DNA of 64,000 bases from Sugiyamaella lignohabitans (Eukaryota > Ascomycota > Dipodascomycetes > Dipodascales > Trichomonascaceae), in NCBI RefSeq assembly GCF_001640025.1, contig NC_031671.1, positions 186,001 to 250,000 of the forward strand, written 5' to 3'. Positions 1 through 64,000 of the stretch are shown here, in pieces. A program made the translations under genes and the position numbers. Each line of letters begins with the position of its first letter. Position 1 is the stretch's first letter. The notes beneath the pieces were generated by a model. That model saw nothing but the letters and a program-made list of their open reading frames with translations. It searched no databases and was not told where the DNA came from.

Positions 1-1482
1 AAAAGAGCCGATGAGGTTAACCAGATTTTCGACGCTATCTCTTACTCAAAGGGTTCTTGTATCGTCAAGATGGTCTCTATCATTCTTGGTGAAGATACTT
101 TCATTAGAGGTATTAGTCGCTACTTGAAGCGTCACCAATACGGCAACACTGAGACTGGCGATTTGTGGAAAGCCTTGAGTGAAGAGTCTGGTCTCGATGT
201 CGCTGGTATTATGGATACTTGGACTTCCAAGGTCGGTTTCCCAGTTTTGACTGTTAGTGAAGATGGTAACACCATTCACGTGCGACAAAACAGATTCTTG
301 GCTACCGGTGATGTAAAGCCCGAAGAAGATACTACTATCTATCCTTTGTCGCTTGCTTTACGTAACAAGTCTGGCAAGGTCGAGAATATCAATCTCGATA
401 AGAGAGAGATTTCTATCGATTTGTCGAAATACGATGCTTCTTCTGCTTTTTACAAGCTCAATGCTGACCAAGCTGGTCTTTACAGAACTTTATACCCACC
501 AGAGCGCGTTGTTAAGCTCAGTCAAGCTGGTGCTGATAATCTTTTGTCAGTCGAGGACCGTGTGGGACTCATTGCTGACACTGCCTCGCTCAGTGTTTCC
601 GGTTATCAAAAGACCTCTGCTCTTCTTGACCTGATTTCGCTCTGGAAGAACGAAAAGGAGCCTAATGTGTGGATGGAGATGCTTAAGCGATTTGGTGCTA
701 TCCGCAAGACCTGGATCTTCCAACCTGAATCTACCACTGATGCCCTTAAACAGCTTCTTGGCGAGCTTGTTTTGCCCAAGGTTAATGAGTTAGGCTGGAA
801 TTTCCATGCTGAAGAGTCGCTTCTTCAACAACAGTTGAAGGGAACTCTTTTCAGTTCCGCTGTTTCTAGCGAGAATGATAAGATTGTTAAGGAAGCTCTC
901 AGTCTGTTTGAGAAGTATGCTAGTGGAGATGCCAAAGCTGTCCACCCTAATATCAGAGCTGCTGTATTTGGCGCTGCCGCCAAATATGGTGATGAAGCCA
1001 CTTGGCAACGTCTTGTTGATGTGTATACATCGCCCAAGTCTTCTGTTGAGGGTTTAGCTGCCATCACTGCTTTGGGTGGTGCTAAGAACGTCGATTTACA
1101 AAAGAAGACAATCAAGCTCACTCTTGACGGAACTGTCCGTTCTCAAGATGTTTTCTATGTTCTCAACGGTCTTTCGACTAACGTTGCTGGTATTCAAATT
1201 CTCTGGGACTGGCTCCGTGAAGAGTGGGATGCTATCACTAAGAAGTTCCCTGCTAATATGGGTTTGCTTCTTAATATCATTTATATTTGCACTGGCTCGC
1301 TCGCTACCCCTCAACATCTGAAGGAATTTGACGAATTTTTCAAGTCCAAGGATACTAAGGGTTTCGACAAGGCTGTATCTATTTCTAGAGACCGTCTTGT
1401 CTCACGCATTGCCTGGCTTGAGCGTGACGTCAAGGACGTCGAAGAATGGCTTGCCAAGCATCAATCTTCTACCAAGCTTTAA
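1..1482 (+). CDS. APE2: M1-family zinc aminopeptidase, 3' part (Aap1/Ape2-like)
   Basis: The reading frame is open from base 1 to a TAA at 1480-1482 and lacks its 5' part, so about 493 C-terminal residues are present. The first residues (frame 1) read EVNQIFDAISYSKG, the block that follows the zinc site in puromycin-sensitive-type M1 aminopeptidases. The rest is the all-helical ERAP1_C-like domain. The HExxH zinc motif and the GxMEN motif lie outside the window. Family knowledge: these enzymes remove N-terminal residues from peptides; in S. cerevisiae Aap1 and Ape2 are the close relatives and act in cytosol or periplasm. I cannot tell which paralogue this is. An ATG at base 70 is internal, not the start. 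No break is visible in the visible part. Confidence 0.93.
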   Translation, partial: KRADEVNQIFDAISYSKGSCIVKMVSIILGEDTFIRGISRYLKRHQYGNTETGDLWKALSEESGLDVAGIMDTWTSKVGFPVLTVSEDGNTIHVRQNRFLATGDVKPEEDTTIYPLSLALRNKSGKVENINLDKREISIDLSKYDASSAFYKLNADQAGLYRTLYPPERVVKLSQAGADNLLSVEDRVGLIADTASLSVSGYQKTSALLDLISLWKNEKEPNVWMEMLKRFGAIRKTWIFQPESTTDALKQLLGELVLPKVNELGWNFHAEESLLQQQLKGTLFSSAVSSENDKIVKEALSLFEKYASGDAKAVHPNIRAAVFGAAAKYGDEATWQRLVDVYTSPKSSVEGLAAITALGGAKNVDLQKKTIKLTLDGTVRSQDVFYVLNGLSTNVAGIQILWDWLREEWDAITKKFPANMGLLLNIIYICTGSLATPQHLKEFDEFFKSKDTKGFDKAVSISRDRLVSRIAWLERDVKDVEEWLAKHQSSTKL

Positions 1483-1821
1483 GCAGTTGATTGCTTTAAA
1501 AATGTAAAAATGTTTTAATATGATTTATTTGGTAATACAATAACCAGTTTTTGTGAATCTGACTGTTTGCAACATCGTGATCTTGCTCGGCGAGAGGATA
1601 TTGAAAGCCACTTCTGGGGCTCTGCTGTACGGTTGTCTGTAAGCGTTTGTAACTGAGCGTAAAGATAAGTTATTTCATATTGTCGACTGGTGATACCAAC
1701 TCTTAGCATTTGCTTTGGTCAGAGGGGTGCATAGTTTGTTAACCAGATCTGAATAGTGGGGACTTGCGAGCCTTGACTGGGTCTCCGTTTCAGAAATCTG
1801 CCCTTTCTGGGGAAGGGATGC

Positions 1822-1965
1822 TGCCTCCGGCGGCTGGGGCTCCGCCCCAGACCCCATTGCTCCTCTCGCTGCGCTCGAGTCGGTCCTGTCCACGGTCCGT
1901 CCCAGCGGCCTCCTGCGAAGCAGGAGCAACTAGGGTCTAGGGCGGAGCCCCAGACACCGGAGGCA
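1822..1965. repeat. GC-rich hairpin element, inverted pair
   Basis: A forward arm (TGCCTCCGGCGGCTGGGG start, Ser-type second hairpin ending CTCGAGTCG) and a reverse arm (CTCCTGCGAAGCAGGAG hairpin) flank a short spacer. The reverse arm has decayed near its end (CAGACACCGG instead of CAGCCGCCGG). It lies 340 bp beyond the aminopeptidase stop. Confidence 0.9.
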
Positions 1966-2085
1966 GCACCTGCCCCCCCTAAGAACTACCTTGTCACCGA
2001 TTTTAGGCCAGACATTCAAGCCATTTATAAGCTAGATAAAGATGAATTCTCGCTCGCTTGTCAGAGGTTCATTTCTATAACTGGA

Positions 2086-2236
2086 CATAGCACAGAACGG
2101 GCGATCACTGACATGTCAGTGATCGGTCATGTCAGTGAATGGGCATGTCAGTGAATGAACATATCAGTGAATAGACATGTCAGTGAACGGGCCTGTCAGT
2201 GAACGGACATAAGCACAGAACATGTCAGTGAACGCC
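2086..2236. repeat. 16-bp minisatellite, CATGTCAGTGAACGGG family
   Basis: Units of 16 bp run in tandem from 2112 to 2207 (six copies), with further copies at 2086-2101 (variant CATAGCACAGAACGGG) and 2221-2236. A shortened 13-bp variant sits at 2208-2220. Variation is mainly in the last four bases and in position 3-5. The same unit and the same variant occur again at 52144-52285. Confidence 0.92.
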
Positions 2237-2262
2237 CATATATTTTAATCTTAAAGTTTAGT

Positions 2263-3570
2263 GCCGGGTAACATCGCCACAAGGAAACTAGTAGGGTCCC
2301 TTAGTTCCGTTTGCATCAACTCCAGGTGACTCCATGGGCTGATTCATGCGAAACAATGTCCAAAATAAATATCTAGACTAGTATTTACATGGGTGCACAG
2401 CACAGCTAATTTTTCCATCCAAAATGATGTTTTTTTGTTAAAGTTGCAAGAAAGGTCCAAAAAACCGGGTAACATGTGGGTGATCCGCGTTGAAAACTTC
2501 TGCAATTTCAGCCCTCAGAATGAGTTTGAGCTCGCAAGAACTTATCTAAAATACATATCTAGACCAATGTCTTTAGTTAGCTATAGTAAATTACTATTTC
2601 TGCTCCATATAATGGGTTTGACTCGTGTGTAGCCTTGTGGCTTTCACAACTAATATGTACAGATGGCTGGTTTAACAGTAACTCAAGGTTCAGCTCGCGA
2701 ATTCGTTTTCCAGAATAAGTGGCTTCAAATAAGTCTCTGGGAGATCACATTCAATTAATATTTGTCTGGATTTCTGAGCTTTTGGATCAATGGAGAGAAT
2801 CGAAGGTGGGTAATGGAATGTCAAAGTCTAGTTCTTGATTAATGCCGGGTAACTCAGAAGTTTTAAAGAAGCAAAATATGATGGAATACTTCAAAGAAAC
2901 GTCCATTTACTGGTGTAAGACTTGGTATAACCTTAGAAGAGTTCGTCCAAATTAAAAAAAGATAACCATAAGAGCTGGCTCAAGTGCGAGCATTAGAAGA
3001 AGGACCGGTTAGAACACTGAGGAGCATTTTATGCCCTGGCCCCCTGTTTCCGTGAAGGCATTTCCGGGCCGAATGGGTTGGTCTATAAAATAATTTCCAG
3101 GATGAACATCCAGGATAATTTCGTCAGCTAATGGCAGACAAGTAGTACATTCGTCCGGTAGCATGGTCTCTGGTTCGAAGACCCAAGAGTGCTGATGGTT
3201 AGCAAAGAGCATGCTTAAGTTCTCCCAGCTAACATCCCTAGACGTGTCAGATTATATTACTTTTCCGAATTCGGATCATACAATAACTCTACGAGATGAA
3301 CTTAGCAATCTAAAGTGTCCAACTGATTGTGTTCAAGTATTATTTCCGTCTGATGTCATGGACTCTGCAAGTGTCGATTTAAGGTACCGAAGAGCCCCGA
3401 GAGATTTCTCGTCCCAAATTATGAGTAAGTGAGATCAAAATTAAAATAGTTCATTTTGTTGGATGCTCGTGGCCAGAGATGGGAAAAGGTACTTGTCGTC
3501 AATCTTGGGTCGTCTGGTTTATAGTGTCTCGAACAAGTCTTCTCTTTTTTGGAAATGCAATGCCGGGTAA
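2263..3570 (+). promoter_or_regulatory. Cluster of four Reb1-like sites
   Basis: CCGGGTAA occurs at 2264-2271, 2465-2472, 2845-2852 and 3563-3570, all on the plus strand, three of them followed by C. Reverse-complemented this is TTACCCGG, which contains the yeast Reb1 consensus TTACCCG. Site identity is by motif only. No gene start lies close, so the role is unclear. Confidence 0.45.
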
Positions 3571-4525
3571 TGCGTACAACCTAGTATTTTCTTCCAGTTT
3601 ATATTTTTCTAAGCTTGTTCGTGTGGTCTCAAATTTTTGGCTAGTATAGCAACTATGGAGAAGTGTGCTTAATAAACTTCCCCCCACCAGTACAACATTC
3701 CGAGCCCTGAATATGTTTCATATGGATGAAATTCTAGCTCTATCCTCAATCGAGCGATTCAAAGACAACATATTGTCACCTGCTTTGTCCGTCTGGTAGG
3801 CTCTAAATGGTTAAACTCCTTTCAATTTAATTTCCCAAAAAATAACTGGTAACTTGTCAGCTCATACCTTCCGATCAGGACTGCATATTCGTTTAAACTC
3901 TTAAACATTTGCTTTATGTTTTCCTTTCCACGACATTAACGCAGAGGGTTGGTACATAGTTGTCAATGGTAGCCGGAAGCTATCACTTCTCGTTCACAAA
4001 TCAACAGCCAGCAGGTCTCTAGATTTCAAAACAAAAAAACTACTCCGTTCAAAGCCAACTCAAACTAATTTGTCTAATATCTCCCATTCTATAGAATATA
4101 TATTATTTTTTTTTTTGATACTGCCCCATGAATTTATCTCTACAACCCTGCCTGAGGAATTGATTTACTTTGTTATATGCCCACAATCAACCTCTATATT
4201 CTAAAATCTCACGTCCAGACTCATAAACTTCTGAAGACGATGAGACTCCAATAAAAATAGTAAAGTTAAAAATAAATATTATAATCAAATCAGAGAGCCC
4301 ATAGCCGACGGTGATCAGGGTCTTCTATGCGGCAGAGTCTCGCTTCGCATGTATCTCCAAAACGCATCGGTCCTGCCAATCATAGATGTACAGACATTAT
4401 TGTTCTCTTTCGGCAAACAATCCTCTCCTCTAAATGTTCATATTCGCTCTTTATCTCTCTACACAGTTGCCCTCACGTCCGAAACCTTCTAAACTCGTCC
4501 TGTCGCAACACAGGGGTGCCAGCCC

Positions 4526-4662
4526 GGCCTCCGGCGGCTGGGGCTCCGCCCCAGACCCCGCTGCTCCTGCTTCGCAGGAGTTGCTGGGACCGTAGACGAA
4601 ACGACTCGAGCGTAGCGAGAGGAGCAGCGGGGTCTGGGGCGGAGCCCCAGCCGCCAGAGGCC
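4526..4662. repeat. GC-rich hairpin element, inverted pair
   Basis: Forward arm with CTCCTGC-TTC-GCAGGAG hairpin, about 20 bp spacer, then a reverse arm with the CTCGAGCGTAGCGAGAG hairpin. The outer end reads GCCGCCAGAGGC, one base off the consensus. Confidence 0.9.
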
Positions 4663-6473
4663 GCACCGTCCCCAGAAAAACACCCCAGGACCCGTTGGCG
4701 GCCGCCATCGCCGATTACGGAAGTGTGGCACCAGCCGGTTCACCACGAGTCGGTACCTGGGGACGGAGATTAGTGTGTCCCCAACACGACTGGCGGCGGT
4801 ATCTTCAGGAACGGGCTGCATCGATGGAAATGGTCACATGGCACATGGATCGCTGGAAAAAGCAAATAAAAGTTACGATCGTGAAGCACCGACCAACCGA
4901 CCGACCGACCGTCCTGGAGCAGTTAACATGTCAGCTTCGGGTTGGACTGGAGGCGGCTCGATCCGTCCCCGCAGACTGCGTCGTCTGTGCACGGTGTGCA
5001 GCCAAGTTGCCCAATCCAATTGCAGCACATGCTAGAGTGGAAATCGTTCTGGCAGCGTACCTGGCTATCATTTATTCGCCGTAGCTCTGGTATCCTGTTG
5101 CCGAATTATTATCAGACAGGCAGAATATTTCTGTCAATACATGAGTGTGGTGGCCAGGATGCGGGGATATTTAATAAATTTGCATGATGAAAATGAGTTC
5201 GGTTTCTGTACAAGTTTAATTATTTCTATACCAACTTAAAAAATATCCTCCACCAAAAAAAAAAATTGCAGCACTAAGTTAAGCTCAACTGATCAGCGGC
5301 GATTGGCGGGTTGACAGGAGCTGTGACTACATTTTTATATCGAGAGAAGGGTGGACTGTAGTTGGTGGGAGTGTACTACTGATTTGGATGGTATGTAATA
5401 GTAAGCTCCGCCCATGTCATTAACTGGTTTAAGCAGAGAAGTTGAATTTTTACTAATAAGCAGATTCTGATATTAATTATAATAATTTTTTGTGAACGGT
5501 GGCAATGATCCCCTGAAACACCCCCTGAGAAACCCCTGAAGCAGGCGGCAGGAAAAGAGCCAGAAGAAAAAAATAAATGTTGCACATCCGCCTTCTCATC
5601 AGATATTTTTTAGAGTGTGCTGGCGAAACGTCGTCAGGAACTCTAGTCACATTTTCAATCAAACATCAAAAAATATTATTTACGAAATGAAAAACGGCTG
5701 CAGAGTCCTCACGCCGATGCAAGTATGAAGAACCGGCGGCTGCATCTCAAGAAATTATTCTTTACACCTGTTAGAAGATATATTTTGACCGGCGACTACG
5801 GCGTTCCATTCGCAGCTGTCACCATGTCACCTGGGTATATGTCAGGAATCACGGAACAAACGACACTATTATTAGTTCAATTGGAGACGACTCGGATAGA
5901 GTCGGCATGTGAGAACTTAATATAGCCTAGGAAACAGGTCCTGTTCTGGTTTAATGTATTCTCAACCTAATCAGATCCTGCACAGCACATATCCAGGTGA
6001 ATAGCGTGGTGTGATGCAGCTTCACTGGGATTTACTGTACAGCGGTTTGTTTCTGATTATTAAGCAGAAACTGTGAGGAGGGTGTGAAGAACGAGTAATT
6101 ATTAGCTGCTTGAGGGTGGAAAGTAGTTCACACTAGGGAGGTTCATAACATTTATAGTTATTGTCGGGTTCGTGGCTAGACGGATATTTTAGACATTCTG
6201 GATAGTCGTCTGTAGAGCACTCAGAGCTGTTCTATAAATTTGTTGTAGAATTTGTTGTAATGGAGGACTTGTTCTGGACCTGTTTCAACACTTTATTTAG
6301 CATATCAGTCCAAACTTTAAAAACGGTGGGTGAAGCGAAGCTGAAACTGAGTGCATCGGCATTTGCATGTAAGCGAATATGAACTCCAATGCAAGTATGT
6401 TGGTTTTTCCGACAGAGTAGTGAGACTATCTGATTCATGTGATTTAGAGAGACTTGACGTCAACGTTTCAAGT

Positions 6474-6620
6474 ATCAGTAGTAAAAGTAGTAGTTCTAGC
6501 AGCGTTGCCAGTAAATGTAACAGTAAAAGCACTAGTGGCAGCACCAACAGCAGTAGAGGTGTTGGTAGTAGCAGCAGCAGTGGAAGTAGTTGTATCAGCA
6601 ACAGTCGTATCAACAGTGAC
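6474..6620 (+). repeat. Degenerate AGY trinucleotide tract
   Basis: About 150 bp rich in AGT/AGC/AAT triplets, giving a Ser/Asn-rich reading on plus and a Leu-rich reading on minus. The surrounding frame (6351-6662) shows no other protein-like features, so I treat it as a decayed microsatellite rather than a gene. Confidence 0.55.
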
Positions 6621-7129
6621 CAGGACAGTTCGGCCCGATATTCCTTCCTACGAGCAATATGAGCTAATTGTACTTCACAATGTCCTCTTGAACTGCAGAA
6701 ACAGTGGACATATGGCGCGCCATATTAAAGCAGCATGGTTCTTTCTAGCATAGTGTTGCATGGCATTGCACCGCAGCTTGATAAGCTGACCGACTAGGCT
6801 CACTTTCTATAAAAATATGTTCACGTTGGCCTACCAGATTGGGCCTCAAGTATGAGCCCAGGGGGTATAACGGGTCATTCGCGGCATATTCTTATACCTC
6901 CAATATTTTCACATACTCATACACATACTTGAGTTATGCACCAGAAATTCTGAGACAGCTGGATAAGAATTAATGCTGTTGAACCTTGGTTCTGAATGTT
7001 GGGCAGCTGTGGTCTATCCGCTATGAGAAGTTGTGTAGATATGTAACGTGATAAGTGAAACATCGTATGTGGAACATGATATATGGAACCAGCATGCTGA
7101 ACTGGGCATTGAAACCGACATAACTGCTT

Positions 7130-7290
7130 AATTACTAGTCTCTTTACCTTTCTCTTTATCTTCCTTCTTCGTTTCTTTCCTCTTGATCTCTTAACTCTCA
7201 CCTCTTACCTCACTCCTCTTACCCCCTGCTCCTTCGTCTGGTTCTTCCTTCGCACTCTCGTTTCGTTCACATCTTCCCTCCGTTGCAGTC
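7130..7290 (+). other. Pyrimidine-rich tract
   Basis: About 160 bp composed almost wholly of C and T on the plus strand (TCTTTATCTTCCTTC and similar). Such tracts are common in yeast promoters and 5' leaders. It lies 1.2 kb upstream of the RIM15 ATG, and no direct link is shown. Confidence 0.6.
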
Positions 7291-8393
7291 ATCACCTCAT
7301 TCTATTAAAGAGACAGAAAAAGCATCCCACAATTCGATTGCATAGACGCACGTATAAATAGTAAAAAAAAGTAAAACTTAAATGAAACACCAAGAGAAAT
7401 TACTTTTAGATGCAGCAGCATCAATGGTCGACCCCGTTATTTCCAGTTTGGGAGATAATTTGAACTTTGAACCATACCCGCTCATAGGACCATCGGACCG
7501 GACCATCTGTTTAGTCAGGTTCAATCGAAACAGTTTCTCTCCAGCTGTTCAACTGGCTGCAATGTACATGGAGTACGGTAAACTGTGATAAAGTTAGGAA
7601 GCGAACAAAATATCCCAACAGACTCAACAAAAAAAATATAAAGATAATATTGGATTTAACATTTAATACGGCTCTTATATTTCCATGGGTGCAGAAGATT
7701 AAAGCTCAAACCGTTAGTGATTCACCCCAACCCCACATTAATCTCAGGTGCGTTTATGCGCATATCGATTCATCACCGTGTTCCTCTTCTCGATTAGAGC
7801 ACATATTGGAAGCTGAAGTGGATTCCTACGTACATATTAATACAGGCAGGAACGCTAAATCGATTAAAACAACGAAGAACTGCTAGAGCCGGGCATTTAC
7901 AACTAAACTACGACGCGTTCGTGGTGTATAAACAAGCCAATCTATTTGGAATTGCCACTTCTTTATCTATAGTACTCTTTGATTTAGTAGTTTAATTCGT
8001 TCAGCAGTGTGGAACTTGTCCAACAGTAAAGCAACTGTGAATTCCACTCGGAGTATCATCAAAAGTCGTCATCAGGTGCGCTATCTACGTCAACCGAATC
8101 CAAATCCGAGTGCAAATCCAAGCTGTAGTGGTTCAATACTAACAGTATATTCAATATTCATATCAGCAAGTTTTCTTTCAATTGATAATTAGCCAAGAAG
8201 TTCAGTTAGTCAGTCAGTCAGTTACTCATGTGTTGTAACCATATTCAACTATAACCAGGTCACGTCTCCGTTGTACAGTATACTTGCATCTATCACGGAT
8301 AGTTATTTGGAGAAACTCTTTAATAGGAGTACCAAATCGACCATAAATAATATCAAGTTCGACCGTGTTAATCAGTGATCTCGATAACGACTA

Positions 8394-8426
8394 GACAAGA
8401 CAAGACAAGACAAGTCAAGACAAGAC
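8394..8426 (+). repeat. GACAA tandem repeat
   Basis: Six or seven copies of a 5-bp GACAA unit, one with a T substitution, about 100 bp upstream of the RIM15 start codon and so probably in its promoter or leader. Confidence 0.9.
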
Positions 8427-8524
8427 ACCTGAGTTATTGATAATTGGATTGAGCACGTATCAAAGTATAACAGAATCTAGACCCACGATCGGTTGTTGGC
8501 AAGTAGAATTTTGAATAGTCAGAG

Positions 8525-11500
8525 ATGAGCCACAGTGGATGGGCTGACTCGGTAATACCAACCGAGTCTGTGGCCAACACTGACTCACCTTGGGCTGAAA
8601 TCGAATCTGAAAACAAATCTGAGAACAAATCTGAGGATGCACCAGGCCGTGAAGTTGTGAGTAGTGCAACCGGTCCTTCTGGAAGATCAAACACACCTGT
8701 TATTCGAATCAATTCGTCGTCATCAACAAGCAGTTCACAACCTGATAATGCATTGACTGTGGAAGGTGATGACGATATTGAAGTAACTGATGCTATAGAG
8801 GGTCAAAATGAGCATCCATTTAGCCTTAGTCCTGATTTAAACCGATCACCTGGCCAGATTGGGGTTGTTTCCAGCTGCGAATCTTCACCAGATGCTGTCC
8901 ACACCTCAGGTGACGATGCACACATCCTTCAGAAAGAGAACGACGACCTTCGAACGGCGACATCAGAATCAGACAATATCATCATGGAGCTCAATATGGA
9001 TACTACCGTGCGATATCTCAGTGAATGTTGGGATGATATTGTAGGGTAAGTAGTAGTTATAAGATGACAATGAACGAAACTAGAACCTGGATGGATAACT
9101 AACACATGAACAGCATACCCAGCAAAAAAGTACTTCGGAGGCAAGTGTCGAAGATAATTCTAGGCGATGAGACAGACAAGAATGTTTTTGTTCAAGCTAC
9201 CGAGTCTATGAAGCGAGAAGATACCAGTTTCAGAGTTAGATTCATGGTTCGCATGGGGAACTTGACGAGGAAATTAGCAAATGCATCGAACGATGGCGAC
9301 GACACGATGGCAGATACGTTAGTACGACCTGGGGATGACTTGAGTCCGAATTCACAAGCTCTCGGTACGCCATCGCCACATTCTACAACGACAAGTCCAC
9401 GGCGAAATCGATATAAAAGATTAAGTCATACCCCCAGCAAACGGTCGTCTCGACGGCTACTATCCGACGATGAGGATCTGAAAATTCTCGATCTGAATGC
9501 CGACGATGCAGGCAACGATGCTGATGCCGATACCGACACAGATCCAGATGACTTTGATCATATGGATGAAGACATCGACGAAGATGACGACCACCCACTG
9601 AGTACAAGCGTACATTCCAATGACGAAGTGCATTCCATGACATCCAGCATCTCCCTAGACGACTACGACTCAGAGCTGCTCCTAGAGCTCGAGGGTCAAG
9701 GCATTTTAATCAAGCAATCAGGGAAACCATCCCATGTAAGTAACGACTCGAGCGAAGCGAGAGGAGCAATGGGGTCAGGGGCGGAGCCCCAGCCGCCGGA
9801 GGCAAAGAACGACACTAACGTATCAGACAATGTGGATTTTAAAACCATATGTTGCGCCCAAACAATTTAGCATAGATATTCCCACTGAACTGGTAGAGCG
9901 TCTGGGATTCGGCACCGAGGTGCTAGCAGACTTTCTAGAGACGCTTACGCAGTGTGCGATGGAAGATTCGGATGCGGTACCAGCTCCACCGCTGGTTTTG
10001 TGCCGGATTTGTGAGCGTCATTATACTACGTGGTGGTTTGAGAGGCATTCTGAGTTGTGCATGATTGAGCATAGGGCGGCGAGCGAGCTGGAAGAGACTC
10101 ATGAAGCGGTTCTAGAGCATCGATTAGTGATAACCGGGTTGCTAGGAGCGTTAGAACTGAGAATGAATTTTCATGTGTTTGATAGTCCATTAACGCCGTC
10201 TGGCTCGACATCGAGTTATGGATCTGTGACTGGAAGAAGTGGAAGCAGTAGTGGAAGCGGCAGTGGTAGTATTGGACTTGGTCCTAGTGCCGGAGGTGGA
10301 AGTGGTAGTGGTGGTGTTCCGAGTCTGGAATACAGAGGATATACTCTACAATTACCGCTGTTCCCGTCGGATTTGGTGTCTAATATTACAAGTAGCGGGC
10401 CAGGTGTTACGAATAATGCTGTGAATATTCCAAATACTGGTGGCAGTGTTGGTAGTATTGGCAGTTTACCGAGCAGTTTAGGATCTCCAGGACCTGTTAC
10501 AGTTGGTTCAGCTGGTAGTATTCCGATAAATGGGTCACCTCCTAGATCACCAAGGTTAGCATCGTCTCCTCTGTCGTCGGGATCGAACCGACGGGCCCTT
10601 CAAAGACCTGGAGCTATTCCAATTTCAGCGTCTTCAGTTCCTCATCCGTTTATGGGTAAACGATCTCCTATTCGAATTATGGAACTGCTGTTAGATCTGT
10701 GTGATGCTGCGATGCAGATTAAAAATCCCGAGATTATTATTGACGAGCACAATGAAGAAGGTGAAATAAGAGTTCATGCACACAGAAGCGAGATCAAGAT
10801 TTATGAAGTGTTGAATTGGATGCCACCATCGTCAATTGAAGACCCCGGGTTGGCTCTGTTGTGTGACGATACTATGAAATTTGCACGAGAAAAGGCAGCT
10901 GCTGCTTTGAGAATGGGTAATACGCTGCTCTACTCAGAGAAGATTCGACGTGAGACTGAGTTGCAAGTCCAGCAAGTTATACAAGATATTGGAGAGAAAG
11001 TAGCTACTGAAAGAGATTACGATGATAGTATGCTGGTGGATTATAATAGTGATAGTCGGAACAGCCAGGTGTTTTTTGATTCGGATCGCAGCAGCAGTGG
11101 TAGAGGATTTAGAGAGAATCGATTGGGTGGGGTGGGAAGAAAAGGTAGTAATGGTGGTGCTAGCACTGGAAGTAATGCAGGTTCTGGAATCTTTTCCAAC
11201 GCATATTTGCAAGCCGATGTTCTTCCTAACTCTGGTAATGCTACTCCTCCAAGAGTGCCTAGAGAAAGCAATATTTCTCCATATCAACTTCCAGCACAAC
11301 CCACGCCTACTTCGATGTTGCAAATGCAGCGACTGAATTTAGAAGACAGTGATTCTGGTGAACACCGAGAATTATCACCTTCTCCATCATCGTTTTCACC
11401 TTCAGCACCAGCTGCAGCGCCAGCTCAACCACCAGCTCCAGCACCATCACAAATCCCGTTGGCGACTCCTTCTGCTGCTTCGTCACCCTTGTCACAAATA

Positions 11501-14500
11501 GCACATCTGGCAACTGCAGCTCCTGCTTCACCAGCAGCATTTACCACAGCACCAGCTGTCCAAGGACAGCCATCGCATATTGCATCACCATCAATGGCAG
11601 CTCCAAGACCAATTGCACCTCTTTCAGGTAATACCTTGACACCTAAACTGCTTTTAAACATCAACACCAGTATGGAACATGAAGCTATTAGCCCGACGAG
11701 ACGGCTTTCGACTTCTGATGGAGGGTATGCTGGCTATGGATCTGCTTTTGGTTCGGGAATTACTCCTACAAATGTAGCGAATATCTCGTCTCCAGGTGGT
11801 GTTCTCCTGCGAGACAGGTTTGTTACCCGTTCACGAGGTAGTGGAGGTAGCAGCATTGGAAGTCATGGATCGATGGATATAAACTCTGAGGATTTGCCAA
11901 CTAACATTGGTGAATTGGATCTTAATAGTCCAGTACATAGTGGTGGTACTTCTAGTGGTAGCAGTAGCAACACGGCAAGTGCCGGGCCCATGAAATTGTC
12001 TGCCCGTAAAAGTATGACGAATATGTCGTCGGCAAGATCGTTTGGATCTCCTATAACAAACTTGCAACGAACTAGAACAAGTGGAGGACCAGCTCCCGGA
12101 CCGATTCCAGCTGTTGCTTCGACAGTTTTGGCGAGCAACTCACCATCGACTCCTGGCACCTCACCTTTACTCTTCCCGCGAGATTTCGACCGCCATCATC
12201 ACCGCCAGTCTTCTGCCGCTAGTGATTTCACTAGAGCACCAGTCTCACCACTTTTAACTTCAACGGTACCACCAATGAAGGTATCTCAACCGAGTATTCG
12301 AGATTATGAGATTATCAGTCCCATTTCTAAAGGAGCATTTGGTAGTGTGTATTTGTCGAAGAAGAAGGTTACTGGGGAATACTTTGCCATAAAGGTCTTG
12401 AAAAAGGCTGATATGATTGCAAAAAACCAGGTCATGAATGTTAAGAACGAACGAGCGATTATGATGTCACAAGCAGACAGTCCGTATGTAGCCAAACTAT
12501 TTGCTACTTTTCAAAGCAAAGAGTATCTCTTTCTAGTTATGGAGTATTTGAACGGTGGAGATTGTGCTGCTCTTGTTAAAGCTCTGAATGGAGTCCCAGC
12601 AGACTGGTGCCAACAGTACATTGCTGAAATAGTGGTTATCACGGAAAACCTGCATCAACGAGGTATTGTTCATAGAGATCTCAAGCCGGATAATCTCCTG
12701 ATTGATAATCGCGGCCATCTCAAACTGTCAGACTTTGGTCTGTCTAGGATGGGTGCTGTTGGTCGACATACCAGGATGAAAGATGGTCAAACTAGTGCTC
12801 CACGTGGAGGTAGTGGGTCAATGGGAACAGGAACTGCAACAGCAAGTGCCACAACATCAACTGGTGGAACAGTTATTGCTGCTGGTTCTGGTACAAGCAC
12901 TGGTTCTGGCAATGGTGGAACCAGCACGCCATCAGGACTCGAGTCTCCAGCAGATATTAATGCCTTGCTTGCAAGATCCAGCGTGTTTGGGAGTATTAAT
13001 AACAACGCCACTAATGCATTTGGCATCACTCCAGGAATCACAGGGGCTCATGAGAATATTAGTTTAGTGCCAGGATATTTCAACTACGCACGGTCAGCAT
13101 CGTCGTCATATTTCTACGACCACAAGTCCAATGTTCGTACCGATTCATCAGATAGCGAAAGAGCTCGAGACCATAACTCACCCACACCAGATCCTTCTGG
13201 TAAGAACAGTACCAATAGCTCCATGGCAGTTGACGAGACTAGTACCACTACAAATGTATCACAAGTGGTCAAGTCGTCATCTCGAACATCGTCAAGCAGT
13301 GGGTCAACCCCACGAGTGGTACTATACGATCCAGATGACACTTCGAGCAGGAGATTTGTAGGTACTCCAGATTATCTTGCACCAGAAACTATTCAAGGTA
13401 ATGGTCAAGATGAAATGAGTGACTGGTGGTCGGTTGGATGTATTATCTTTGAGTTCTGGTATGGATATCCTCCATTTCATGCTGACAGCCCGGAAAAGGT
13501 ATTCAGAAACATTCTTGCGAGAAATATTCAGTGGCCATCTGAGCTTCTTGAAGATAAACCAGGAACTGATTTGGCAAATGACCTTATCAGCAAACTGTTG
13601 GCTGTCGACCAAAAACAGCGACTCGGAGCTAATGGCGTGGATGAGATCCGACAACATCCATTCTTTTCAAAAGACCTTGATTGGGATCATTTGTATGATG
13701 ATGACCAGGCTGTATTTGTTCCTGCTGTCGACAACCCTGAGAGTACAGACTATTTTGACTCTCGCGGTGCAGTGATGACAGAGTTCCCCGACGATTCAGC
13801 AGTAGCTGGTGACGACGATAACTCTATGGCTATTGAAAGCGACAGCAGTGATAATAACTCGTCGAAACAGACAGGCACATCGCCTCTATCCACGAAGAAA
13901 GAACCTCGTATGAAGATGCTACCATTGCACATTCCACCGCATGTTCACGATTCGACACGAATTCGCCGATTAAGTGAGCCATCTTTGGCAGACGACTTTG
14001 GTTCGTTTTCGTTTAAGAACTTACCTGTTCTGGAAAAAGCTAACAAAGAAGTGATATCGAAAATCAAGAGTGAGACTGAAAGTGGAAGGCAACGTGGACT
14101 GTCGGTGTCAGCAAAAGGGTCACCGACTTCTAGCAAAGTGATTACCCCTGCCTGGTGTTCACCTGGCCAGCCAAGCTCGTCGTCTCCAGGAACATTCCCT
14201 AATACGAGCACTAGTGGAACTCATGGCAGCAGCATGTCATCATCCATCTCGAACATTGCAACCCATACTGGCAGTGTCGCTTCGTCTACATCAGATGATA
14301 TATTTGCCGACAGCGAATCTCCATCACGACGACTCCAGCAAGACCTTCATCTGTCGATTTCCAGTATTGGTAGTAAAGGAGGAGACCTTGACTCAGAATC
14401 AGGGTCACCCCGCCATAAACGCCATAGCTCGTCTTACCGGAGACTGTCAAACATGGAGTCGAGCCCTGAACTGGGCGAACAGTACCGCAAGCAGTCACTC

Positions 14501-15064
14501 GCCAGTGCCAGCCGCAATTACCAGGTGTTTGACATGTCACCAAGTAGTTCTGACAACGAAGACTCACGAGGAGCAGCATTATTACGTGTTCAAAAGAGAC
14601 GTCAGTTATCCCGTCGCATGTCAAGCTTTGCACTTAATGTCGAACCGAGTCCACGGGCTCTTGATATCCTAGTCTGCGACGGCAATCCCGTGTGGAGATA
14701 CACCACCGAGAAGATGCTAGTGAGTCTTGGATGCCGAGTAGTGACCGTAGCTACAGGCGAAGAAGCCATTCGACGGTCAGTAGGCGACGTCATATTCGAC
14801 ATCATCTTCGTGGAATATAAAATAGGCAAATGGTCTGGAGTAGACATCACGCGACTGATCCACTCGACACTGAACCCGAACAAATCAACGCCCGTCGTAG
14901 TCATGACAAACCTGATCAAAGAAGCAGAAGAAACTGTCAAACAAGCACAAGAAGAGAACAAAACCGTGTTCTCTGCCGTCATCGAGAAACCGCCATCGGA
15001 ACAAAAACTCGTGACGGCCCTCCAAAAGGTCGTCAACTGGCGACCCAAAGAGAGGAAGAAGTAA
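8525..15064 (+). CDS. RIM15: Rim15-type protein kinase (PAS, zinc finger, split AGC kinase, receiver)
   Basis: Spliced from exons 8525-9045, 9114-9735 and 9827-15064 into 2126 residues; both junctions restore one frame. Order: a PAS-like fold around residues 155-235, split by intron 1; a CX2CX11HX3C zinc finger near 440-460; long Ser/Gly/Pro-rich disorder; an AGC-type kinase starting near residue 1207 (GAFGSVY loop, AIKVL lysine, RDLKPDN, DFGLS). An insertion of about 205 low-complexity residues separates DFGLS from GTPDYLAPE. A receiver-like domain spans about 1990-2120. This architecture is specific to fungal Rim15, which in S. cerevisiae integrates TORC1, PKA and Pho85 signals for entry into quiescence and acts on Igo1/2. 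The receiver has Glu (FVEYKI) where the phospho-acceptor Asp is expected, so it may be a pseudo-receiver. The protein is longer than the roughly 1770-residue S. cerevisiae one. The 8525 ATG is the first in frame. Confidence 0.95.
9046..9113 (+). other. RIM15 intron 1
   Basis: 68 nt, 5' GTAAGT, branch-like ATAACTAAC and 3' ACAG. It splits a Gly codon (phase 2). Without removal, the frame stops at once at 9047-9049. Splicing joins ...DDIVG to IPSKKVLRR within a continuous PAS-like fold. Confidence 0.9.
9736..9826 (+). other. RIM15 intron 2, mostly made of a GC-rich element
   Basis: 91 nt, phase 0, 5' GTAAGT, branch CACTAACG, 3' TATCAG. Joining codon CAT (ending 9735) to ACA (9827) continues the RIM15 frame; retention leads to a stop at 9868-9870. 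Bases 9744-9804 (61 nt) are a reverse arm of the dispersed hairpin family, leaving only 8 nt before and 22 nt after it. Confidence 0.9.
9744..9804 (-). repeat. GC-rich hairpin element, single reverse arm inside an intron
   Basis: CGACTCGAGCGAAGCGAGAG through GCCGCCGGAGGCA, near consensus except TCAGGGGCGG for TCTGGGGCGG. It lies wholly within RIM15 intron 2 and supplies neither splice site nor branch point. Confidence 0.93.
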
Positions 15065-15146
15065 TGATTAATGATTGTATTTACGATTAACTGTATTCTG
15101 TATATAACGAAGGAATGACCCTAACTATACCGTGCCCTGGTCAGCG

Positions 15147-15286
15147 TGCCTCCGGCGGCTGGGGCTCCGCCCCAGACCCTGGTTGCTCCTCTCGCTGCGC
15201 TCGAGTCGTTGCGTCTCGGTCGGGGGTTAAACTCCTGCGAAGCAGGAGCTACGGGGTCTGGGGCAGAGCCCCAGCCGCCGGAGGCA
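15147..15286. repeat. GC-rich hairpin element, inverted pair between convergent genes
   Basis: Forward arm with the CTCGAGTCG-type hairpin, then a reverse arm with the CTCCTGCGAAGCAGGAG hairpin. It starts 83 bp after the RIM15 stop and ends 81 bp before the SIS2 stop, so both transcripts probably read into it. It takes up nearly half of the 302-bp intergenic gap; the rest shows nothing else. Confidence 0.93.
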
Positions 15287-15366
15287 GAGAGGGAGAGAAG
15301 TGAGAGAATGAATTAAATATCTGAGAGTGGGCTGGCGGAGTGTCCACAAGCCATGCATTAGGGGGG

Positions 15367-17100
15367 TTAGAAAGAGGAGACCGAGTTGCGACGTCGGCGC
15401 GAGTCGGTGTCGTCGTCGCTGTCGACGTCTCGGGCACGGTCGTCGCGTTTGGTTTGGCCGTCATTGTCGTCATCATCGTCTTCGTCGTCATCTTCGTCAT
15501 CGTCATCATCGTCATCGTCATCGTCGTCGTCCTTGGTGCGATCAATGGACTCGTCGTCCTCGTCTTCGAGATCGTTTTCGGGATACCCTCCTAGTTTCAT
15601 GATGGTCTTGTCTACAATCTCGTTCCAGTCCATCATGCCGCCCATTCCAATCCCGCCGTAGGACCCGACGACCTTTTCTACGGGTTTGAGGGTCTCGATC
15701 CACTTCATCTCTTCTTTGATGGTCTTGATATGGCGTTTGGTAGCCGGGTGATTGTATGCGTAGCTCGACATAGCAGGAGCAATCAAAATCGGGTACTGGG
15801 TGTCCCATGCTCGAATGACGTTGGTGAGCAGGTTGTCGCATAGGCCAATAGCGATCTTACCAAGTGTATTGGCCGACAGAGGAGCGACAACAAGAATATC
15901 GGCCCATCGTCGCAGTTCAATATGAACAACAGCATCGGATCTGCCTCGCCAGTTGGCCCATTCATCTGAATCTCGCCAGATACGAATGTTCGAGGGAATT
16001 TCTCCACGAGACACAAACTTTTCAGCAGCTTTGGTCAGAATCACTTGAATTGACACTTTGGGTTTGGTGTAGATTTCCTCCAGTTTATGGATAATTTGTC
16101 TTAGTTTGCCAGTGGAAACTGATCCAGTTGCTCCAATGAGAATATGAATTCTTCCATCATCTTGAGGCAATCGTGGATCCGAGTTGGATGTTGCTGACGC
16201 TGTGGTTTGAGCAGCACCGGCAGCTGTTGACGCAGGAATACCATCAAGAGTACCCACTACAGAATCCGGTCCAATAGCATCTACTGTAGATCCTTGTCTG
16301 CTTTTTAAAGTAGAATCAAGATTCAATCCGTTGTTATTACCGCCAGAAACAACACCACCAATAGCAACCGAGCCATTATTATGAGTACTAGAAGTGCCAC
16401 TAGTGGCATTACTAGGACCACCACTAGCAGCACCACTAACACTACCACTACGACTAGCGTTTAAACTAGTGTTACTACTACCAGCAGGACCACCTGATAT
16501 ATTTAGTCCTTTATTCTCGCCTTTAATAATGCTCTCAATAACAGCGGAACGAGCAAAGTCACTGTCACTGCCTCTATCGGAACCACTGGCGCTACGACTT
16601 CTTGAATTTCCTTGGTGTCCAACAACATCGTTAACTAGAAAATGGGCATGCATCGATGGTTGCTTATTATGACTCGTAGAGTTATTGGGAGGAGGAAGTA
16701 ATGTAGCCCCTTTGGCTCTGCCTGAATCTATAGACAGTCTACTAGTATCCTTGACTAGAATGGATTCTGCAGGAGCCTGTTGCGAGGCATTTTGTGACTG
16801 TTGTTGAAAATACGACGGTGGCATAATATCTAATTTGAAGTTTGGTTTCTCTTTTTTGGCTTTTGCAGTGCCATCAGCACTGGATTGTGTGCTGGCAGGA
16901 GGTCTTATACCAGTGTTAGTGGTAGCAACTCCACTGGCGCCAATTAGTCCAGTTTCTCCAATACTGTCAGTTTTTAGTGATGGAACTTGCTGCTCTTTCT
17001 GTTGATCCTGCTGCTGCTGTGGCTGTTGCTGTTGCTGTTGTTGATGGCGGAATTGATCCTGCTGGGCCAGTGTGTTCTGGTCAGACCCCACCTCTGACAT
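15367..17100 (-). CDS. SIS2: Hal3/Sis2-type flavoprotein, PP1-like phosphatase (Ppz) inhibitor and PPCDC subunit
   Basis: 577 residues. A Gln-rich N-terminal region and long low-complexity stretch precede a flavoprotein domain at about 315-510 (ILIGATGSVS FMN-binding start, VVHIELRRWAD with the conserved His, PLSANTLGKIA, LCDNLLT). A very acidic Asp/Glu tail follows from about 525, as in S. cerevisiae Hal3 and Vhs3. In the family, the catalytic Cys of phosphopantothenoylcysteine decarboxylase lies in the C-terminal clamp (CGDYG-like). Here that place reads VVGSYGG, and the PXMNXXMW motif is PAMSSYAY. By analogy with the yeast heterotrimer it supplies the His but not the Cys and would need a Cab3-like partner encoded elsewhere. 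The acidic tail also fits Ppz1 inhibition and salt tolerance. SIS2 rather than VHS3 or CAB3 is my best choice, not certain. Confidence 0.9.
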   Translation of the reverse strand: MSEVGSDQNTLAQQDQFRHQQQQQQQPQQQQDQQKEQQVPSLKTDSIGETGLIGASGVATTNTGIRPPASTQSSADGTAKAKKEKPNFKLDIMPPSYFQQQSQNASQQAPAESILVKDTSRLSIDSGRAKGATLLPPPNNSTSHNKQPSMHAHFLVNDVVGHQGNSRSRSASGSDRGSDSDFARSAVIESIIKGENKGLNISGGPAGSSNTSLNASRSGSVSGAASGGPSNATSGTSSTHNNGSVAIGGVVSGGNNNGLNLDSTLKSRQGSTVDAIGPDSVVGTLDGIPASTAAGAAQTTASATSNSDPRLPQDDGRIHILIGATGSVSTGKLRQIIHKLEEIYTKPKVSIQVILTKAAEKFVSRGEIPSNIRIWRDSDEWANWRGRSDAVVHIELRRWADILVVAPLSANTLGKIAIGLCDNLLTNVIRAWDTQYPILIAPAMSSYAYNHPATKRHIKTIKEEMKWIETLKPVEKVVGSYGGIGMGGMMDWNEIVDKTIMKLGGYPENDLEDEDDESIDRTKDDDDDDDDDDDDEDDDEDDDDDNDGQTKRDDRARDVDSDDDTDSRRRRNSVSSF

Positions 17101-17285
17101 TGTATAGTTAATAAGGAGTTATTAGTAGTGTCAATGTCTTTAATATTCTCAAGGGATATTTACTGTAGAAAGAATCTGCTCGATCTATGCCAGTCAAGTC
17201 GTTCAAGAGCAAATGAGTTGAAGAATAATCAAGTCAGCTCTAAGCCAAAGCCACCGTATACGATCGAATGAAGTCAGGTTAAAAA

Positions 17286-17315
17286 AATCCAATCCAATCC
17301 AATCCAATCCAATCA
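17286..17315 (+). repeat. AATCC pentanucleotide repeat
   Basis: Six copies of AATCC-type units, about 190 bp upstream of the SIS2 start (SIS2 is on the minus strand). The next 200 bp keep a strong bias to GAATC, AAATC and CAATC words, suggesting an older, wider array. Confidence 0.9.
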
Positions 17316-18427
17316 AGTCTGTTCTAAATCAATTCAAATCAACTGAATAGAATCGAATGGAGTCAGAATCAACTATGATCGAATCAAACAAACGAGCTGT
17401 GAATCGAATCGAAACCAGTCAAATCAAATCAACTATTATCAAATCAGATGGAATCAACTGTGATATGGAATTCAAACTCGATGAACTCGATACTTGTCTG
17501 TCCAGTCGCAGTCAATTCACGTCGTTCAGTTCGATAACTCTGCTCAAGGTGAGGTGAGTTAAAAGCACGCCTGATACTATTTCAGAGCCTTGTAGTCTAC
17601 ACCACTTGAAAAGGCACCCTCTAAGCTGTTCCTTTCAAAGTTCAATTGGTTCAATTAAAGATCAGTCGTAACTTTCTACTACTTTAAAAGACCAAGACTC
17701 AATCCAAAGCCAAGATACGATATAGAGTGCGTCGCAGTTACTTATGTGCCGCACCCGTACTGTATAACCGCTCGTCTTCCTCTCTCTTATTTGCCAAGAG
17801 AATATCTATAAATCCAAGGAACAAAAAGTCTCTTAACAGGCAATGCAGAATGCTCACTAAACCTCAGTCACTCACTCACACTCACTCAACTGTGTGGATG
17901 CGATAAATTCTCACACGCTGCTGTTATTGAACAAATTCCAGATGTCACGTCAGCTTCAGTTTGTGTCTGTCTGTCTGTCTTGTTCTGTGTTGCAGGGCAA
18001 TCAAGCATGAACCTTCTCCTCTCACTCAAACCACCTCGTCCCATTCACACCGGCTGCCGCCAGCTTACCCTCTGTGTGCACAGCCGTACGTCCTGTCATG
18101 AGGCTGTCAACAACAGTCGGCAGTGGCTCGGGCTCCGACCCGGCGAGCGAGCGTGCCAGCCTTTCAGACTTCACTCACAAATCGCCATACACCCAAAATC
18201 GACCATAAAAAAACACTAGCAAACCCACTGACTATCACAAAAACACACACGACGACGAACGTCTAACTTTAATACCCTTTTTTTCCAGAACAAGTCACAT
18301 CATCGACCCCGGTCGGCGCTAACACCCGGTCGGAACGAGACCCGGAACCCCATCTCATCCCCTCCGAGGCCCGTGCGTCACGCAGGGACCACCGTGTCTC
18401 AGACCCCACTCCACTCCACTGGGGGTC

Positions 18428-18558
18428 TGCCTCCGGCGGCTGGGGCTCCGCCCCAGACCCTGGTTGCTAGTTTTACTGTGCCAAGCCCCCTAGCAACGAC
18501 TCGAGCGCAGCGAGAGGAGCAACCAGGGTCTGGGGCGGAGCCCCAGCCGCCGGAGGCA
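18428..18558. repeat. GC-rich hairpin element, inverted pair
   Basis: Forward arm lacks a full second hairpin (TTGCTAGTTTTACTG instead); reverse arm with CTCGAGCGCAGCGAGAG is intact. Flanked outside by GGGGGTC and GAGCCCCCC, extending the inverted symmetry. Confidence 0.9.
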
Positions 18559-18774
18559 GAGCCCCCCCCCTCCAGATCGACGGGGAGGCCCTGGTGCTGG
18601 CAAATCAGTGCCTAGCATGGCGGGGCGTGTGCCGATGATAGTCCCCAGATCATATGCTAGATAAGCGCTGGTCATCAGGTGCCAGGGTAAACATGGGCCC
18701 GGCCCATGAGAAACGTGGTGGATTCATTGGCCCGATCTCGCTCTGCACTAGGGGCCCACTTGGGAGGGGGGGCC

Positions 18775-18941
18775 TGCCTCCGGCGGCTGGGGCTCCGCCC
18801 CAGACCCTGGTTGCTCCTGCTTCGCAGGAGTTTTTAGAGGGCCCAGTCCTGCCCCACGCCCCCCTCCCCCCTCCAGCAACGACTCGAGCGAAGCGAGAGG
18901 AGCAACCGGGGTCTGGTGCGGAGCCCCAGCCGCCGGAGGCA
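18775..18941. repeat. GC-rich hairpin element, inverted pair
   Basis: Forward arm with CTCCTGCTTCGCAGGAG, a C-rich spacer of about 50 bp, and a reverse arm with CTCGAGCGAAGCGAGAG. The reverse arm has one stem change (CTGGTGCGGAG). Confidence 0.9.
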
Positions 18942-19146
18942 GACCCCCCTCCTAGCCCCGAATGCAGGGTGCGGACCCTGGTGCGGCTGCAATGGCGGCA
19001 GCAAGGGTAGTGGGGGTAGCCAGAGAGTGTGCATACGTGGTTTGGAAGGGGCAGCAAAAAAAAAAAAATTCAGTGCCGGAAACATGGACCGGCAGCAGCA
19101 GCGGTAAACTTGCTTGCAGGAGATTGGGCTCGGCGAGGGGGGGGAC

Positions 19147-19295
19147 TGCCTCTGGCGGCTGGGGCTCCGCCCCAGACCCTGGTTGCCCTCTCGCTTCGCT
19201 CGAGTCGTTTCTGGGGGTACTGGACTCACGAGCTGAAAACTCCTGCGAAGCAGGAGCAACCAGGGTCTGGGGCGGAGCCCCAGCCGCCGGAGGCA
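19147..19295. repeat. GC-rich hairpin element, inverted pair
   Basis: Forward arm (TGCCTCTGGCGGC, one change) with CTCTCGCTTCGCTCGAG, then a reverse arm with CTCCTGCGAAGCAGGAG. The two arms carry different second hairpins, so the pair is not a simple perfect foldback. Confidence 0.92.
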
Positions 19296-20046
19296 GCTCC
19301 CCGTCCCCCCCCGCCAACCGGCAGTGAGCCTCTCGGGGCTGCTGGAGGTGCAGCAGGCATGGATGGACAGCAGAGGTGCAGGTTGGGAGAAGAAAAATCA
19401 CTTGACAGATGGAGCCTTACAGATTGGGCCCGATACATAACAGGCCAGGCCAGTCCACTGCAGACCATACCGAAAGTATATATCCAGGCCAGATTTGGGT
19501 TTTTCACTAGCAACTGAGAAAGCGAAGCAAACTCTGGTGAAGTTCAAGTGCGGGTGTTTTTTATGTTGTAAGTATAGAGAAAGGTGGCTGAGGGTGTCTG
19601 CTCGGACTGAGGAGTGTGAGGAAGCTTTTTGAGCACCTGGCTGGTGTTTTGGGTCTGTTGACGACGATTGGCACCGGCTCCGACACCGACTTTGCTGCTG
19701 TAGTGGCAGGTGGGTTCAGGCAGACTTAAAGTGAGAACGATGGTGAAAAGGACAGTGAGAAAGTGAAATGACCAGGTCGATATCAACAACAGACTTTCAG
19801 ATTTCAGAGTGCGAACTGCTTTTAAACGTTTTCTTGACTGGTTTGGAGTACAACTGGTATCGGTTGTTGGCGTTCTACTGTAAGAAGCAGATTCTTACAG
19901 ATGAGATGTTCGATGACAAGATCAGCTGGCGTGTCAAGAACCACTTCTGTGAACTGGTCTGGTAACTTTCGAGTGGAAAAAAGTTGGTCGACTGGCTTTT
20001 TCAGCTGATTACAGTCTCCAGCTTAGGGCTTCTGGCTCTTATCCTT

Positions 20047-20087
20047 GGCTCGTGGCTCGTGGCTCGTGACTCGTGGCTCGTGGCTCT
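20047..20087 (+). repeat. GGCTCGT heptanucleotide repeat
   Basis: Five to six tandem copies of a 7-bp GGCTCGT unit, one with GACTCGT, about 440 bp upstream of the cyclin gene. Confidence 0.9.
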
Positions 20088-20151
20088 TTGGTGTTTGATA
20101 TTGAATGACCGACCCTCCAGGGGTTTTATCAGCCAGCAGACACCGCAACGG

Positions 20152-20206
20152 AGCTCGCGAAGCGAGCACAACGGGGTCTGGGGCAGCGCCCCAGCCGCCG
20201 GAGGCA
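20152..20206 (-). repeat. GC-rich hairpin element, short reverse arm with GCTCGC hairpin
   Basis: GCTCGCGAAGCGAGC (perfect 6-bp stem, 3-nt loop) followed by GGTCTGGGGCAGCGCCCCAG and GCCGCCGGAGGCA. This is the third second-hairpin variant of the family. Confidence 0.92.
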
Positions 20207-20521
20207 AACAGGCCCTCTGTGAATTCCATATTTGGGGTGTTTACTAACTGTGGTAGGGTCATGGCAGGAACGACACTATTTCAACTGGCGTTTTTCTCTC
20301 TGTATCATTAGAAACTTATATCATATCACATCATATCACATTACATCATTTATATTTTTGACGAGGTCGGCTTATTTTCTTCGATGGCTACAACTGTGAC
20401 TCGACTTGCAAGCATATTTTTGGAAGCATAGAAGTGGAAGAGTCGCCCCGCGCGATATTTGAAAAGGTGAGCCGAGTGTGAGAGTGTGTGTGTGTGTGTT
20501 TGTGCAGAGCTCGGTTCAAAA

Positions 20522-22168
20522 ATGAGTGGTCCAGGAAATTCTGATTCCGTTAACGGTGCTCTGGCTGCCATATCGGTGCCTGCTACGGCCCCTGTGACAG
20601 CGTCGGGCTCGGAAGAACATATCCAGCAAAAGGGTCATGTGCCAGAAACAGCCTCGACGAGTGCTGGATTGGGTGGTGCGACTGATTCGACAGCTCCTAG
20701 AACTGGGGCTCACGATCTGTCTCAAAATGGGAAGGGTGTGTCTGCAGAGGCTGTCAATGGAGCCAGTGTCGTGAACCAGCAACAGCAGCTGCTGCAGCAG
20801 GAGTGTCAACGACAGGAGCAACAACAGGAAGAACAGCAGATACAACAGATACAGCAGCAACAGCAGCAACAACAACAACAACAACAACAACAGTTACAAC
20901 AGCAGCAGCATCAACAACAACAAACTTCATCACAGACGACACATGTAGCAACTCCGTCGACTCCTTTATCACCAAGGAACGTGAAATTCGTGTCTCGAAA
21001 CTTTTACGACTGTCCTATGAACGACCTGGTGCGACTGGTGTCATCCATGTTGCAAGAATTAGTATCATTAAACGACGCACTGCCGTTTAAAACTGACCAA
21101 CTGACAAGATTCCATTCTCGATCAGCTCCTGGCATCTCGATCCAGGACTATCTGATACGTATTATCAAGTTCTGTACTCTGGAAAAGTCCATTGTGCTCA
21201 GTATCATCTATTTTATCGACCTGCTGTGCACCACCTACTCCAAGTTCAACATCAACAGTCTGACTGTACATCGTTTTATGATCACTGCCGCCATGGTCGG
21301 TAGTAAAGGACTGTGCGACTCGTTCTGTACCAACTCGCACTATGCTAAAGTCGGTGGTGTATCCAAAGTCGAACTCAATTTATTAGAAGTCGAGTTTCTT
21401 ACTCGAGTAGACTATAGAATAGTTCCTAAAGTGGAACTACTCAACCAGTATTATGAAAGCATGGTCGCTCGACTGGAAGGTGTATATGCATTTCCCGCTG
21501 AACCCAGTCCTGCTAGTGCTCTAGTCTCGTCACCTCCTCACGCGGGATTAACGCCTCCTCCTTTTGATCATGACGTGCCGTCGGCCCCTGCCACTTTCAA
21601 CGGCGGTAATGGTTCTAATACCACACCAACTCACTACAGTTTCGGTCATTTGTCGCATATCAGCACGCCCAACCGTGCCTCAAGTCAACCTCCCGAATTT
21701 ACTCAGACTCCCACAGCGCAGTCGAATCCAATATCGGATTCTAACATGACGAATTCGGCCCACCATCATCGATCTGTTAAAGTGACGTTGCGAGAAGCGG
21801 CTCTATCGTTGTCAAAACTGATGTTGCCATCGGATATTGCCCGTAAAGAAGGCCGCAAAAACCGCTCGTCTGTGCTTAAACGACGATTCTCCAGCAGTTT
21901 CTCTGGATCCAACAATTCCGCACCAGACCCCGTCACAACACAGTCAAACGAAACGGACCTGGCCACCGTCGTCGAGAACGACATGCCTGTGGCACCAGCA
22001 GTCCCCGCCGACATCACGGCCTCACTCATGTACGACCCCGAAGGATACCCTTCACCACGCAAAAAACCCAACATCATAGATTCGGTCCCGTCAGGGCCCA
22101 CCGACGTCTTTGACGAAGCAGACGTCGACCTCCCCATGACTCCCAAGCGACCCAAACCAACCCCATAG
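20522..22168 (+). CDS. Pho80/Pcl-type cyclin (Pho85 CDK partner)
   Basis: 548 residues from the ATG at 20522, which sits in TTCAAAAATGAG. An upstream in-frame ATG at 20486 would add a CVCVC stretch encoded by a GT repeat, so I prefer 20522. Order: a low-complexity N-terminus with a long Gln tract (about residues 87-145, CAG/CAA codons), then a Pho80-family cyclin box at about 155-322 (FYDCPMNDLVRLVSSML, FCTLEKSIVLSIIYFIDLL, SVHRF-like block, GGVSKVELNLLEVEFL), then a Ser/Pro-rich tail. Family members bind the Pho85 kinase and direct it to phosphate, glycogen or polarity targets. The sequence looks closest to the Pho80/Pcl6/Pcl7 branch, but I cannot separate these by eye, so no symbol is given. 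Confidence 0.88.
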   Translation: MSGPGNSDSVNGALAAISVPATAPVTASGSEEHIQQKGHVPETASTSAGLGGATDSTAPRTGAHDLSQNGKGVSAEAVNGASVVNQQQQLLQQECQRQEQQQEEQQIQQIQQQQQQQQQQQQQQLQQQQHQQQQTSSQTTHVATPSTPLSPRNVKFVSRNFYDCPMNDLVRLVSSMLQELVSLNDALPFKTDQLTRFHSRSAPGISIQDYLIRIIKFCTLEKSIVLSIIYFIDLLCTTYSKFNINSLTVHRFMITAAMVGSKGLCDSFCTNSHYAKVGGVSKVELNLLEVEFLTRVDYRIVPKVELLNQYYESMVARLEGVYAFPAEPSPASALVSSPPHAGLTPPPFDHDVPSAPATFNGGNGSNTTPTHYSFGHLSHISTPNRASSQPPEFTQTPTAQSNPISDSNMTNSAHHHRSVKVTLREAALSLSKLMLPSDIARKEGRKNRSSVLKRRFSSSFSGSNNSAPDPVTTQSNETDLATVVENDMPVAPAVPADITASLMYDPEGYPSPRKKPNIIDSVPSGPTDVFDEADVDLPMTPKRPKPTP

Positions 22169-22222
22169 CGCGTATCCGCGTTGTTGTATCTTAATTTATT
22201 TAATGACTCGAGTCTGCCAGAC

Positions 22223-22360
22223 TGCCTCCGGCGGCTGGGGCTCCGCCACAGACCCTGGTTGCTCCTGCTTCGCAGGAGTTGGAGGGGACCGTGAAGCACG
22301 ACTCGAGCGCAGCGAGAGGAGCAACCAGGGTCTGGGGCGGAGCCCCAGCCGCCGGAGGCA
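22223..22360. repeat. GC-rich hairpin element, inverted pair, 55 bp after the cyclin stop
   Basis: Forward arm with CTCCTGCTTCGCAGGAG (stem change GCCACAG in the first hairpin), then a reverse arm with CTCGAGCGCAGCGAGAG. The outer flank continues as GACCCCGG. Confidence 0.93.
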
Positions 22361-23265
22361 GACCCCGGACATGAAGGAGCTCCGCTCGTGTGTCTCAGAG
22401 GATGCAGGAAATGTCTTACAGAAGCGGGTGCTCATCGCAGGCGATTGCTGTGCCGAGTTCGAGTGGGTCTTGGCAGGAAAAGGAATTTGGAGGAAGGGTG
22501 GGCTTTGATAGCTGAAACAGGGCGTTGGCTGTGGATCAGGCCACAGGGGCCCGTGGGGGTAGCAAGTTTGCCTTTCGGATTACTCGGATTGCTCGAGTTT
22601 TGGCAGTTTTCAGGGGGATTAGTCAGTATTGGAGAATGGGACACACGTGGGATGGTGGCGGGATCATAGGGTGAGAAATTTTCAATTCTGTGTTTAGTAG
22701 ATATGGGAAATAATATCAGACAAAAATAAATTATAATAAAATAAAAAAAACTCGGAATTCGGGCACATGAACATGCCGATGAAAATAATTAATGATCAGC
22801 GATGAATACTTCCTGATACGGTAGGTGCTGATTTTTTCAGGGGTAATGTATGTCCGTAAAGTTCCATGCATATACTTCTTTCGACGAGCAATAGTTCTCC
22901 GACAAGATGGTTTTCAACTGCTGGGAATGCTTTGAAAATCGTTTATCAGACTTGCCTCTGCACAGCCATTCGGATTCCAGATTCCGTTTCATGACTGTTG
23001 GAGTTGCCTGAGTGGTATTCATTTCGGAGAGAGTTTTCTCTGAGATCACTGGATTTACGGGAAATGCTCTTCAGAGGGGTTGGTGAAAGAGCTGTTGGTT
23101 TTCGATGGACTAAATTTCGGGAGGGTGAATTTTGGAGTTTGGATTATAATTAGCGAGAGGATTTGGTAAAGTGTGGTTAGCGTGGTTGGCGTGGTTGGTT
23201 AGTAAAATTGGGTTGTTTCTTCGTACAAACCCCACCCCGTGAAGGTACGTGACCGCCCGACGCTT

Positions 23266-23326
23266 CGACTCGAGCGTAGCGAGAGGAGCCGCGGGGTTTG
23301 GGGCGGAGCCCCAACCGCCGGAGGCA
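23266..23326 (-). repeat. GC-rich hairpin element, single reverse arm
   Basis: CGACTCGAGCGTAGCGAGAG to AACCGCCGGAGGCA, with GTTTGGGGCGG for the usual GTCTGGGGCGG. It lies 387 bp upstream of ECT1. Confidence 0.9.
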
Positions 23327-23712
23327 GCAAGGGACTCCTACAGAGAGCCCAGTTTCCAAGAGAGCCCTGCTGCTGCTCAGGGGTACAATGATGCGGCTGT
23401 CGTGGACATGCAAGAGATCTGTTCACATGCGCGAGATCAGGGATATGAGACCCTGTTCATTTTACAGAGAGCTGGCCGTGTTTGAGTGGTGAGCGATAGA
23501 CTGGAGTGCTAGTGTTTAGAGGAGCGACTGTTTTGAGACTTTAGCGGATAGGAGCTGTTTTGTGATAGAAAAAGGTAGATTTTCGCGGGTATAGATTGGG
23601 ATTGATTACCTCGGTAATTGTAATTTTGATTTTTAATTGGGTTTGATTAGGCAATAGTGAGTAATTGACTGGACTGCTAGACTGGACTGGATGCGACTGT
23701 TGATAGTAAAAA

Positions 23713-24915
23713 ATGACACATTCCGAGATTAATTCTACAGAGACGACGTCGACTCCTCTGCGGGAAGACAGATACTGGGTGGATGGGTGTTTTGATTTCA
23801 CGCATCACGGACACGCGGGTGCGATCCGGCAGGCTCGTAAGCTGGCCAACGAGCTGTATGTCGGTATCCACACTGATGAGGAGATTTATGTGAATAAAGG
23901 ACCCGTGGTTATGAAACTTGAGGAACGGGTTACAGCCGTTGAGGCTTGTAAATGGTGCACTAAGTCAGTTCCTGGAGCTCCCTACGTGACAGATCCTGAA
24001 GTGCTCGACTCCTACGGATGTAAATATGTGGTTCACGGTGATGATATTACTACTGACGCTGATGGTAACGACTGTTATCAGGTGGTTAAAGATATGGGCC
24101 GGTTTGTTGTTGTGAAACGTACACCCAATATTTCTACTACTGATTTAGTCGACCGAATGCTTAGTTCGCGCACTACTCACCATATCGAGAGTATCACTCC
24201 TAGCAACTATTCAAGTCATGTGCTGATTAATGACGAGGATTCGTTAACCCGGTTTAAAGACTATGCTACTGCTGTCGACGCCAAAGCTCCTTGGAGCGGT
24301 GTTTATGTGTCAGTGGACGATAAGACTTCGGTCCTTGTAGAACCAGCTGCTGGTGTGGCCGATAAGCTAAAGAAAAATGCGTTTTATGTTGATGGAGGAT
24401 TTGATCTTTTTTTTATGGGTCATATTGAATTTCTGCGACTTGTTCATGAAGAAGCCCAGAGATCGAATGCTGTGGTTGTCGTTGGTCTTCACGACGACGC
24501 GACCGTTAACAGCGTCAAGGGCGAAAACTACCCTATCATGAACCAGTTCGAGCGGGCTCTCTGTGTTTTACAATGTAAATATGTCGATTCCGTGGTCATT
24601 GGTGCCCCTTTTACCCCGGATGAGCCGTTTATCAACTCTCTGTCTCCACATATGACCATCAAACAAGTTCTACACGGACCCACACCTATTGTCGGTGAAA
24701 AGGGCACTAAAACCGTTGACCCTTATGTCTACGTCAAAGAGCAAGGAATCTACAAGCAGATCGGTCCTCACAAATACGACGACGTCTCATCCAACAAGAT
24801 TGTCGACCGTGTCCTCGAGTACCGCGAGCAGTACGAAGAACGCCAGCGCAAAAAGGGCGTCAAAGCCGTCAACGAACGCGATCTCGAAGCTATAGAAAAG
24901 GCGACTGCTAAATAG
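23713..24915 (+). CDS. ECT1: CTP:phosphoethanolamine cytidylyltransferase
   Basis: 400 residues with the two tandem cytidylyltransferase domains typical of Ect1/PCYT2. The first (about 20-150) has VDGCFDFTHHGH with HxGH at 31-34 and the RTPNISTTDLV signature near 138. The second (about 225-385) has VDGGFDLFFMGH, where the first His of HxGH is replaced by Phe, and ends with the family-typical SSNKIVDRVLEYREQYEER block. The enzyme makes CDP-ethanolamine from CTP and phosphoethanolamine in the Kennedy pathway to phosphatidylethanolamine. The start ATG follows an A-rich leader (TAAAAAATG) and gives the normal family length. Loss of the second HxGH His would leave the first domain as the active one, which is inference. 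Confidence 0.95.
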   Translation: MTHSEINSTETTSTPLREDRYWVDGCFDFTHHGHAGAIRQARKLANELYVGIHTDEEIYVNKGPVVMKLEERVTAVEACKWCTKSVPGAPYVTDPEVLDSYGCKYVVHGDDITTDADGNDCYQVVKDMGRFVVVKRTPNISTTDLVDRMLSSRTTHHIESITPSNYSSHVLINDEDSLTRFKDYATAVDAKAPWSGVYVSVDDKTSVLVEPAAGVADKLKKNAFYVDGGFDLFFMGHIEFLRLVHEEAQRSNAVVVVGLHDDATVNSVKGENYPIMNQFERALCVLQCKYVDSVVIGAPFTPDEPFINSLSPHMTIKQVLHGPTPIVGEKGTKTVDPYVYVKEQGIYKQIGPHKYDDVSSNKIVDRVLEYREQYEERQRKKGVKAVNERDLEAIEKATAK

Positions 24916-24964
24916 AGCATCTTGTGTATTGATATTTACCTCTAGAAACTTCTTGGGGCCGGCA

Positions 24965-25016
24965 TGCCTCCGGCGGCTGGGCTCCGCCCAGACCGGGTTG
25001 TGCTCGCTTCGCGAGC
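24965..25016 (+). repeat. GC-rich hairpin element, single forward arm, 49 bp after the ECT1 stop
   Basis: TGCCTCCGGCGG then a first hairpin shortened by one pair (CTGGGCTCCGCCCAG at 24977-24991), then GCTCGCTTCGCGAGC. One G has gone from the left stem and one C from the right, so the stem stays paired. Confidence 0.9.
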
Positions 25017-25252
25017 TGAGGGGGGGGGTGGTCATGATTTCCAGCAACGCTAGTTAAATGCATGTTCTGAGGTTCAGGAAGACTGCGGGGCCACGTGATG
25101 ATATTCTAGGTGGTCCTCGCTTTATTACAGACCTTGTGAAAGCTAAAGGGGACAAGTAAAAACTCGTCAGTATAAAATTGTCTCGATCTGTTATTCTACA
25201 TTAAGCCGAGGCGAAATTTATATGTGACTAAGACGCAGGCGAGTCTCACCTA

Positions 25253-25333
25253 ATGTGGAGGAACATCAAGCTGAATCTCTCAATTCGAATCTTCATTCTG
25301 CTTCTTGTCTGGTCCAATTCTTATCCCCCTCAG
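25253..25333 (+). other. Possible first exon with a signal peptide
   Basis: An ATG opens 27 codons (MWRNIKLNLS..., hydrophobic core IFILLLVW, then SNSYPPQ) directly followed by GTAAGT, the 5' splice sequence of all other introns in this window. Downstream AGs give only short frames: the one with a branch-like ACTAAT before CTCTAG at 25514 adds five codons before TAG. It may be a gene relic, a gene with an exon I cannot see, or chance. Confidence 0.25.
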
Positions 25334-25377
25334 GTAAGTCTTGAAACGTGTAGGCTTGCAATACAAGGTGCTTAAAT

Positions 25378-26335
25378 CCGGGTAAATTTTACTGCTGGCA
25401 GTAAATGAACTGTTAAAAAAGAAGTCAACTCCAATATCGTTGGCAATACCCTGTCAATGGTTGGCTCGTGTAATACGCTATTCAGGAAAAATAGCCAAAC
25501 TAATTTCTCTAGGTAATTGTGGCTAAGTAGAATATCAGTTGGTTCAATGAGTTTGGCTCACGTACATGTAGCAAGTGGACAGAATTGTTTACGCCTAGCT
25601 AAGATATCGAGACAATTGAATTGAACTGGAATTTCCAGGCTCAGCTCATGAAATGAACGATTTAAAATGGGATTATCCAGCTCAGGTCTCCAGCTGATTG
25701 TTGTCAACTAGTATTTTCGACCGGTCTCTTGCTCTCTGACTCTTGGCTGAAAGTTAGCAGTTTGAGTTCTTGTCTGGATTCATGAAAAAAGAGTGCAGAT
25801 GAGATTATATCCCGTTCATGGAATTCCAACGGTGAGTAAATTCAGATAGAAATAAGTTACGTCAATCATGTTCGATTCATATGGTAACAGACTCAATTAG
25901 TTGGTATTGACACCAGCCTCAATCTGCCGGGTAATCTCTTTATCAGCACTATATATATTTCTTGTTCCTTCCTAGTTTTTCTAAGTTTCCATCTGGTCAT
26001 TGGTATCAGATTCTCAATAGTTCTCAATGAATTGCTAATTCTTTCGATAAAAAATATAAATAAAGATTTGAGAAAAAAATCCCCTATTGCAAATTAGCGG
26101 TTACCCGGAATATAGCGATCTAATCTTAATTTGAATAAAAAAGCTGCACTGAATCAAAAGGCTTCATTATTTATTGAGCCAATACTTATGAGAATACGGA
26201 GCTTTTTTAATCTCATCGATGGTTGCTTTATATTCCTGGCCCACCACACCAATGCCATTGTTCAAGAAGTAAAATGTCCACTCCATCTAAAGACTATATT
26301 TTTCAAATGCTGTAAGAAATGCGAGGCCGGGTAAC
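25378..26335. promoter_or_regulatory. Second cluster of four Reb1-like sites
   Basis: CCGGGTAA at 25378-25385, 25927-25934 and 26327-26334 (plus) and TTACCCGG at 26101-26108 (minus). As in the 2.2-3.6 kb cluster, no gene start is near. Assignment rests on the Reb1 core TTACCCG only. Confidence 0.45.
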
Positions 26336-27416
26336 TAGAACTAAGGTTAGAGTGAAGAGATAAAATTGAATTCTTCTCACAAATCGGCCAGTTCTGGGAG
26401 TCTCAACACGACAGCAGTAAACAAATCTGAGTCAGATGCTCAATCCCAACTCAAGGATGGATAGACCAGAGTATAGGGAATTTAGTCTGAAAGTCATATT
26501 CCAAATCTTGTAAACCGTAACTAAAAACAAATTTAAAAGGAAGTCTATGAGTGATGTAAAATGAGGAGTAATTGTGTCAGATCGTAGATAACTGGTGTAT
26601 TGGTCTTCTTAGTGATAAGTTAAAGATAATAAACATGTACCTAGAGAGCTAATAACGGCTCCAGCTTGAGGTGAGGAGTTCAGATAATATATATAGACTA
26701 CTACGAGTCAGAGATCCAGGAACTTTTTAGTACTGCTGGATTTTTTTATTAGAGTTTGAGAATGTAACTATGGAAGCGATTTGAGAGCCAGTCAAATGGA
26801 ATTTACTGGAGTATGGTGGTGAGATCTTGTTCGTTGCCTTCACATCCATAGACTATTTAGAGCGTTCGGAGAGCGGTATGTACATCCAAGCCCCTTACAA
26901 CAACCACTGAAACTTATTTGGAAGGACGAGGATAGAAATAATAGGTGTCAAGCATGTACAGATGGTCAACTATGGAAATGGCTGATTCTGATAAGCATTG
27001 CCTTTACTACTACAAAACAATTGTGAATACCAACATGACACCATCCTAACTAATCCTACCTCGTTACCGCCTCTCGGTCAACTCATCTACCCTAGACAGT
27101 CCTAAGTTGTTGAGTATCACAGACACAGACCTACCGAGAACAACTACAGGGCCCAAGTAAAAGTGTAATGGAACTTTCGTTCATATCAGGTTCATACTTA
27201 TTCGATTTGTAACCAAATCATTATATAATACTATTCCCACTCTCTTTGCCAGCCGGGACCACATAACGCAAAACCGACTCTGGTGACCGCAATACACAAT
27301 ACAAGCCTAGCAATACAATAAAAGAGACAATAACAGCTCAATAACCGTCCAACACCTCTTACTTCGTTCGGTCTCCGGTCACGAACTAATTAGAAACAGC
27401 CAAGAGCCCCAATAAT

Positions 27417-27471
27417 CTCCTGCGAAGCAGGAGCCACGGGGTCTGGGGCGAAGCCCCAGCCGCCGGAGGCA
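27417..27471 (-). repeat. GC-rich hairpin element, single reverse arm
   Basis: CTCCTGCGAAGCAGGAG then CTGGGGCGAAGCCCCAG and GCCGCCGGAGGCA. The first-hairpin loop reads GAA instead of GGA. It is the last copy before a 10-kb stretch without any. Confidence 0.92.
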
Positions 27472-28193
27472 TATCCCACAGGATCTAAATTTAGGCCGTA
27501 GCTAAGATTCAGTATCCGCCCAAAAAAAGAGGCAGTGCTGAAAACGACATAGCCATTTGGCAGGTGATCCAGAGAAAGTTGACCCTAACCAGGTCCAGCG
27601 AAGTGAGTCCGAGCGTCTGTTTCATGAAAGTCCGATATCTTACTAAAATTAGCTGCAGTTGGGAGTTTGGGCCAACGGCTGAGATGCACCAAATGCTTCA
27701 TAGTCTCATAAGTAAATCAAACTCTGTAGGCAGTCAGAGTCAGTCAGCCCCTTACCTGTCTGTATAGCGAGAAAAGCGTCAACACGTTTTAGGAAAGAGG
27801 GTGGAGTGAGAAGTAAACACTGCCAGGTACCAAATAAATATACATACGAGAAGATCGGGATAGAGTTGATTTGGTTAGGCAGTTTGACCCAGTTAGCTTA
27901 TATCCGAACAACGGTAATTGAAATACTAAGAAAGTTGATTTAGAGACCACCCATAAAAAGTACAGGGGGTTGAATTTTCGTTTTGTATTGAAATAGCCAG
28001 AACCAGGATTTTTTTGTTTATTTTGATTTTCCATAAGGCATAGTGAATTGATATTGGTACGGAAATTCTAGCAGTCGATTAAGATCCAACTTAAATAAAA
28101 CGCAATTAGATTGTTCACTGGAATTGACCTATATCGATAATTATAGAGACAGTAGTAGGATTACTGCGATTATAGAGTCAATTTTTCAGTAGC

Positions 28194-31100
28194 ATGAGTG
28201 GGAATGGTAGAGTGCCACCAAGTAAGTTGTTTCGTGATATCTAATCTTTGGCAGAAGATGTTCGTGAATATTTTGTGGAAAGTGATGGGGGTTTGGTCAA
28301 GAATGTATCTGTATTGTGCTTGGAAAGCATCTGGACAGCAGTGTCTGGACAGTGTTTGAATATCCCTAATGGTGTATTCAGTAGATGCGAAACTGTCTAC
28401 ACAGTTGATGCTTACGGGTAATACTAACTGAAGCAGATGGCACTCCGTATCAACAACATCATCAACCATATCCAGTGAGCTCAGAATCAGATGAACAGCC
28501 ATTTATGACGCCGAATACCGGCCCTGAGTCTAGTGGTGGTCATGCTCATAACCAGTATTACAGCTATGATGATAATCCCGATCCCTATGGTCACCAGGAT
28601 CAGGAAGAGGGTGACAGGGTACCACTAAACCCTAGTGGTGGACCTGATGGTCTCGGTCATATGCCTTCACCAAATCCATACCAAGGTGGCATGGACCAGT
28701 CAGGCATGGGTTTTGGGAACCATGATGTCCATGGTGGACCACCTGGAGGACCCCAGGGATATGCTGAGGATGACCAGTACTATGAGTATCCTATTGGTCA
28801 ACAACATCATGAGCCTGTCGATAATCAGTACTATGATCCATATGCACATACAGCCGCCACGCCAGGAGTTGGAGTTGGTCCTATTCCTGGCATGAATCCT
28901 ATGAATCATGTACCACCGCCAATGCCCGGTCCACCACCTGCACCGATTCCACCTCCTCAACCGGCTATGCCTTATGATACACATCCAATAAATCCATATT
29001 CCAATCCCCCGACCAATCCATATGGAAACCCATTTGAAAACGAACCGGCTTTTGAGTCACAATACAACTTACCTCAAGAACCAGAGTCATACCTGTTAAA
29101 ACCTGTATATCCACCACCACAGCCGTTACATCATGCAATGGATACAAATCACTCACCATTTTCTTCGTACTTCGGAAGCACAAACGACGATGTTGACGAT
29201 TTCCATCCCTTCCCGGTGCAAGGAGACCAGTATGCTCTGAATACTTATGAAGATGATGACGATACTGAAGATAGTGACAGCTCGGATGGCCGTGATGACA
29301 GCTTTGCATACCAACCGCCAGTAGCACCACAACCAATTCCTGCCGGTGCTGCTGTAAGTGGTATGCCATTGCCTTCAGGACCCACCCCACCTCCAATCAT
29401 GGGAGCACCTCTGCCGGTAGCTCCACCTCCTAATATGCAACCACGACGAGCCAAGACAATGAAAAGAGTGCGTCTTTTCAAGGGTAACCTTGTTCTCGAC
29501 TGTCCTGTATCAGGAACCCTATTGTCACAGTTCCCTGATGATTTGGAGGGTCAACGTGAGTTTACCCATATGAGATACTCGGCTGCCACATGTGACCCAA
29601 AGGATTTCAAGCTGAACGGATTCACAATGCGACAAAATTGTTACACACATCCACGAGCGACTGAACTATTTATTGTTATTACTATTTACAATGAGAGTGA
29701 TATTTTACTGGGCAAGACGCTACAAGGTGTATTTAGAAATATTAAACATTTGTCGAGTCGAACAAGATCCAAGACTTGGGGAAAGGATGCTTGGAAAAAA
29801 GTGGTTGTGTGCGTCGTTGCAGATGGTCGTGAAAAGCTCAACCCGAGAGCCAGAGCTTTGATGGCTGCCTTGGGTGTTTATCAGGATGGTCTAGCTAAAA
29901 ATATGGTTAATGACCGTCCTGTAGATGCGCACATTTACGAATATACCACTCGAGTGGGTATTAGCCATGTCGACACCACAGTTAAGCTCGTTACTGAAAA
30001 GACCGTTCCAGTGCAGATGATTTTCTGTTTAAAAGAACACAACAAGAAGAAGATTAATTCTCATCGATGGTTTTTCCAAGCATTTGGTCCTATTTTGAAT
30101 CCTAATATTTGTGTTCTACTTGATGCTGGTACTCAACCCGGTCATGACTCGATTTATCATTTGTGGAAAGCCTTTGATGTGAATCCTCATGTTGGTGGTG
30201 CTTGTGGTGAGATCACTGCTGGTCTCGGAACTGGTTTTAGAAAGCTTTTAAACCCTCTAGTAGCAGCACAGAACTTTGAGTACAAAATGTCCAATATTCT
30301 CGACAAACCTCTAGAGAGTGTATTTGGTTTTATTAGTGTGTTGCCAGGTGCATTTTCAGCATACCGGTATGTTGCTTTACAGAATGAGCCTCTAGAGAAG
30401 TATTTTAAGGGTGAGACTTTACACGACTCTGGTGCAGGTATTTTTACAGCCAACATGTATCTTGCCGAGGATCGTATTTTATGTTATGAGCTGGTTGCCA
30501 AGCGAGGTGACCGTTGGCTACTCAAATATGTGAAATCAGCGCATGCCGAGACAGATGTACCAGATAAACTGGATGAGTTGGTGCTACAACGTAGAAGATG
30601 GTTGAATGGTTCGTTTTTTGCCGCTGTCTATGCACAAGTACACATGTTTGCCATTTGGCGGTCGAGTCATAGCATTTTGAGAAAATTATCACTTCATCTG
30701 GAATTCCTTTATCAAATGGTATCTATGCTCTTTTCATGGTTTTCAATTGGTAACTATTTTCTTGTATTCCGTATTTTGACCAGTTCGCTCAGTGACTCGA
30801 GTCTTGGATTTGCTCCGGGAAAGATTTTGTCTGTTTTGTTCTTATGGATCTATGCTGGCTGTTTGGTGACGATTTTCGTGCTCTCATTCGGAAACCGACC
30901 AAGCGGTACTGCTCATTTCTATTATGCCATTGTGGCATTTTTTGCATTTTTAATGGCTTATCTAATGTTTGCAGCCATTTATATTTCGGTTAAGTCAGTT
31001 GAGTATGCAATTTGTGCAAATGGAGGCTTCTCGCCAGCTCTGGTCGTCAAGAATCAGACTTTCCGCGATCTTGTCATCTCTATCCTTTCGACGTATGCGC

Positions 31101-31816
31101 TGTACTTTATCTCGTCGTTCCTGTTTTTCGAACCATGGCATATGTTTACAAGTTTTTTGCAGTATCTCTTGATTAGTCCTTCTTACATCAATGTCTTGAA
31201 CGTATATGCATTTTGTAATATCCACGATATTTCATGGGGTACAAAAGGTGATACTTCACAGAAAATGGATTTGGGTGTGGCCAAATTGAAGACTACTCAG
31301 TCTAAAAAAGAGATTCTTGAAGTCGATGTTCCTACTAGTAAGGAGGAAATCAACTCTTCCTATCTCAACCAAATCAGCCTTCTCCGAGATGAAGCCAAAG
31401 AAGAGAAAAAGGTTGTCTCAAAAGAAGACAAAAATATTGATTATTATGCACAATTTCGGTCTGCTGTCGTACTTAGTTGGATCTTTACGAATGTCGCTCT
31501 TGTTGCTGTAGTTCTGAACACAGCAGGACTGAACGTTTTTAATAGTAACAGCAATTCGTCGAATCCTAACTCTGGAACGTTAAAGCGTGGATTAGACATG
31601 GGCATTGAACTTCTTAAAAGGCAAACCCCAGCGGCTCCTGCGTCTCCAGCACCAGCAGCCGGTGCTGGATCTGGATCCTGTAGTTCTATTGGCGTTGGTG
31701 AAGATGTTCAAACTCAGATTTATCTATCAGTCATCCTATGGTCAGTCGCTGCACTTGCAGCCTTCCGTTTCATCGGCTCTGTATGGTACCTTGTACTTCG
31801 TCTCATGGGTCGCTAA
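28194..31816 (+). CDS. Chitin synthase, class I/II (Chs1/Chs2 type)
   Basis: Exons 28194-28221 and 28437-31816 give 1135 residues. The long exon alone has no ATG at its start: its frame is open upstream of 28475 back to the splice site. The 28-nt first exon ([10 protein letters not shown]) joins it in frame through a perfect TACTAAC intron. A disordered Pro/Gly/Tyr-rich N-terminus of about 340 residues precedes the catalytic region ([46 protein letters not shown] near 685, QRRRWLNGS near 726), then several membrane segments and a final hydrophobic pair. This is the GT2 chitin synthase fold, which makes chitin from UDP-GlcNAc at the plasma membrane. Length matches S. cerevisiae Chs1, but septum-type Chs2 relatives cannot be excluded. 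Confidence 0.95.
28222..28436 (+). other. Chitin synthase intron near the 5' end
   Basis: 215 nt, GTAAGT start, TACTAAC branch ten bases before the 3' GCAG end, phase 1 (A|AT codon for Asn). It follows a first exon of only 28 nt. Confidence 0.9.
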
Positions 31817-31919
31817 TAATCGTATATTGGTATATATGAATGTAATTAATATTATTTGGAGTTCAGCTTCATCATCAAATCTGTGCCAGTCATAGAGTGA
31901 TCCCTGCCAGAGAACTACA

Positions 31920-31928
31920 GTTACCCGG
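31920..31928 (-). promoter_or_regulatory. Reb1-like site in a short promoter
   Basis: GTTACCCGG, about 100 bp upstream of the ATG at 32027 and 104 bp past the chitin synthase stop. This is the position expected of a Reb1 site that separates two tandem genes. Confidence 0.5.
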
Positions 31929-32026
31929 CTTTCTGTCTCAATATTACCGATAGCCATGGATCATGAAATTTCCAACTTCACTCCAAAGTTTATTGCTCGA
32001 ACATATCGACTCAAATCTAGATAGAA

Positions 32027-32737
32027 ATGCTGGTATATTCACGATTTGCTCTAAGAAGAGCATACACATCAAAATGCATACATGAGAAACTATTCCACAC
32101 CAGTCGGACATTGCTCTCAGAGGTCAATCCAGTCTATCCCGATGATTCGCATTTGACGAAAATTAAAAAACCCGGCATGCTTTTCTCAGAGCCCATAGAT
32201 CCTAACTTGAGAATGGGATATAACCCACTTTATTCGTCTCCAGTTGGTGGTCAAATTGCATTTACAAAAAGATGGTCCATTGGTCTGTCGCTGATAGGAT
32301 CATATGTCGGATACTTAGTGCATGATGTTACTGGAGCTTCGGATCTCGCTGGTATTATTGGAGCAGCTGTCTTGATCGCACCATTACCATTGGTCCAGTT
32401 CTTTGCTGGCAATTATGTCACGAATATTTACAGACTATATCGCAAAGACGAGCCTCAGACTTATGAAAACCTTACCAAGGATGAAACGATAGTTCTGGAG
32501 AGAATCGGTTTGTTTGGCCGTAAGACGTACGCCACTGCTGTCAAAGTTCAAGATCTTAGACTGGTGAACAAAAGATTCGGTTGGGTTAACTGGGAATACA
32601 AGGATCCTAAAACCAACTTCTCAACCAAGTTTTATGTTGCCGATAACATTGGAGGAATGAAAATGGACCGTATTTGGGGTATCATTGAGAAAAACAGTGG
32701 AGTGGATAATGGCCGGTCTTTCCTTAACGAACCCTAG
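32027..32737 (+). CDS. Predicted mitochondrial inner-membrane protein (TMEM70/TMEM186-like?)
   Basis: 236 residues. The N-terminus is basic and Arg/Ser-rich without acids (RFALRRAYTSKCIHEKLFHTSR), fitting a mitochondrial presequence. Two hydrophobic segments at about 85-105 and 115-135 form a probable hairpin, followed by a soluble C-terminal domain with DETIVLERIGLFGRK and W/F-rich strands. Length, the two-helix hairpin and C-terminal domain resemble the TMEM70/TMEM186/TMEM223 group, which helps assemble respiratory complexes, but I see no diagnostic motif, so the family call is tentative. It lies 210 bp after the chitin synthase and is convergent with GWT1. Confidence 0.8.
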   Translation: MLVYSRFALRRAYTSKCIHEKLFHTSRTLLSEVNPVYPDDSHLTKIKKPGMLFSEPIDPNLRMGYNPLYSSPVGGQIAFTKRWSIGLSLIGSYVGYLVHDVTGASDLAGIIGAAVLIAPLPLVQFFAGNYVTNIYRLYRKDEPQTYENLTKDETIVLERIGLFGRKTYATAVKVQDLRLVNKRFGWVNWEYKDPKTNFSTKFYVADNIGGMKMDRIWGIIEKNSGVDNGRSFLNEP

Positions 32738-32926
32738 TAAAAAAGGACATAGAGCTTGTGTATTGCTTATGTAGTCTTGTAATATAACTTAATAATGATG
32801 ATATTAATGATCTTTTTATGCCGTAATTGGTTCGACTCCAGCGTTGACCAGTCAAGCGATGGTCCCGGTCTCATAAGTCATAAAATAATTGGTACTATAT
32901 ACTAGTCTATAAATATCAACAGTTAG

Positions 32927-34567
32927 CTATATTTTTATGCGGATGCCCTTATAAAACAAGACGAGGCCAATAATAAATAGAACAGATGCGTATGATGTCA
33001 GGATAATTATCGACACTTCTCTAGACGAGTCTAGTGTCTTGAAGTTGATATTAATGAGTCCTGTACACACATTTGCCAACAGGAAAACGGCAAGGCCATT
33101 AGTGTTGACTGCCTCGCATGAGAGTGGAACACTATTATCATAGCTGACTAATGAAGGTAAAAGGAATGTCTCCACCAGCAAGTAGAGGGCAAGGTAACCT
33201 GTGTTGTAGGATGTCACCCAGAGGACATATGGAAGGTTTGCTAATCTTCGAGAGGGAGTGAGCCAGAATGATACAATGTACAGAAGAATATTGTTTATAA
33301 TGCAAGAGAGAGAAAGGAGCTTGATAGACCTTAGACGGGACTTTCTCTTTGAAGCTGCTGTAGTGGGGTTGCCATTGTTTAAAGCTGCTTGGTACTGAGC
33401 TTTGGTCTGAGGAAACAGAAAAGCCCTAAGAGATACTACACTAGGTAAGGTGTAGTAGCCAGAAGATTTACCTGCTAAAAATATAGCAAGATAACCAAGA
33501 AAAGAGAAAATGCCTTCTTTGTTGGCCGAGATAATATCTGTTCGTGGTGCTGTCAGGATAAAAGCTCCTAATGGTGTCTTATCCAAAAGGATTTCGTAGA
33601 CCGAAGCTATTAACAATGACACAACAAAGGTAGGAATCCGTTTAGGCAAGAATCCCACCAGTGAGACAAATGGGGGCAGCAAGCCGAGGGTCATAAAAAA
33701 ATTCCAATGAATTCCATATTCAGTGACATGCTCTTGATAGTCGAGATATTTCACTGCTAAAAGCCTTAAAATACCCAAAACTAAAACAGGGATGCATGAT
33801 CTGATGGATTTGCCGAGACTGCTCAGACGCACCATAATTGAAGTATCATTGTTTCTATCAAGAAACGTATCGACTAGTGTCAATCTACTTGAAACAAGAC
33901 CCATTGAAAACACAAATGAACCAACGCCCAAGTCCATAAGCGAGGTTCCCCATGTTTCAACCTTGGCAAACTTCCTTGGAAACACTCTAAAGTCTACTGC
34001 CAAAATGGCAATGCAGGTGATTATCATCATTGCCCCTCTATAATTCGTTAAAAAAGATTGTTTAGGAAGGTATTCACTTATGAGCTGTTTATCATTTGAT
34101 GAGTCCTTCAGGACTTTTCCATTTTTGCTGACTTCACTGGCATTCTTGCCTCTGTTATTGCCATTTGTCTCCTTACTCTTGCTGAGAGCCTTGATCTTTG
34201 GTTTGACGACTAGCCACAGACCTAAAAGCGGTAGCAGTATTAATAAATTTAACAGAGCTGGTGAAGATGCATAAATAGTAATCGATGCCAATATACCAAG
34301 CCAATTCAATGCCAGATCAATTAACAAACTTACCGGCGACCATTTGTTTGGCTCAGTAAATAGATTAAATCTTGTTTGTAGAATGCACCAGGCCGCATAG
34401 GCCGATATTGCTACTAAAGTCACCCAGTATATCTCGTCAATTGGCCCACCAGTCAATCCACTGACAAAGTCTTCATGCCGTAATTTATATGATTGGGCGT
34501 CTGATAAAGGCGTTGTTATAGGCGCTAGAGGCGTAGCCGTGGTTATTGATTCTCCTGAGCCTACCAT
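32927..34567 (-). CDS. GWT1: GPI-inositol acyltransferase (Gwt1/PIG-W)
   Basis: 546 residues, about a dozen hydrophobic segments throughout. Family-typical blocks: YKLRHEDFVSGLTGG near the N-terminus, LTNYRGAMMI and AILAVDFRVFPRKFAKVETWGTSLMDLGVG in the middle, and EYGIHWNFFMTL further on. The enzyme attaches an acyl chain to the inositol of GlcN-PI in the ER membrane, an early step of GPI-anchor synthesis. Length compares well with the roughly 490-residue S. cerevisiae protein, with an extra Lys/Ser-rich loop at about 135-165. It is convergent with the upstream mitochondrial gene, with 189 bp between stops. Confidence 0.95.
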   Translation of the reverse strand: MVGSGESITTATPLAPITTPLSDAQSYKLRHEDFVSGLTGGPIDEIYWVTLVAISAYAAWCILQTRFNLFTEPNKWSPVSLLIDLALNWLGILASITIYASSPALLNLLILLPLLGLWLVVKPKIKALSKSKETNGNNRGKNASEVSKNGKVLKDSSNDKQLISEYLPKQSFLTNYRGAMMIITCIAILAVDFRVFPRKFAKVETWGTSLMDLGVGSFVFSMGLVSSRLTLVDTFLDRNNDTSIMVRLSSLGKSIRSCIPVLVLGILRLLAVKYLDYQEHVTEYGIHWNFFMTLGLLPPFVSLVGFLPKRIPTFVVSLLIASVYEILLDKTPLGAFILTAPRTDIISANKEGIFSFLGYLAIFLAGKSSGYYTLPSVVSLRAFLFPQTKAQYQAALNNGNPTTAASKRKSRLRSIKLLSLSCIINNILLYIVSFWLTPSRRLANLPYVLWVTSYNTGYLALYLLVETFLLPSLVSYDNSVPLSCEAVNTNGLAVFLLANVCTGLININFKTLDSSREVSIIILTSYASVLFIIGLVLFYKGIRIKI

Positions 34568-36300
34568 TTTTGCCTATCTAATTTAATTCAGTTTTGTAGA
34601 TTCTTCGATTCGTTGAACCTTTAATACGAATAACGCTTCTTAGACCCTAACACTACTAATTTTGAAGTTAGATGTTCATGGACCTCCACCGATCCGTAGC
34701 TGCTAGAACACTAGTCTTAAAGGTTGAGTTGAGATGTTTGCCACTGCTTGTACTTGTCGAAGATACTCAATTGGTGGTCCTTATAAAGTTCAAATATAAC
34801 CGAAAAGGACGGAGCGTTGGAACGGAATGTTTCTTTTGAAAGTTAAATGTATACGTGCCGACTACCAAGTATAACCGACAACCTGGCCAATTGCGCGACC
34901 TATTGTAATATGGAGTTGAGTTTTACGCGATATGCGATGGTTGTTTCACTTTCACCCTTGTATGCGACTGATCACCAGCTCCGATGAACAAGTTAATTCA
35001 TTTAACAGTTGACTTGGAGATGTTGATGCTGAAACTGAGCTTTCTCAGTGCCTACGTAAATGAAATACAACTGGAGCAGCTAAAACCGATTAAAGTTATT
35101 TCTATAAAGAGGCAGGTGTCCCGACTTGAGGCTAGTGTCTCGACATGAGGTAAGGTAAGAGTCTCGACATGAGAGGCACGGCTGTTTTTCAGACGGACTT
35201 TTACTGCTTCGGTACCGACTTTGATGACTGACAGTGTCGAATCTCTCTATTTACCTAAATTTAATGTCTAAAAGAAATTTTAAAAATGCTATTCTTTTCA
35301 ACAAAATATGAGCGGTCAAAGTAATGGTCAGTTGACATTTCTGGAATTGTCATTGTTCTCCTTCTGCTTAAATTATGCTCTTCTAAATCCAATTTTTTGT
35401 AGTACGAGCTTGTATTGAGCACTGGTGGTGAATAGACTGTAGTACTGTAATAGTAAGCTTTTCTAGCATTCACCTACTTCGCCCTACCTCTCTTGCTTCT
35501 GAGACATAGAATACCCCTGATGCTGGCATCGGGATCTGCAAAAGATATACCTGTTATATGCGACAGGTAAATGACTATTACCGTACAATTTTATCTCTTC
35601 TCATTATCTATCTGTCAAAAGAATAAACAATTGACATTCCAATGAAGTAAACAGATAGCATCTACGGTCTTGTCATAGACACAGATTGTAAAATGGAGGA
35701 AAGAAGGATACTGCCGTAATTCTTAGTTTCTGTGCCTGATGCTAGTATGAGATTCGTCTAATAGAATTCTATTATTTGGAAGACAATTCTAAGCAAAATA
35801 AGGGTTCAGATGCCAATTGTATCAATCGGTTCTGCTAAATTCAAGATATTAAGATTTGGACAGAAACAACAGTTGACTATGGAATCTCTCTATATTTCAT
35901 ATATGCCTACTATGTAGACTTCACTTCAAAATTACATTAAAGAAAAAGCTACGCCATTCCACCCCAAAACACTAATGAACTACAGAACACGCGACAATAT
36001 CGGCTCATATTCTCATATCTCAGACTATATACTCGTAATCGAATAATCCCAATCTCTCGTCCTTATCCTGCTATCAGCAGTACCCCACCTTCCAATGTAA
36101 CATCTGTTATGCATTATCTTATCTGACTGCAGCGGTAAATACTACCTTATAATATCAGGGAAATTACTGGCTCACCCCCACTCGCGATTTGGACGATCAA
36201 ACCAAATAAACGCCGAACGCAATAGCGAATCATATATAAATAATAGGTATCCAATCGTAAAGAGCTATTTGTCAGATAGGATATATATCAGCAATTCAAC
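34568..36300. other. AT-rich intergenic region upstream of GWT1 and the oxidoreductase
   Basis: 1.7 kb between divergent genes, with no credible coding frame. A small triplicated word, GTCTCGACATGAG, stands at 35117-35129 (variant), 35137-35149 and 35161-35173. No hairpin elements are present. A short TATA-rich stretch (CATATATAAATAATAG near 36230) precedes the oxidoreductase start. Confidence 0.7.
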
Positions 36301-37590
36301 ATGACTCAGGTATCATATTTAAGAGCACTGATAGTGGGTGCTGGAAGTAGAGGAAGGGCATATACAAGATCTCTTCGCCATTTAGACTATATCCGAGTAA
36401 CAGGAGTAGCGGAACCCAGTGGTCCTCGAAGGAAGAAGCTCATCAACTATTGTCATCAGGTATATCCAGATAAAGTTGCTATAACAGAATATTCAGACTG
36501 GAAAGAAAGTTTAGCTGATTCAGGGAACTATGATTGTGTTATCATCTGTGTACTAGATGACATGCATCGTGAAGTTGCTGTGGCTTTTGCCAATGCCGGT
36601 AAACATATGTTATGTGAAAAGCCGCTGGCAACGACTTTGGAAGACTGTGAAGCTATTGTCAAAGCAGTAAAAGAAAATAATGTTCTACTTGCAATTGGCC
36701 ATGTACTTCGATATTCTCCTCATAATATTGCATTAAAGGAGTTGTTGGATTCAGGGGTGGTTGGTGAGATCATTAACATTAACCACACTGAGCCTGTAGG
36801 ATGGTATCATTTTGCACATTCATACGTGCGAGGAAACTGGCGTCGTGAAGATACTACTACATTTTCTCTCATGGCAAAATGTTGTCATGATATTGACGTT
36901 TTAATGTGGTTGCTAGGTTATGAGAACCTGCGAAGAGTCTCTTCATTTGGATCGCTATCCTATTTCAAAAAGGAAAATAAACCAGAAGCTGCTGGTGACA
37001 GGTGTATGAGCTGTCCAATTGAAGAATCCTGTGCATATTCTGCCAAAAAAATATACTATGATGACTTAGCAGCCGGGAGAAAAGCGTGGAAGACAAAAAC
37101 TATTACTGATATTGAGGATCCTGTGCACCTGAAAAAAGCTCTTGAAGAGGGACCATATGGAATCTGTGTATTTGATGCTGACAACGATGTCTGTGACAAT
37201 CAGGTGGTGAGTCTTGATTTCGGCAAAGCCACTGCCACGATGACAATGATAGCGTTTTCCGAGGAAGTGTGTTTCCGTAAAATGTGCATTTACGGAACCA
37301 AAGGCGAGATCTCGACCGATTCAAGAACGATCAAACTCTTTGACTTTGCCACTCGAACGACCAAATCGTTCACACCTGACACAGACGAGGAATCTGGTCA
37401 TGGAGGTGGAGACAAAGGTCTTGCAACCGCATTTGCAGAAGCGCTCAAAGATGTTCTCCTCCACGGCAGCAGCATCGAAAATGCCACCACCAAACACATC
37501 AAATGCACGCCCGAAGAGGTCCTCGGTAGCCACAAAGTGGTGTTCCTCGCGGAACAGGCCAGACTGAACGGCCAGGTAATTTCGTTGTAG
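36301..37590 (+). CDS. Gfo/Idh/MocA-family NAD(P)-dependent oxidoreductase
   Basis: 429 residues. An N-terminal Rossmann fold (ALIVGAGSRGRAY, residues about 8-20), the EKPLATTLEDCEAIV motif near 101 and the GHVLRYSP motif fit the Gfo/Idh/MocA family. The C-terminal substrate domain carries KCCHDIDVLMWLLG near 200 and a four-Cys insertion CMSCPIEESCAYSAKKIYYDD near 237-258, seen in a subset of largely bacterial and fungal members. Substrate unknown: most relatives act on sugars, inositols or their derivatives. It is flanked by a long AT-rich upstream region and followed 9 bp after its stop by a hairpin element. Possible gene transfer from bacteria is an inference that needs a tree. Confidence 0.9.
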   Translation: MTQVSYLRALIVGAGSRGRAYTRSLRHLDYIRVTGVAEPSGPRRKKLINYCHQVYPDKVAITEYSDWKESLADSGNYDCVIICVLDDMHREVAVAFANAGKHMLCEKPLATTLEDCEAIVKAVKENNVLLAIGHVLRYSPHNIALKELLDSGVVGEIININHTEPVGWYHFAHSYVRGNWRREDTTTFSLMAKCCHDIDVLMWLLGYENLRRVSSFGSLSYFKKENKPEAAGDRCMSCPIEESCAYSAKKIYYDDLAAGRKAWKTKTITDIEDPVHLKKALEEGPYGICVFDADNDVCDNQVVSLDFGKATATMTMIAFSEEVCFRKMCIYGTKGEISTDSRTIKLFDFATRTTKSFTPDTDEESGHGGGDKGLATAFAEALKDVLLHGSSIENATTKHIKCTPEEVLGSHKVVFLAEQARLNGQVISL

Positions 37591-37898
37591 GGCTGTTGCG
37601 CCTCCGGCGGCTGGGGCTCTGCCCCAGACCCCGTTGTGCTCGCTTCGCGAGCTCCGTATACGTAGGTGCAATAAAAATAAATCTTCGCAACGCGAATACA
37701 ACGGGTCTGGGCAGCGCCCCGACCGCCGGAGGCAGATGCAGGGGAACGCAGGGTTCGTACAGGCCGTTACACGGCTGCAGACAGAAAAATGCGGCGTGAA
37801 AAATGCGATCGTCGTCTGCATAAAAAAATTAAATGTCCCTGGATATGGTCTGAAGAGCACCTGCTTTTGAACCGCTGTGCCAGTAAATAATAGCAAAT
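37591..37898. other. Short intergenic region before UTP14
   Basis: 308 bp, of which the hairpin element at 37599-37734 takes nearly half. The remaining 160 bp must hold the UTP14 promoter. I see no clear PAC or RRPE site there; the nearest is a GTGAAAAATGCGATC stretch. Confidence 0.6.
37599..37734. repeat. GC-rich hairpin element, inverted pair, 9 bp after a stop codon
   Basis: Forward arm with GCTCGCTTCGCGAGC and loop variant TCT in the first hairpin. The reverse arm is decayed (TCTTCGCAACGCGAA, CTGGGCAGCGCCCC, GACCGCCGG). It directly follows the oxidoreductase stop. Confidence 0.9.
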
Positions 37899-40607
37899 AT
37901 GGCCAAAAAAGGTGTTAAGAAGAGACAGAACAGAAGGGCTCTGTCGAACAGAGCACAGAATGCGTTTAATTTGGCTCAGGATGAGGAAGATTCTCGTCTG
38001 ATGAGGGGCATGGAGCCGGATATCGAGAACGATAGCGACCGTGAGGGAGAGGATGGCGAGAAACCTGCTTATAGAATAGGAGAAGTTGCTTCAGAAGATG
38101 ACGAGGACATTGATAGTGACGAGGCTCTTGGAAGTGACGATGAAGAGATTTTTGAGTCTCATAGAAGAAAATCCAACAAAAACGACGACGATGATGAAGA
38201 GGACTCTGACGACGACGGGTACAAGAGTGTTGACGAGAGCGAGTTCGTGTCACTTTCAGAGGTCTGGGATCTGGATGATAAGGACGAAAGAGAAACGTCA
38301 GGAAAAGACAAAGGTTCGTCAAAAGAGCGTCTTCCTAATAAGATCGACGAGAATAATCTTCTGAAGCTTGACGATGAGATTCTATCGGATAGTGAAAGCG
38401 AAGCTGATAGTGAGAGTCAGGATGATAGTGAGAGTGAAGGAGGTAGTGATAGTGAAGGCGGGTCGAGTGGATCTGATTCAGTACTGTCAGATGAGTTCTC
38501 GGATCTTGATGAGGATGACATTGATGAAGAGAAGCTTGCCAATCTCAAGAACATGATCTCGGGAATGTCTGAAGAAGCTCTAGCTGAAGCGACCAGAAAG
38601 GCGAAGAAACAACGTCTTCAAATGATGAATATCCAGGAAAGTGAATTTGCTCTTCCAGTTGGTGGTCAGAAATTGTCACTTTCTGATCTTACAGCTGGTG
38701 TCACTACCGAGAAAAAGCAAGACAGTGGCTTGAAATTGCTCGAGAATAATTCTAAACAGACTCTGGCAGTACCCCTAGCCAAGAGAATTCAACAAAAGAA
38801 CGACAGAAAAGCCGCTTATGAACTGACTAAAGAGGAGGTGAGCAAATGGGAGGAGACTGTCAAGAAGAACAGAGAGGCCGAGCATTTGCAATTTCCCATC
38901 AACCCAGCTCCTCAAGTGTCTAAAGTCGCTGCTCATGCCCCTATCGAACCATCAACAGAGTTGGAGAAAAAAGTCAACAACCTCCTAACAGAGTCGAACT
39001 TGAGCGAAGAAAAGTCCGTGTCTACATTTGAAGAACTGGCTCCTAGCAAGTTGACTATGGAAGAAGTTAAGAGACGTCGTAACGAACTGCGGTTAATGAG
39101 AGAGTTGATGTTCCGAGAAGAGCAAAAAGCTCGACGAATCAAGAAAATCAAGTCGAAATCGTATAGAAAAGTGCATAAGAAGGAAAGGGAGCGAGAACGC
39201 ATGATGGTTGAAGGCGACGAAGAGTCAGACCGTGAGAGCCATGATATCGAGCGTGCTAGAGAGAGAATGTCGCTGAAGCATAAGAATACCGGCAAATGGG
39301 CTAAAAGGATGGTCGAGCAGGGATTCACTAAAGACAAGGAAACTAGAGGCGAAATGGAAGAGATGCTGCGAAGAGGAGAAGACCTCCGGAAAAAGATTCT
39401 AGATGACCAAGACAATGAAAGTGACAGTCAAGAAATAGAAAGTGCCGGTGATGATGATGACGACGAAGACGATGAAACCATTAATGAACAGAAAGAGTCA
39501 TTGGGTAAAGGTTTACTGGCCATGAAGTTCATGAAAGATGCCGAGCAGAAAGAGCGACAAATTAACAAAGCCCAACGAGAAGCTCTACGTAATGCCAAGA
39601 ACTTGGACGATTTCGAGGATCTCAAGGACGAAACTGAAGATGCGGTGAATCAAGTAGTCAATGCTGGTCGAAGAAAGTTTGCTCCTGGTACGTCAGAAGC
39701 CAGGGATGAAATGCTTGACGAGCTTGAAAAAGCCAGAGACGAGACTATTATAGATGAGGAAAAGTCACTAGAAAATGTCATTACAAAAGCATTTGACTCT
39801 AGGACCAACTCGCGAACTAAATCCAAGTCTAAACACTCTAAATCTCAAGAACCCGACGAAGCAGAAGAAGAAGAGGCTAACCCATGGCTGACAATCTCAT
39901 CCAATTCGAAACAGAAATCCAAAAAGGTCAACATTGTCGATAAAAACAGTTCAACACAAAGCAAATCTCAGGACAAGCTTCGTAAGGAGAAAGAGAAGTT
40001 GCGTTCTTCCTCAAACGATGATTCTGGAGATATTGACATGAACGAGGTACTCCGTATTGTCGACCCACTAGCATCTGACAATGAAGAAGGCGATGACGAC
40101 GCCAGTGAAGCTGTTGCCGAGGGACAAAACGACATGAAACGAGTTCCTCGCAAAGGTCTGACATTCAAACAGCGAGAGCTTGTTAAGAGAGCCTTTGCTG
40201 GAGACGATGTCGTTGAAGAGTTCCAGGAAGAAAAGCGACAAAAGATAGCTGACGAGGGCGATAAAGAAATCGACGTGACACTTCCAGGATGGGGCAGTTG
40301 GGGAGGCTCGTCCATCAAAAAGAAAAAGAAGGTCATTAAGAAAGTACAGGGTATTCAAGCCGATAAACGACAAGATGCCAGACTGAAAAACGTAATCATC
40401 AACGAAAAGGTCAACAAAAAGAGTTCCAAGTACAATGCCTCGTCCGTACCATTCCCCTACGAAAACCGCGAGCAGTACGAACGGTCACTCCGTATGCCCA
40501 TCGGCCGCGAATGGTCGTCCCGCGACACCTTCCAAAAGCTCACCAAACCCCGTGTCATTGTCAAACAGGGCACAGTCATCGACCCCATCAAGGCGCCTTT
40601 CAAGTAA
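37899..40607 (+). CDS. UTP14: U3 snoRNP / SSU processome protein Utp14
   Basis: 902 residues, rich in Lys, Glu, Asp and Ser. The basic start KKGVKKRQNRRALSNR, long acidic Ser/Asp/Glu tracts (residues about 50-210), the central KLTMEEVKRRRNELRLMRELMFREEQKARRIKKIKSKSYRKVHKK-type region, the LPGWGSWGG motif near 800 and a C-terminus with PFPYENREQYERSLRMPIG...EWSSRDTF are all characteristic of Utp14. It is a nucleolar factor of the small-subunit processome that activates the helicase Dhr1 to release U3. S. cerevisiae Utp14 is about 899 residues, nearly the same length. Start ATG is the first in frame, in CAAATATGGCC. Confidence 0.97.
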   Translation: MAKKGVKKRQNRRALSNRAQNAFNLAQDEEDSRLMRGMEPDIENDSDREGEDGEKPAYRIGEVASEDDEDIDSDEALGSDDEEIFESHRRKSNKNDDDDEEDSDDDGYKSVDESEFVSLSEVWDLDDKDERETSGKDKGSSKERLPNKIDENNLLKLDDEILSDSESEADSESQDDSESEGGSDSEGGSSGSDSVLSDEFSDLDEDDIDEEKLANLKNMISGMSEEALAEATRKAKKQRLQMMNIQESEFALPVGGQKLSLSDLTAGVTTEKKQDSGLKLLENNSKQTLAVPLAKRIQQKNDRKAAYELTKEEVSKWEETVKKNREAEHLQFPINPAPQVSKVAAHAPIEPSTELEKKVNNLLTESNLSEEKSVSTFEELAPSKLTMEEVKRRRNELRLMRELMFREEQKARRIKKIKSKSYRKVHKKERERERMMVEGDEESDRESHDIERARERMSLKHKNTGKWAKRMVEQGFTKDKETRGEMEEMLRRGEDLRKKILDDQDNESDSQEIESAGDDDDDEDDETINEQKESLGKGLLAMKFMKDAEQKERQINKAQREALRNAKNLDDFEDLKDETEDAVNQVVNAGRRKFAPGTSEARDEMLDELEKARDETIIDEEKSLENVITKAFDSRTNSRTKSKSKHSKSQEPDEAEEEEANPWLTISSNSKQKSKKVNIVDKNSSTQSKSQDKLRKEKEKLRSSSNDDSGDIDMNEVLRIVDPLASDNEEGDDDASEAVAEGQNDMKRVPRKGLTFKQRELVKRAFAGDDVVEEFQEEKRQKIADEGDKEIDVTLPGWGSWGGSSIKKKKKVIKKVQGIQADKRQDARLKNVIINEKVNKKSSKYNASSVPFPYENREQYERSLRMPIGREWSSRDTFQKLTKPRVIVKQGTVIDPIKAPFK

Positions 40608-40663
40608 ACTGTCACCTTCTGTATTTAATAATTTATTTACTGTTCTTTTACCTTGTGGCCCAC

Positions 40664-40776
40664 TGCCTCCGGCGGCTGGGGCTCTGCCCCAGACCCCGTG
40701 GCTCCTCTCGCTACGCTCGAGTCGTTGCGTCGGCGGTCCGGGCAACTCCTACGGAGCGGGGCAATGGGATCTGGAG
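40664..40776. repeat. GC-rich hairpin element, forward arm plus degraded reverse arm, 57 bp after the UTP14 stop
   Basis: The forward arm (40664-40725) is near perfect with TCT in the first loop and GCTACGC in the second. The reverse arm is recognisable only as ACTCCTACGGAGCGGGGCAA and GGGATCTGGAG, so it is decaying. Confidence 0.85.
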
Positions 40777-41288
40777 CTTATCCTCCCGAGAAGCTCTGGG
40801 AATTTCCAACTTCGCCATCATAAGAATATCGATAACAGCGAAAGACTAAGCAAGATACCATCAGGAGGTGAAACATGCAGACGCTGAGATCTTTTTTTTG
40901 CCGTATAAATACAATATTTGCTAGGCCCCATACCATTTGAATATCTCACTTGAAGGATCAGTCAGAATCCCATCCAGTAGCTCTGTTGCAATCCGATAAC
41001 AAAGAAGTTCACCTTGCTGTCTGTTATCTGGCTCGCAGATGTCTTGTAACCAGTAGACGAACGACCAGAGTAAAATCCATTTATAATACACCACTGAAGT
41101 AACTACGAGCTAGAAAAGAATACCAAAACCATGACGAACCTCAGAAACCTGCCAACCTGAAGCAAGAAGCAGCAACTGAGATCTATATACACTATTTCTT
41201 TATCACATCAGTAGAATGGAAACTATCTTCTGGAAATTGGTGGTATTTTGCACAAAAACAGGACGGATCACACTATGTAACGAAGACC

Positions 41289-41459
41289 TGCCTCCGGCGG
41301 CTGGGGCTCCGCCCCAGACCCCGCTGCTCCTCTCGCTCCGCTCGAGTCGGATCTCGACGTTGCCGACCTGCAAATATCACACCGACACCCCCCTCGCCCG
41401 ACTCGAGCGAAGCGAGAGGAGCCGGGGGGTCTGGGGCGCAGCCCCAGCCGCCGGAGGCA
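41289..41459. repeat. GC-rich hairpin element, inverted pair
   Basis: Both arms carry the CTCTCGCTNCGCTCGAG second hairpin, with TCC and GAA centre loops on each side. The spacer is about 50 bp. The first hairpin of the reverse arm reads CTGGGGCGCAGCCCCAG. Confidence 0.93.
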
Positions 41460-42420
41460 GACCCCCGTCACGAAGCAGCCCCCGCCGAAACCCGTCGTCG
41501 GGATTTGGCGAGATGCAAGTCAGGGATTAACCTCCGGCAGGGAGTACATGCTGTGAGTCTCACACGTGGATGTGCGTCCAACCCCTCAGGCCCGTTGCTT
41601 TTTGGCGGTAGCGTCGGGTGTCAATCAGGATGATCGGACTAAGCAACAAATACACAAACCCCTGAAAGCGGGGTAGGTTATTTTAAGATAGTGAGATAAC
41701 GCCAAGACAGCGGGTGTCGCTGGGAAATATGGAGGTGACTAGCGATTGGGGAAATTAGATCAGTTAGAGATATTTGAACAGCAACCAATTGACTGGAAGC
41801 AAATAATAATGTAGATGATGCTGATAAAATATGTGTGATCACCGGAATATTAAATATATCGCGAGCTAGTGACTGATAATAATATTTTTTTTATTTTGTT
41901 TATTTCATTCTTGATTGCTTGCATTGCTGCCAGCAGACAAAGGAACAAGTCTCAGATTGAGAAGACAGCTGGTGGTTGTGGTGATGGTGGTGGTGGGTTC
42001 ATGAATGGGTTTCGGCAGTGAAACTGCTAAGATGACTCGTCGGTGGGAGTTGCTGCATTCCAGGTAGTACTGCGGCATAGAATGGAAACACACATCAGCT
42101 TGTTATAAAGAGACAGCAGAGACTTTAGCGTGTGTGTGTGTCTATCTGTGTGTCTCTGTGTCTGTGAAGTAACTGTAACTATGAGTATATAGTGTGAAAG
42201 GATAAACTGGAGGTATGGCGATTAGAGTGTCTAGATCTGTCGAGCAGACGAGATGATGTCCAGATTCACAACTTAATATATACTAGCGCTTAATTATTTA
42301 GGCTACCCGCCACAGGCTCTATCAAAGCACGTACTTCTGATACAAATAATTATAGCCGGCTGGCTGCAATATAATTTACGGCACGCCTTTTTATATATTA
42401 TAAACATTAGATATGATGTT

Positions 42421-42605
42421 CAGCCACTATAATGTGTTTTATGTACTATAACATGCTAATATACACGCTATACATGCTAGTATACATGCTATTATATGTA
42501 CTATAATACGTACCAGATATGGTAATATGTACTAGATACTATAATATGTACTAGATACTGTAATATGTACTAGACACTATAATTCATACTATACTATTAT
42601 AGTAA
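42421..42605 (+). repeat. AT-rich degenerate tandem repeat
   Basis: A unit of about 19-20 bp reading TAATATGTACTAGATACTA is repeated three times at roughly 42523-42580, with weaker CATGCTA/TATACATGCTA words before it. The region is the most AT-rich part of the spacer. Confidence 0.7.
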
Positions 42606-43559
42606 GCTCAACGTCGCTAAATGGCTCTAAAAATACTTGATTCAACGTTGTTCGCATTCTGATACGGATAGACGGTCCGAGACTACTGGAAACTACAGGT
42701 ACTACTGTTGCTAGCGGCTGGAATGTGCACCACTCGACAGAGTTAGGAGTGGAGCTAGTGGTGAATCAGCTGATGATGGGTGACGTCGTAGCATGGGCAG
42801 CCGACACAATTTAAACACAATTGTTCAGGTGGTTAACGGAATGAGCCGTAAAAATCACTGCGGAAAGCCAGCAACGGGTACCAGTCACTAACTGCTAGCC
42901 ACTAGTCACTAGGCACTAACAACTAGACATTTGCCGGATAGTCATGGATCGTAGTATCAGACTCACATCACAGTCACATCAGAGTAGCATCAGAGCAGCA
43001 TCAGACTAATCTCAATGTAATATCAAAGTGGTATCAGCATGCACTGAATAAAATAAAATAAACTAATTTAACACTCTCACAATAACAGTTGATGATATAT
43101 GTTTACCAATACCCATTTCCGTATTGACGTGACATTACATGACAAGCCAGTCAGCCAGGCAGCCAGGCAGCAGTCAACAGCCAAAGAGACCAGACTAGAA
43201 ACGGTCTAGACAACTGCGTGATTTGAGTAACAGAACGAATGAAAGCCGGCCAGAATCCGACGGAGAGGGGCATACGGCATCACCACCTTCGAAACAGCGG
43301 AAACAGCAGCTCACATACGTCTCAGATACGTCTCAGATACGTCTTACATACGTCTCACAGATCCAAGCCAAGATGCACACTTTGCATCAGCGTCAGTCAG
43401 TGCGCCATGCAGGTGTGTCAGTGAACTTAAATAGTCTCGGCTCACATCCGACTGCTGCCATCTCACTCATGCTACAACTCTTTCAAAGACTTCACGATCC
43501 CACCAGACCTGTTTTGATATGCTCGTACCAGCATCAGCATCAGCACCACCGCCGACGCC

Positions 43560-43620
43560 CGACTCGAGCGAAGCGAGAGGAGCCACGGGGGTCTGGGGCA
43601 GAGCCCCAGCCTCCGGAGGC
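43560..43620 (-). repeat. GC-rich hairpin element, single reverse arm
   Basis: CGACTCGAGCGAAGCGAGAG to CAGCCTCCGGAGGC, with AGA in the first loop and one change (CCTCCGG for CCGCCGG). Confidence 0.9.
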
Positions 43621-43808
43621 CGACCCCCACCTCCAAACCCTCTAGCCGAGCCCGATCAGCGACCGACAGGGAGATTTTTGCCGTGCATTCGCATCGACCG
43701 ACCCCGTCGACGCAACTGCTCACGTTTCGAGGCCAGATAAGACGATCTGGCATGATCCGCCGTCAAACAATGGGGTTCTTGATCGGCATCGACTTGGGGA
43801 GGGGGGTG

Positions 43809-43865
43809 TGCCTCCGGCGGCTGGGGCTCCGCCCCAGACCCTGGTTGCTCCTGCTTCGCAGGAGT
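43809..43865 (+). repeat. GC-rich hairpin element, single forward arm
   Basis: Consensus TGCCTCCGGCGGC, CTGGGGCTCCGCCCCAG and CTCCTGCTTCGCAGGAG. No partner arm lies within 200 bp downstream; a reverse arm 190 bp upstream gives a divergent arrangement. Confidence 0.92.
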
Positions 43866-44280
43866 TGACGGGGGTGGAGTGGGTGCTAAGGGATTTGGGG
43901 GCTTTGGGGGTGGTGGTGGTGGAGTTGCTGCTGCTGCTCGATAACGCATGGCGTTTTCGTGCGCGCTTGCTGCAGCACATGTTTCATGCACGATAGAGCC
44001 CCCTATCTGAAGGTACTGCTTGGCTGCGAAACTAAACTAGCTTCACCGGTCACACAGCGATACTGAGATAGATGTGCATTGCATATGCAAGCTTAATACG
44101 ACCAGGCCAGCGAGTGGGGCAGGGCATTTCCACGGTACGGGACTCACACACACACCTTCAAGAAAACCCACCAACCAACCAACCAACCAATTAATCTAAA
44201 AAATAAAAATAATATCACACCACCCATCAGGACACTAACTACCGCACCGCACCGCACCCCTGACCGCACCCCCCCTCGCC

Positions 44281-44335
44281 GCTCGCGAAGCGAGCACAAC
44301 CAGGGTCTGGGGCGGAGCCCCAGCCGCCGGAGGCA
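44281..44335 (-). repeat. GC-rich hairpin element, single reverse arm with GCTCGC hairpin
   Basis: GCTCGCGAAGCGAGC, then CTGGGGCGGAGCCCCAG and GCCGCCGGAGGCA, followed by GACCCCCGGCCCCC. Confidence 0.93.
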
Positions 44336-44975
44336 GACCCCCGGCCCCCGATACCCGCACCCATCAGCAGCGACGGAGATTATTATGTCAGCATTGCAGG
44401 AGGCCATCAGGAGTCAAGTCGAGACAGGAAATAAAAAAAAGCATCGAGCAAGGTTCGAAGACTGCACAAGTGCCGATGCACCGAGTGTCTGCAGGAGCCC
44501 ACAGTGGATCTAGTGGTCGTACCAGTCAATGCACGAGGCCGGGTCGTGGCTGTCAGGTGCAGGTGCAGATGCAGCAGCAGGTGCAGCGTGCATGCGCGGG
44601 ATAGGCGATCTAGGCTGGTGGGGCTGGCAGGAGCAGCAGGAGCACCAGCGGTCGACGTGCGGAGGGCCTGCTGCTACGAGAGATCCAGTGAGATCTAGGG
44701 ACAGATCCAGGGGGGGGGGGAGGGGAATTGAGGGGTGCGATGTGCGAAGGGGGCAGGGCGAATAACTCGGTTTGTATTAAACTCTCAGGCCGTAAAAATA
44801 TTACTATTTTCTCGCCAAGGGACGGGATGGGCCGATTCGGTTGGGTACACCCGCGAAAACCCTGAACGGGAAGTATTAATAAATTTAAAGTTGAGGTCGT
44901 CGTCTTTGACACTATCGGGCCCGTTATCAGATGAGGCTGTCGGGCGGATCCCGTGCTCACTTGGGGACGGGGGCA

Positions 44976-45116
44976 GCCTCCGGCGGCTGGGGCTCCGCCC
45001 CAGACCCTGGTTGCTCCTGCTTCGCAGGAGTTGACGGGGGGGGGACCCTATGCACCGACTCGAGCGCAGCGAGAGGAGCAGCGGGGTCTGGGGCGGAGCC
45101 CCAGCCGCCGGAGGCA
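44976..45116. repeat. GC-rich hairpin element, inverted pair
   Basis: Forward arm with CTCCTGCTTCGCAGGAG, a G-rich spacer of about 25 bp, and a reverse arm with CTCGAGCGCAGCGAGAG. Both first hairpins are perfect. Confidence 0.93.
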
Positions 45117-45785
45117 GCACCCCTCCCCTTGGGAGGGGCAGGGCCCGGCGAAACAGGCCAGACGACAGGTGTGTCCCCCCTGGCCAAGGCTCGCCAGAGG
45201 TGCATATGCACATGCATCGTTGAAACATGGATTAAGTCGAGATCGAGTGAGCAGATCTCAGGATATTATTTCCCACGCAGGAGATTCTCCAATTGAGCAA
45301 ACAGGGCCAGGAGGGGTAATAAAGCGAGGGGCCCTCGTTGCCGGGCGAGTTGCGGGAGGGGTTGTCATTGCCGTCGCCGGGTGCTACGACCCAGAGAAGG
45401 TAGTCTGGTGGTGTTGGTGGGGATATCAGTGAGCCAAGGCAGGGGAGAAAGAGAGGGGGCGGGGATACAACGTGCTCGAGTGCGGGGCTGCCGGCACGGG
45501 TGGTGGTGGGTGGGAATGGAGAGCGATTGAAACATGGGCCGCCGCCAGACGCAGTGTGCCATGCCAGGCCCGAAGCGTACGTGCATTGCCCGTCAAACGA
45601 GACGAGCTCCGGGCCTTGCAGGGGCCTCCCATAGCAGCATCACCGGTGGCAGTGGCAGCAGTACGGACCCGAGAACAGGGGCTCGCAGCCCGCAGCAGCA
45701 GCTGCTGATGAGACCCGGAGCCCACCAGTTGCCGGCATAAAATTATTTCACATCTCTCACCACGGCACAGTCGGGCCAGAGGGCC

Positions 45786-45925
45786 TGCCTCCGGCGGCTG
45801 GGGCTCCGCCCCAGACCCCGCTGCTCCTCTCGCTTCGCTCGAGTCGGTTCCGTGGGGACTCCCCGCCAACTCCTGCGAAGCAGGAGCAACCAGGGTCTGG
45901 GGCGGAGCCCCAGCCGCCGGAGGCA
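45786..45925. repeat. GC-rich hairpin element, inverted pair
   Basis: Forward arm with CTCTCGCTTCGCTCGAG, reverse arm with CTCCTGCGAAGCAGGAG. Both first hairpins are perfect. The order of second hairpins is the opposite of the 44976 copy. Confidence 0.93.
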
Positions 45926-46388
45926 GGCCCCCCCTCCCGTCCCGAGTGAGCACGGGTCCCGTGGGTTGCTATAGGGTATTTTATTATTATTTTATTATTT
46001 ATTATTATTTGGACCCAGTCCATAGTGGGCGTTGTGCTAGCCACCTGGTCACCCCGCTGGAAGGGGGGGGGGGGGGCAGTTTGACGTCATCCCACGGTGG
46101 GGGAGCGCGCGAGGGGGCTTGGTGGCTGCCCATTTTTGCCCCTTAGTTGGGGGAATTGCTTTTGTCGCGGGAAGTTGCTTTTTGTGCTAGTCCGCGCGGG
46201 CCCCACTTTTATCTGTAACCAGACGCACGTCGATTACATGGTGTTGCAGCAGTCAGCAGCTCCTGGTGCAGCTCGCTCGGCGAAGGTCCCACTTAATGCC
46301 CTAGCCGGTTATTAACTTTTTTAGGCTTTAAGAAGAAGCACACTTCGACCTGGGGTCCTCGATAAAAAAAGAACTTGAAGCGAGAAAC

Positions 46389-46560
46389 TTAATCTTCGAG
46401 AATTCCGTTTTTAAAACTACTTTTTTTTCGTTGGTTTTTTAAATCTTTTTTTGACTTTGGTTCTTTTGGTTTTTTTTGGATCTTGTTCTTGAGTTGTGTA
46501 GCAGCTCGGTTCACATCCGCCACTGGTTTTTTACTCTGTTCTCGTTTTCCTGATTTACTA
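46389..46560 (+). other. T-rich tract upstream of the XBP1-like gene
   Basis: Long runs of T broken by G and C (TTTTTTTTCG, TTTTTTTGAC, TTTTTTTTGG), ending about 50 bp before the ATG. Such poly(dT) tracts exclude nucleosomes in yeast promoters. The minus-strand Lys-rich ORF over it is a shadow. Confidence 0.6.
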
Positions 46561-46611
46561 CTGTTCCAGTTGAGTTTAAGCTTGGTAATCGGATAATCCG
46601 ACGTGGTTTGG

Positions 46612-49095
46612 ATGGCCAAACAACTCAACCCAACAGGCCTTTTTGATACAACAACAATGTCCTGGACCCCTTTTAATGGCCCCTCGGGTCAACACGAGCC
46701 TCATGGTTTGTCTGATGCTTCGAATCAGTTGAATGGTCCACGACGACCGTTGCCCCTTGATTCCCAACGAGCTGGTGATGCTTCGAATCAATCTATCCAG
46801 TATACCCGGTCTCCTCAAACGGTGCCTCTGATTGCTCCGGCGCGGAATGTTCATGGTAGGGACTTGTTAAACCCGACCGGGTCATCTGGTACTGGTGTTG
46901 CCCCGGCCCAACCGGGCCAACACCCTCCATCTCCGGATCTCGAGTCGACCTCGCATTCTGATCTTCATCTCCAGCACCAGCAGCAGCATCAGCAGCAGCA
47001 TCCGTATCAGCCCTCGCATCAACGACTTGGATCCATTTCGTACCAGCAGGAACATATCTCGAATCAAGAGCTCCACCTACACCATCAGAAACAGAACAGC
47101 CATCAACTGACTGGACATCAGAACAGCCATATTTTGCCATCGCACCCTCGTCAACATTTGGACCACCAGCTGGACCACCAGTTGGATCACCAACATCATT
47201 TGCATGTTCATGGACACGGCCCTTTGGCGGTAGGAGACTCGTCCCATGCCCATATTCTGCCTAATATCACCGGCAACGGGCACAATGGCCACCATAAATC
47301 CCACTCTGACATGACTAATATGACCCGGGCTGGGCAGATAACTCCACCACCCGGTCACAACATGTCCGGAGTGGCTGTATCTGCGTCGTCTCCACTACCA
47401 TCGTCTGCTTCACTGTCTGCCAAACCTCACGGACTGGCCAATAATCGTAAACAATCTCTTGCATCATCGTCTCCTAAAGCCCCTCCTAAACAACGGGTTT
47501 CTCGAACTTCACACCTCGAACCTGCTAATAGTCCTGGTTTCCCAGTAAATTATCCCATATATCCCATGGTCGATATCGGCACGATCCCCGTTCAGCAAGT
47601 GCCTCTGCTTCCCCTGCCAGGATCGATTGTTATGAAGAGATATGCAACCTCGGTCGATCAACGTAACTTTTTAACGGTTTATGAGTACATGGTCAATAAC
47701 CAATGGGTTATTTGGGATTATTTCACTGGATATGTTCATTTGACTGGTCTGTGGAAAGCAGTTGGCAACTCTAAAGCTGACATTGTACGACTAGTCGATA
47801 ACTCCCCTGATCTTGAACCGGTAATCAAACGTGTTCGAGGCGGGTTTCTCAAGATCCAGGGCACTTGGTTACCATATTCAGTGGCCCGTACTCTTGCTTC
47901 TCGTACTTGTTATCACATCAGATACGCATTAATCCCTATTTTCGGTCCTGATTTCCCTGAATCGTGTCTCCAACCTCATCAACCCGGGTTTGGCCAGCTA
48001 CAATTGACCACTACTGAGAACCCTCGTAGAAGACGGAAACGCTCTTCTGTCGGTTCTATCAGTGGAATCACTGGTTTGACTTCTGTTTCTACAGCAAATG
48101 GTGTTTCTAATGGTGCTGGAGCTGGCACTGGTGGACCTGGAGCTGGTGAATTGTCACCAAATCCACAATCACCTGTTCAGAGAAAACGACGGCAATCAGA
48201 ATTGGCTCCTTCTACCCAGCCATTTAACAGTCACGGTCTCGCATCACCTCGCTCGTCTCATGCCTCAATCATGAATCCAGTTCTGATTACTCCAGCTGGA
48301 TCTAAGAACGACAATCAACGACAAGGAATGTCTGATTCGAACAGGATCATGTCCCTGTCAATGACCTCGTCATCTGGATCTACAGCAACTGCTGGACTAT
48401 CTCCACTCCGCCATCACAGACACTCGAAATCCATTGGATCGATTGACACATCCAGTTTGGCTATTGGTGGCAGTATTGTTCCCCGACTCGAACTCAACAG
48501 ACCTTCTTATTTCAAGAGACCAGCTTATGACGAAGACTCTCAGGCCATCGAGTTCTCGTCATCTTCTGACGACGATGACGACTACGAAGCACATCTTGTC
48601 AAACGGGCGAAACACGACCATTCTGACAGTATTCACGACACCACTGGTCGCACCAGTAAACCAGCATCTGGTTCTGGGCCTGTTCAAGTGCCTCATTCGC
48701 CTCATCACAGATACATTCTGCCACCTCCCATGCCAGTCAAGGTGGTTTTTGCCGACGAAACTGAACTTGTCGAGTCTCCAGACGAGTTCCTTGCCGTTTT
48801 ACAAGCAACGCGGTCGCTTCAGCAGCTTTCTGCCGGCAAAGCAGGCCGTCGCTGGTCACTGAACCCTGCCAGTACCACTGCCAGCGGTGGATCTTTTGAA
48901 TGTGGAGGCAAGCTATGGCGCTGGGACGGTGGTCAAAAGCTCACGAGCACAGGACTCGCTGCTGACGGCGACTCGAGTCCCAAATCACAGGTCGTGGAAC
49001 GAGTCAAGTCACTGCCCGACCGCCGCTACTCACATGGAGACGAGCCCATCCGCCAACGCAGCAATGTCATGAACATCAACGGACTAATCTCTTAA
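46612..49095 (+). CDS. XBP1: APSES/KilA-N DNA-binding regulator, Xbp1-like
   Basis: 827 residues from the ATG at 46612; no in-frame ATG lies just upstream (46603 is GTG). A Gln/His-rich N-terminus (about 110-210) precedes a KilA-N/APSES domain at about 320-460: VIWDYFTGYVHLTGLWKA, KADIVRLVDNSP, KRVRGGFLKIQGTWLPYSVARTLASRTCYHIRYALIPIFGPDFP. These blocks resemble Xbp1 rather than the cell-cycle factors Swi4/Mbp1, as there are no ankyrin repeats. Basic RRRRKR-type segments at about 465-470 and 525-530 could be nuclear signals, followed by Ser-rich disorder and an acidic SSSDDDDDYE patch near 650. S. cerevisiae Xbp1 represses genes under stress and in quiescence. The assignment to Xbp1 is by motif resemblance; other KilA-N proteins remain possible. 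Confidence 0.88.
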   Translation: MAKQLNPTGLFDTTTMSWTPFNGPSGQHEPHGLSDASNQLNGPRRPLPLDSQRAGDASNQSIQYTRSPQTVPLIAPARNVHGRDLLNPTGSSGTGVAPAQPGQHPPSPDLESTSHSDLHLQHQQQHQQQHPYQPSHQRLGSISYQQEHISNQELHLHHQKQNSHQLTGHQNSHILPSHPRQHLDHQLDHQLDHQHHLHVHGHGPLAVGDSSHAHILPNITGNGHNGHHKSHSDMTNMTRAGQITPPPGHNMSGVAVSASSPLPSSASLSAKPHGLANNRKQSLASSSPKAPPKQRVSRTSHLEPANSPGFPVNYPIYPMVDIGTIPVQQVPLLPLPGSIVMKRYATSVDQRNFLTVYEYMVNNQWVIWDYFTGYVHLTGLWKAVGNSKADIVRLVDNSPDLEPVIKRVRGGFLKIQGTWLPYSVARTLASRTCYHIRYALIPIFGPDFPESCLQPHQPGFGQLQLTTTENPRRRRKRSSVGSISGITGLTSVSTANGVSNGAGAGTGGPGAGELSPNPQSPVQRKRRQSELAPSTQPFNSHGLASPRSSHASIMNPVLITPAGSKNDNQRQGMSDSNRIMSLSMTSSSGSTATAGLSPLRHHRHSKSIGSIDTSSLAIGGSIVPRLELNRPSYFKRPAYDEDSQAIEFSSSSDDDDDYEAHLVKRAKHDHSDSIHDTTGRTSKPASGSGPVQVPHSPHHRYILPPPMPVKVVFADETELVESPDEFLAVLQATRSLQQLSAGKAGRRWSLNPASTTASGGSFECGGKLWRWDGGQKLTSTGLAADGDSSPKSQVVERVKSLPDRRYSHGDEPIRQRSNVMNINGLIS

Positions 49096-49369
49096 TCTCT
49101 CTTACTACTAATAATCGCACTCCCCACTCTGTTTTTTATTTTGATCCTGGTTTTTTTATGTGTTCCTATCTTGTGTTTGTAAATTGTTTTTGTCGGTTTT
49201 TCTTCTTCTTCACCGCCTTCTTCTTCTCCTATTTCTTTTCTTTCTTCTCTTTCTTCTGTCGACATGCACTTCCGGTTCCTTCCTTTCCACATCTCACTTC
49301 ACGACTTACGAGACTCTTCTGACGATCTAACTTATTATTATTTATGACTTTTCTCCACTATCTCTGCCC

Positions 49370-49426
49370 TGCCTCCGGCGGCTGGGGTTCCGCCCCAGAC
49401 CCGGGTTGCTCCTGCTCCGCAGGAGA
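49370..49426 (+). repeat. GC-rich hairpin element, single forward arm
   Basis: TGCCTCCGGCGGC, CTGGGGTTCCGCCCCAG (one stem wobble), CTCCTGCTCCGCAGGAG. Followed 18 bp later by another forward arm in the same orientation. Confidence 0.9.
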
Positions 49427-49443
49427 TAACGGTCTTTCCCCAC

Positions 49444-49582
49444 TGCCTCCGGCGGCTGGGGCTCCGCCCCAGACCCTGGTTGCTCCTGCTCCGCAGGAGA
49501 TACCGGGGATCGTGGCGCAAACGACTCGAGCGGAGCGAGAGCAGCAGCGGGGTCTGGGGCGGAGCCCCAGCCGCCGGAGGCA
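49444..49582. repeat. GC-rich hairpin element, inverted pair
   Basis: Forward arm with CTCCTGCTCCGCAGGAG, short spacer, reverse arm with CTCGAGCGGAGCGAGAG. The spacer motif TACCGGGG reappears before the next arm (49596). Confidence 0.93.
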
Positions 49583-49616
49583 GAGGGGAAGAAGTTACCG
49601 GGGCTCGGGACGGAAA

Positions 49617-49677
49617 CGACTCGAGCGGAGCGAGAGGAGCAGTGGGGTCTGGGGCGAAGCCCCAGCCGCCGGAGGCA
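49617..49677 (-). repeat. GC-rich hairpin element, extra reverse arm before the RSM10 3' end
   Basis: CGACTCGAGCGGAGCGAGAG to GCCGCCGGAGGCA, 77 bp from the RSM10 stop. Together with the preceding reverse arm it looks like a tandem copy (shared ACCGGGG...CGGAAACGACTCG flank). Confidence 0.92.
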
Positions 49678-49753
49678 GACCCCGGATACAGGGGTGACAG
49701 GGCCCGGAGAAGCGTGAGTGGGTTTATTTACAGGGGGGAAATGCTAGGAGTGG

Positions 49754-50602
49754 CTACTCGGCCTTTTGGGTGGGCTTGGCCTCGTCCATAAGGGGTTTGA
49801 AGACAGGGTCTTCGAGGATATCGAGCACGGCACGGGCGACTTCGCTGTCGGCGGACCCGAGATCCACGTTTTCGAGTGATAGAGGGTTCAGAGAGCTGGA
49901 CTCGGCCCCGGTTTCGGGGAGATCGAGCTTATCAATGACACCGAGTCCCTCTTTGTGATATAAAGTGGCTTTAACACCGACTCCACCAATCGAATACTCT
50001 CGTGCCGTGGCAAGAAACACTTGCACAACCTCGGGATTGGCGTCGTACAATTGAATGAGTCGTTTATGGGTGATTCTCTGGAAATTCTCTTTTGATTTGG
50101 CATGTGCAAATGGCGACCGGATCACCGTCCATTTCTCAGTCTTATTTGGCAGCGGAGTGACTCCTTTAACGGGAATTCGGAGGTAAAAAGCCACTCGGAG
50201 CAGGAAATCGGCATAGAAATCGAGGTTCTGGGTGGTAAACGACCGTAAATGAACATCTGCTACCCGGTGTCCATGAGTTAGCTTGTGTTTAATGGGTGCG
50301 TAGTGGTTGAGTTCGACATTGATTGGTACCGGTCGGCCAGTTCCATATGCTTCTTCTGTAGAGGATTGTACGTATTCTCCCTCCTTAGGGTACAAATGTT
50401 CACTCGAGTATGACTCGGTATCGTCGACATACGGTCCAGAAGGACTCATTCTAGCTCTCACTGGTTCACTAGCAGGCTGAGAACTGGCAGGAGTCGACGC
50501 CGAGTTCGCTGCCGAAACACTTCTAAACCCTCTAACAGCTGGAGTATACACTCCACGGGTGGCCAAACGGCACTGAGCCGCTAAAAACCTCACTGAGTTC
50601 AT
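49754..50602 (-). CDS. RSM10: Mitochondrial small-subunit ribosomal protein uS10m
   Basis: 282 residues from the ATG at 50602. A cleavable-looking N-terminus (MNSVRFLAAQCRLATRG, Arg-rich, no acids) is a good mitochondrial presequence. The frame continues upstream to ATGs at 50665 and 50662, which would add an atypical acidic stretch, so I prefer 50602. Residues about 100-220 match uS10 (HYAPIKHKLTHGHRVADVHLRSF, FYADFLLRVAFYLRIPVKGVTPLPNKTEKWTVIRSPFAHAKSKENF, THKRLIQLYDA). The C-terminal extension (EVARAVLDILEDPVFKPL) is typical of yeast forms. It is divergent from BMT2 across a 415-bp gap. Confidence 0.93.
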   Translation of the reverse strand: MNSVRFLAAQCRLATRGVYTPAVRGFRSVSAANSASTPASSQPASEPVRARMSPSGPYVDDTESYSSEHLYPKEGEYVQSSTEEAYGTGRPVPINVELNHYAPIKHKLTHGHRVADVHLRSFTTQNLDFYADFLLRVAFYLRIPVKGVTPLPNKTEKWTVIRSPFAHAKSKENFQRITHKRLIQLYDANPEVVQVFLATAREYSIGGVGVKATLYHKEGLGVIDKLDLPETGAESSSLNPLSLENVDLGSADSEVARAVLDILEDPVFKPLMDEAKPTQKAE

Positions 50603-51017
50603 ATCGCTCAATTGAAAAATATTAACTTTCTCACTTCCACAACTCACACCTGTTGATCTCATCATCTCGTGAACCTGCTTCCGAAAATTTCAGGGCCAGG
50701 GTTCACAATGTACGGCTGACGTCCCCCTCTGCCTCCGGCGGCTGGGGCTCCGCCCCGGACCCTGGTTGCTCCTGCTTCGCAGGAGTTGACTGGGATGGAG
50801 GGGTTCGACTCGAGCGGAGCGAGGGAAGCAATGGGGTTGGGGGAGCCATAGTCACTGGAGGTAAAATCTTGCCCCGTGACTGGATTGTGTCAGGTATACG
50901 TATTTTCCCACGCAAGATGGCGGGTGCCGATCAGAAGTGTCGATCAATTTATTTTCTAGAGCATGAATCGGATTTGATTCTAGTGGTTGGAAATATTGGA
51001 TTGAAAAATTAGGGATC
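50603..51017. other. Divergent promoter region of RSM10 and BMT2
   Basis: 415 bp containing a degenerate hairpin element (50730-50862). Promoters of two ribosome-related genes share this gap. No clear PAC motif is visible. Confidence 0.65.
50730..50862. repeat. GC-rich hairpin element, decaying inverted pair in a promoter
   Basis: Forward arm is good except CGCCCCGGAC at the first hairpin. The reverse arm is strongly decayed (CGACTCGAGCGGAGCGAGGG, then TTGGGGGAGCCATAGTCACTGGAGG). Confidence 0.85.
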
Positions 51018-51908
51018 ATGGGGAGTAAATTTGCGAGCCCGATTACGGGGAGGGCCGTGAGACCTCATAAGATTATGAAACCGAAACACACGAGGAGGAT
51101 CATTCGCAGTCATCATACGATGATGAAAAGGCAGGCCAGTTTACAGGCCCAGCTGGATAAGACCATTGATCCGGCTGAGAGAGCCGGCCTTCAGGACGAG
51201 ATTTCGAGAATTTCGAAGGCCCTGAATGAAGAAGGCGGTCTTGATAAATACCAACAAGCGTCAATAGCGGGTCAGTCGACAACTCGGGGAGGAGATTCGT
51301 CGAAAATCCTAGTTGACTGGCTGAAGGACGAGTTGAAGACTGAAGACCAGTTGAGAACTGATCTTTCGCTTCTGGAGGTTGGCTGTTTATCTGTTAAAAA
51401 TGCCTGTTCACAGAGTAAACTGTTTTCGAGTATTGAACGGATCGATCTGAATTCTCAAGACCCGCTTATTAAAAAACAGGATTTCATGGAGAGACCACTG
51501 CCCCGGCAGAACCAGAAGGAAACAGACAGATTCGACGTTATTTCGCTGTCACTTGTACTTAATTATGTTCCTGATGCCGTCACTCGGGGCCAGATGCTCT
51601 ATCGAACCACCCAGTTCCTGAAACCACCGTCCACACCAGGACGACCTCTGCCAGCTCTTTTCTTGGTACTTCCATCTCCGTGCACCAACAACTCTCGCTA
51701 CCTGACCGAAGAACGACTTCTTCAGATTCTTCAAACACTGGGGTACACTTTAACACAACGCAAAGAGGCCAAAAAAGTCGTTTACTGGCTGCTCACTCTC
51801 GAAAAACCACCACTCACCCCCTCTCAAGCCGCCAAACTCAAAGGCAGGTTCAAAAAGAAGCTCCTTAACGACGGTAAAATCCGCAACAACTTTGCTGTAG
51901 TAATCTGA
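51018..51908 (+). CDS. BMT2: 25S rRNA adenine-N1 methyltransferase Bmt2
   Basis: 296 residues. Basic N-terminus (MKPKHTRRIIRSHH) followed by a Rossmann methyltransferase fold: SAM-binding LLEVGCLSVKNA near 120, then RIDLNSQDPLIKKQDFMERP and FDVISLSLVLNYVPDAVTRGQML, then ALFLVLPSPCTNNSRYLTEERLLQIL near 215-240. This combination defines the Bmt2 family, which in S. cerevisiae makes m1A2142 in 25S rRNA in the nucleolus. Length is close to the yeast protein (337 residues), a little shorter. It is divergent from RSM10; a hairpin element follows the stop by 23 bp. Confidence 0.93.
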   Translation: MGSKFASPITGRAVRPHKIMKPKHTRRIIRSHHTMMKRQASLQAQLDKTIDPAERAGLQDEISRISKALNEEGGLDKYQQASIAGQSTTRGGDSSKILVDWLKDELKTEDQLRTDLSLLEVGCLSVKNACSQSKLFSSIERIDLNSQDPLIKKQDFMERPLPRQNQKETDRFDVISLSLVLNYVPDAVTRGQMLYRTTQFLKPPSTPGRPLPALFLVLPSPCTNNSRYLTEERLLQILQTLGYTLTQRKEAKKVVYWLLTLEKPPLTPSQAAKLKGRFKKKLLNDGKIRNNFAVVI

Positions 51909-51930
51909 AATGCTCATCCACTTCCCACTC

Positions 51931-52087
51931 TGCCTCCGGCGGCTGGGGCTCTGCCCCAGACCCCGTGGCTCCTCTCGCTCCGCTCGAGTCGTTACGTCGA
52001 GGGTCCTGTTCTCCGGGGTCGGACTGCCTCTGGTGGCTGGGGCTCCGTCCCAGACCATGATTGCTCCTCTTGCTCCGCTCGAGTCGT
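51931..52087 (+). repeat. GC-rich hairpin element, two forward arms in tandem
   Basis: Arms at 51931-51992 and 52025-52087 in the same orientation, each with CTC(T)GCTCCGCTCGAGTCG. The second is more diverged (TGGTGGCTGGGG, CCGTCCCAG, CTTGCTCC). The tandem layout differs from the usual inverted pair. Confidence 0.9.
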
Positions 52088-52143
52088 TTCATCGAGGATC
52101 CCTTTCTTTGTTTCGTCGTTGAATCCACTCCAAAATGAACGGG

Positions 52144-52285
52144 CGTGTCAGTGAACGAACATAGCACAGAACGCATGTCAGTGAACGGTCATGTCAGTGA
52201 ACAGGCGTGCCAGTGATCGGGCATGTCAGTGATCGGGTATGTCAGTGAACAGGCATGTCAGTGAACGGGCATGTTAGTGAACGGA
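52144..52285. repeat. 16-bp minisatellite, second locus
   Basis: Nine units, eight of 16 bp (for example CATGTCAGTGAACGGT at 52174-52189 and CATGTCAGTGAACGGG at 52254-52269), with one 14-bp CATAGCACAGAACG at 52160-52173. Same unit and same odd variant as at 2086-2236, 50 kb away. Confidence 0.93.
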
Positions 52286-52726
52286 CATGCCTTCAAAGCC
52301 TAATTTGTAGTAGGGATGTCAAAGTAACAGAAGGATTTTTAAAAGAAGAGTAGCAGAAAGGAAAGGGATATTCAAGGGTCACGAAATAATAACTTTCAAC
52401 CTCATTTGTCTCAGATCCTGCTGAACCAAATCTTGGCCCTGAACCAGTTGAAACATATACAGAGACAAGTGATGAACTAGTTGAAGAGCCGGTGATTGAA
52501 TGAATTGCTGAGCAAGCTCTAGAGACATTGATGAACCATTCGAGTCAATCCACTGCACGCTGCTCTCGCTTAAGTCTCTAGCAGCATTTATGGATATGGG
52601 AATAATGTTATTAGAAGTTCGATATTTAATCGTACATACAGTAGCAATTATGAACTAGATTTATGAGAAAAATTATCAAGTATAACATAATTAGGAAATA
52701 TTATAAGAAGAACGACAACCGGCGTC

Positions 52727-52788
52727 CGACTCGAGCGAAGCGAGAGGAGCAACCAGGGTCTGGGGCGGAGCCCCAGCCGCCGGAGGCA
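52727..52788 (-). repeat. GC-rich hairpin element, single reverse arm, 45 bp beyond the AVT1 stop
   Basis: CGACTCGAGCGAAGCGAGAG to GCCGCCGGAGGCA, all hairpins consensus. Confidence 0.93.
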
Positions 52789-52832
52789 GTGAGGTAGAGA
52801 GAGTATTAATATACATTAGGAAGAGTAGGAGA

Positions 52833-54815
52833 TTATTCGCGGCCAATGAGGTCGGCAGGAAGCATGCACCAGATGGTGCCGACGATGGCGAGGATGGAGA
52901 AGAAGACGAGAAGGATGTAGTCGAGGATGAGCTCGAATTTGGAGATGCGGCCCGCGTAGAGTTTGAGGTAGAAGGAGAGGGGGAGGATCATGCAAATGGT
53001 GACGCAGAGCAGACTGCCGAAGAATGCGATGATACGGTCGAAGTCTGGGAAGGCAATGGCCATGAGCACGAAGCTGGCGACTACACTGACCCGCACGAGG
53101 AATTTGCCAATTCGAGCACCGAAATGGTGGCTTGTTTTGTCACCGAATTCTACTTTGTCAATACCGAAGAGGATGTCTAAAGTACTAACAATGGGTCGAG
53201 CATTGAGAGGTGTCTTGGCAAGTGGAATTGTAGCGATTAGCAGGGTGATGAGATAGTTTAATGATTCAGGGTAGCCAGGGGTGAGAAGAATGCTCTTCGT
53301 GACCTCGTCCATAACATCCTGGCCAAACATGAGAAATCCTAGTACTCCCATAGAAGCGTCTACTAAGAAAGTAATTTTATATGTGGTCTTAAGACACTGG
53401 CCGTATTTCTGAGGATGTCTCATGTCTCGGTAGATATTGGGGAACACGGCATGTCCACCCCAGGGAGCCATGAAAATACCTATAGACATTGGCAACAGTG
53501 ACCACTTCTCGGGCCACATCCAGGTTGTAGCAGGGTGAAGCAAAGATCCGGGACTGTCAGCTTTATAAAACCCGTCGAAAAGTACAATTACTACGAGTGC
53601 AAAGGTGGCAGTGATACCCATGATACTAGAAAAACTGAGGATTCTCAGAGGAAGGAAACATGGAGGGGTGAGAATGGCAAATGCGACAAACTTCCATTGT
53701 AATTGACTGATAGAGGGGACCAGCGAATGAAGTGAGTCGGAAAACAAGACTACAAGTGAGACTCCAGCACCCATGAGTTCAATTGTAAAGAGCATGGATA
53801 CAAGAATACGTGCTCGCGAACCGAATGCCGCATAAGCAACATCGGCATATGTAACAATAGTACTGTCGGTATCAAGGCATTTGGCAAGAAGTTTGGCAGA
53901 GTAGAATGTGGATGCTGCTGAAATAACCAGGAGTATACATCCAATGACCCAACCAGCATATCTAAAACCAAGAGGCAGTGCTAGTAAACCAATACCGATG
54001 AGAATGTTGACTGAGTTGAACACAGTTTGCGGAGCAGTAGACTGACCAGCAATTACAGTAGTGATATGACCATCCTCGTCCTCGACTTTTTGAATAATAA
54101 CAGGATCCTGTTCTGTACCGGTGGATATGGCCTGTGATTCACCGAGAATATGTGTTCCTTGGTCAGGTTCAGCGGTGTATAACGACAGTCTTCTTGATCT
54201 TGGGTGTCGACGGTTGTGAGTGGGGATATTCAAGTATCCCCCAGAAGTTGAGGTACTTTTATAAGACCCATACAGGGATTCATTATGACCGAGTAAATGG
54301 TCTGTTTGAGATGGTTCGGTGCCCCCTGTGGATATATGGCCAGATGCGTCTTCGTTGTCGTCTAAATAGGTCGAACTTTCATAGCCATCTTCATCAATAG
54401 CATCGGTAAAATCAGTTCCCTCATCGAAATGAGGTCTGTATCTGGATGCAAAGCTCGAGGGAATAACAGGAGAACCAGTTTCATCAAAAAATGATCTCTG
54501 TCGAGATATTTCGCTAGGAGGTTCAATCGCCAAGAACGACTGAGCTCTAGTATAGGACGAAGCAAAGTGCTCGATGGAATTAAGTCCACCACCTGCTCCG
54601 TTAAAAAAAGACGATCTTCGCGACGAAGTCAAATTGCCGGAACCAATACCACCACCAGTAGTGGTAGTACCACCAGTTCCAAGACCAGGAGTCCCGTAAG
54701 TCGCAGAACTTGGCAATCCCGAAGTGCTCGAACCTCCATGCCAAGCAGACGACCCATGAGCTGCTGACCCGTTCCTATCAGGAGACGAGGGTATCTGGGA
54801 ATTAGTACCGGGCAT
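52833..54815 (-). CDS. AVT1: Vacuolar amino acid transporter, Avt1-like (AAAP family)
   Basis: 660 residues. A Ser/Gly-rich cytosolic N-terminus of about 255 residues is followed by eleven predicted membrane segments, beginning APQTVFNSVNILIGIGLLALPLGFRYAGW, the signature first helix of AAAP (Aa_trans) transporters. The rest includes VTYADVAYAAFG, MGAGVSLVVLFSDSL, MAPWGGHAVFPNIYRDMRHPQKY and ATIPLAKTPLNARPI. Length and long N-terminal tail match S. cerevisiae Avt1 (602 residues), a proton-coupled importer of neutral amino acids into the vacuole. Other Avt paralogues (Avt3/4) are mostly different in the membrane core, so Avt1 is my best call. Start: the ATG at 54815 is the first in frame. Confidence 0.9.
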   Translation of the reverse strand: MPGTNSQIPSSPDRNGSAAHGSSAWHGGSSTSGLPSSATYGTPGLGTGGTTTTGGGIGSGNLTSSRRSSFFNGAGGGLNSIEHFASSYTRAQSFLAIEPPSEISRQRSFFDETGSPVIPSSFASRYRPHFDEGTDFTDAIDEDGYESSTYLDDNEDASGHISTGGTEPSQTDHLLGHNESLYGSYKSTSTSGGYLNIPTHNRRHPRSRRLSLYTAEPDQGTHILGESQAISTGTEQDPVIIQKVEDEDGHITTVIAGQSTAPQTVFNSVNILIGIGLLALPLGFRYAGWVIGCILLVISAASTFYSAKLLAKCLDTDSTIVTYADVAYAAFGSRARILVSMLFTIELMGAGVSLVVLFSDSLHSLVPSISQLQWKFVAFAILTPPCFLPLRILSFSSIMGITATFALVVIVLFDGFYKADSPGSLLHPATTWMWPEKWSLLPMSIGIFMAPWGGHAVFPNIYRDMRHPQKYGQCLKTTYKITFLVDASMGVLGFLMFGQDVMDEVTKSILLTPGYPESLNYLITLLIATIPLAKTPLNARPIVSTLDILFGIDKVEFGDKTSHHFGARIGKFLVRVSVVASFVLMAIAFPDFDRIIAFFGSLLCVTICMILPLSFYLKLYAGRISKFELILDYILLVFFSILAIVGTIWCMLPADLIGRE

Positions 54816-56554
54816 TTTATCTGTGTAAAGTCTAATGCTTGATGCTATTTGTGGTAAATTCCACTTGATTTAGTCTGTGTCTCGAATCTGACTTGACTAT
54901 CTGAACGTAATCAATTTAGAGTACTCTCTCTGAATCTGATGTAATATCGACTTAGTCTGACTGATCTGGTTAATCCTTTAACTGGTTCAACTGAAACCTC
55001 TTCACCTGTCCTAATCACCTGTCCTAATCACCAGTCCTATTAACCAGCCAAATTAACCCTTTTTCAGGTCTTGATCCAATTGATTCACTCAACACTAACT
55101 AAACAGTGTTCAGTGTTCAATCAACTCCATAAACTCAGCTACCGATAGTAGACACTTGTTCGAGAATACTCTACCAGTAACCTCCTGACAAACCAACAGC
55201 AGGCCAACTGACAAACGAACAGCAACCTCCTGACAAACCAACACACGCACGGACCAACTGAAGACAAATGTGCTTTCTAGAACTTTTCAGGTCTAATTAA
55301 ACCAATAAACCAACTTTTGCAACTTCACAAACGAAATTGATTTCTCGTTTACTCCTACTGATAAAGCAGTGTTCAAACCACAAATACCAGCCTAGCTATT
55401 TGCGTAAAAAGGTCACTTACTGGCGGATGTGCACCACTGATAAGGATCCAAACGCGAGGTAGGTTTCGGTTATTCGCGGGGTGTGAGCAGTGATTTTCCT
55501 GCTACCTTCTGACTCTCGATATCTGATCTAATGCTGGCTTCTCACCAACAAATTTAACCAATTATCAACGAACTTTCGAATCAACAGTCAAACCAAATGT
55601 GAGTTAACTAACAAACTAAACAAAAATCACAAGTGAACCAACTGAAACACTACCCTAGCTCTATCCCTATAAAAGCTAAATCCCTATGATTTCTTCCTGC
55701 CGTTCGTTATAAGTGAAGATCAGCGATGGAAACAGGCCGCTGCTGCACACTTTAAAATACACCCCTTGACAGCTCTTTAACCTAACATCCAAAGATTAGA
55801 TAACCGATCTCCAGCCAACAGCACCACTGCTCCTGATACGCGAGCCAACGAGCCCGTCAGCCGCTTTGTTGCCGTGCGATAACCCCCCTCCCGCTCTCTC
55901 TCTCACTCCCTCTCCATTCATCCGTCCATGCTCCAGCCGTCCTCGACCCCAACTGGGCAATTGCCAAAACCCCCTGAATCCACTTCACCACTCACTCACA
56001 TCCTCACTTCACGAAAACCAGTCAAATAACGATTCCAAAAAAAAAAACTTTCCAAGCGAACGGGTCAACCCAGAACCCAGACCCTCACCGACAACGATCG
56101 AGCCCCGATGGTCCGCTTCCTCTTCCTCTTTCAGCACACCCCCCTACATTGCATTGCATCGACGAAGACAACAACCACCTCCCGAGCCCTTATCAGCGCG
56201 CTCCGCCAGCCAACCAACTCACCTCCGGGCTCTTCAGGGGGCTTCTGGTGTAGGGAGTGTGCCTCCGGCGGCTGGGGCTGCGCCCCAGACCCCGCGGCTC
56301 CTCTCGCTGCGCTCGAGTCGGGCGTCGGGGGTGAGTCAGGCCGGGGATTTTTGGGGGTCCAGAGCCCCGCGAATTGGCCTCGTTCGACTCTGGTTCAGCT
56401 CCTGACCCACCCCTGACGCCCGACTCGAGCGCAGCGAGAGGAGCCGCGGGGTCTGGGGCGCAGCCCCAGCCGCCGGAGGCACGCACGTGACCCCCATGTA
56501 CGTAAACCGGTGAAGTAGAGAGAGCAGGATCAGAGGAAGATAGAGGAAGTTGTA
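54816..56554. other. Intergenic region between divergent AVT1 and the MGR1-like gene
   Basis: 1.7 kb without a credible gene. Most is AT-rich and shows repeated small words such as CCTGTCCTAATCACC near 55010 and AACCTCCTGACAAACCAAC near 55180-55240. The last 300 bp contains the longest foldback element (56260-56480), ending 74 bp before the MGR1-like ATG. Confidence 0.7.
56260..56480. repeat. GC-rich hairpin element, long foldback with extended inner symmetry
   Basis: Both arms end in CTCGAGTCG/CGACTCGAG and the inverted symmetry continues inward: GGGCGTCGGGGGTGAGTC after the left arm pairs with the reverse complement of CCTGACCCACCCCTGACGCC before the right arm. First-hairpin loops are CTG and GCA type (CTGGGGCTGCGCCCCAG). 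Central unpaired part about 80 bp. Confidence 0.94.
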
Positions 56555-57553
56555 ATGGACAGTTCGCACGGAAATAATACGACAGGCGGTGAAAAGGCGG
56601 ATGCGAGAGGGCCTGTGGACCCGAGTGTGTGGTATAGGAACCCCAGTTTTGGTCTGTGGTTGTGGGGACCGCTGGTGCCGGCGAATGATTGTAAACCCTG
56701 TTTGTACGGGTTGACGGGGGTGCAGTTGGCGGGGGGACTGTTGTTGTGGTGGTTGCCAGGCCGTAAACCGGTTCCTGGGAGAAGGGTGTGGGTGACGCGG
56801 TCGATTCGCACGGCCGGTGTTTTGGCAGGGTCGTATTTAATGATTCTGGCGTCGTTGGAGCTGGTTCGGTTACAGTTGCCAACTGATCCATGGCAGCAGG
56901 ACGCCGCTCGTGCGAGACAACAGGCGGTCCGAAAAGGCCAGAATCCGTCGTTCTGGTTTGGTCCAACTGGATACAGGGCTGTGGAGTATAAAGAATGGAA
57001 ACGACGAATGGATCAGGCTCTTAATAAAGCGCAGAATGTCGGCAAGAGCGTCAACCTTGCAAAAGAAGTGTACTCAGAGATCAGAGAAAATAACCGACAG
57101 CTGTCTCATAAGATCCTGGAGGAACTGAAACGAGAGAACGAGCAGGATGCTCAGACCAGAGAAAACAAAGCATTAATCGAGCTGAAAGAAGAAGAGGGCC
57201 ACGACATCGCCTCGTCCTCATCCGCTTCCACCTCAAACTCCAACATCAACTCTTCAACATCCGATTCTCGGAACTTGAACACTAATAACAATAATAACAG
57301 CAACGGGAAGAGCGCGACAGGCGAGAAATCGAGAACCGATTCGCTGAGTGTCGACTCGCTGATGTCGGCAATCGAGTCGCTGTCAACCACGAAATCCGAC
57401 GAATGGGACGCCCTCGAGCCCTGGGAAAAACTGCGACTCGAAACCGACATCGCCGTCCGAATCATGCCCCACACCCGCGGTGTCCAAGAACAGGCCGCCG
57501 ACAAATCCCTCAGCATCAATCTCAGCCTCGACGACGACTCTCCTTCTACGTAG
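56555..57553 (+). CDS. MGR1: i-AAA protease adaptor Mgr1-like, mitochondrial inner membrane
   Basis: 332 residues. NPSFGLWLWGPLVPANDCKPCLYGL followed by two hydrophobic segments (about 50-68 and 83-103) and LVRLQLPTDPW, QNPSFWFGPTGYRAVEYKEWKRRM. These blocks look like the Mgr1 family, a subunit of the i-AAA (Yme1) complex that faces the intermembrane space with two membrane spans. After residue 190 the protein is charged, then a Ser/Asn-rich linker and a C-terminal segment EWDALEPWEKLRLETDIAVRIMPHTRG. I rate the family likely but not proven by eye. The gene has a GC-rich element on each side: 74 bp before the ATG and 39 bp after the stop. Confidence 0.85.
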   Translation: MDSSHGNNTTGGEKADARGPVDPSVWYRNPSFGLWLWGPLVPANDCKPCLYGLTGVQLAGGLLLWWLPGRKPVPGRRVWVTRSIRTAGVLAGSYLMILASLELVRLQLPTDPWQQDAARARQQAVRKGQNPSFWFGPTGYRAVEYKEWKRRMDQALNKAQNVGKSVNLAKEVYSEIRENNRQLSHKILEELKRENEQDAQTRENKALIELKEEEGHDIASSSSASTSNSNINSSTSDSRNLNTNNNNNSNGKSATGEKSRTDSLSVDSLMSAIESLSTTKSDEWDALEPWEKLRLETDIAVRIMPHTRGVQEQAADKSLSINLSLDDDSPST

Positions 57554-57592
57554 CATTCTCAACTGTATATATTTTACTCTCATTCTCCGGTC

Positions 57593-57849
57593 TGCCTCCG
57601 GCGGCTGGGGCTCCGCCCCATACCCTGGTTGCTCCTCTCGCTCTGCTCGAGTCGGGTTTGGAGGGTCTGCCTCTGGCAGCTGGGGCGCTGCCCCAGACCC
57701 CGTGGCTCCTCTCGCTCCGCTCGAGTCGGGCGAGGGGTGTCCAGATCGTGGAGACTTCCCCACGCTCGACTCGAGCGAAGCGAGAGGAGCAACCAGGGTC
57801 TGGGGCGGAGCAACCAGGGTCTGGGGCGGAGCCCCAGCCGCCGGAGGCA
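57593..57849. repeat. GC-rich hairpin element, three arms between convergent genes, with an internal duplication
   Basis: Two forward arms (57593-57655, 57668-57729) and one reverse arm (57767-57849). The reverse arm contains CAACCAGGGTCTGGGGCGGA twice in tandem, the only such duplication in the window. The first arm starts 39 bp after the MGR1-like stop; the last ends 17 bp before the polymerase stop. Confidence 0.93.
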
Positions 57850-57866
57850 GACCCCCACCCTCGGTG

Positions 57867-59744
57867 TCACTTCAGGTTCAGAAACCGGTCCATGACCCCG
57901 CGAGACTGGCGGGAGGACGGTTTGCTTCGCGTGGCTGTGGGTCGGGTGGGGTCGAAGTTGGTTACCGCGACGTTGAGGAGTCGGACGTTCAGTTTTTCGC
58001 CGGCACGGGCGGTGGAGAGTTGGTTGTAGAGGGCCAGGATGGGGTCTTGGAAGAGTTTGCGGGAGAGGACTTCGTAGGAGAGTGGGGTGGGGTCGGGAGT
58101 CGAGGATATGGAGAGCATTTCGTCGAAAAAGGAAGGTGGGAGTCGGGTCGATTTGGATTTACGGACTGCGTAGGGGTTGAAATCTCCTCGGCTCATGGTG
58201 AGTCGGAAGGTGGTGGGGAATACTCTCCATGTGAGGTCGCCTGAGTCGATGAGATCACAGTGGATTTGGTAGAGAAGCGAGTTCGTGAGTGAGACTATAG
58301 CTTCTTTTACGAGTTCGAAGGTATCGATGCGTTTGTATGTGTCTTCAATGGATATCTGAGTGGGAATATCGCTGGCTTGTTTGACAGGACTGTTGTCGAT
58401 ACCGTGCATCAGATCCCATAACACAGATCCTTGTTTTTGGCCGAATAATCGTACAAAGTCTGTTCGATGGAGGTTGGTTCGTACATCGTAGACTGTGAGA
58501 TGTCTTCCAAACTCTCTGTCCATTAACGCATGAAGTTCGAGCTTTTCTACTCCTCCACTACTCTTAATAGTTGAGATTGGCTTCTTTGATGAGGGTGATG
58601 TTTCTACTGACACTGGTTTGTTTGATGAGGGTGATGCTTCAATTGATACTGGTTTTTGTAAAGTCGGTGGTGATACTTCTACTGAAGATAGCTTTGCTTC
58701 ATTCGAGTTAGTTGCAAGAGGACTGTCTGGTGTCGGGGTTCTGGAGTCTCTGATGGGAGCAGCAGATGTGGGATTCTCATTTTCTCGTTTAAAAGTGCTG
58801 AAGAGTCCGTTGCCAGGACGGTCTGAAAAGGCTATATCTTCAGCTATCCGTCTGACTGTCTTATGACCGAATCCAGGAATGGCTGATACAAACGTGGAGT
58901 CAAGGTAGTCCTGAACATGTTCCGGTAACACTATTGTCAGTCCTTTTGGTTTGTTCAGACTACATGCCATTTTAGCAATAGTTTTATTGGGTCCCAGTCC
59001 TATAGAACAGTTATAACCCATGTCCATACTGAGTCGTTCCATAATATAACTTGCCAGTTGACCACCAATATAGCACCTCAAGTGTTCTTCACTATCAGTA
59101 AACGTCGGTAGAGCATTGTTCCTGTCTAATGGAAACACTTTGGCGGGCACATTGAAAAAGAAGTTTTCACAAAAGAAAGGATCACTGCTCGGAGTTTTAT
59201 CAATATCAGCTTCTGAACCATCCAGACCACCACCACCACCAATAACACGCCGTCCTGAGATGCCACTGTCATTGGTAGGAGTGTCTCCATCAGTCATAAA
59301 TAAATAAATACCCTCAGGACTTTCATCTCCAACTTCAGCACCGCTATTTCGTATAATATCCAGCAGTCCAGTATTCCGGAGATTTTCCATATTATAATCA
59401 ACCACTTTAGTGATATCAATGCGAAGTTCCTCGAGACCCAGTCTCTCCATAGGCACACATCCTCCGAACAATCCAGAGACAAAATCGAGGATTTTCTTTC
59501 CCTCAGCCCTGTACTTTGCCAGACTCTCACCATTGACCAGTCTAATACCAGGGACTTTTTTCACTGCTTCTGAAACTGTGCTCAGTTTCTTGAGACCCAA
59601 GTTCCTGGCTGCGTATGATAATGTGGCAACGCAATTTTTCTGATACACAATAAACGGCACATCACCAGCCAACGTCGGGTCATAATGCTGTTCGACAGCA
59701 CAATAAAAGGCATCCAAATCCAGCGAAATGACCACCTTGGACAT
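57867..59744 (-). CDS. Y-family DNA polymerase, polymerase iota-like
   Basis: 625 residues. Starts SLDLDAFYCAVEQ (first metal-binding Asp residues 9 and 11), then QKNCVATLSYAARNLGLKKLSTVSEAVKKVPGIRLVNGESLAKYR, which is closest to animal polymerase iota. The second acidic motif reads MERLGLEELRID (residues about 99-110), where human iota has an Asp-Glu pair; here the Asp position is Glu105. Palm-finger residues continue (YNCSIGLGPNKTIAKMA, LNKPKGLT, FVSAIPGFGHKT). The protein ends RGVMDRFLNLK, resembling a minimal PCNA-interacting motif. Y-family enzymes copy damaged DNA. S. cerevisiae has Rad30 (eta) and Rev1 but no iota, so this would be an older gene kept here. I recognise the class but not a yeast gene name. 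Confidence 0.88.
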   Translation of the reverse strand: MSKVVISLDLDAFYCAVEQHYDPTLAGDVPFIVYQKNCVATLSYAARNLGLKKLSTVSEAVKKVPGIRLVNGESLAKYRAEGKKILDFVSGLFGGCVPMERLGLEELRIDITKVVDYNMENLRNTGLLDIIRNSGAEVGDESPEGIYLFMTDGDTPTNDSGISGRRVIGGGGGLDGSEADIDKTPSSDPFFCENFFFNVPAKVFPLDRNNALPTFTDSEEHLRCYIGGQLASYIMERLSMDMGYNCSIGLGPNKTIAKMACSLNKPKGLTIVLPEHVQDYLDSTFVSAIPGFGHKTVRRIAEDIAFSDRPGNGLFSTFKRENENPTSAAPIRDSRTPTPDSPLATNSNEAKLSSVEVSPPTLQKPVSIEASPSSNKPVSVETSPSSKKPISTIKSSGGVEKLELHALMDREFGRHLTVYDVRTNLHRTDFVRLFGQKQGSVLWDLMHGIDNSPVKQASDIPTQISIEDTYKRIDTFELVKEAIVSLTNSLLYQIHCDLIDSGDLTWRVFPTTFRLTMSRGDFNPYAVRKSKSTRLPPSFFDEMLSISSTPDPTPLSYEVLSRKLFQDPILALYNQLSTARAGEKLNVRLLNVAVTNFDPTRPTATRSKPSSRQSRGVMDRFLNLK

Positions 59745-60384
59745 GTTCCATTTTCTCTTTCACCCAACAGTCAGATTCCCTGGAGTAGGTTGGTAATGAA
59801 TAATCCGTGAAACGCATGCATCAATCTCGGCTGCTTATGCAATCTGTGCCATCAGACAGAATTCCAGGTGATCTGGCTGGCCGAAATAATCTGATAGTGC
59901 ACAAAATTATCATTAATTATCATTCCAGGCTGTATTCGGGGTTGATTGAGCTGTGATCCAGGTTCCTGATTAAACGGGGAAAACGTAAATTGCATTCTCG
60001 ATTAAGTTTTGAGACAAAGTGGCAGAGGATTTCATGCAGGGCAGATGTCACACCCGGCTTACACCAGTACTATTTTCCAGGCTGGATAGCTTGTTGCTTG
60101 TTAAAATCTTGTAAATTTATGTCCTTCAGTCAGCTGGTCATTTATATGACTAATTATTTCAATCAATTATTTGAAATTGGTAATAGCAGTCCCAGTGGGT
60201 CTGCAATGCTATGGGAGAAGACCAGCAGGCTCATAGACCTCCCTCCTGTAATCCAACCCGAGTTTCAATCTATTAACCCAGAGGTTCAATCGCATTCTGA
60301 AACAGTTAAAAGTCTCCACAAATCTCTACTTATGTTACAGAAATAGTTCCGGGTGACGACCCAGACGACTGGACGCCCGACGCC

Positions 60385-60446
60385 CGACTCGAGCGAAGCG
60401 AGAGGAGCCACCAGGGCCTGGGGCGGAGCCCCAGCCGCCGAAGGCA
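60385..60446 (-). repeat. GC-rich hairpin element, single reverse arm
   Basis: CGACTCGAGCGAAGCGAGAG to GCCGCCGAAGGCA, preceded by GGACGCCCGACGCCC, the same inner flank seen in the foldbacks at 56260 and 61440. GGGCCTGGGG replaces GGGTCTGGGG. Confidence 0.92.
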
Positions 60447-60614
60447 CACCCCTTGACAGACCAACACCCATCAAAAGACCCTGAACCAATAAATTCACCC
60501 GACGGCAGAAACTACTGCCGGCGACCCCTGAGATCGCCTATTCGGGACACCATGCACCTCGACCCTAACGAAGCCACCTCACCTCTCCGAACCCCGTACT
60601 CCGGGTGGAGGGTC

Positions 60615-60861
60615 TGCCTCCGGCGGCTGGGGCTCCGCCCCAGACCCTGGTGGCTCCTGCTTCGCAGGAGAGGCGGAAGGACCGGGGTTTTTACGGTCGA
60701 TTGAGGTCCTAAAACCCGCTCTGTGACCCTAAAAGCGGACCTAAACCGCCCAAATAAACCCGTCTCCTGCTCCGCAGACGTTTCCCCAACCCCCACACCC
60801 GACTCGAGCGTAGCGAGAGGAGCAACCAGGGTCTGGGGCGGAGCCCCAGCCGCCGGAGGCA
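60615..60861. repeat. GC-rich hairpin element, inverted pair with a 130-bp spacer
   Basis: Forward arm 60615-60670 (CTCCTGCTTCGCAGGAG) and reverse arm 60800-60861 (CTCGAGCGTAGCGAGAG). The spacer also carries TCTCCTGCTCCGCAGACG near 60763, a damaged second hairpin. Confidence 0.9.
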
Positions 60862-61333
60862 CACCCCCTGGCAGACCCCTATATTTATGCCAGGGCAAGG
60901 GTTAGAGACCGTTACGGAGATATGTGTATAAGGGACGGGGAGACCAGCCATCGCCATATCGAACTGATAGGAGCAGATGACCGTCAGTCATTATCATTGC
61001 CGATAGCCATCAGGAGCCCAATACCAGCGACCAGCACGTGAGACTGTCTTCGATTCATTGCCAGCAGGTGTCCAGCCAGTATTCTACGCACGCCACTTCA
61101 TTGATAGAAGTGTGTTAGGTGCCAAAACCAAGAGCCAGCCAGCCAGCAGCCAGCCAGCACGGCATCGCCGCTCACTCGATCCTCCAACAGAACCCGCAAT
61201 CTCAGGACGGGTTCCAGGAAGCTCCGCCTGATCTGACTTCGAGCACATTTCTTAACTCGTGCCAGTCGTGCAATTAACTAACAAACCACACAAACCACAC
61301 AAACTACACACTCACGAAGAAGACCACACAGCC

Positions 61334-62209
61334 ATGTCAGGAGCCCGGAAGAAGACCATGCTCAAGGTCATTATCCTTGGCGATTCCGGTGTCGGAAAGA
61401 CGTCTCTCATGTAAGTCACGCATTCCGGGGAGGTGGACATGCCTCCGGCGGCTGGGGCTCCGCCCCAGACCCTGGTTGCTCCTCTCGCTTCGCTCGAGTC
61501 GGGCGTCGGGGACGGGGTTTTGATCGTTTCCCCTCGCTGGTTTGACCCCTGACAACTGGACGCCCGACTCGAGCGAAGCGAGAGGAGCAACCAGGGTCTG
61601 GGGCGGAGCCCCAGCCGCCGGAGGCACACCCCGACCCTTTGCGACACGGACTAACTGGTTTACAGGCAGCAATACGTGAACAAGAAGTTCTCGACGCAGT
61701 ATAAAGCCACAATTGGCGCTGATTTTTTGACCAAGGAGACTTATTTGGACGACCGCCGAGTGGTGATGCAGATTTGGGACACGGCCGGCCAGGAACGGTT
61801 CCAGTCGTTGGGAGTGGCCTTTTATAGAGGAGCCGACTGTTGTGTGCTCATGTACGATGTCAATAATGCCAAATCTTTTGAGGCGCTGGAGAACTGGCGT
61901 GACGAATTTCTGATCCAGGCCAATCCTCGTGACCCCGACTCGTTCCCGTTTGTTGTTATTGGTAACAAAATTGATGTCGAGGACTCGAAACGGGCTGTCA
62001 GCACTAAACGAGCTCAGGCATTCTGTGCTTCCAAAGGCAATCTTCCGTACTTTGAAACCAGTGCTAAAGAAGCCACCGGGGTCGAACAAGCGTTTGAAGT
62101 AGTCGCACGAAACGCTCTCCAGCAAGAAGACGCCCAAGATTTCAGCCAGGAGTACTCCGACGCTATTAATATCAACCTGGACTCGGACTCCTCCTCCTGT
62201 GCCTGTTAA
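61334..62209 (+). CDS. YPT7: Rab7-type small GTPase Ypt7
   Basis: Exons 61334-61410 and 61666-62209 give 206 residues. P-loop GDSGVGKT at 16-23; the intron splits codon 26 (AT|G). Then [24 protein letters not shown] (switch I), WDTAGQE, NKIDVED and ETSAKEA. It ends with CAC, a CXC double-geranylgeranylation signal. The sequence and length (208 in S. cerevisiae) match Ypt7, which with HOPS drives vacuole and late endosome fusion. The start ATG lies in ACAGCCATGTCAGG, the first ATG after a CA-rich leader. Nothing looks damaged; the intron is nearly filled by a foldback element. Confidence 0.97.
61411..61665 (+). other. YPT7 intron carrying a foldback element
   Basis: 255 nt, phase 2, 5' GTAAGT, branch GACTAACTG, 3' TTTACAG. 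Bases 61440-61626 are the element, leaving 29 nt on the 5' side and 39 nt on the 3' side (68 nt in all). Confidence 0.95.
61440..61626. repeat. GC-rich hairpin element, full foldback inside an intron
   Basis: Left arm TGCCTCCGGCGGC...CTCTCGCTTCGCTCGAG then GGGCGTCGGGG, a spacer, then GGACGCCCGACTCGAGC and the reverse arm ending GCCGGAGGCA. The arms match almost base for base, and the GGGCGTC/GACGCCC extension is shared with the 56260 copy. Confidence 0.95.
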
Positions 62210-62386
62210 TTCTCTCTTCTTCCCAATCAACCATTTCCAGTGTTCCTGGTTTCGGTTCTTTGACTCACACCCTTGACTTTTGTCCCCGCAATTCTCACTA
62301 GACTGCCTGCTTATGACTGTCCGACGCCAGCTGCCGTTTTTATTTTATTTTTTGTCTCTTAATCCACATCCTCTGCCGTGTCCTCG

Positions 62387-62544
62387 TGCCTCCGGCGGCT
62401 GGGGCTCCGCCCCAGACCCTGGTTGCTCCTCTCGCTCCGCTCGAGTCGTTCCGTCAACGCCCCCTGCCAAGTCCACGGACCTCGCCAACTCCTGCGAAGC
62501 AGGAGCAGCCAGGGTCTGGGGCGGAGCCCCAGCCGCCGGAGGCA
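62387..62544. repeat. GC-rich hairpin element, inverted pair, 178 bp after the YPT7 stop
   Basis: Forward arm with CTCTCGCTCCGCTCGAG, reverse arm with CTCCTGCGAAGCAGGAG; all first hairpins perfect. Confidence 0.94.
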
Positions 62545-62869
62545 GGCCCCCCAGTCAGTCGGACCCGACCCCGGATTCCAACCCCGGATTTAAGTCTCCC
62601 CTTTCGCCCGGGTGCTGCGACCCCGGACTGATGGAGCTTTGAAATATCGCGGCCCGCAATGGCTGTCTCGGGTGTGCGGCCCATCATTGCCGGTTTCGCT
62701 GTTATCGGGGTGTCAGAGGCGTGTGGATTGCCGTGTTTATTTTAACTTTGTTTGTCTCCAAATATAAATATAAATATAAATAATCTACCCCGGACCCCAG
62801 TTTTTATCCTCACTTCTGGCTATTTTTTTCTCGGCAGTTTTTTTAAGGTGAGTTTGGGGAATGGGGGTT

Positions 62870-62923
62870 TGCCTCCGGCGGCTGGGGCGCTGCCCCAGAC
62901 CCCGTTGTGCTCGCTTCGCGAGC
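62870..62923 (+). repeat. GC-rich hairpin element, single forward arm with GCTCGC hairpin
   Basis: TGCCTCCGGCGGC, CTGGGGCGCTGCCCCAG (loop GCT) and GCTCGCTTCGCGAGC. Confidence 0.93.
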
Positions 62924-63378
62924 GAACGGGGGAGTTTTGGACGGGGTTTTGGTGGAGAGTGGTGGTTGGCGGGGTCCGCCGTTGGCGAAGTCAGTGACAG
63001 CGGGTGCCACGCTAGCTTGAACGGGGTCTCCATATCTCCGGAACGTCGTCGTGTGCTGCAGTGCATCTTGCGTCGAGCCGCTGATCCAGGCAGCTGCTCA
63101 TGCACTGCTCGACTGCTTTTTTTCCGTTGGGAAATCGCCGCTATTCAACAAATGCATGGGTCTGTTGTTGTGCGTGTGTCGTTCGTTTCCTGCGTGTGTC
63201 TCGGCCTGTTTGTGTGGTTCTTAGTTTTTTACGTTTGTCGGTTGCTTGGTTGATCTGGTGCCGGATGTTTAATTGCCGGTAGTTATGGTTCCGTCTCGAT
63301 TGCCGATGGATGGCGTCTCATCGCTTCTCGACTTTAACTAACTTTGTGCAGTTTTTAGCCTATTTCGGTTCCGTCTTT

Positions 63379-64000
63379 TTATTGTTGTTTTAAGTAAGTC
63401 TGTTGTGATTGCGACAACCCCTGCTGCTCCCATATGTACTCTTTTGTTGGTGCTTCTGCTGGTGCTTCTGCGGGTTCACCTTCTGGTAAATACTGGTGCA
63501 TTCGGTCGGCGGAATTGTCCATTGAAGAACGGTACGGCTTGCGGCCAGTCTCAAATATGTGAATGTTTTGCGTGATAGAGCATGATTCAGGGCTCATGTG
63601 ATTGGACAGAGTTGTTGCTTGATGCGGCATATAGCGCTTGTTGACGCAGTTAGGCATGGCTCGACACTGCTTGACGCTCAAGGTACACCCCCTACTTTCC
63701 CCCTGAATCTGTACTGTTCTGGTGGGGGTCGTGATTTGATCGATGGGGGTCGTTGTCTGCAAACCGGTTTTTGACCGATACCGGCGGGGCTTTTGGACGT
63801 CGGAACCATGTCAATGATAAGACACTACTTTCTCTCTTTTCGGTTAACTTTTTTAAGTTCTGACCATCGACTGTTAATTTCCGTTTTGTGTCTTGGGTTT
63901 TGTCAACCTTTCCGGTGGTGATGTTTTTTCCCACTGGGTGTATTGTGCTCCGAATGTCTACTGTCTGTTTCCTCGTCAATTTATGTCCGGTAATGCCTGA
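63379..64000 (-). other. Overlapping unidentified minus-strand frames, possibly a broken or frameshifted gene
   Basis: Frame one is open from the window edge to a stop at 63692; frame two runs to a stop at 63379. Neither has a good ATG at its start within the window, and no GTAAGT/CTAAC pair joins them. Residue composition is protein-like, with Cys-containing words (CTLSVKQCRAMPNC) in frame two. This could be the 3' end of a gene beginning beyond the window, a frameshifted relic or chance. Confidence 0.3.

Follow-up and report, generated by a model that had tools for sequence, protein, structure and literature searches.

The 64-kb window, i.e., the whole 64,000-nucleotide stretch of Sugiyamaella lignohabitans DNA analysed here, carries a dispersed, repeated, non-coding unit built of GC-rich, palindromic arms. 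A search with the head pattern GGCGGCTGGGGCNNNGCCCCAG, allowing up to three mismatches, recovered 93 matches in the window as against none in 100 shuffles; because a palindromic hairpin can match both strands, double matches were removed, leaving 52 arms (26 per strand) in 31 clusters spanning 1822-62927, close to the roughly 50 arms at 33 loci of the initial annotation. Its three-module arm is likewise borne out by the sequence: the near-invariant arm comprises a TGCCTCCGGCGGC head, a first hairpin, a linker and a second module. Types A (CTCCTGC-TTC-GCAGGAG) and C (GCTCGC-TTC-GCGAGC) of this second module are perfect hairpins, as first described, whereas type B (CTCTCGC-TNC-GCTCGAG), which gives the commonest arm, forms only an imperfect one. 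Additionally, some 13 bp of G-rich sequence beyond TGCC appear to be part of the unit.

As the annotation had it, arms occur singly, in inverted pairs or in tandem. Inverted B..A pairs lie at 1822..1965 (144 bp, 340 bp 3' of the stop at 1482 of an M1 aminopeptidase gene), 15147..15286 (3' of the RIM15-like kinase gene stop at 15064), 19147..19295, 45786..45925 (the 140-bp query copy) and 62387..62544 (3' of a YPT7-like gene for a Ras-family GTPase), and A..B pairs at 4526..4662, 18775..18941, 22223..22360 (55 bp 3' of a cyclin gene stop at 22168), 44975..45116 and, with a long centre, 60615..60861. B..B pairs are found at 41289..41459 (long centre), at 56260..56481, where both arms have an uncommon TGC loop, and at 61440..61626, within an intron (61411-61665) of the YPT7-like gene. 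One second module is untyped in the pairs at 18428..18558 (the left; the right is B) and 37599..37734 (C..untyped, 9 bp 3' of the stop at 37590 of a Gfo/Idh-family gene). Single B arms occupy 9747..9804 (minus strand, within an intron at about 9736-9826 of a RIM15-like kinase/response-regulator gene), 23269..23326 (minus, upstream of a cytidylyltransferase gene), 40664..40721 (plus, followed by a faint partner, 57 bp 3' of the UTP14 stop at 40607), 43564..43621 (minus), 52731..52788 (minus, 3' of the stop of an amino-acid transporter gene at 52833-54812 on the minus strand) and 60389..60446 (minus). The single A arms are at 27414..27471 (minus), 43809..43866 (plus) and 50730..50787 (plus, with a decayed B partner at 50806-50862), and the single C arms at 20149..20206 (minus), 24965..25022 (plus, 50 bp 3' of the stop at 24915 of an ECT1-like cytidylyltransferase gene), 44278..44335 (minus) and 62870..62927 (plus). 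More complex arrays comprise tandem A, A followed by inverted B, B arms at 49370..49677, two tandem B arms at 51931..52082 (plus), and three B arms, two in tandem and one inverted, at 57593..57849, 40 bp 3' of the stop (57553) of an Mgr1-family gene.

Across the 15.9-Mb genome, heads at up to two mismatches number 3139 + 3188, about 6,300 in total, with no match to the reversed-pattern control, and compact A-to-B junctions number 1,201. The compact A+B inverted pair measures about 140 bp, or about 166 bp with the G-rich borders, and the 166-nt copy at 45786..45925 with its borders folds at -144.5 kcal/mol (z -13.8). No Rfam family matched the window above its gathering score. The host contig of 2.77 Mb has nuclear-type genes around the elements, indicating that these copies are not residents of mitochondrial DNA.

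Flanks and genes were analysed in a sample of 304 kb in 29 stretches, three of which (L007-L009) were picked for high element density. Among its 65 inverted pairs of up to 260 bp, the second hairpins of the two arms do often differ, as previously noted, but with a regularity that this wording understated: an A arm is joined to a B arm in 31 of the 32 compact pairs for which the type of each arm could be assigned. A strong association (Cramer's V 0.53) also links hairpin loop to linker, implying that the cores are not freely reshuffled; given this association and the fixed A+B composition, the earlier picture of interchangeable parts is only partly right. Divergence from the consensus affects 4% of sites in the arm cores, a figure biased low by collection of cores through similarity to the core, as compared with 41% in the spacer and 47% in the 13-bp borders, both spread over a continuous range; even a sensitive profile search yielded few decayed arms.

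Near-invariant cores with diverged spacers and borders and few decayed arms argue against a plain burst of miniature transposons, and do not support recent mobility as the main story behind the mobile or recombining unit of the initial annotation. An ordinary MITE-like DNA transposon family, recently amplified and with terminal inverted arms around a non-conserved centre, would be consistent with the inverted arms, the length of about 140 bp, the thousands of copies and the insertion into introns, as well as with the location of only one of 223 arms in an ORF, a figure partly built in by a gene set from which ORFs covered by arms over more than 5% of their length had been removed. However, it is an improbable explanation: the spacer is 10 times more diverged than the cores, and arms outside compact pairs (singles pooled with arms of longer pairs) have perfect heads about as often as those inside (113/151 versus 56/72). 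Nor is there a target-site duplication, in agreement with the initial annotation: the flanks of the 65 pairs show no excess of direct repeats or of fixed-offset matches, the longest direct repeat averaging 5.66 versus 5.63 in shuffled pairs. Searches of the genome for MULE and DDE_3 transposases found none, and those for hAT and Helitron gave no match with equally silent controls. This explanation also leaves unaccounted for the flanking gradient described below.

The placement of the elements is strongly biased. With genes taken as ORFs of at least 200 amino acids with less than 5% arm coverage, independently of annotation, a cluster lies within 60 bp 3' of 24 of 63 stops but within 60 bp of 2 of 62 starts (Fisher p 1e-6). 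Stop-to-element distances are concentrated at 42-56 bp (14 of the 37 within 200 bp, versus 2.8 expected if even), although this interval was picked post hoc, and most of the single arms close to a stop are oriented in sense (23/31, p 0.011). These biases, along with the near-invariance of the cores, are what would be expected if the hairpins served, as RNA or DNA, as terminators, stabilisers or insulators at gene 3' ends, with selection at thousands of genes keeping the cores uniform and the flanking gradient arising as a by-product. We consider such a function unlikely as the main explanation, since the element is dispensable for individual genes: six of the 29 stretches lack any element, five of which contain ORFs of at least 200 amino acids, and no element lies within 400 bp of 23 of the 63 stops. 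Further, A+B pairs near stops show no orientation bias (five A-first and four B-first, with one C-first), and the two-sided, strand-asymmetric gradient is not predicted by a 3'-end role.

The intergenic location given in the initial annotation is not the only one: seven of 134 clusters in the sample (0.9 expected), including the two in the window at 9747-9804 and 61440-61626, are preceded by a 5' splice site and followed by a branch point or 3' splice site. Subtraction of the unit leaves intron lengths of 49-69 nt in six of the seven and 33 nt in the other, which suggests that it inserted into ordinary introns. In all seven, 11-29 nt separate the 5' splice site from the unit that follows, the branch site is outside the unit and the sequences differ; the splice sites are not at the unit's own ends, and an introner element was rejected on this basis. 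In a Dcp2-like entry (P0001), an apparently intronic element is read as coding, and elements may explain such misannotated proteins. No arms were found in six retroelement loci, two of them 99% identical.

A feature newly found here, and the more telling one, is the asymmetry in base composition of its flanks. The GC skew to the right of an element exceeds that to the left by 0.260 (SE 0.024), the right being higher in 99 of 119 cases, as compared with a difference of -0.009 (74/135) at 135 random points more than 800 bp from elements. The difference persists in noncoding bases alone (0.273, 95% CI 0.219-0.329; 89/106) and, with flanks of up to 300 bp, in the window (25/30), the chosen dense loci (16/20) and the systematic loci (67/77). 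C is the only base to increase on the strand that is read toward the element, with a reach of about 1 kb, in both noncoding DNA and third codon positions. In genes running toward an element, the C-ending fraction of two-fold pyrimidine codons falls from 0.84 at 15-100 bp to 0.34 at distances above 1.5 kb; two-fold purine codons remain steady at 0.33-0.45. In genes running away, which supply few codons, four-fold G reaches 0.37 and 0.43 at 100-300 bp versus 0.15 with C flat, although the bin closest to the element (40 sites at 15-100 bp) lacks this gain. The composition asymmetry reverses across the element centre, is largely independent of gene direction and appears not to be set by transcription.

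The rise in C can also be followed gene by gene. Where an element lies within 200 bp 3' of the stop, third-position C rises toward it in 33 of 36 genes (controls 7/16), with third-position G unchanged (17/36). The final 66 codons of the transporter gene (52833..53033, minus strand) have a GC3 of 0.85 versus 0.35 mid-gene, with all 14 two-fold pyrimidine codons C-ending, and those of UTP14 (40407..40607, plus strand) a GC3 of 0.74 versus 0.55, with 0.91 of 11 such codons C-ending; no rise is seen in the M1 aminopeptidase gene, whose element is 340 bp away. In the final 100 bp ahead of the stop, GC3 is 0.66 versus 0.42.

Elements might instead have settled in pre-existing GC-rich, skew-switching hotspots, such as sites of breakage or open chromatin, without causing the footprint. 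Element density does track noncoding GC outside elements (rho 0.77), and among 30 A+B elements those with a more consensus-like spacer, possibly the younger copies, have the stronger asymmetry (rho -0.40 with spacer divergence, p 0.027). Such an insertion preference is nevertheless rather doubtful, more so than a 3'-end function, in light of three observations. First, element-free DNA of this composition is rare, with only 1% of 522 overlapping windows more than 1 kb from elements reaching a GC3 of 0.55. Second, the skew difference grows with arm number, being 0.182, 0.325 and 0.530 for one, two and three or more arms (n 58, 56 and 11; rho 0.33, p 1e-4), though two clusters known only as decayed profile hits fall off this trend at 0.647 (n=2). 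Third, the sign is reversed (-0.153) at 19 gene 3' ends that have no element.

Transcription-associated mutation is marked by an excess of A-to-G changes on the coding strand, a signature that is not known to include replacement of A by C. Bidirectional transcription outward from the element could therefore produce an asymmetry of the observed sign on both sides, the outward strand being the coding one. We regard this as very improbable, as four-fold A falls from 0.32 to 0.14 in favour of C, a change not known to belong to the signature, and the gene's own sense transcription toward the element would counteract the effect.

The reading we favour, tentatively and at somewhat under even confidence, is that the flanks are scarred by recurrent repair of breaks or stalled forks centred on the hairpins. 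By virtue of folding into a hairpin or cruciform, an arm would be a place where the DNA repeatedly breaks or forks stall; the adjoining DNA would be opened and resynthesised outward in both directions, for a few hundred bases and up to about 1 kb, and repeated rounds would leave a mirror-image footprint, in which C takes the place of T and A on the strand running 5' to 3' toward the element and the outward strand gains G. This direction of substitution is read from base composition. The cores, the sole part common to all loci, would be kept uniform by copying from other elements, although selection could equally be the keeper, while the spacer and borders, having no ectopic template, would drift. 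If spacer divergence measures age, its association with weaker asymmetry argues against simple accumulation of the footprint over time. Elements and footprints may also share one cause.

A strand asymmetry of mutation that switches across breaks is described in a study of human meiotic break hotspots (PMC7615360). The yeast asymmetry likewise changes strand across a centre; it differs in being tied to a repeat, in extending no more than about 1 kb and in being seen in base composition only. Its net T/A-to-C change is not the spectrum reported there for human breaks.

In architectural terms, close parallels are the bacterial REPINs or REP-BIMEs, short extragenic palindromes occurring as singlets, inverted doublets and tandem clusters (PMC3116915). 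Like the yeast element they are non-coding, with highly conserved ends on either side of a spacer of lower conservation, and can form a long single-strand hairpin (here, 65 pairs of inverted arms around a spacer). In REPINs singlets are more diverged than doublets, unlike the equally perfect heads seen here, and they are accompanied by a RAYT, whereas a search of this genome for the Y1 (RAYT-type) transposase PF01797 gave no hits, with a control positive in 5 of 14 genomes. The yeast element further differs in its nuclear, eukaryotic setting, heterotypic A+B doublets, intron sites and element-centred, strand-asymmetric footprint. MITEs and foldback elements are similarly short, non-coding and dispersed near genes with terminal inverted arms; the yeast element is set apart by its near-invariant arms and diverged centre, without a target-site duplication or a transposase of the families searched.

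GC-rich double-hairpin elements occur in the mitochondria of yeasts and chytrids, and an A or C arm likewise consists of two tandem GC-rich hairpins. Mitochondrial GC clusters have constrained stems, undergo merger and shuffling, and show a putative AG duplication, with an unclear mobiliser (PMC4478555). The present element is instead nuclear, with about 6,300 heads and no target-site duplication seen, and is a fixed A+B composite with 13-bp G-rich borders whose mobility is putative. Palindromic intergenic elements of some Desulfovibrionaceae, in some cases directly 3' of genes, carry in several copies the head GCCTCCGGCGGC, a hairpin and ACCCC in the order of the yeast arm; they are bacterial, with variable hairpin stems and no A/B second module seen, and this likeness in sequence may reflect either homology or convergence. 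A more speculative extension, which we think possible though far from probable, is that the arms constitute a self-maintaining drive: they would provoke their own breakage and be repaired from thousands of sister copies, keeping the core uniform and letting pairs and tandems accumulate, while flanking genes, including their synonymous sites, are rewritten in mirror-image T/A-to-C fashion. The arms would then be a nuclear counterpart of mitochondrial GC clusters, and possibly kin of the Desulfovibrionaceae hairpins.

If the repair-based reading is right, these thousands of natural copies would amount to a ready-made experiment on the effect of a short hairpin on the surrounding DNA, with a signal that is strong, directional and graded by arm number. 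They would connect the base composition and codon usage of an entire genome with the instability of hairpins, and offer a case of a repeat that stays uniform without obvious transposition. It would also follow, as a warning, that synonymous-site composition in Sugiyamaella lignohabitans depends on the distance to an element.

The window, which occupies positions 186001-250000 of contig 3 in an assembly of 15,932,016 bases and 4 contigs, contains 52 arms in 31 clusters, close to the approximately 50 arms at 33 loci counted in the initial annotation. Statistics were drawn from a sample totaling 304,000 bases, comprising the window and 28 further genome stretches (L006-L033), of which L007-L009 were picked for high element density and the rest placed at round intervals; stretches L001-L005 and L037-L042 were excluded from the counts. 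This sample holds 223 arms in 136 clusters, which with their borders cover 6.6% of its length, and 6 of its 29 stretches are element-free. A whole-genome search, as proposed in the initial annotation, establishes the family as dispersed genome-wide, with 3139 + 3188 heads when up to 2 mismatches are allowed and 589 + 612 sites that match the compact A-to-B junction pattern exactly, against 0 in the reversed-head and junction controls alike.

Each arm is built, in order, from a head (TGCCTCCGGCGGC), the first hairpin (hairpin 1, CTGGGGC-NNN-GCCCCAG), a linker comprising AGACCC and a few additional bases, and the second module, by which the types are distinguished: A (61 of the 223 arms), B (119), C (24), D (6) and E (4), with 9 arms remaining untyped. 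The sample contains 65 inverted pairs spanning at most 260 bp, of which 36 are compact (at most 150 bp); among the 32 compact pairs with both arms typed, 31 are A+B and one is C+D, the other four having an untyped arm, while the 29 longer pairs vary in composition (10 A+B, 9 B+B and 10 others). The canonical unit comprises 13 G-rich bases, the A core, a spacer near ATTGCTGGGACCGTCGACGGAA, the B core and 13 C-rich bases. As single-stranded RNA, the one 166-nt copy analyzed adopts a long hairpin fold (-144.5 kcal/mol, z -13.8). Further, the hairpin loops of the two arms match in 38/58 pairs, as compared with 30.3 expected (p 0.004). One stretch carries a tandem of three C arms with a period of 68 bp (L018:7100-7300), in which the TTTGGGTGGTTGTT border lies within the repeated unit. 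Additionally, two arms (window 57793-57849 and near 6329 in L020) display a 17-18-base tandem duplication at the identical location, the 3' half of hairpin 1 and the linker, which is perhaps a slippage hotspot.

For gene-related analyses, genes were defined as ORFs no shorter than 200 aa whose arm coverage is below 5%, and names in the window are based on Pfam where a match exists, as for the Mgr1 family gene at 56567-57553; the RIM15-, ECT1- and YPT7-like designations are narrower assignments of the Pfam matches that we presume to hold. Clusters show a marked preference for the 3' ends of genes: one is found within 60 bp of 24/63 stop codons as against 2/62 start codons (Fisher p 1e-6), and within 200 bp of 37 stops as against 9 starts (Fisher p 3e-7), start codons being less certain than stops. 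The stop-to-element distance peaks at 42-56 bp, an interval chosen after looking, which accounts for 14 of the 37 cases within 200 bp. Single arms near stops are in sense orientation in 23 instances and antisense in 8. Splice signals flank 7 of 134 clusters, as compared with 0.9 expected; of the 35 candidate introns from a mechanical search, 7 contain an element, and only some of the other 28 appear convincing.

The arm is open in several reading frames, and the only protein matched by a translation of the element is a Dcp2-like entry of S. lignohabitans itself (P0001). This entry agrees with known Dcp2 up to residue 87 and thereafter continues across an A+B element; among 14 solved Dcp2 chains, the match extends to residue 87 in 9 and to residue 107 in 5. 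As these matches stop early, and the conserved stretch is followed by Val-Ser, which GTGAGT would specify, a coding function of the arm was rejected, and the element in P0001 is apparently an intron missed in gene prediction.

The cores do not age in step with the spacer and borders around them. Across 31 aligned A+B units, divergence from the consensus is 4.0% in the cores, as against 41.3% in the spacer and 47.3% in the borders, and core divergence was not significantly correlated with spacer divergence in these units (rho 0.17, p 0.36). Heads are perfect over 19 bases in 169/223 arms. A profile search for relics recovered 27 further matches, 12 of them above 15 bits, while reversed sequence gave none above 10 bits. 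The 100 spacers compared, out of 1,201, are distributed continuously over distances of 1-19 edits relative to the consensus (shuffled mean 13.6). Near-invariant cores beside such diverged surroundings therefore point to cores that are either corrected, with other loci as the template, or maintained by selection.

Regarding mobilization, the initial annotation had noted no clear target-site duplication, and comparisons by longest common substrings, fixed offsets and diagonals likewise revealed none beyond shuffled pairs. Private inverted matches of at least 10 bases occur in the borders of 5/65 pairs, few as these are, as compared with ~0.5 expected. Domain searches of the genome recovered no Y1, MULE or DDE_3 domains; those for Helitron and hAT were silent, as were their controls. 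There are 13 reverse-transcriptase matches, and no arms were found at the six retroelement loci examined as candidate natural empty sites. Two reverse-transcriptase element copies (L041, C3:654501-660000; L042, C3:701501-707000) are 99% identical over 4.67 kb, and with several high-scoring copies in the genome, this retroelement has probably been active recently.

Neither a nuclear family of this kind nor a comparable footprint at repeats is reported in the open-access literature searched, though the S. lignohabitans genome paper (Bellasio et al. 2016) may mention these repeats. The element has no match in plasmid, phage and viral collections; its head motif is present in one viral contig. In the prokaryote collection, the 28-mer CCGGCGGCTGGGGCTCCGCCCCAGACCC is found in a single stretch, directly after a gene on a Desulfovibrionaceae contig, whose genome contains 13 heads with no more than 1 mismatch. 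The exact head is present in 2/297 genomes drawn from the Desulfovibrionaceae phylum, including the one bearing the 28-mer. Dispersed intergenic elements sharing this head (GCCTCCGGCGGC; L034:4653-4735, L035, L036 and L043-L054) are present in two bacterial genomes, a Desulfovibrionaceae MAG and a second genome from that phylum; several copies present head, hairpin and ACCCC in the order of the yeast arm, and some lie directly 3' of genes. Either common origin or convergence could account for the yeast and bacterial elements. The window also contains a different repeat at 2104-2232 and 52145-52281, with ATGTCAGTGAA units mostly 16 bp apart (19 matches across the window at up to 1 mismatch vs 1.84 expected), and a recurrent motif GCCGGGTAAC at 2263-3571, 25926-26335 and 31920 (9 matches at up to 1 mismatch vs 1.82 expected).

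The DNA flanking the elements displays a mirror-image footprint in base composition. Noncoding GC is 0.52 at a distance of 15-30 bp and declines to 0.41 at more than 800 bp from an element; GC3 likewise drops, from 0.50-0.67 in bins within 200 bp to 0.38 beyond 800 bp. In the last 100 bp of genes, GC3 is 0.664 where an element follows the stop within 100 bp (33 genes) as against 0.415 where none lies within 1 kb (18 genes), the two sets converging at 600 to 1200 bp. In the window, GC3 of a transporter gene climbs from 0.35 in the middle of the gene to 0.85 ahead of the element, while that of a chitin synthase without a nearby element remains at 0.30-0.33, and an aminopeptidase with an element 340 bp away shows no rise (0.50, 0.53, 0.48); the frames used for the cyclin and chitin synthase contain 1 inner stop each, and a Pol eta entry with a wrongly assigned frame (19 inner stops) is excluded.

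On the toward strand, i.e., that read 5' to 3' toward the element, the frequency of C at third positions is 0.44 near the element and 0.19 far from it, with G constant at 0.17-0.19. As only C rises on this strand, plain GC-biased gene conversion was rejected as the sole cause. Outside coding sequence, elements have elevated C on their left side only and elevated G on their right side only. Genes oriented away from an element show a rise in G but none in C, scored over 123 and 204 four-fold sites at 100-300 bp, though the G gain is absent in the 15-100 bp bin (40 sites); hence, the sign is not set by the direction of transcription. GC skew is higher on the right than the left for 99/119 elements, and for 89/106 on noncoding bases only, the effect being absent at random points (74/135). 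Replication origins would match the sign of this skew, but the footprint fades within ~1 kb, and they are therefore disfavored. Single arms show the asymmetry on both sides without polarity (outer side, noncoding DNA alone, p 0.06); a stronger TGCC side, hinted at by pooled counts, was not borne out by per-element comparison (p 0.91; noncoding only, p 0.33). The asymmetry increases with arm number, yet two clusters known only as decayed matches are also strong.

Yeast DNA is fragile at hairpins and inverted repeats. A process beginning at the element, spreading away from it in both directions, acting unequally on the two strands and recurring over time would be consistent with resection and resynthesis following breaks at the hairpins, or with resynthesis following fork stalling. 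However, units with more diverged spacers show weaker asymmetry (rho -0.40, n=30), which counts against accumulation with age; therefore, judging from composition, we regard recurrent break or fork-stall resynthesis as a tentative explanation, a little short of an even chance. A strand asymmetry switching across breaks is reported for human meiosis, with a base spectrum different from that in this yeast (PMC7615360). Throughout the sample, third-position composition varies with how far away, and on which side, the nearest element lies, and measures of codon usage in this yeast would therefore be confounded by it.
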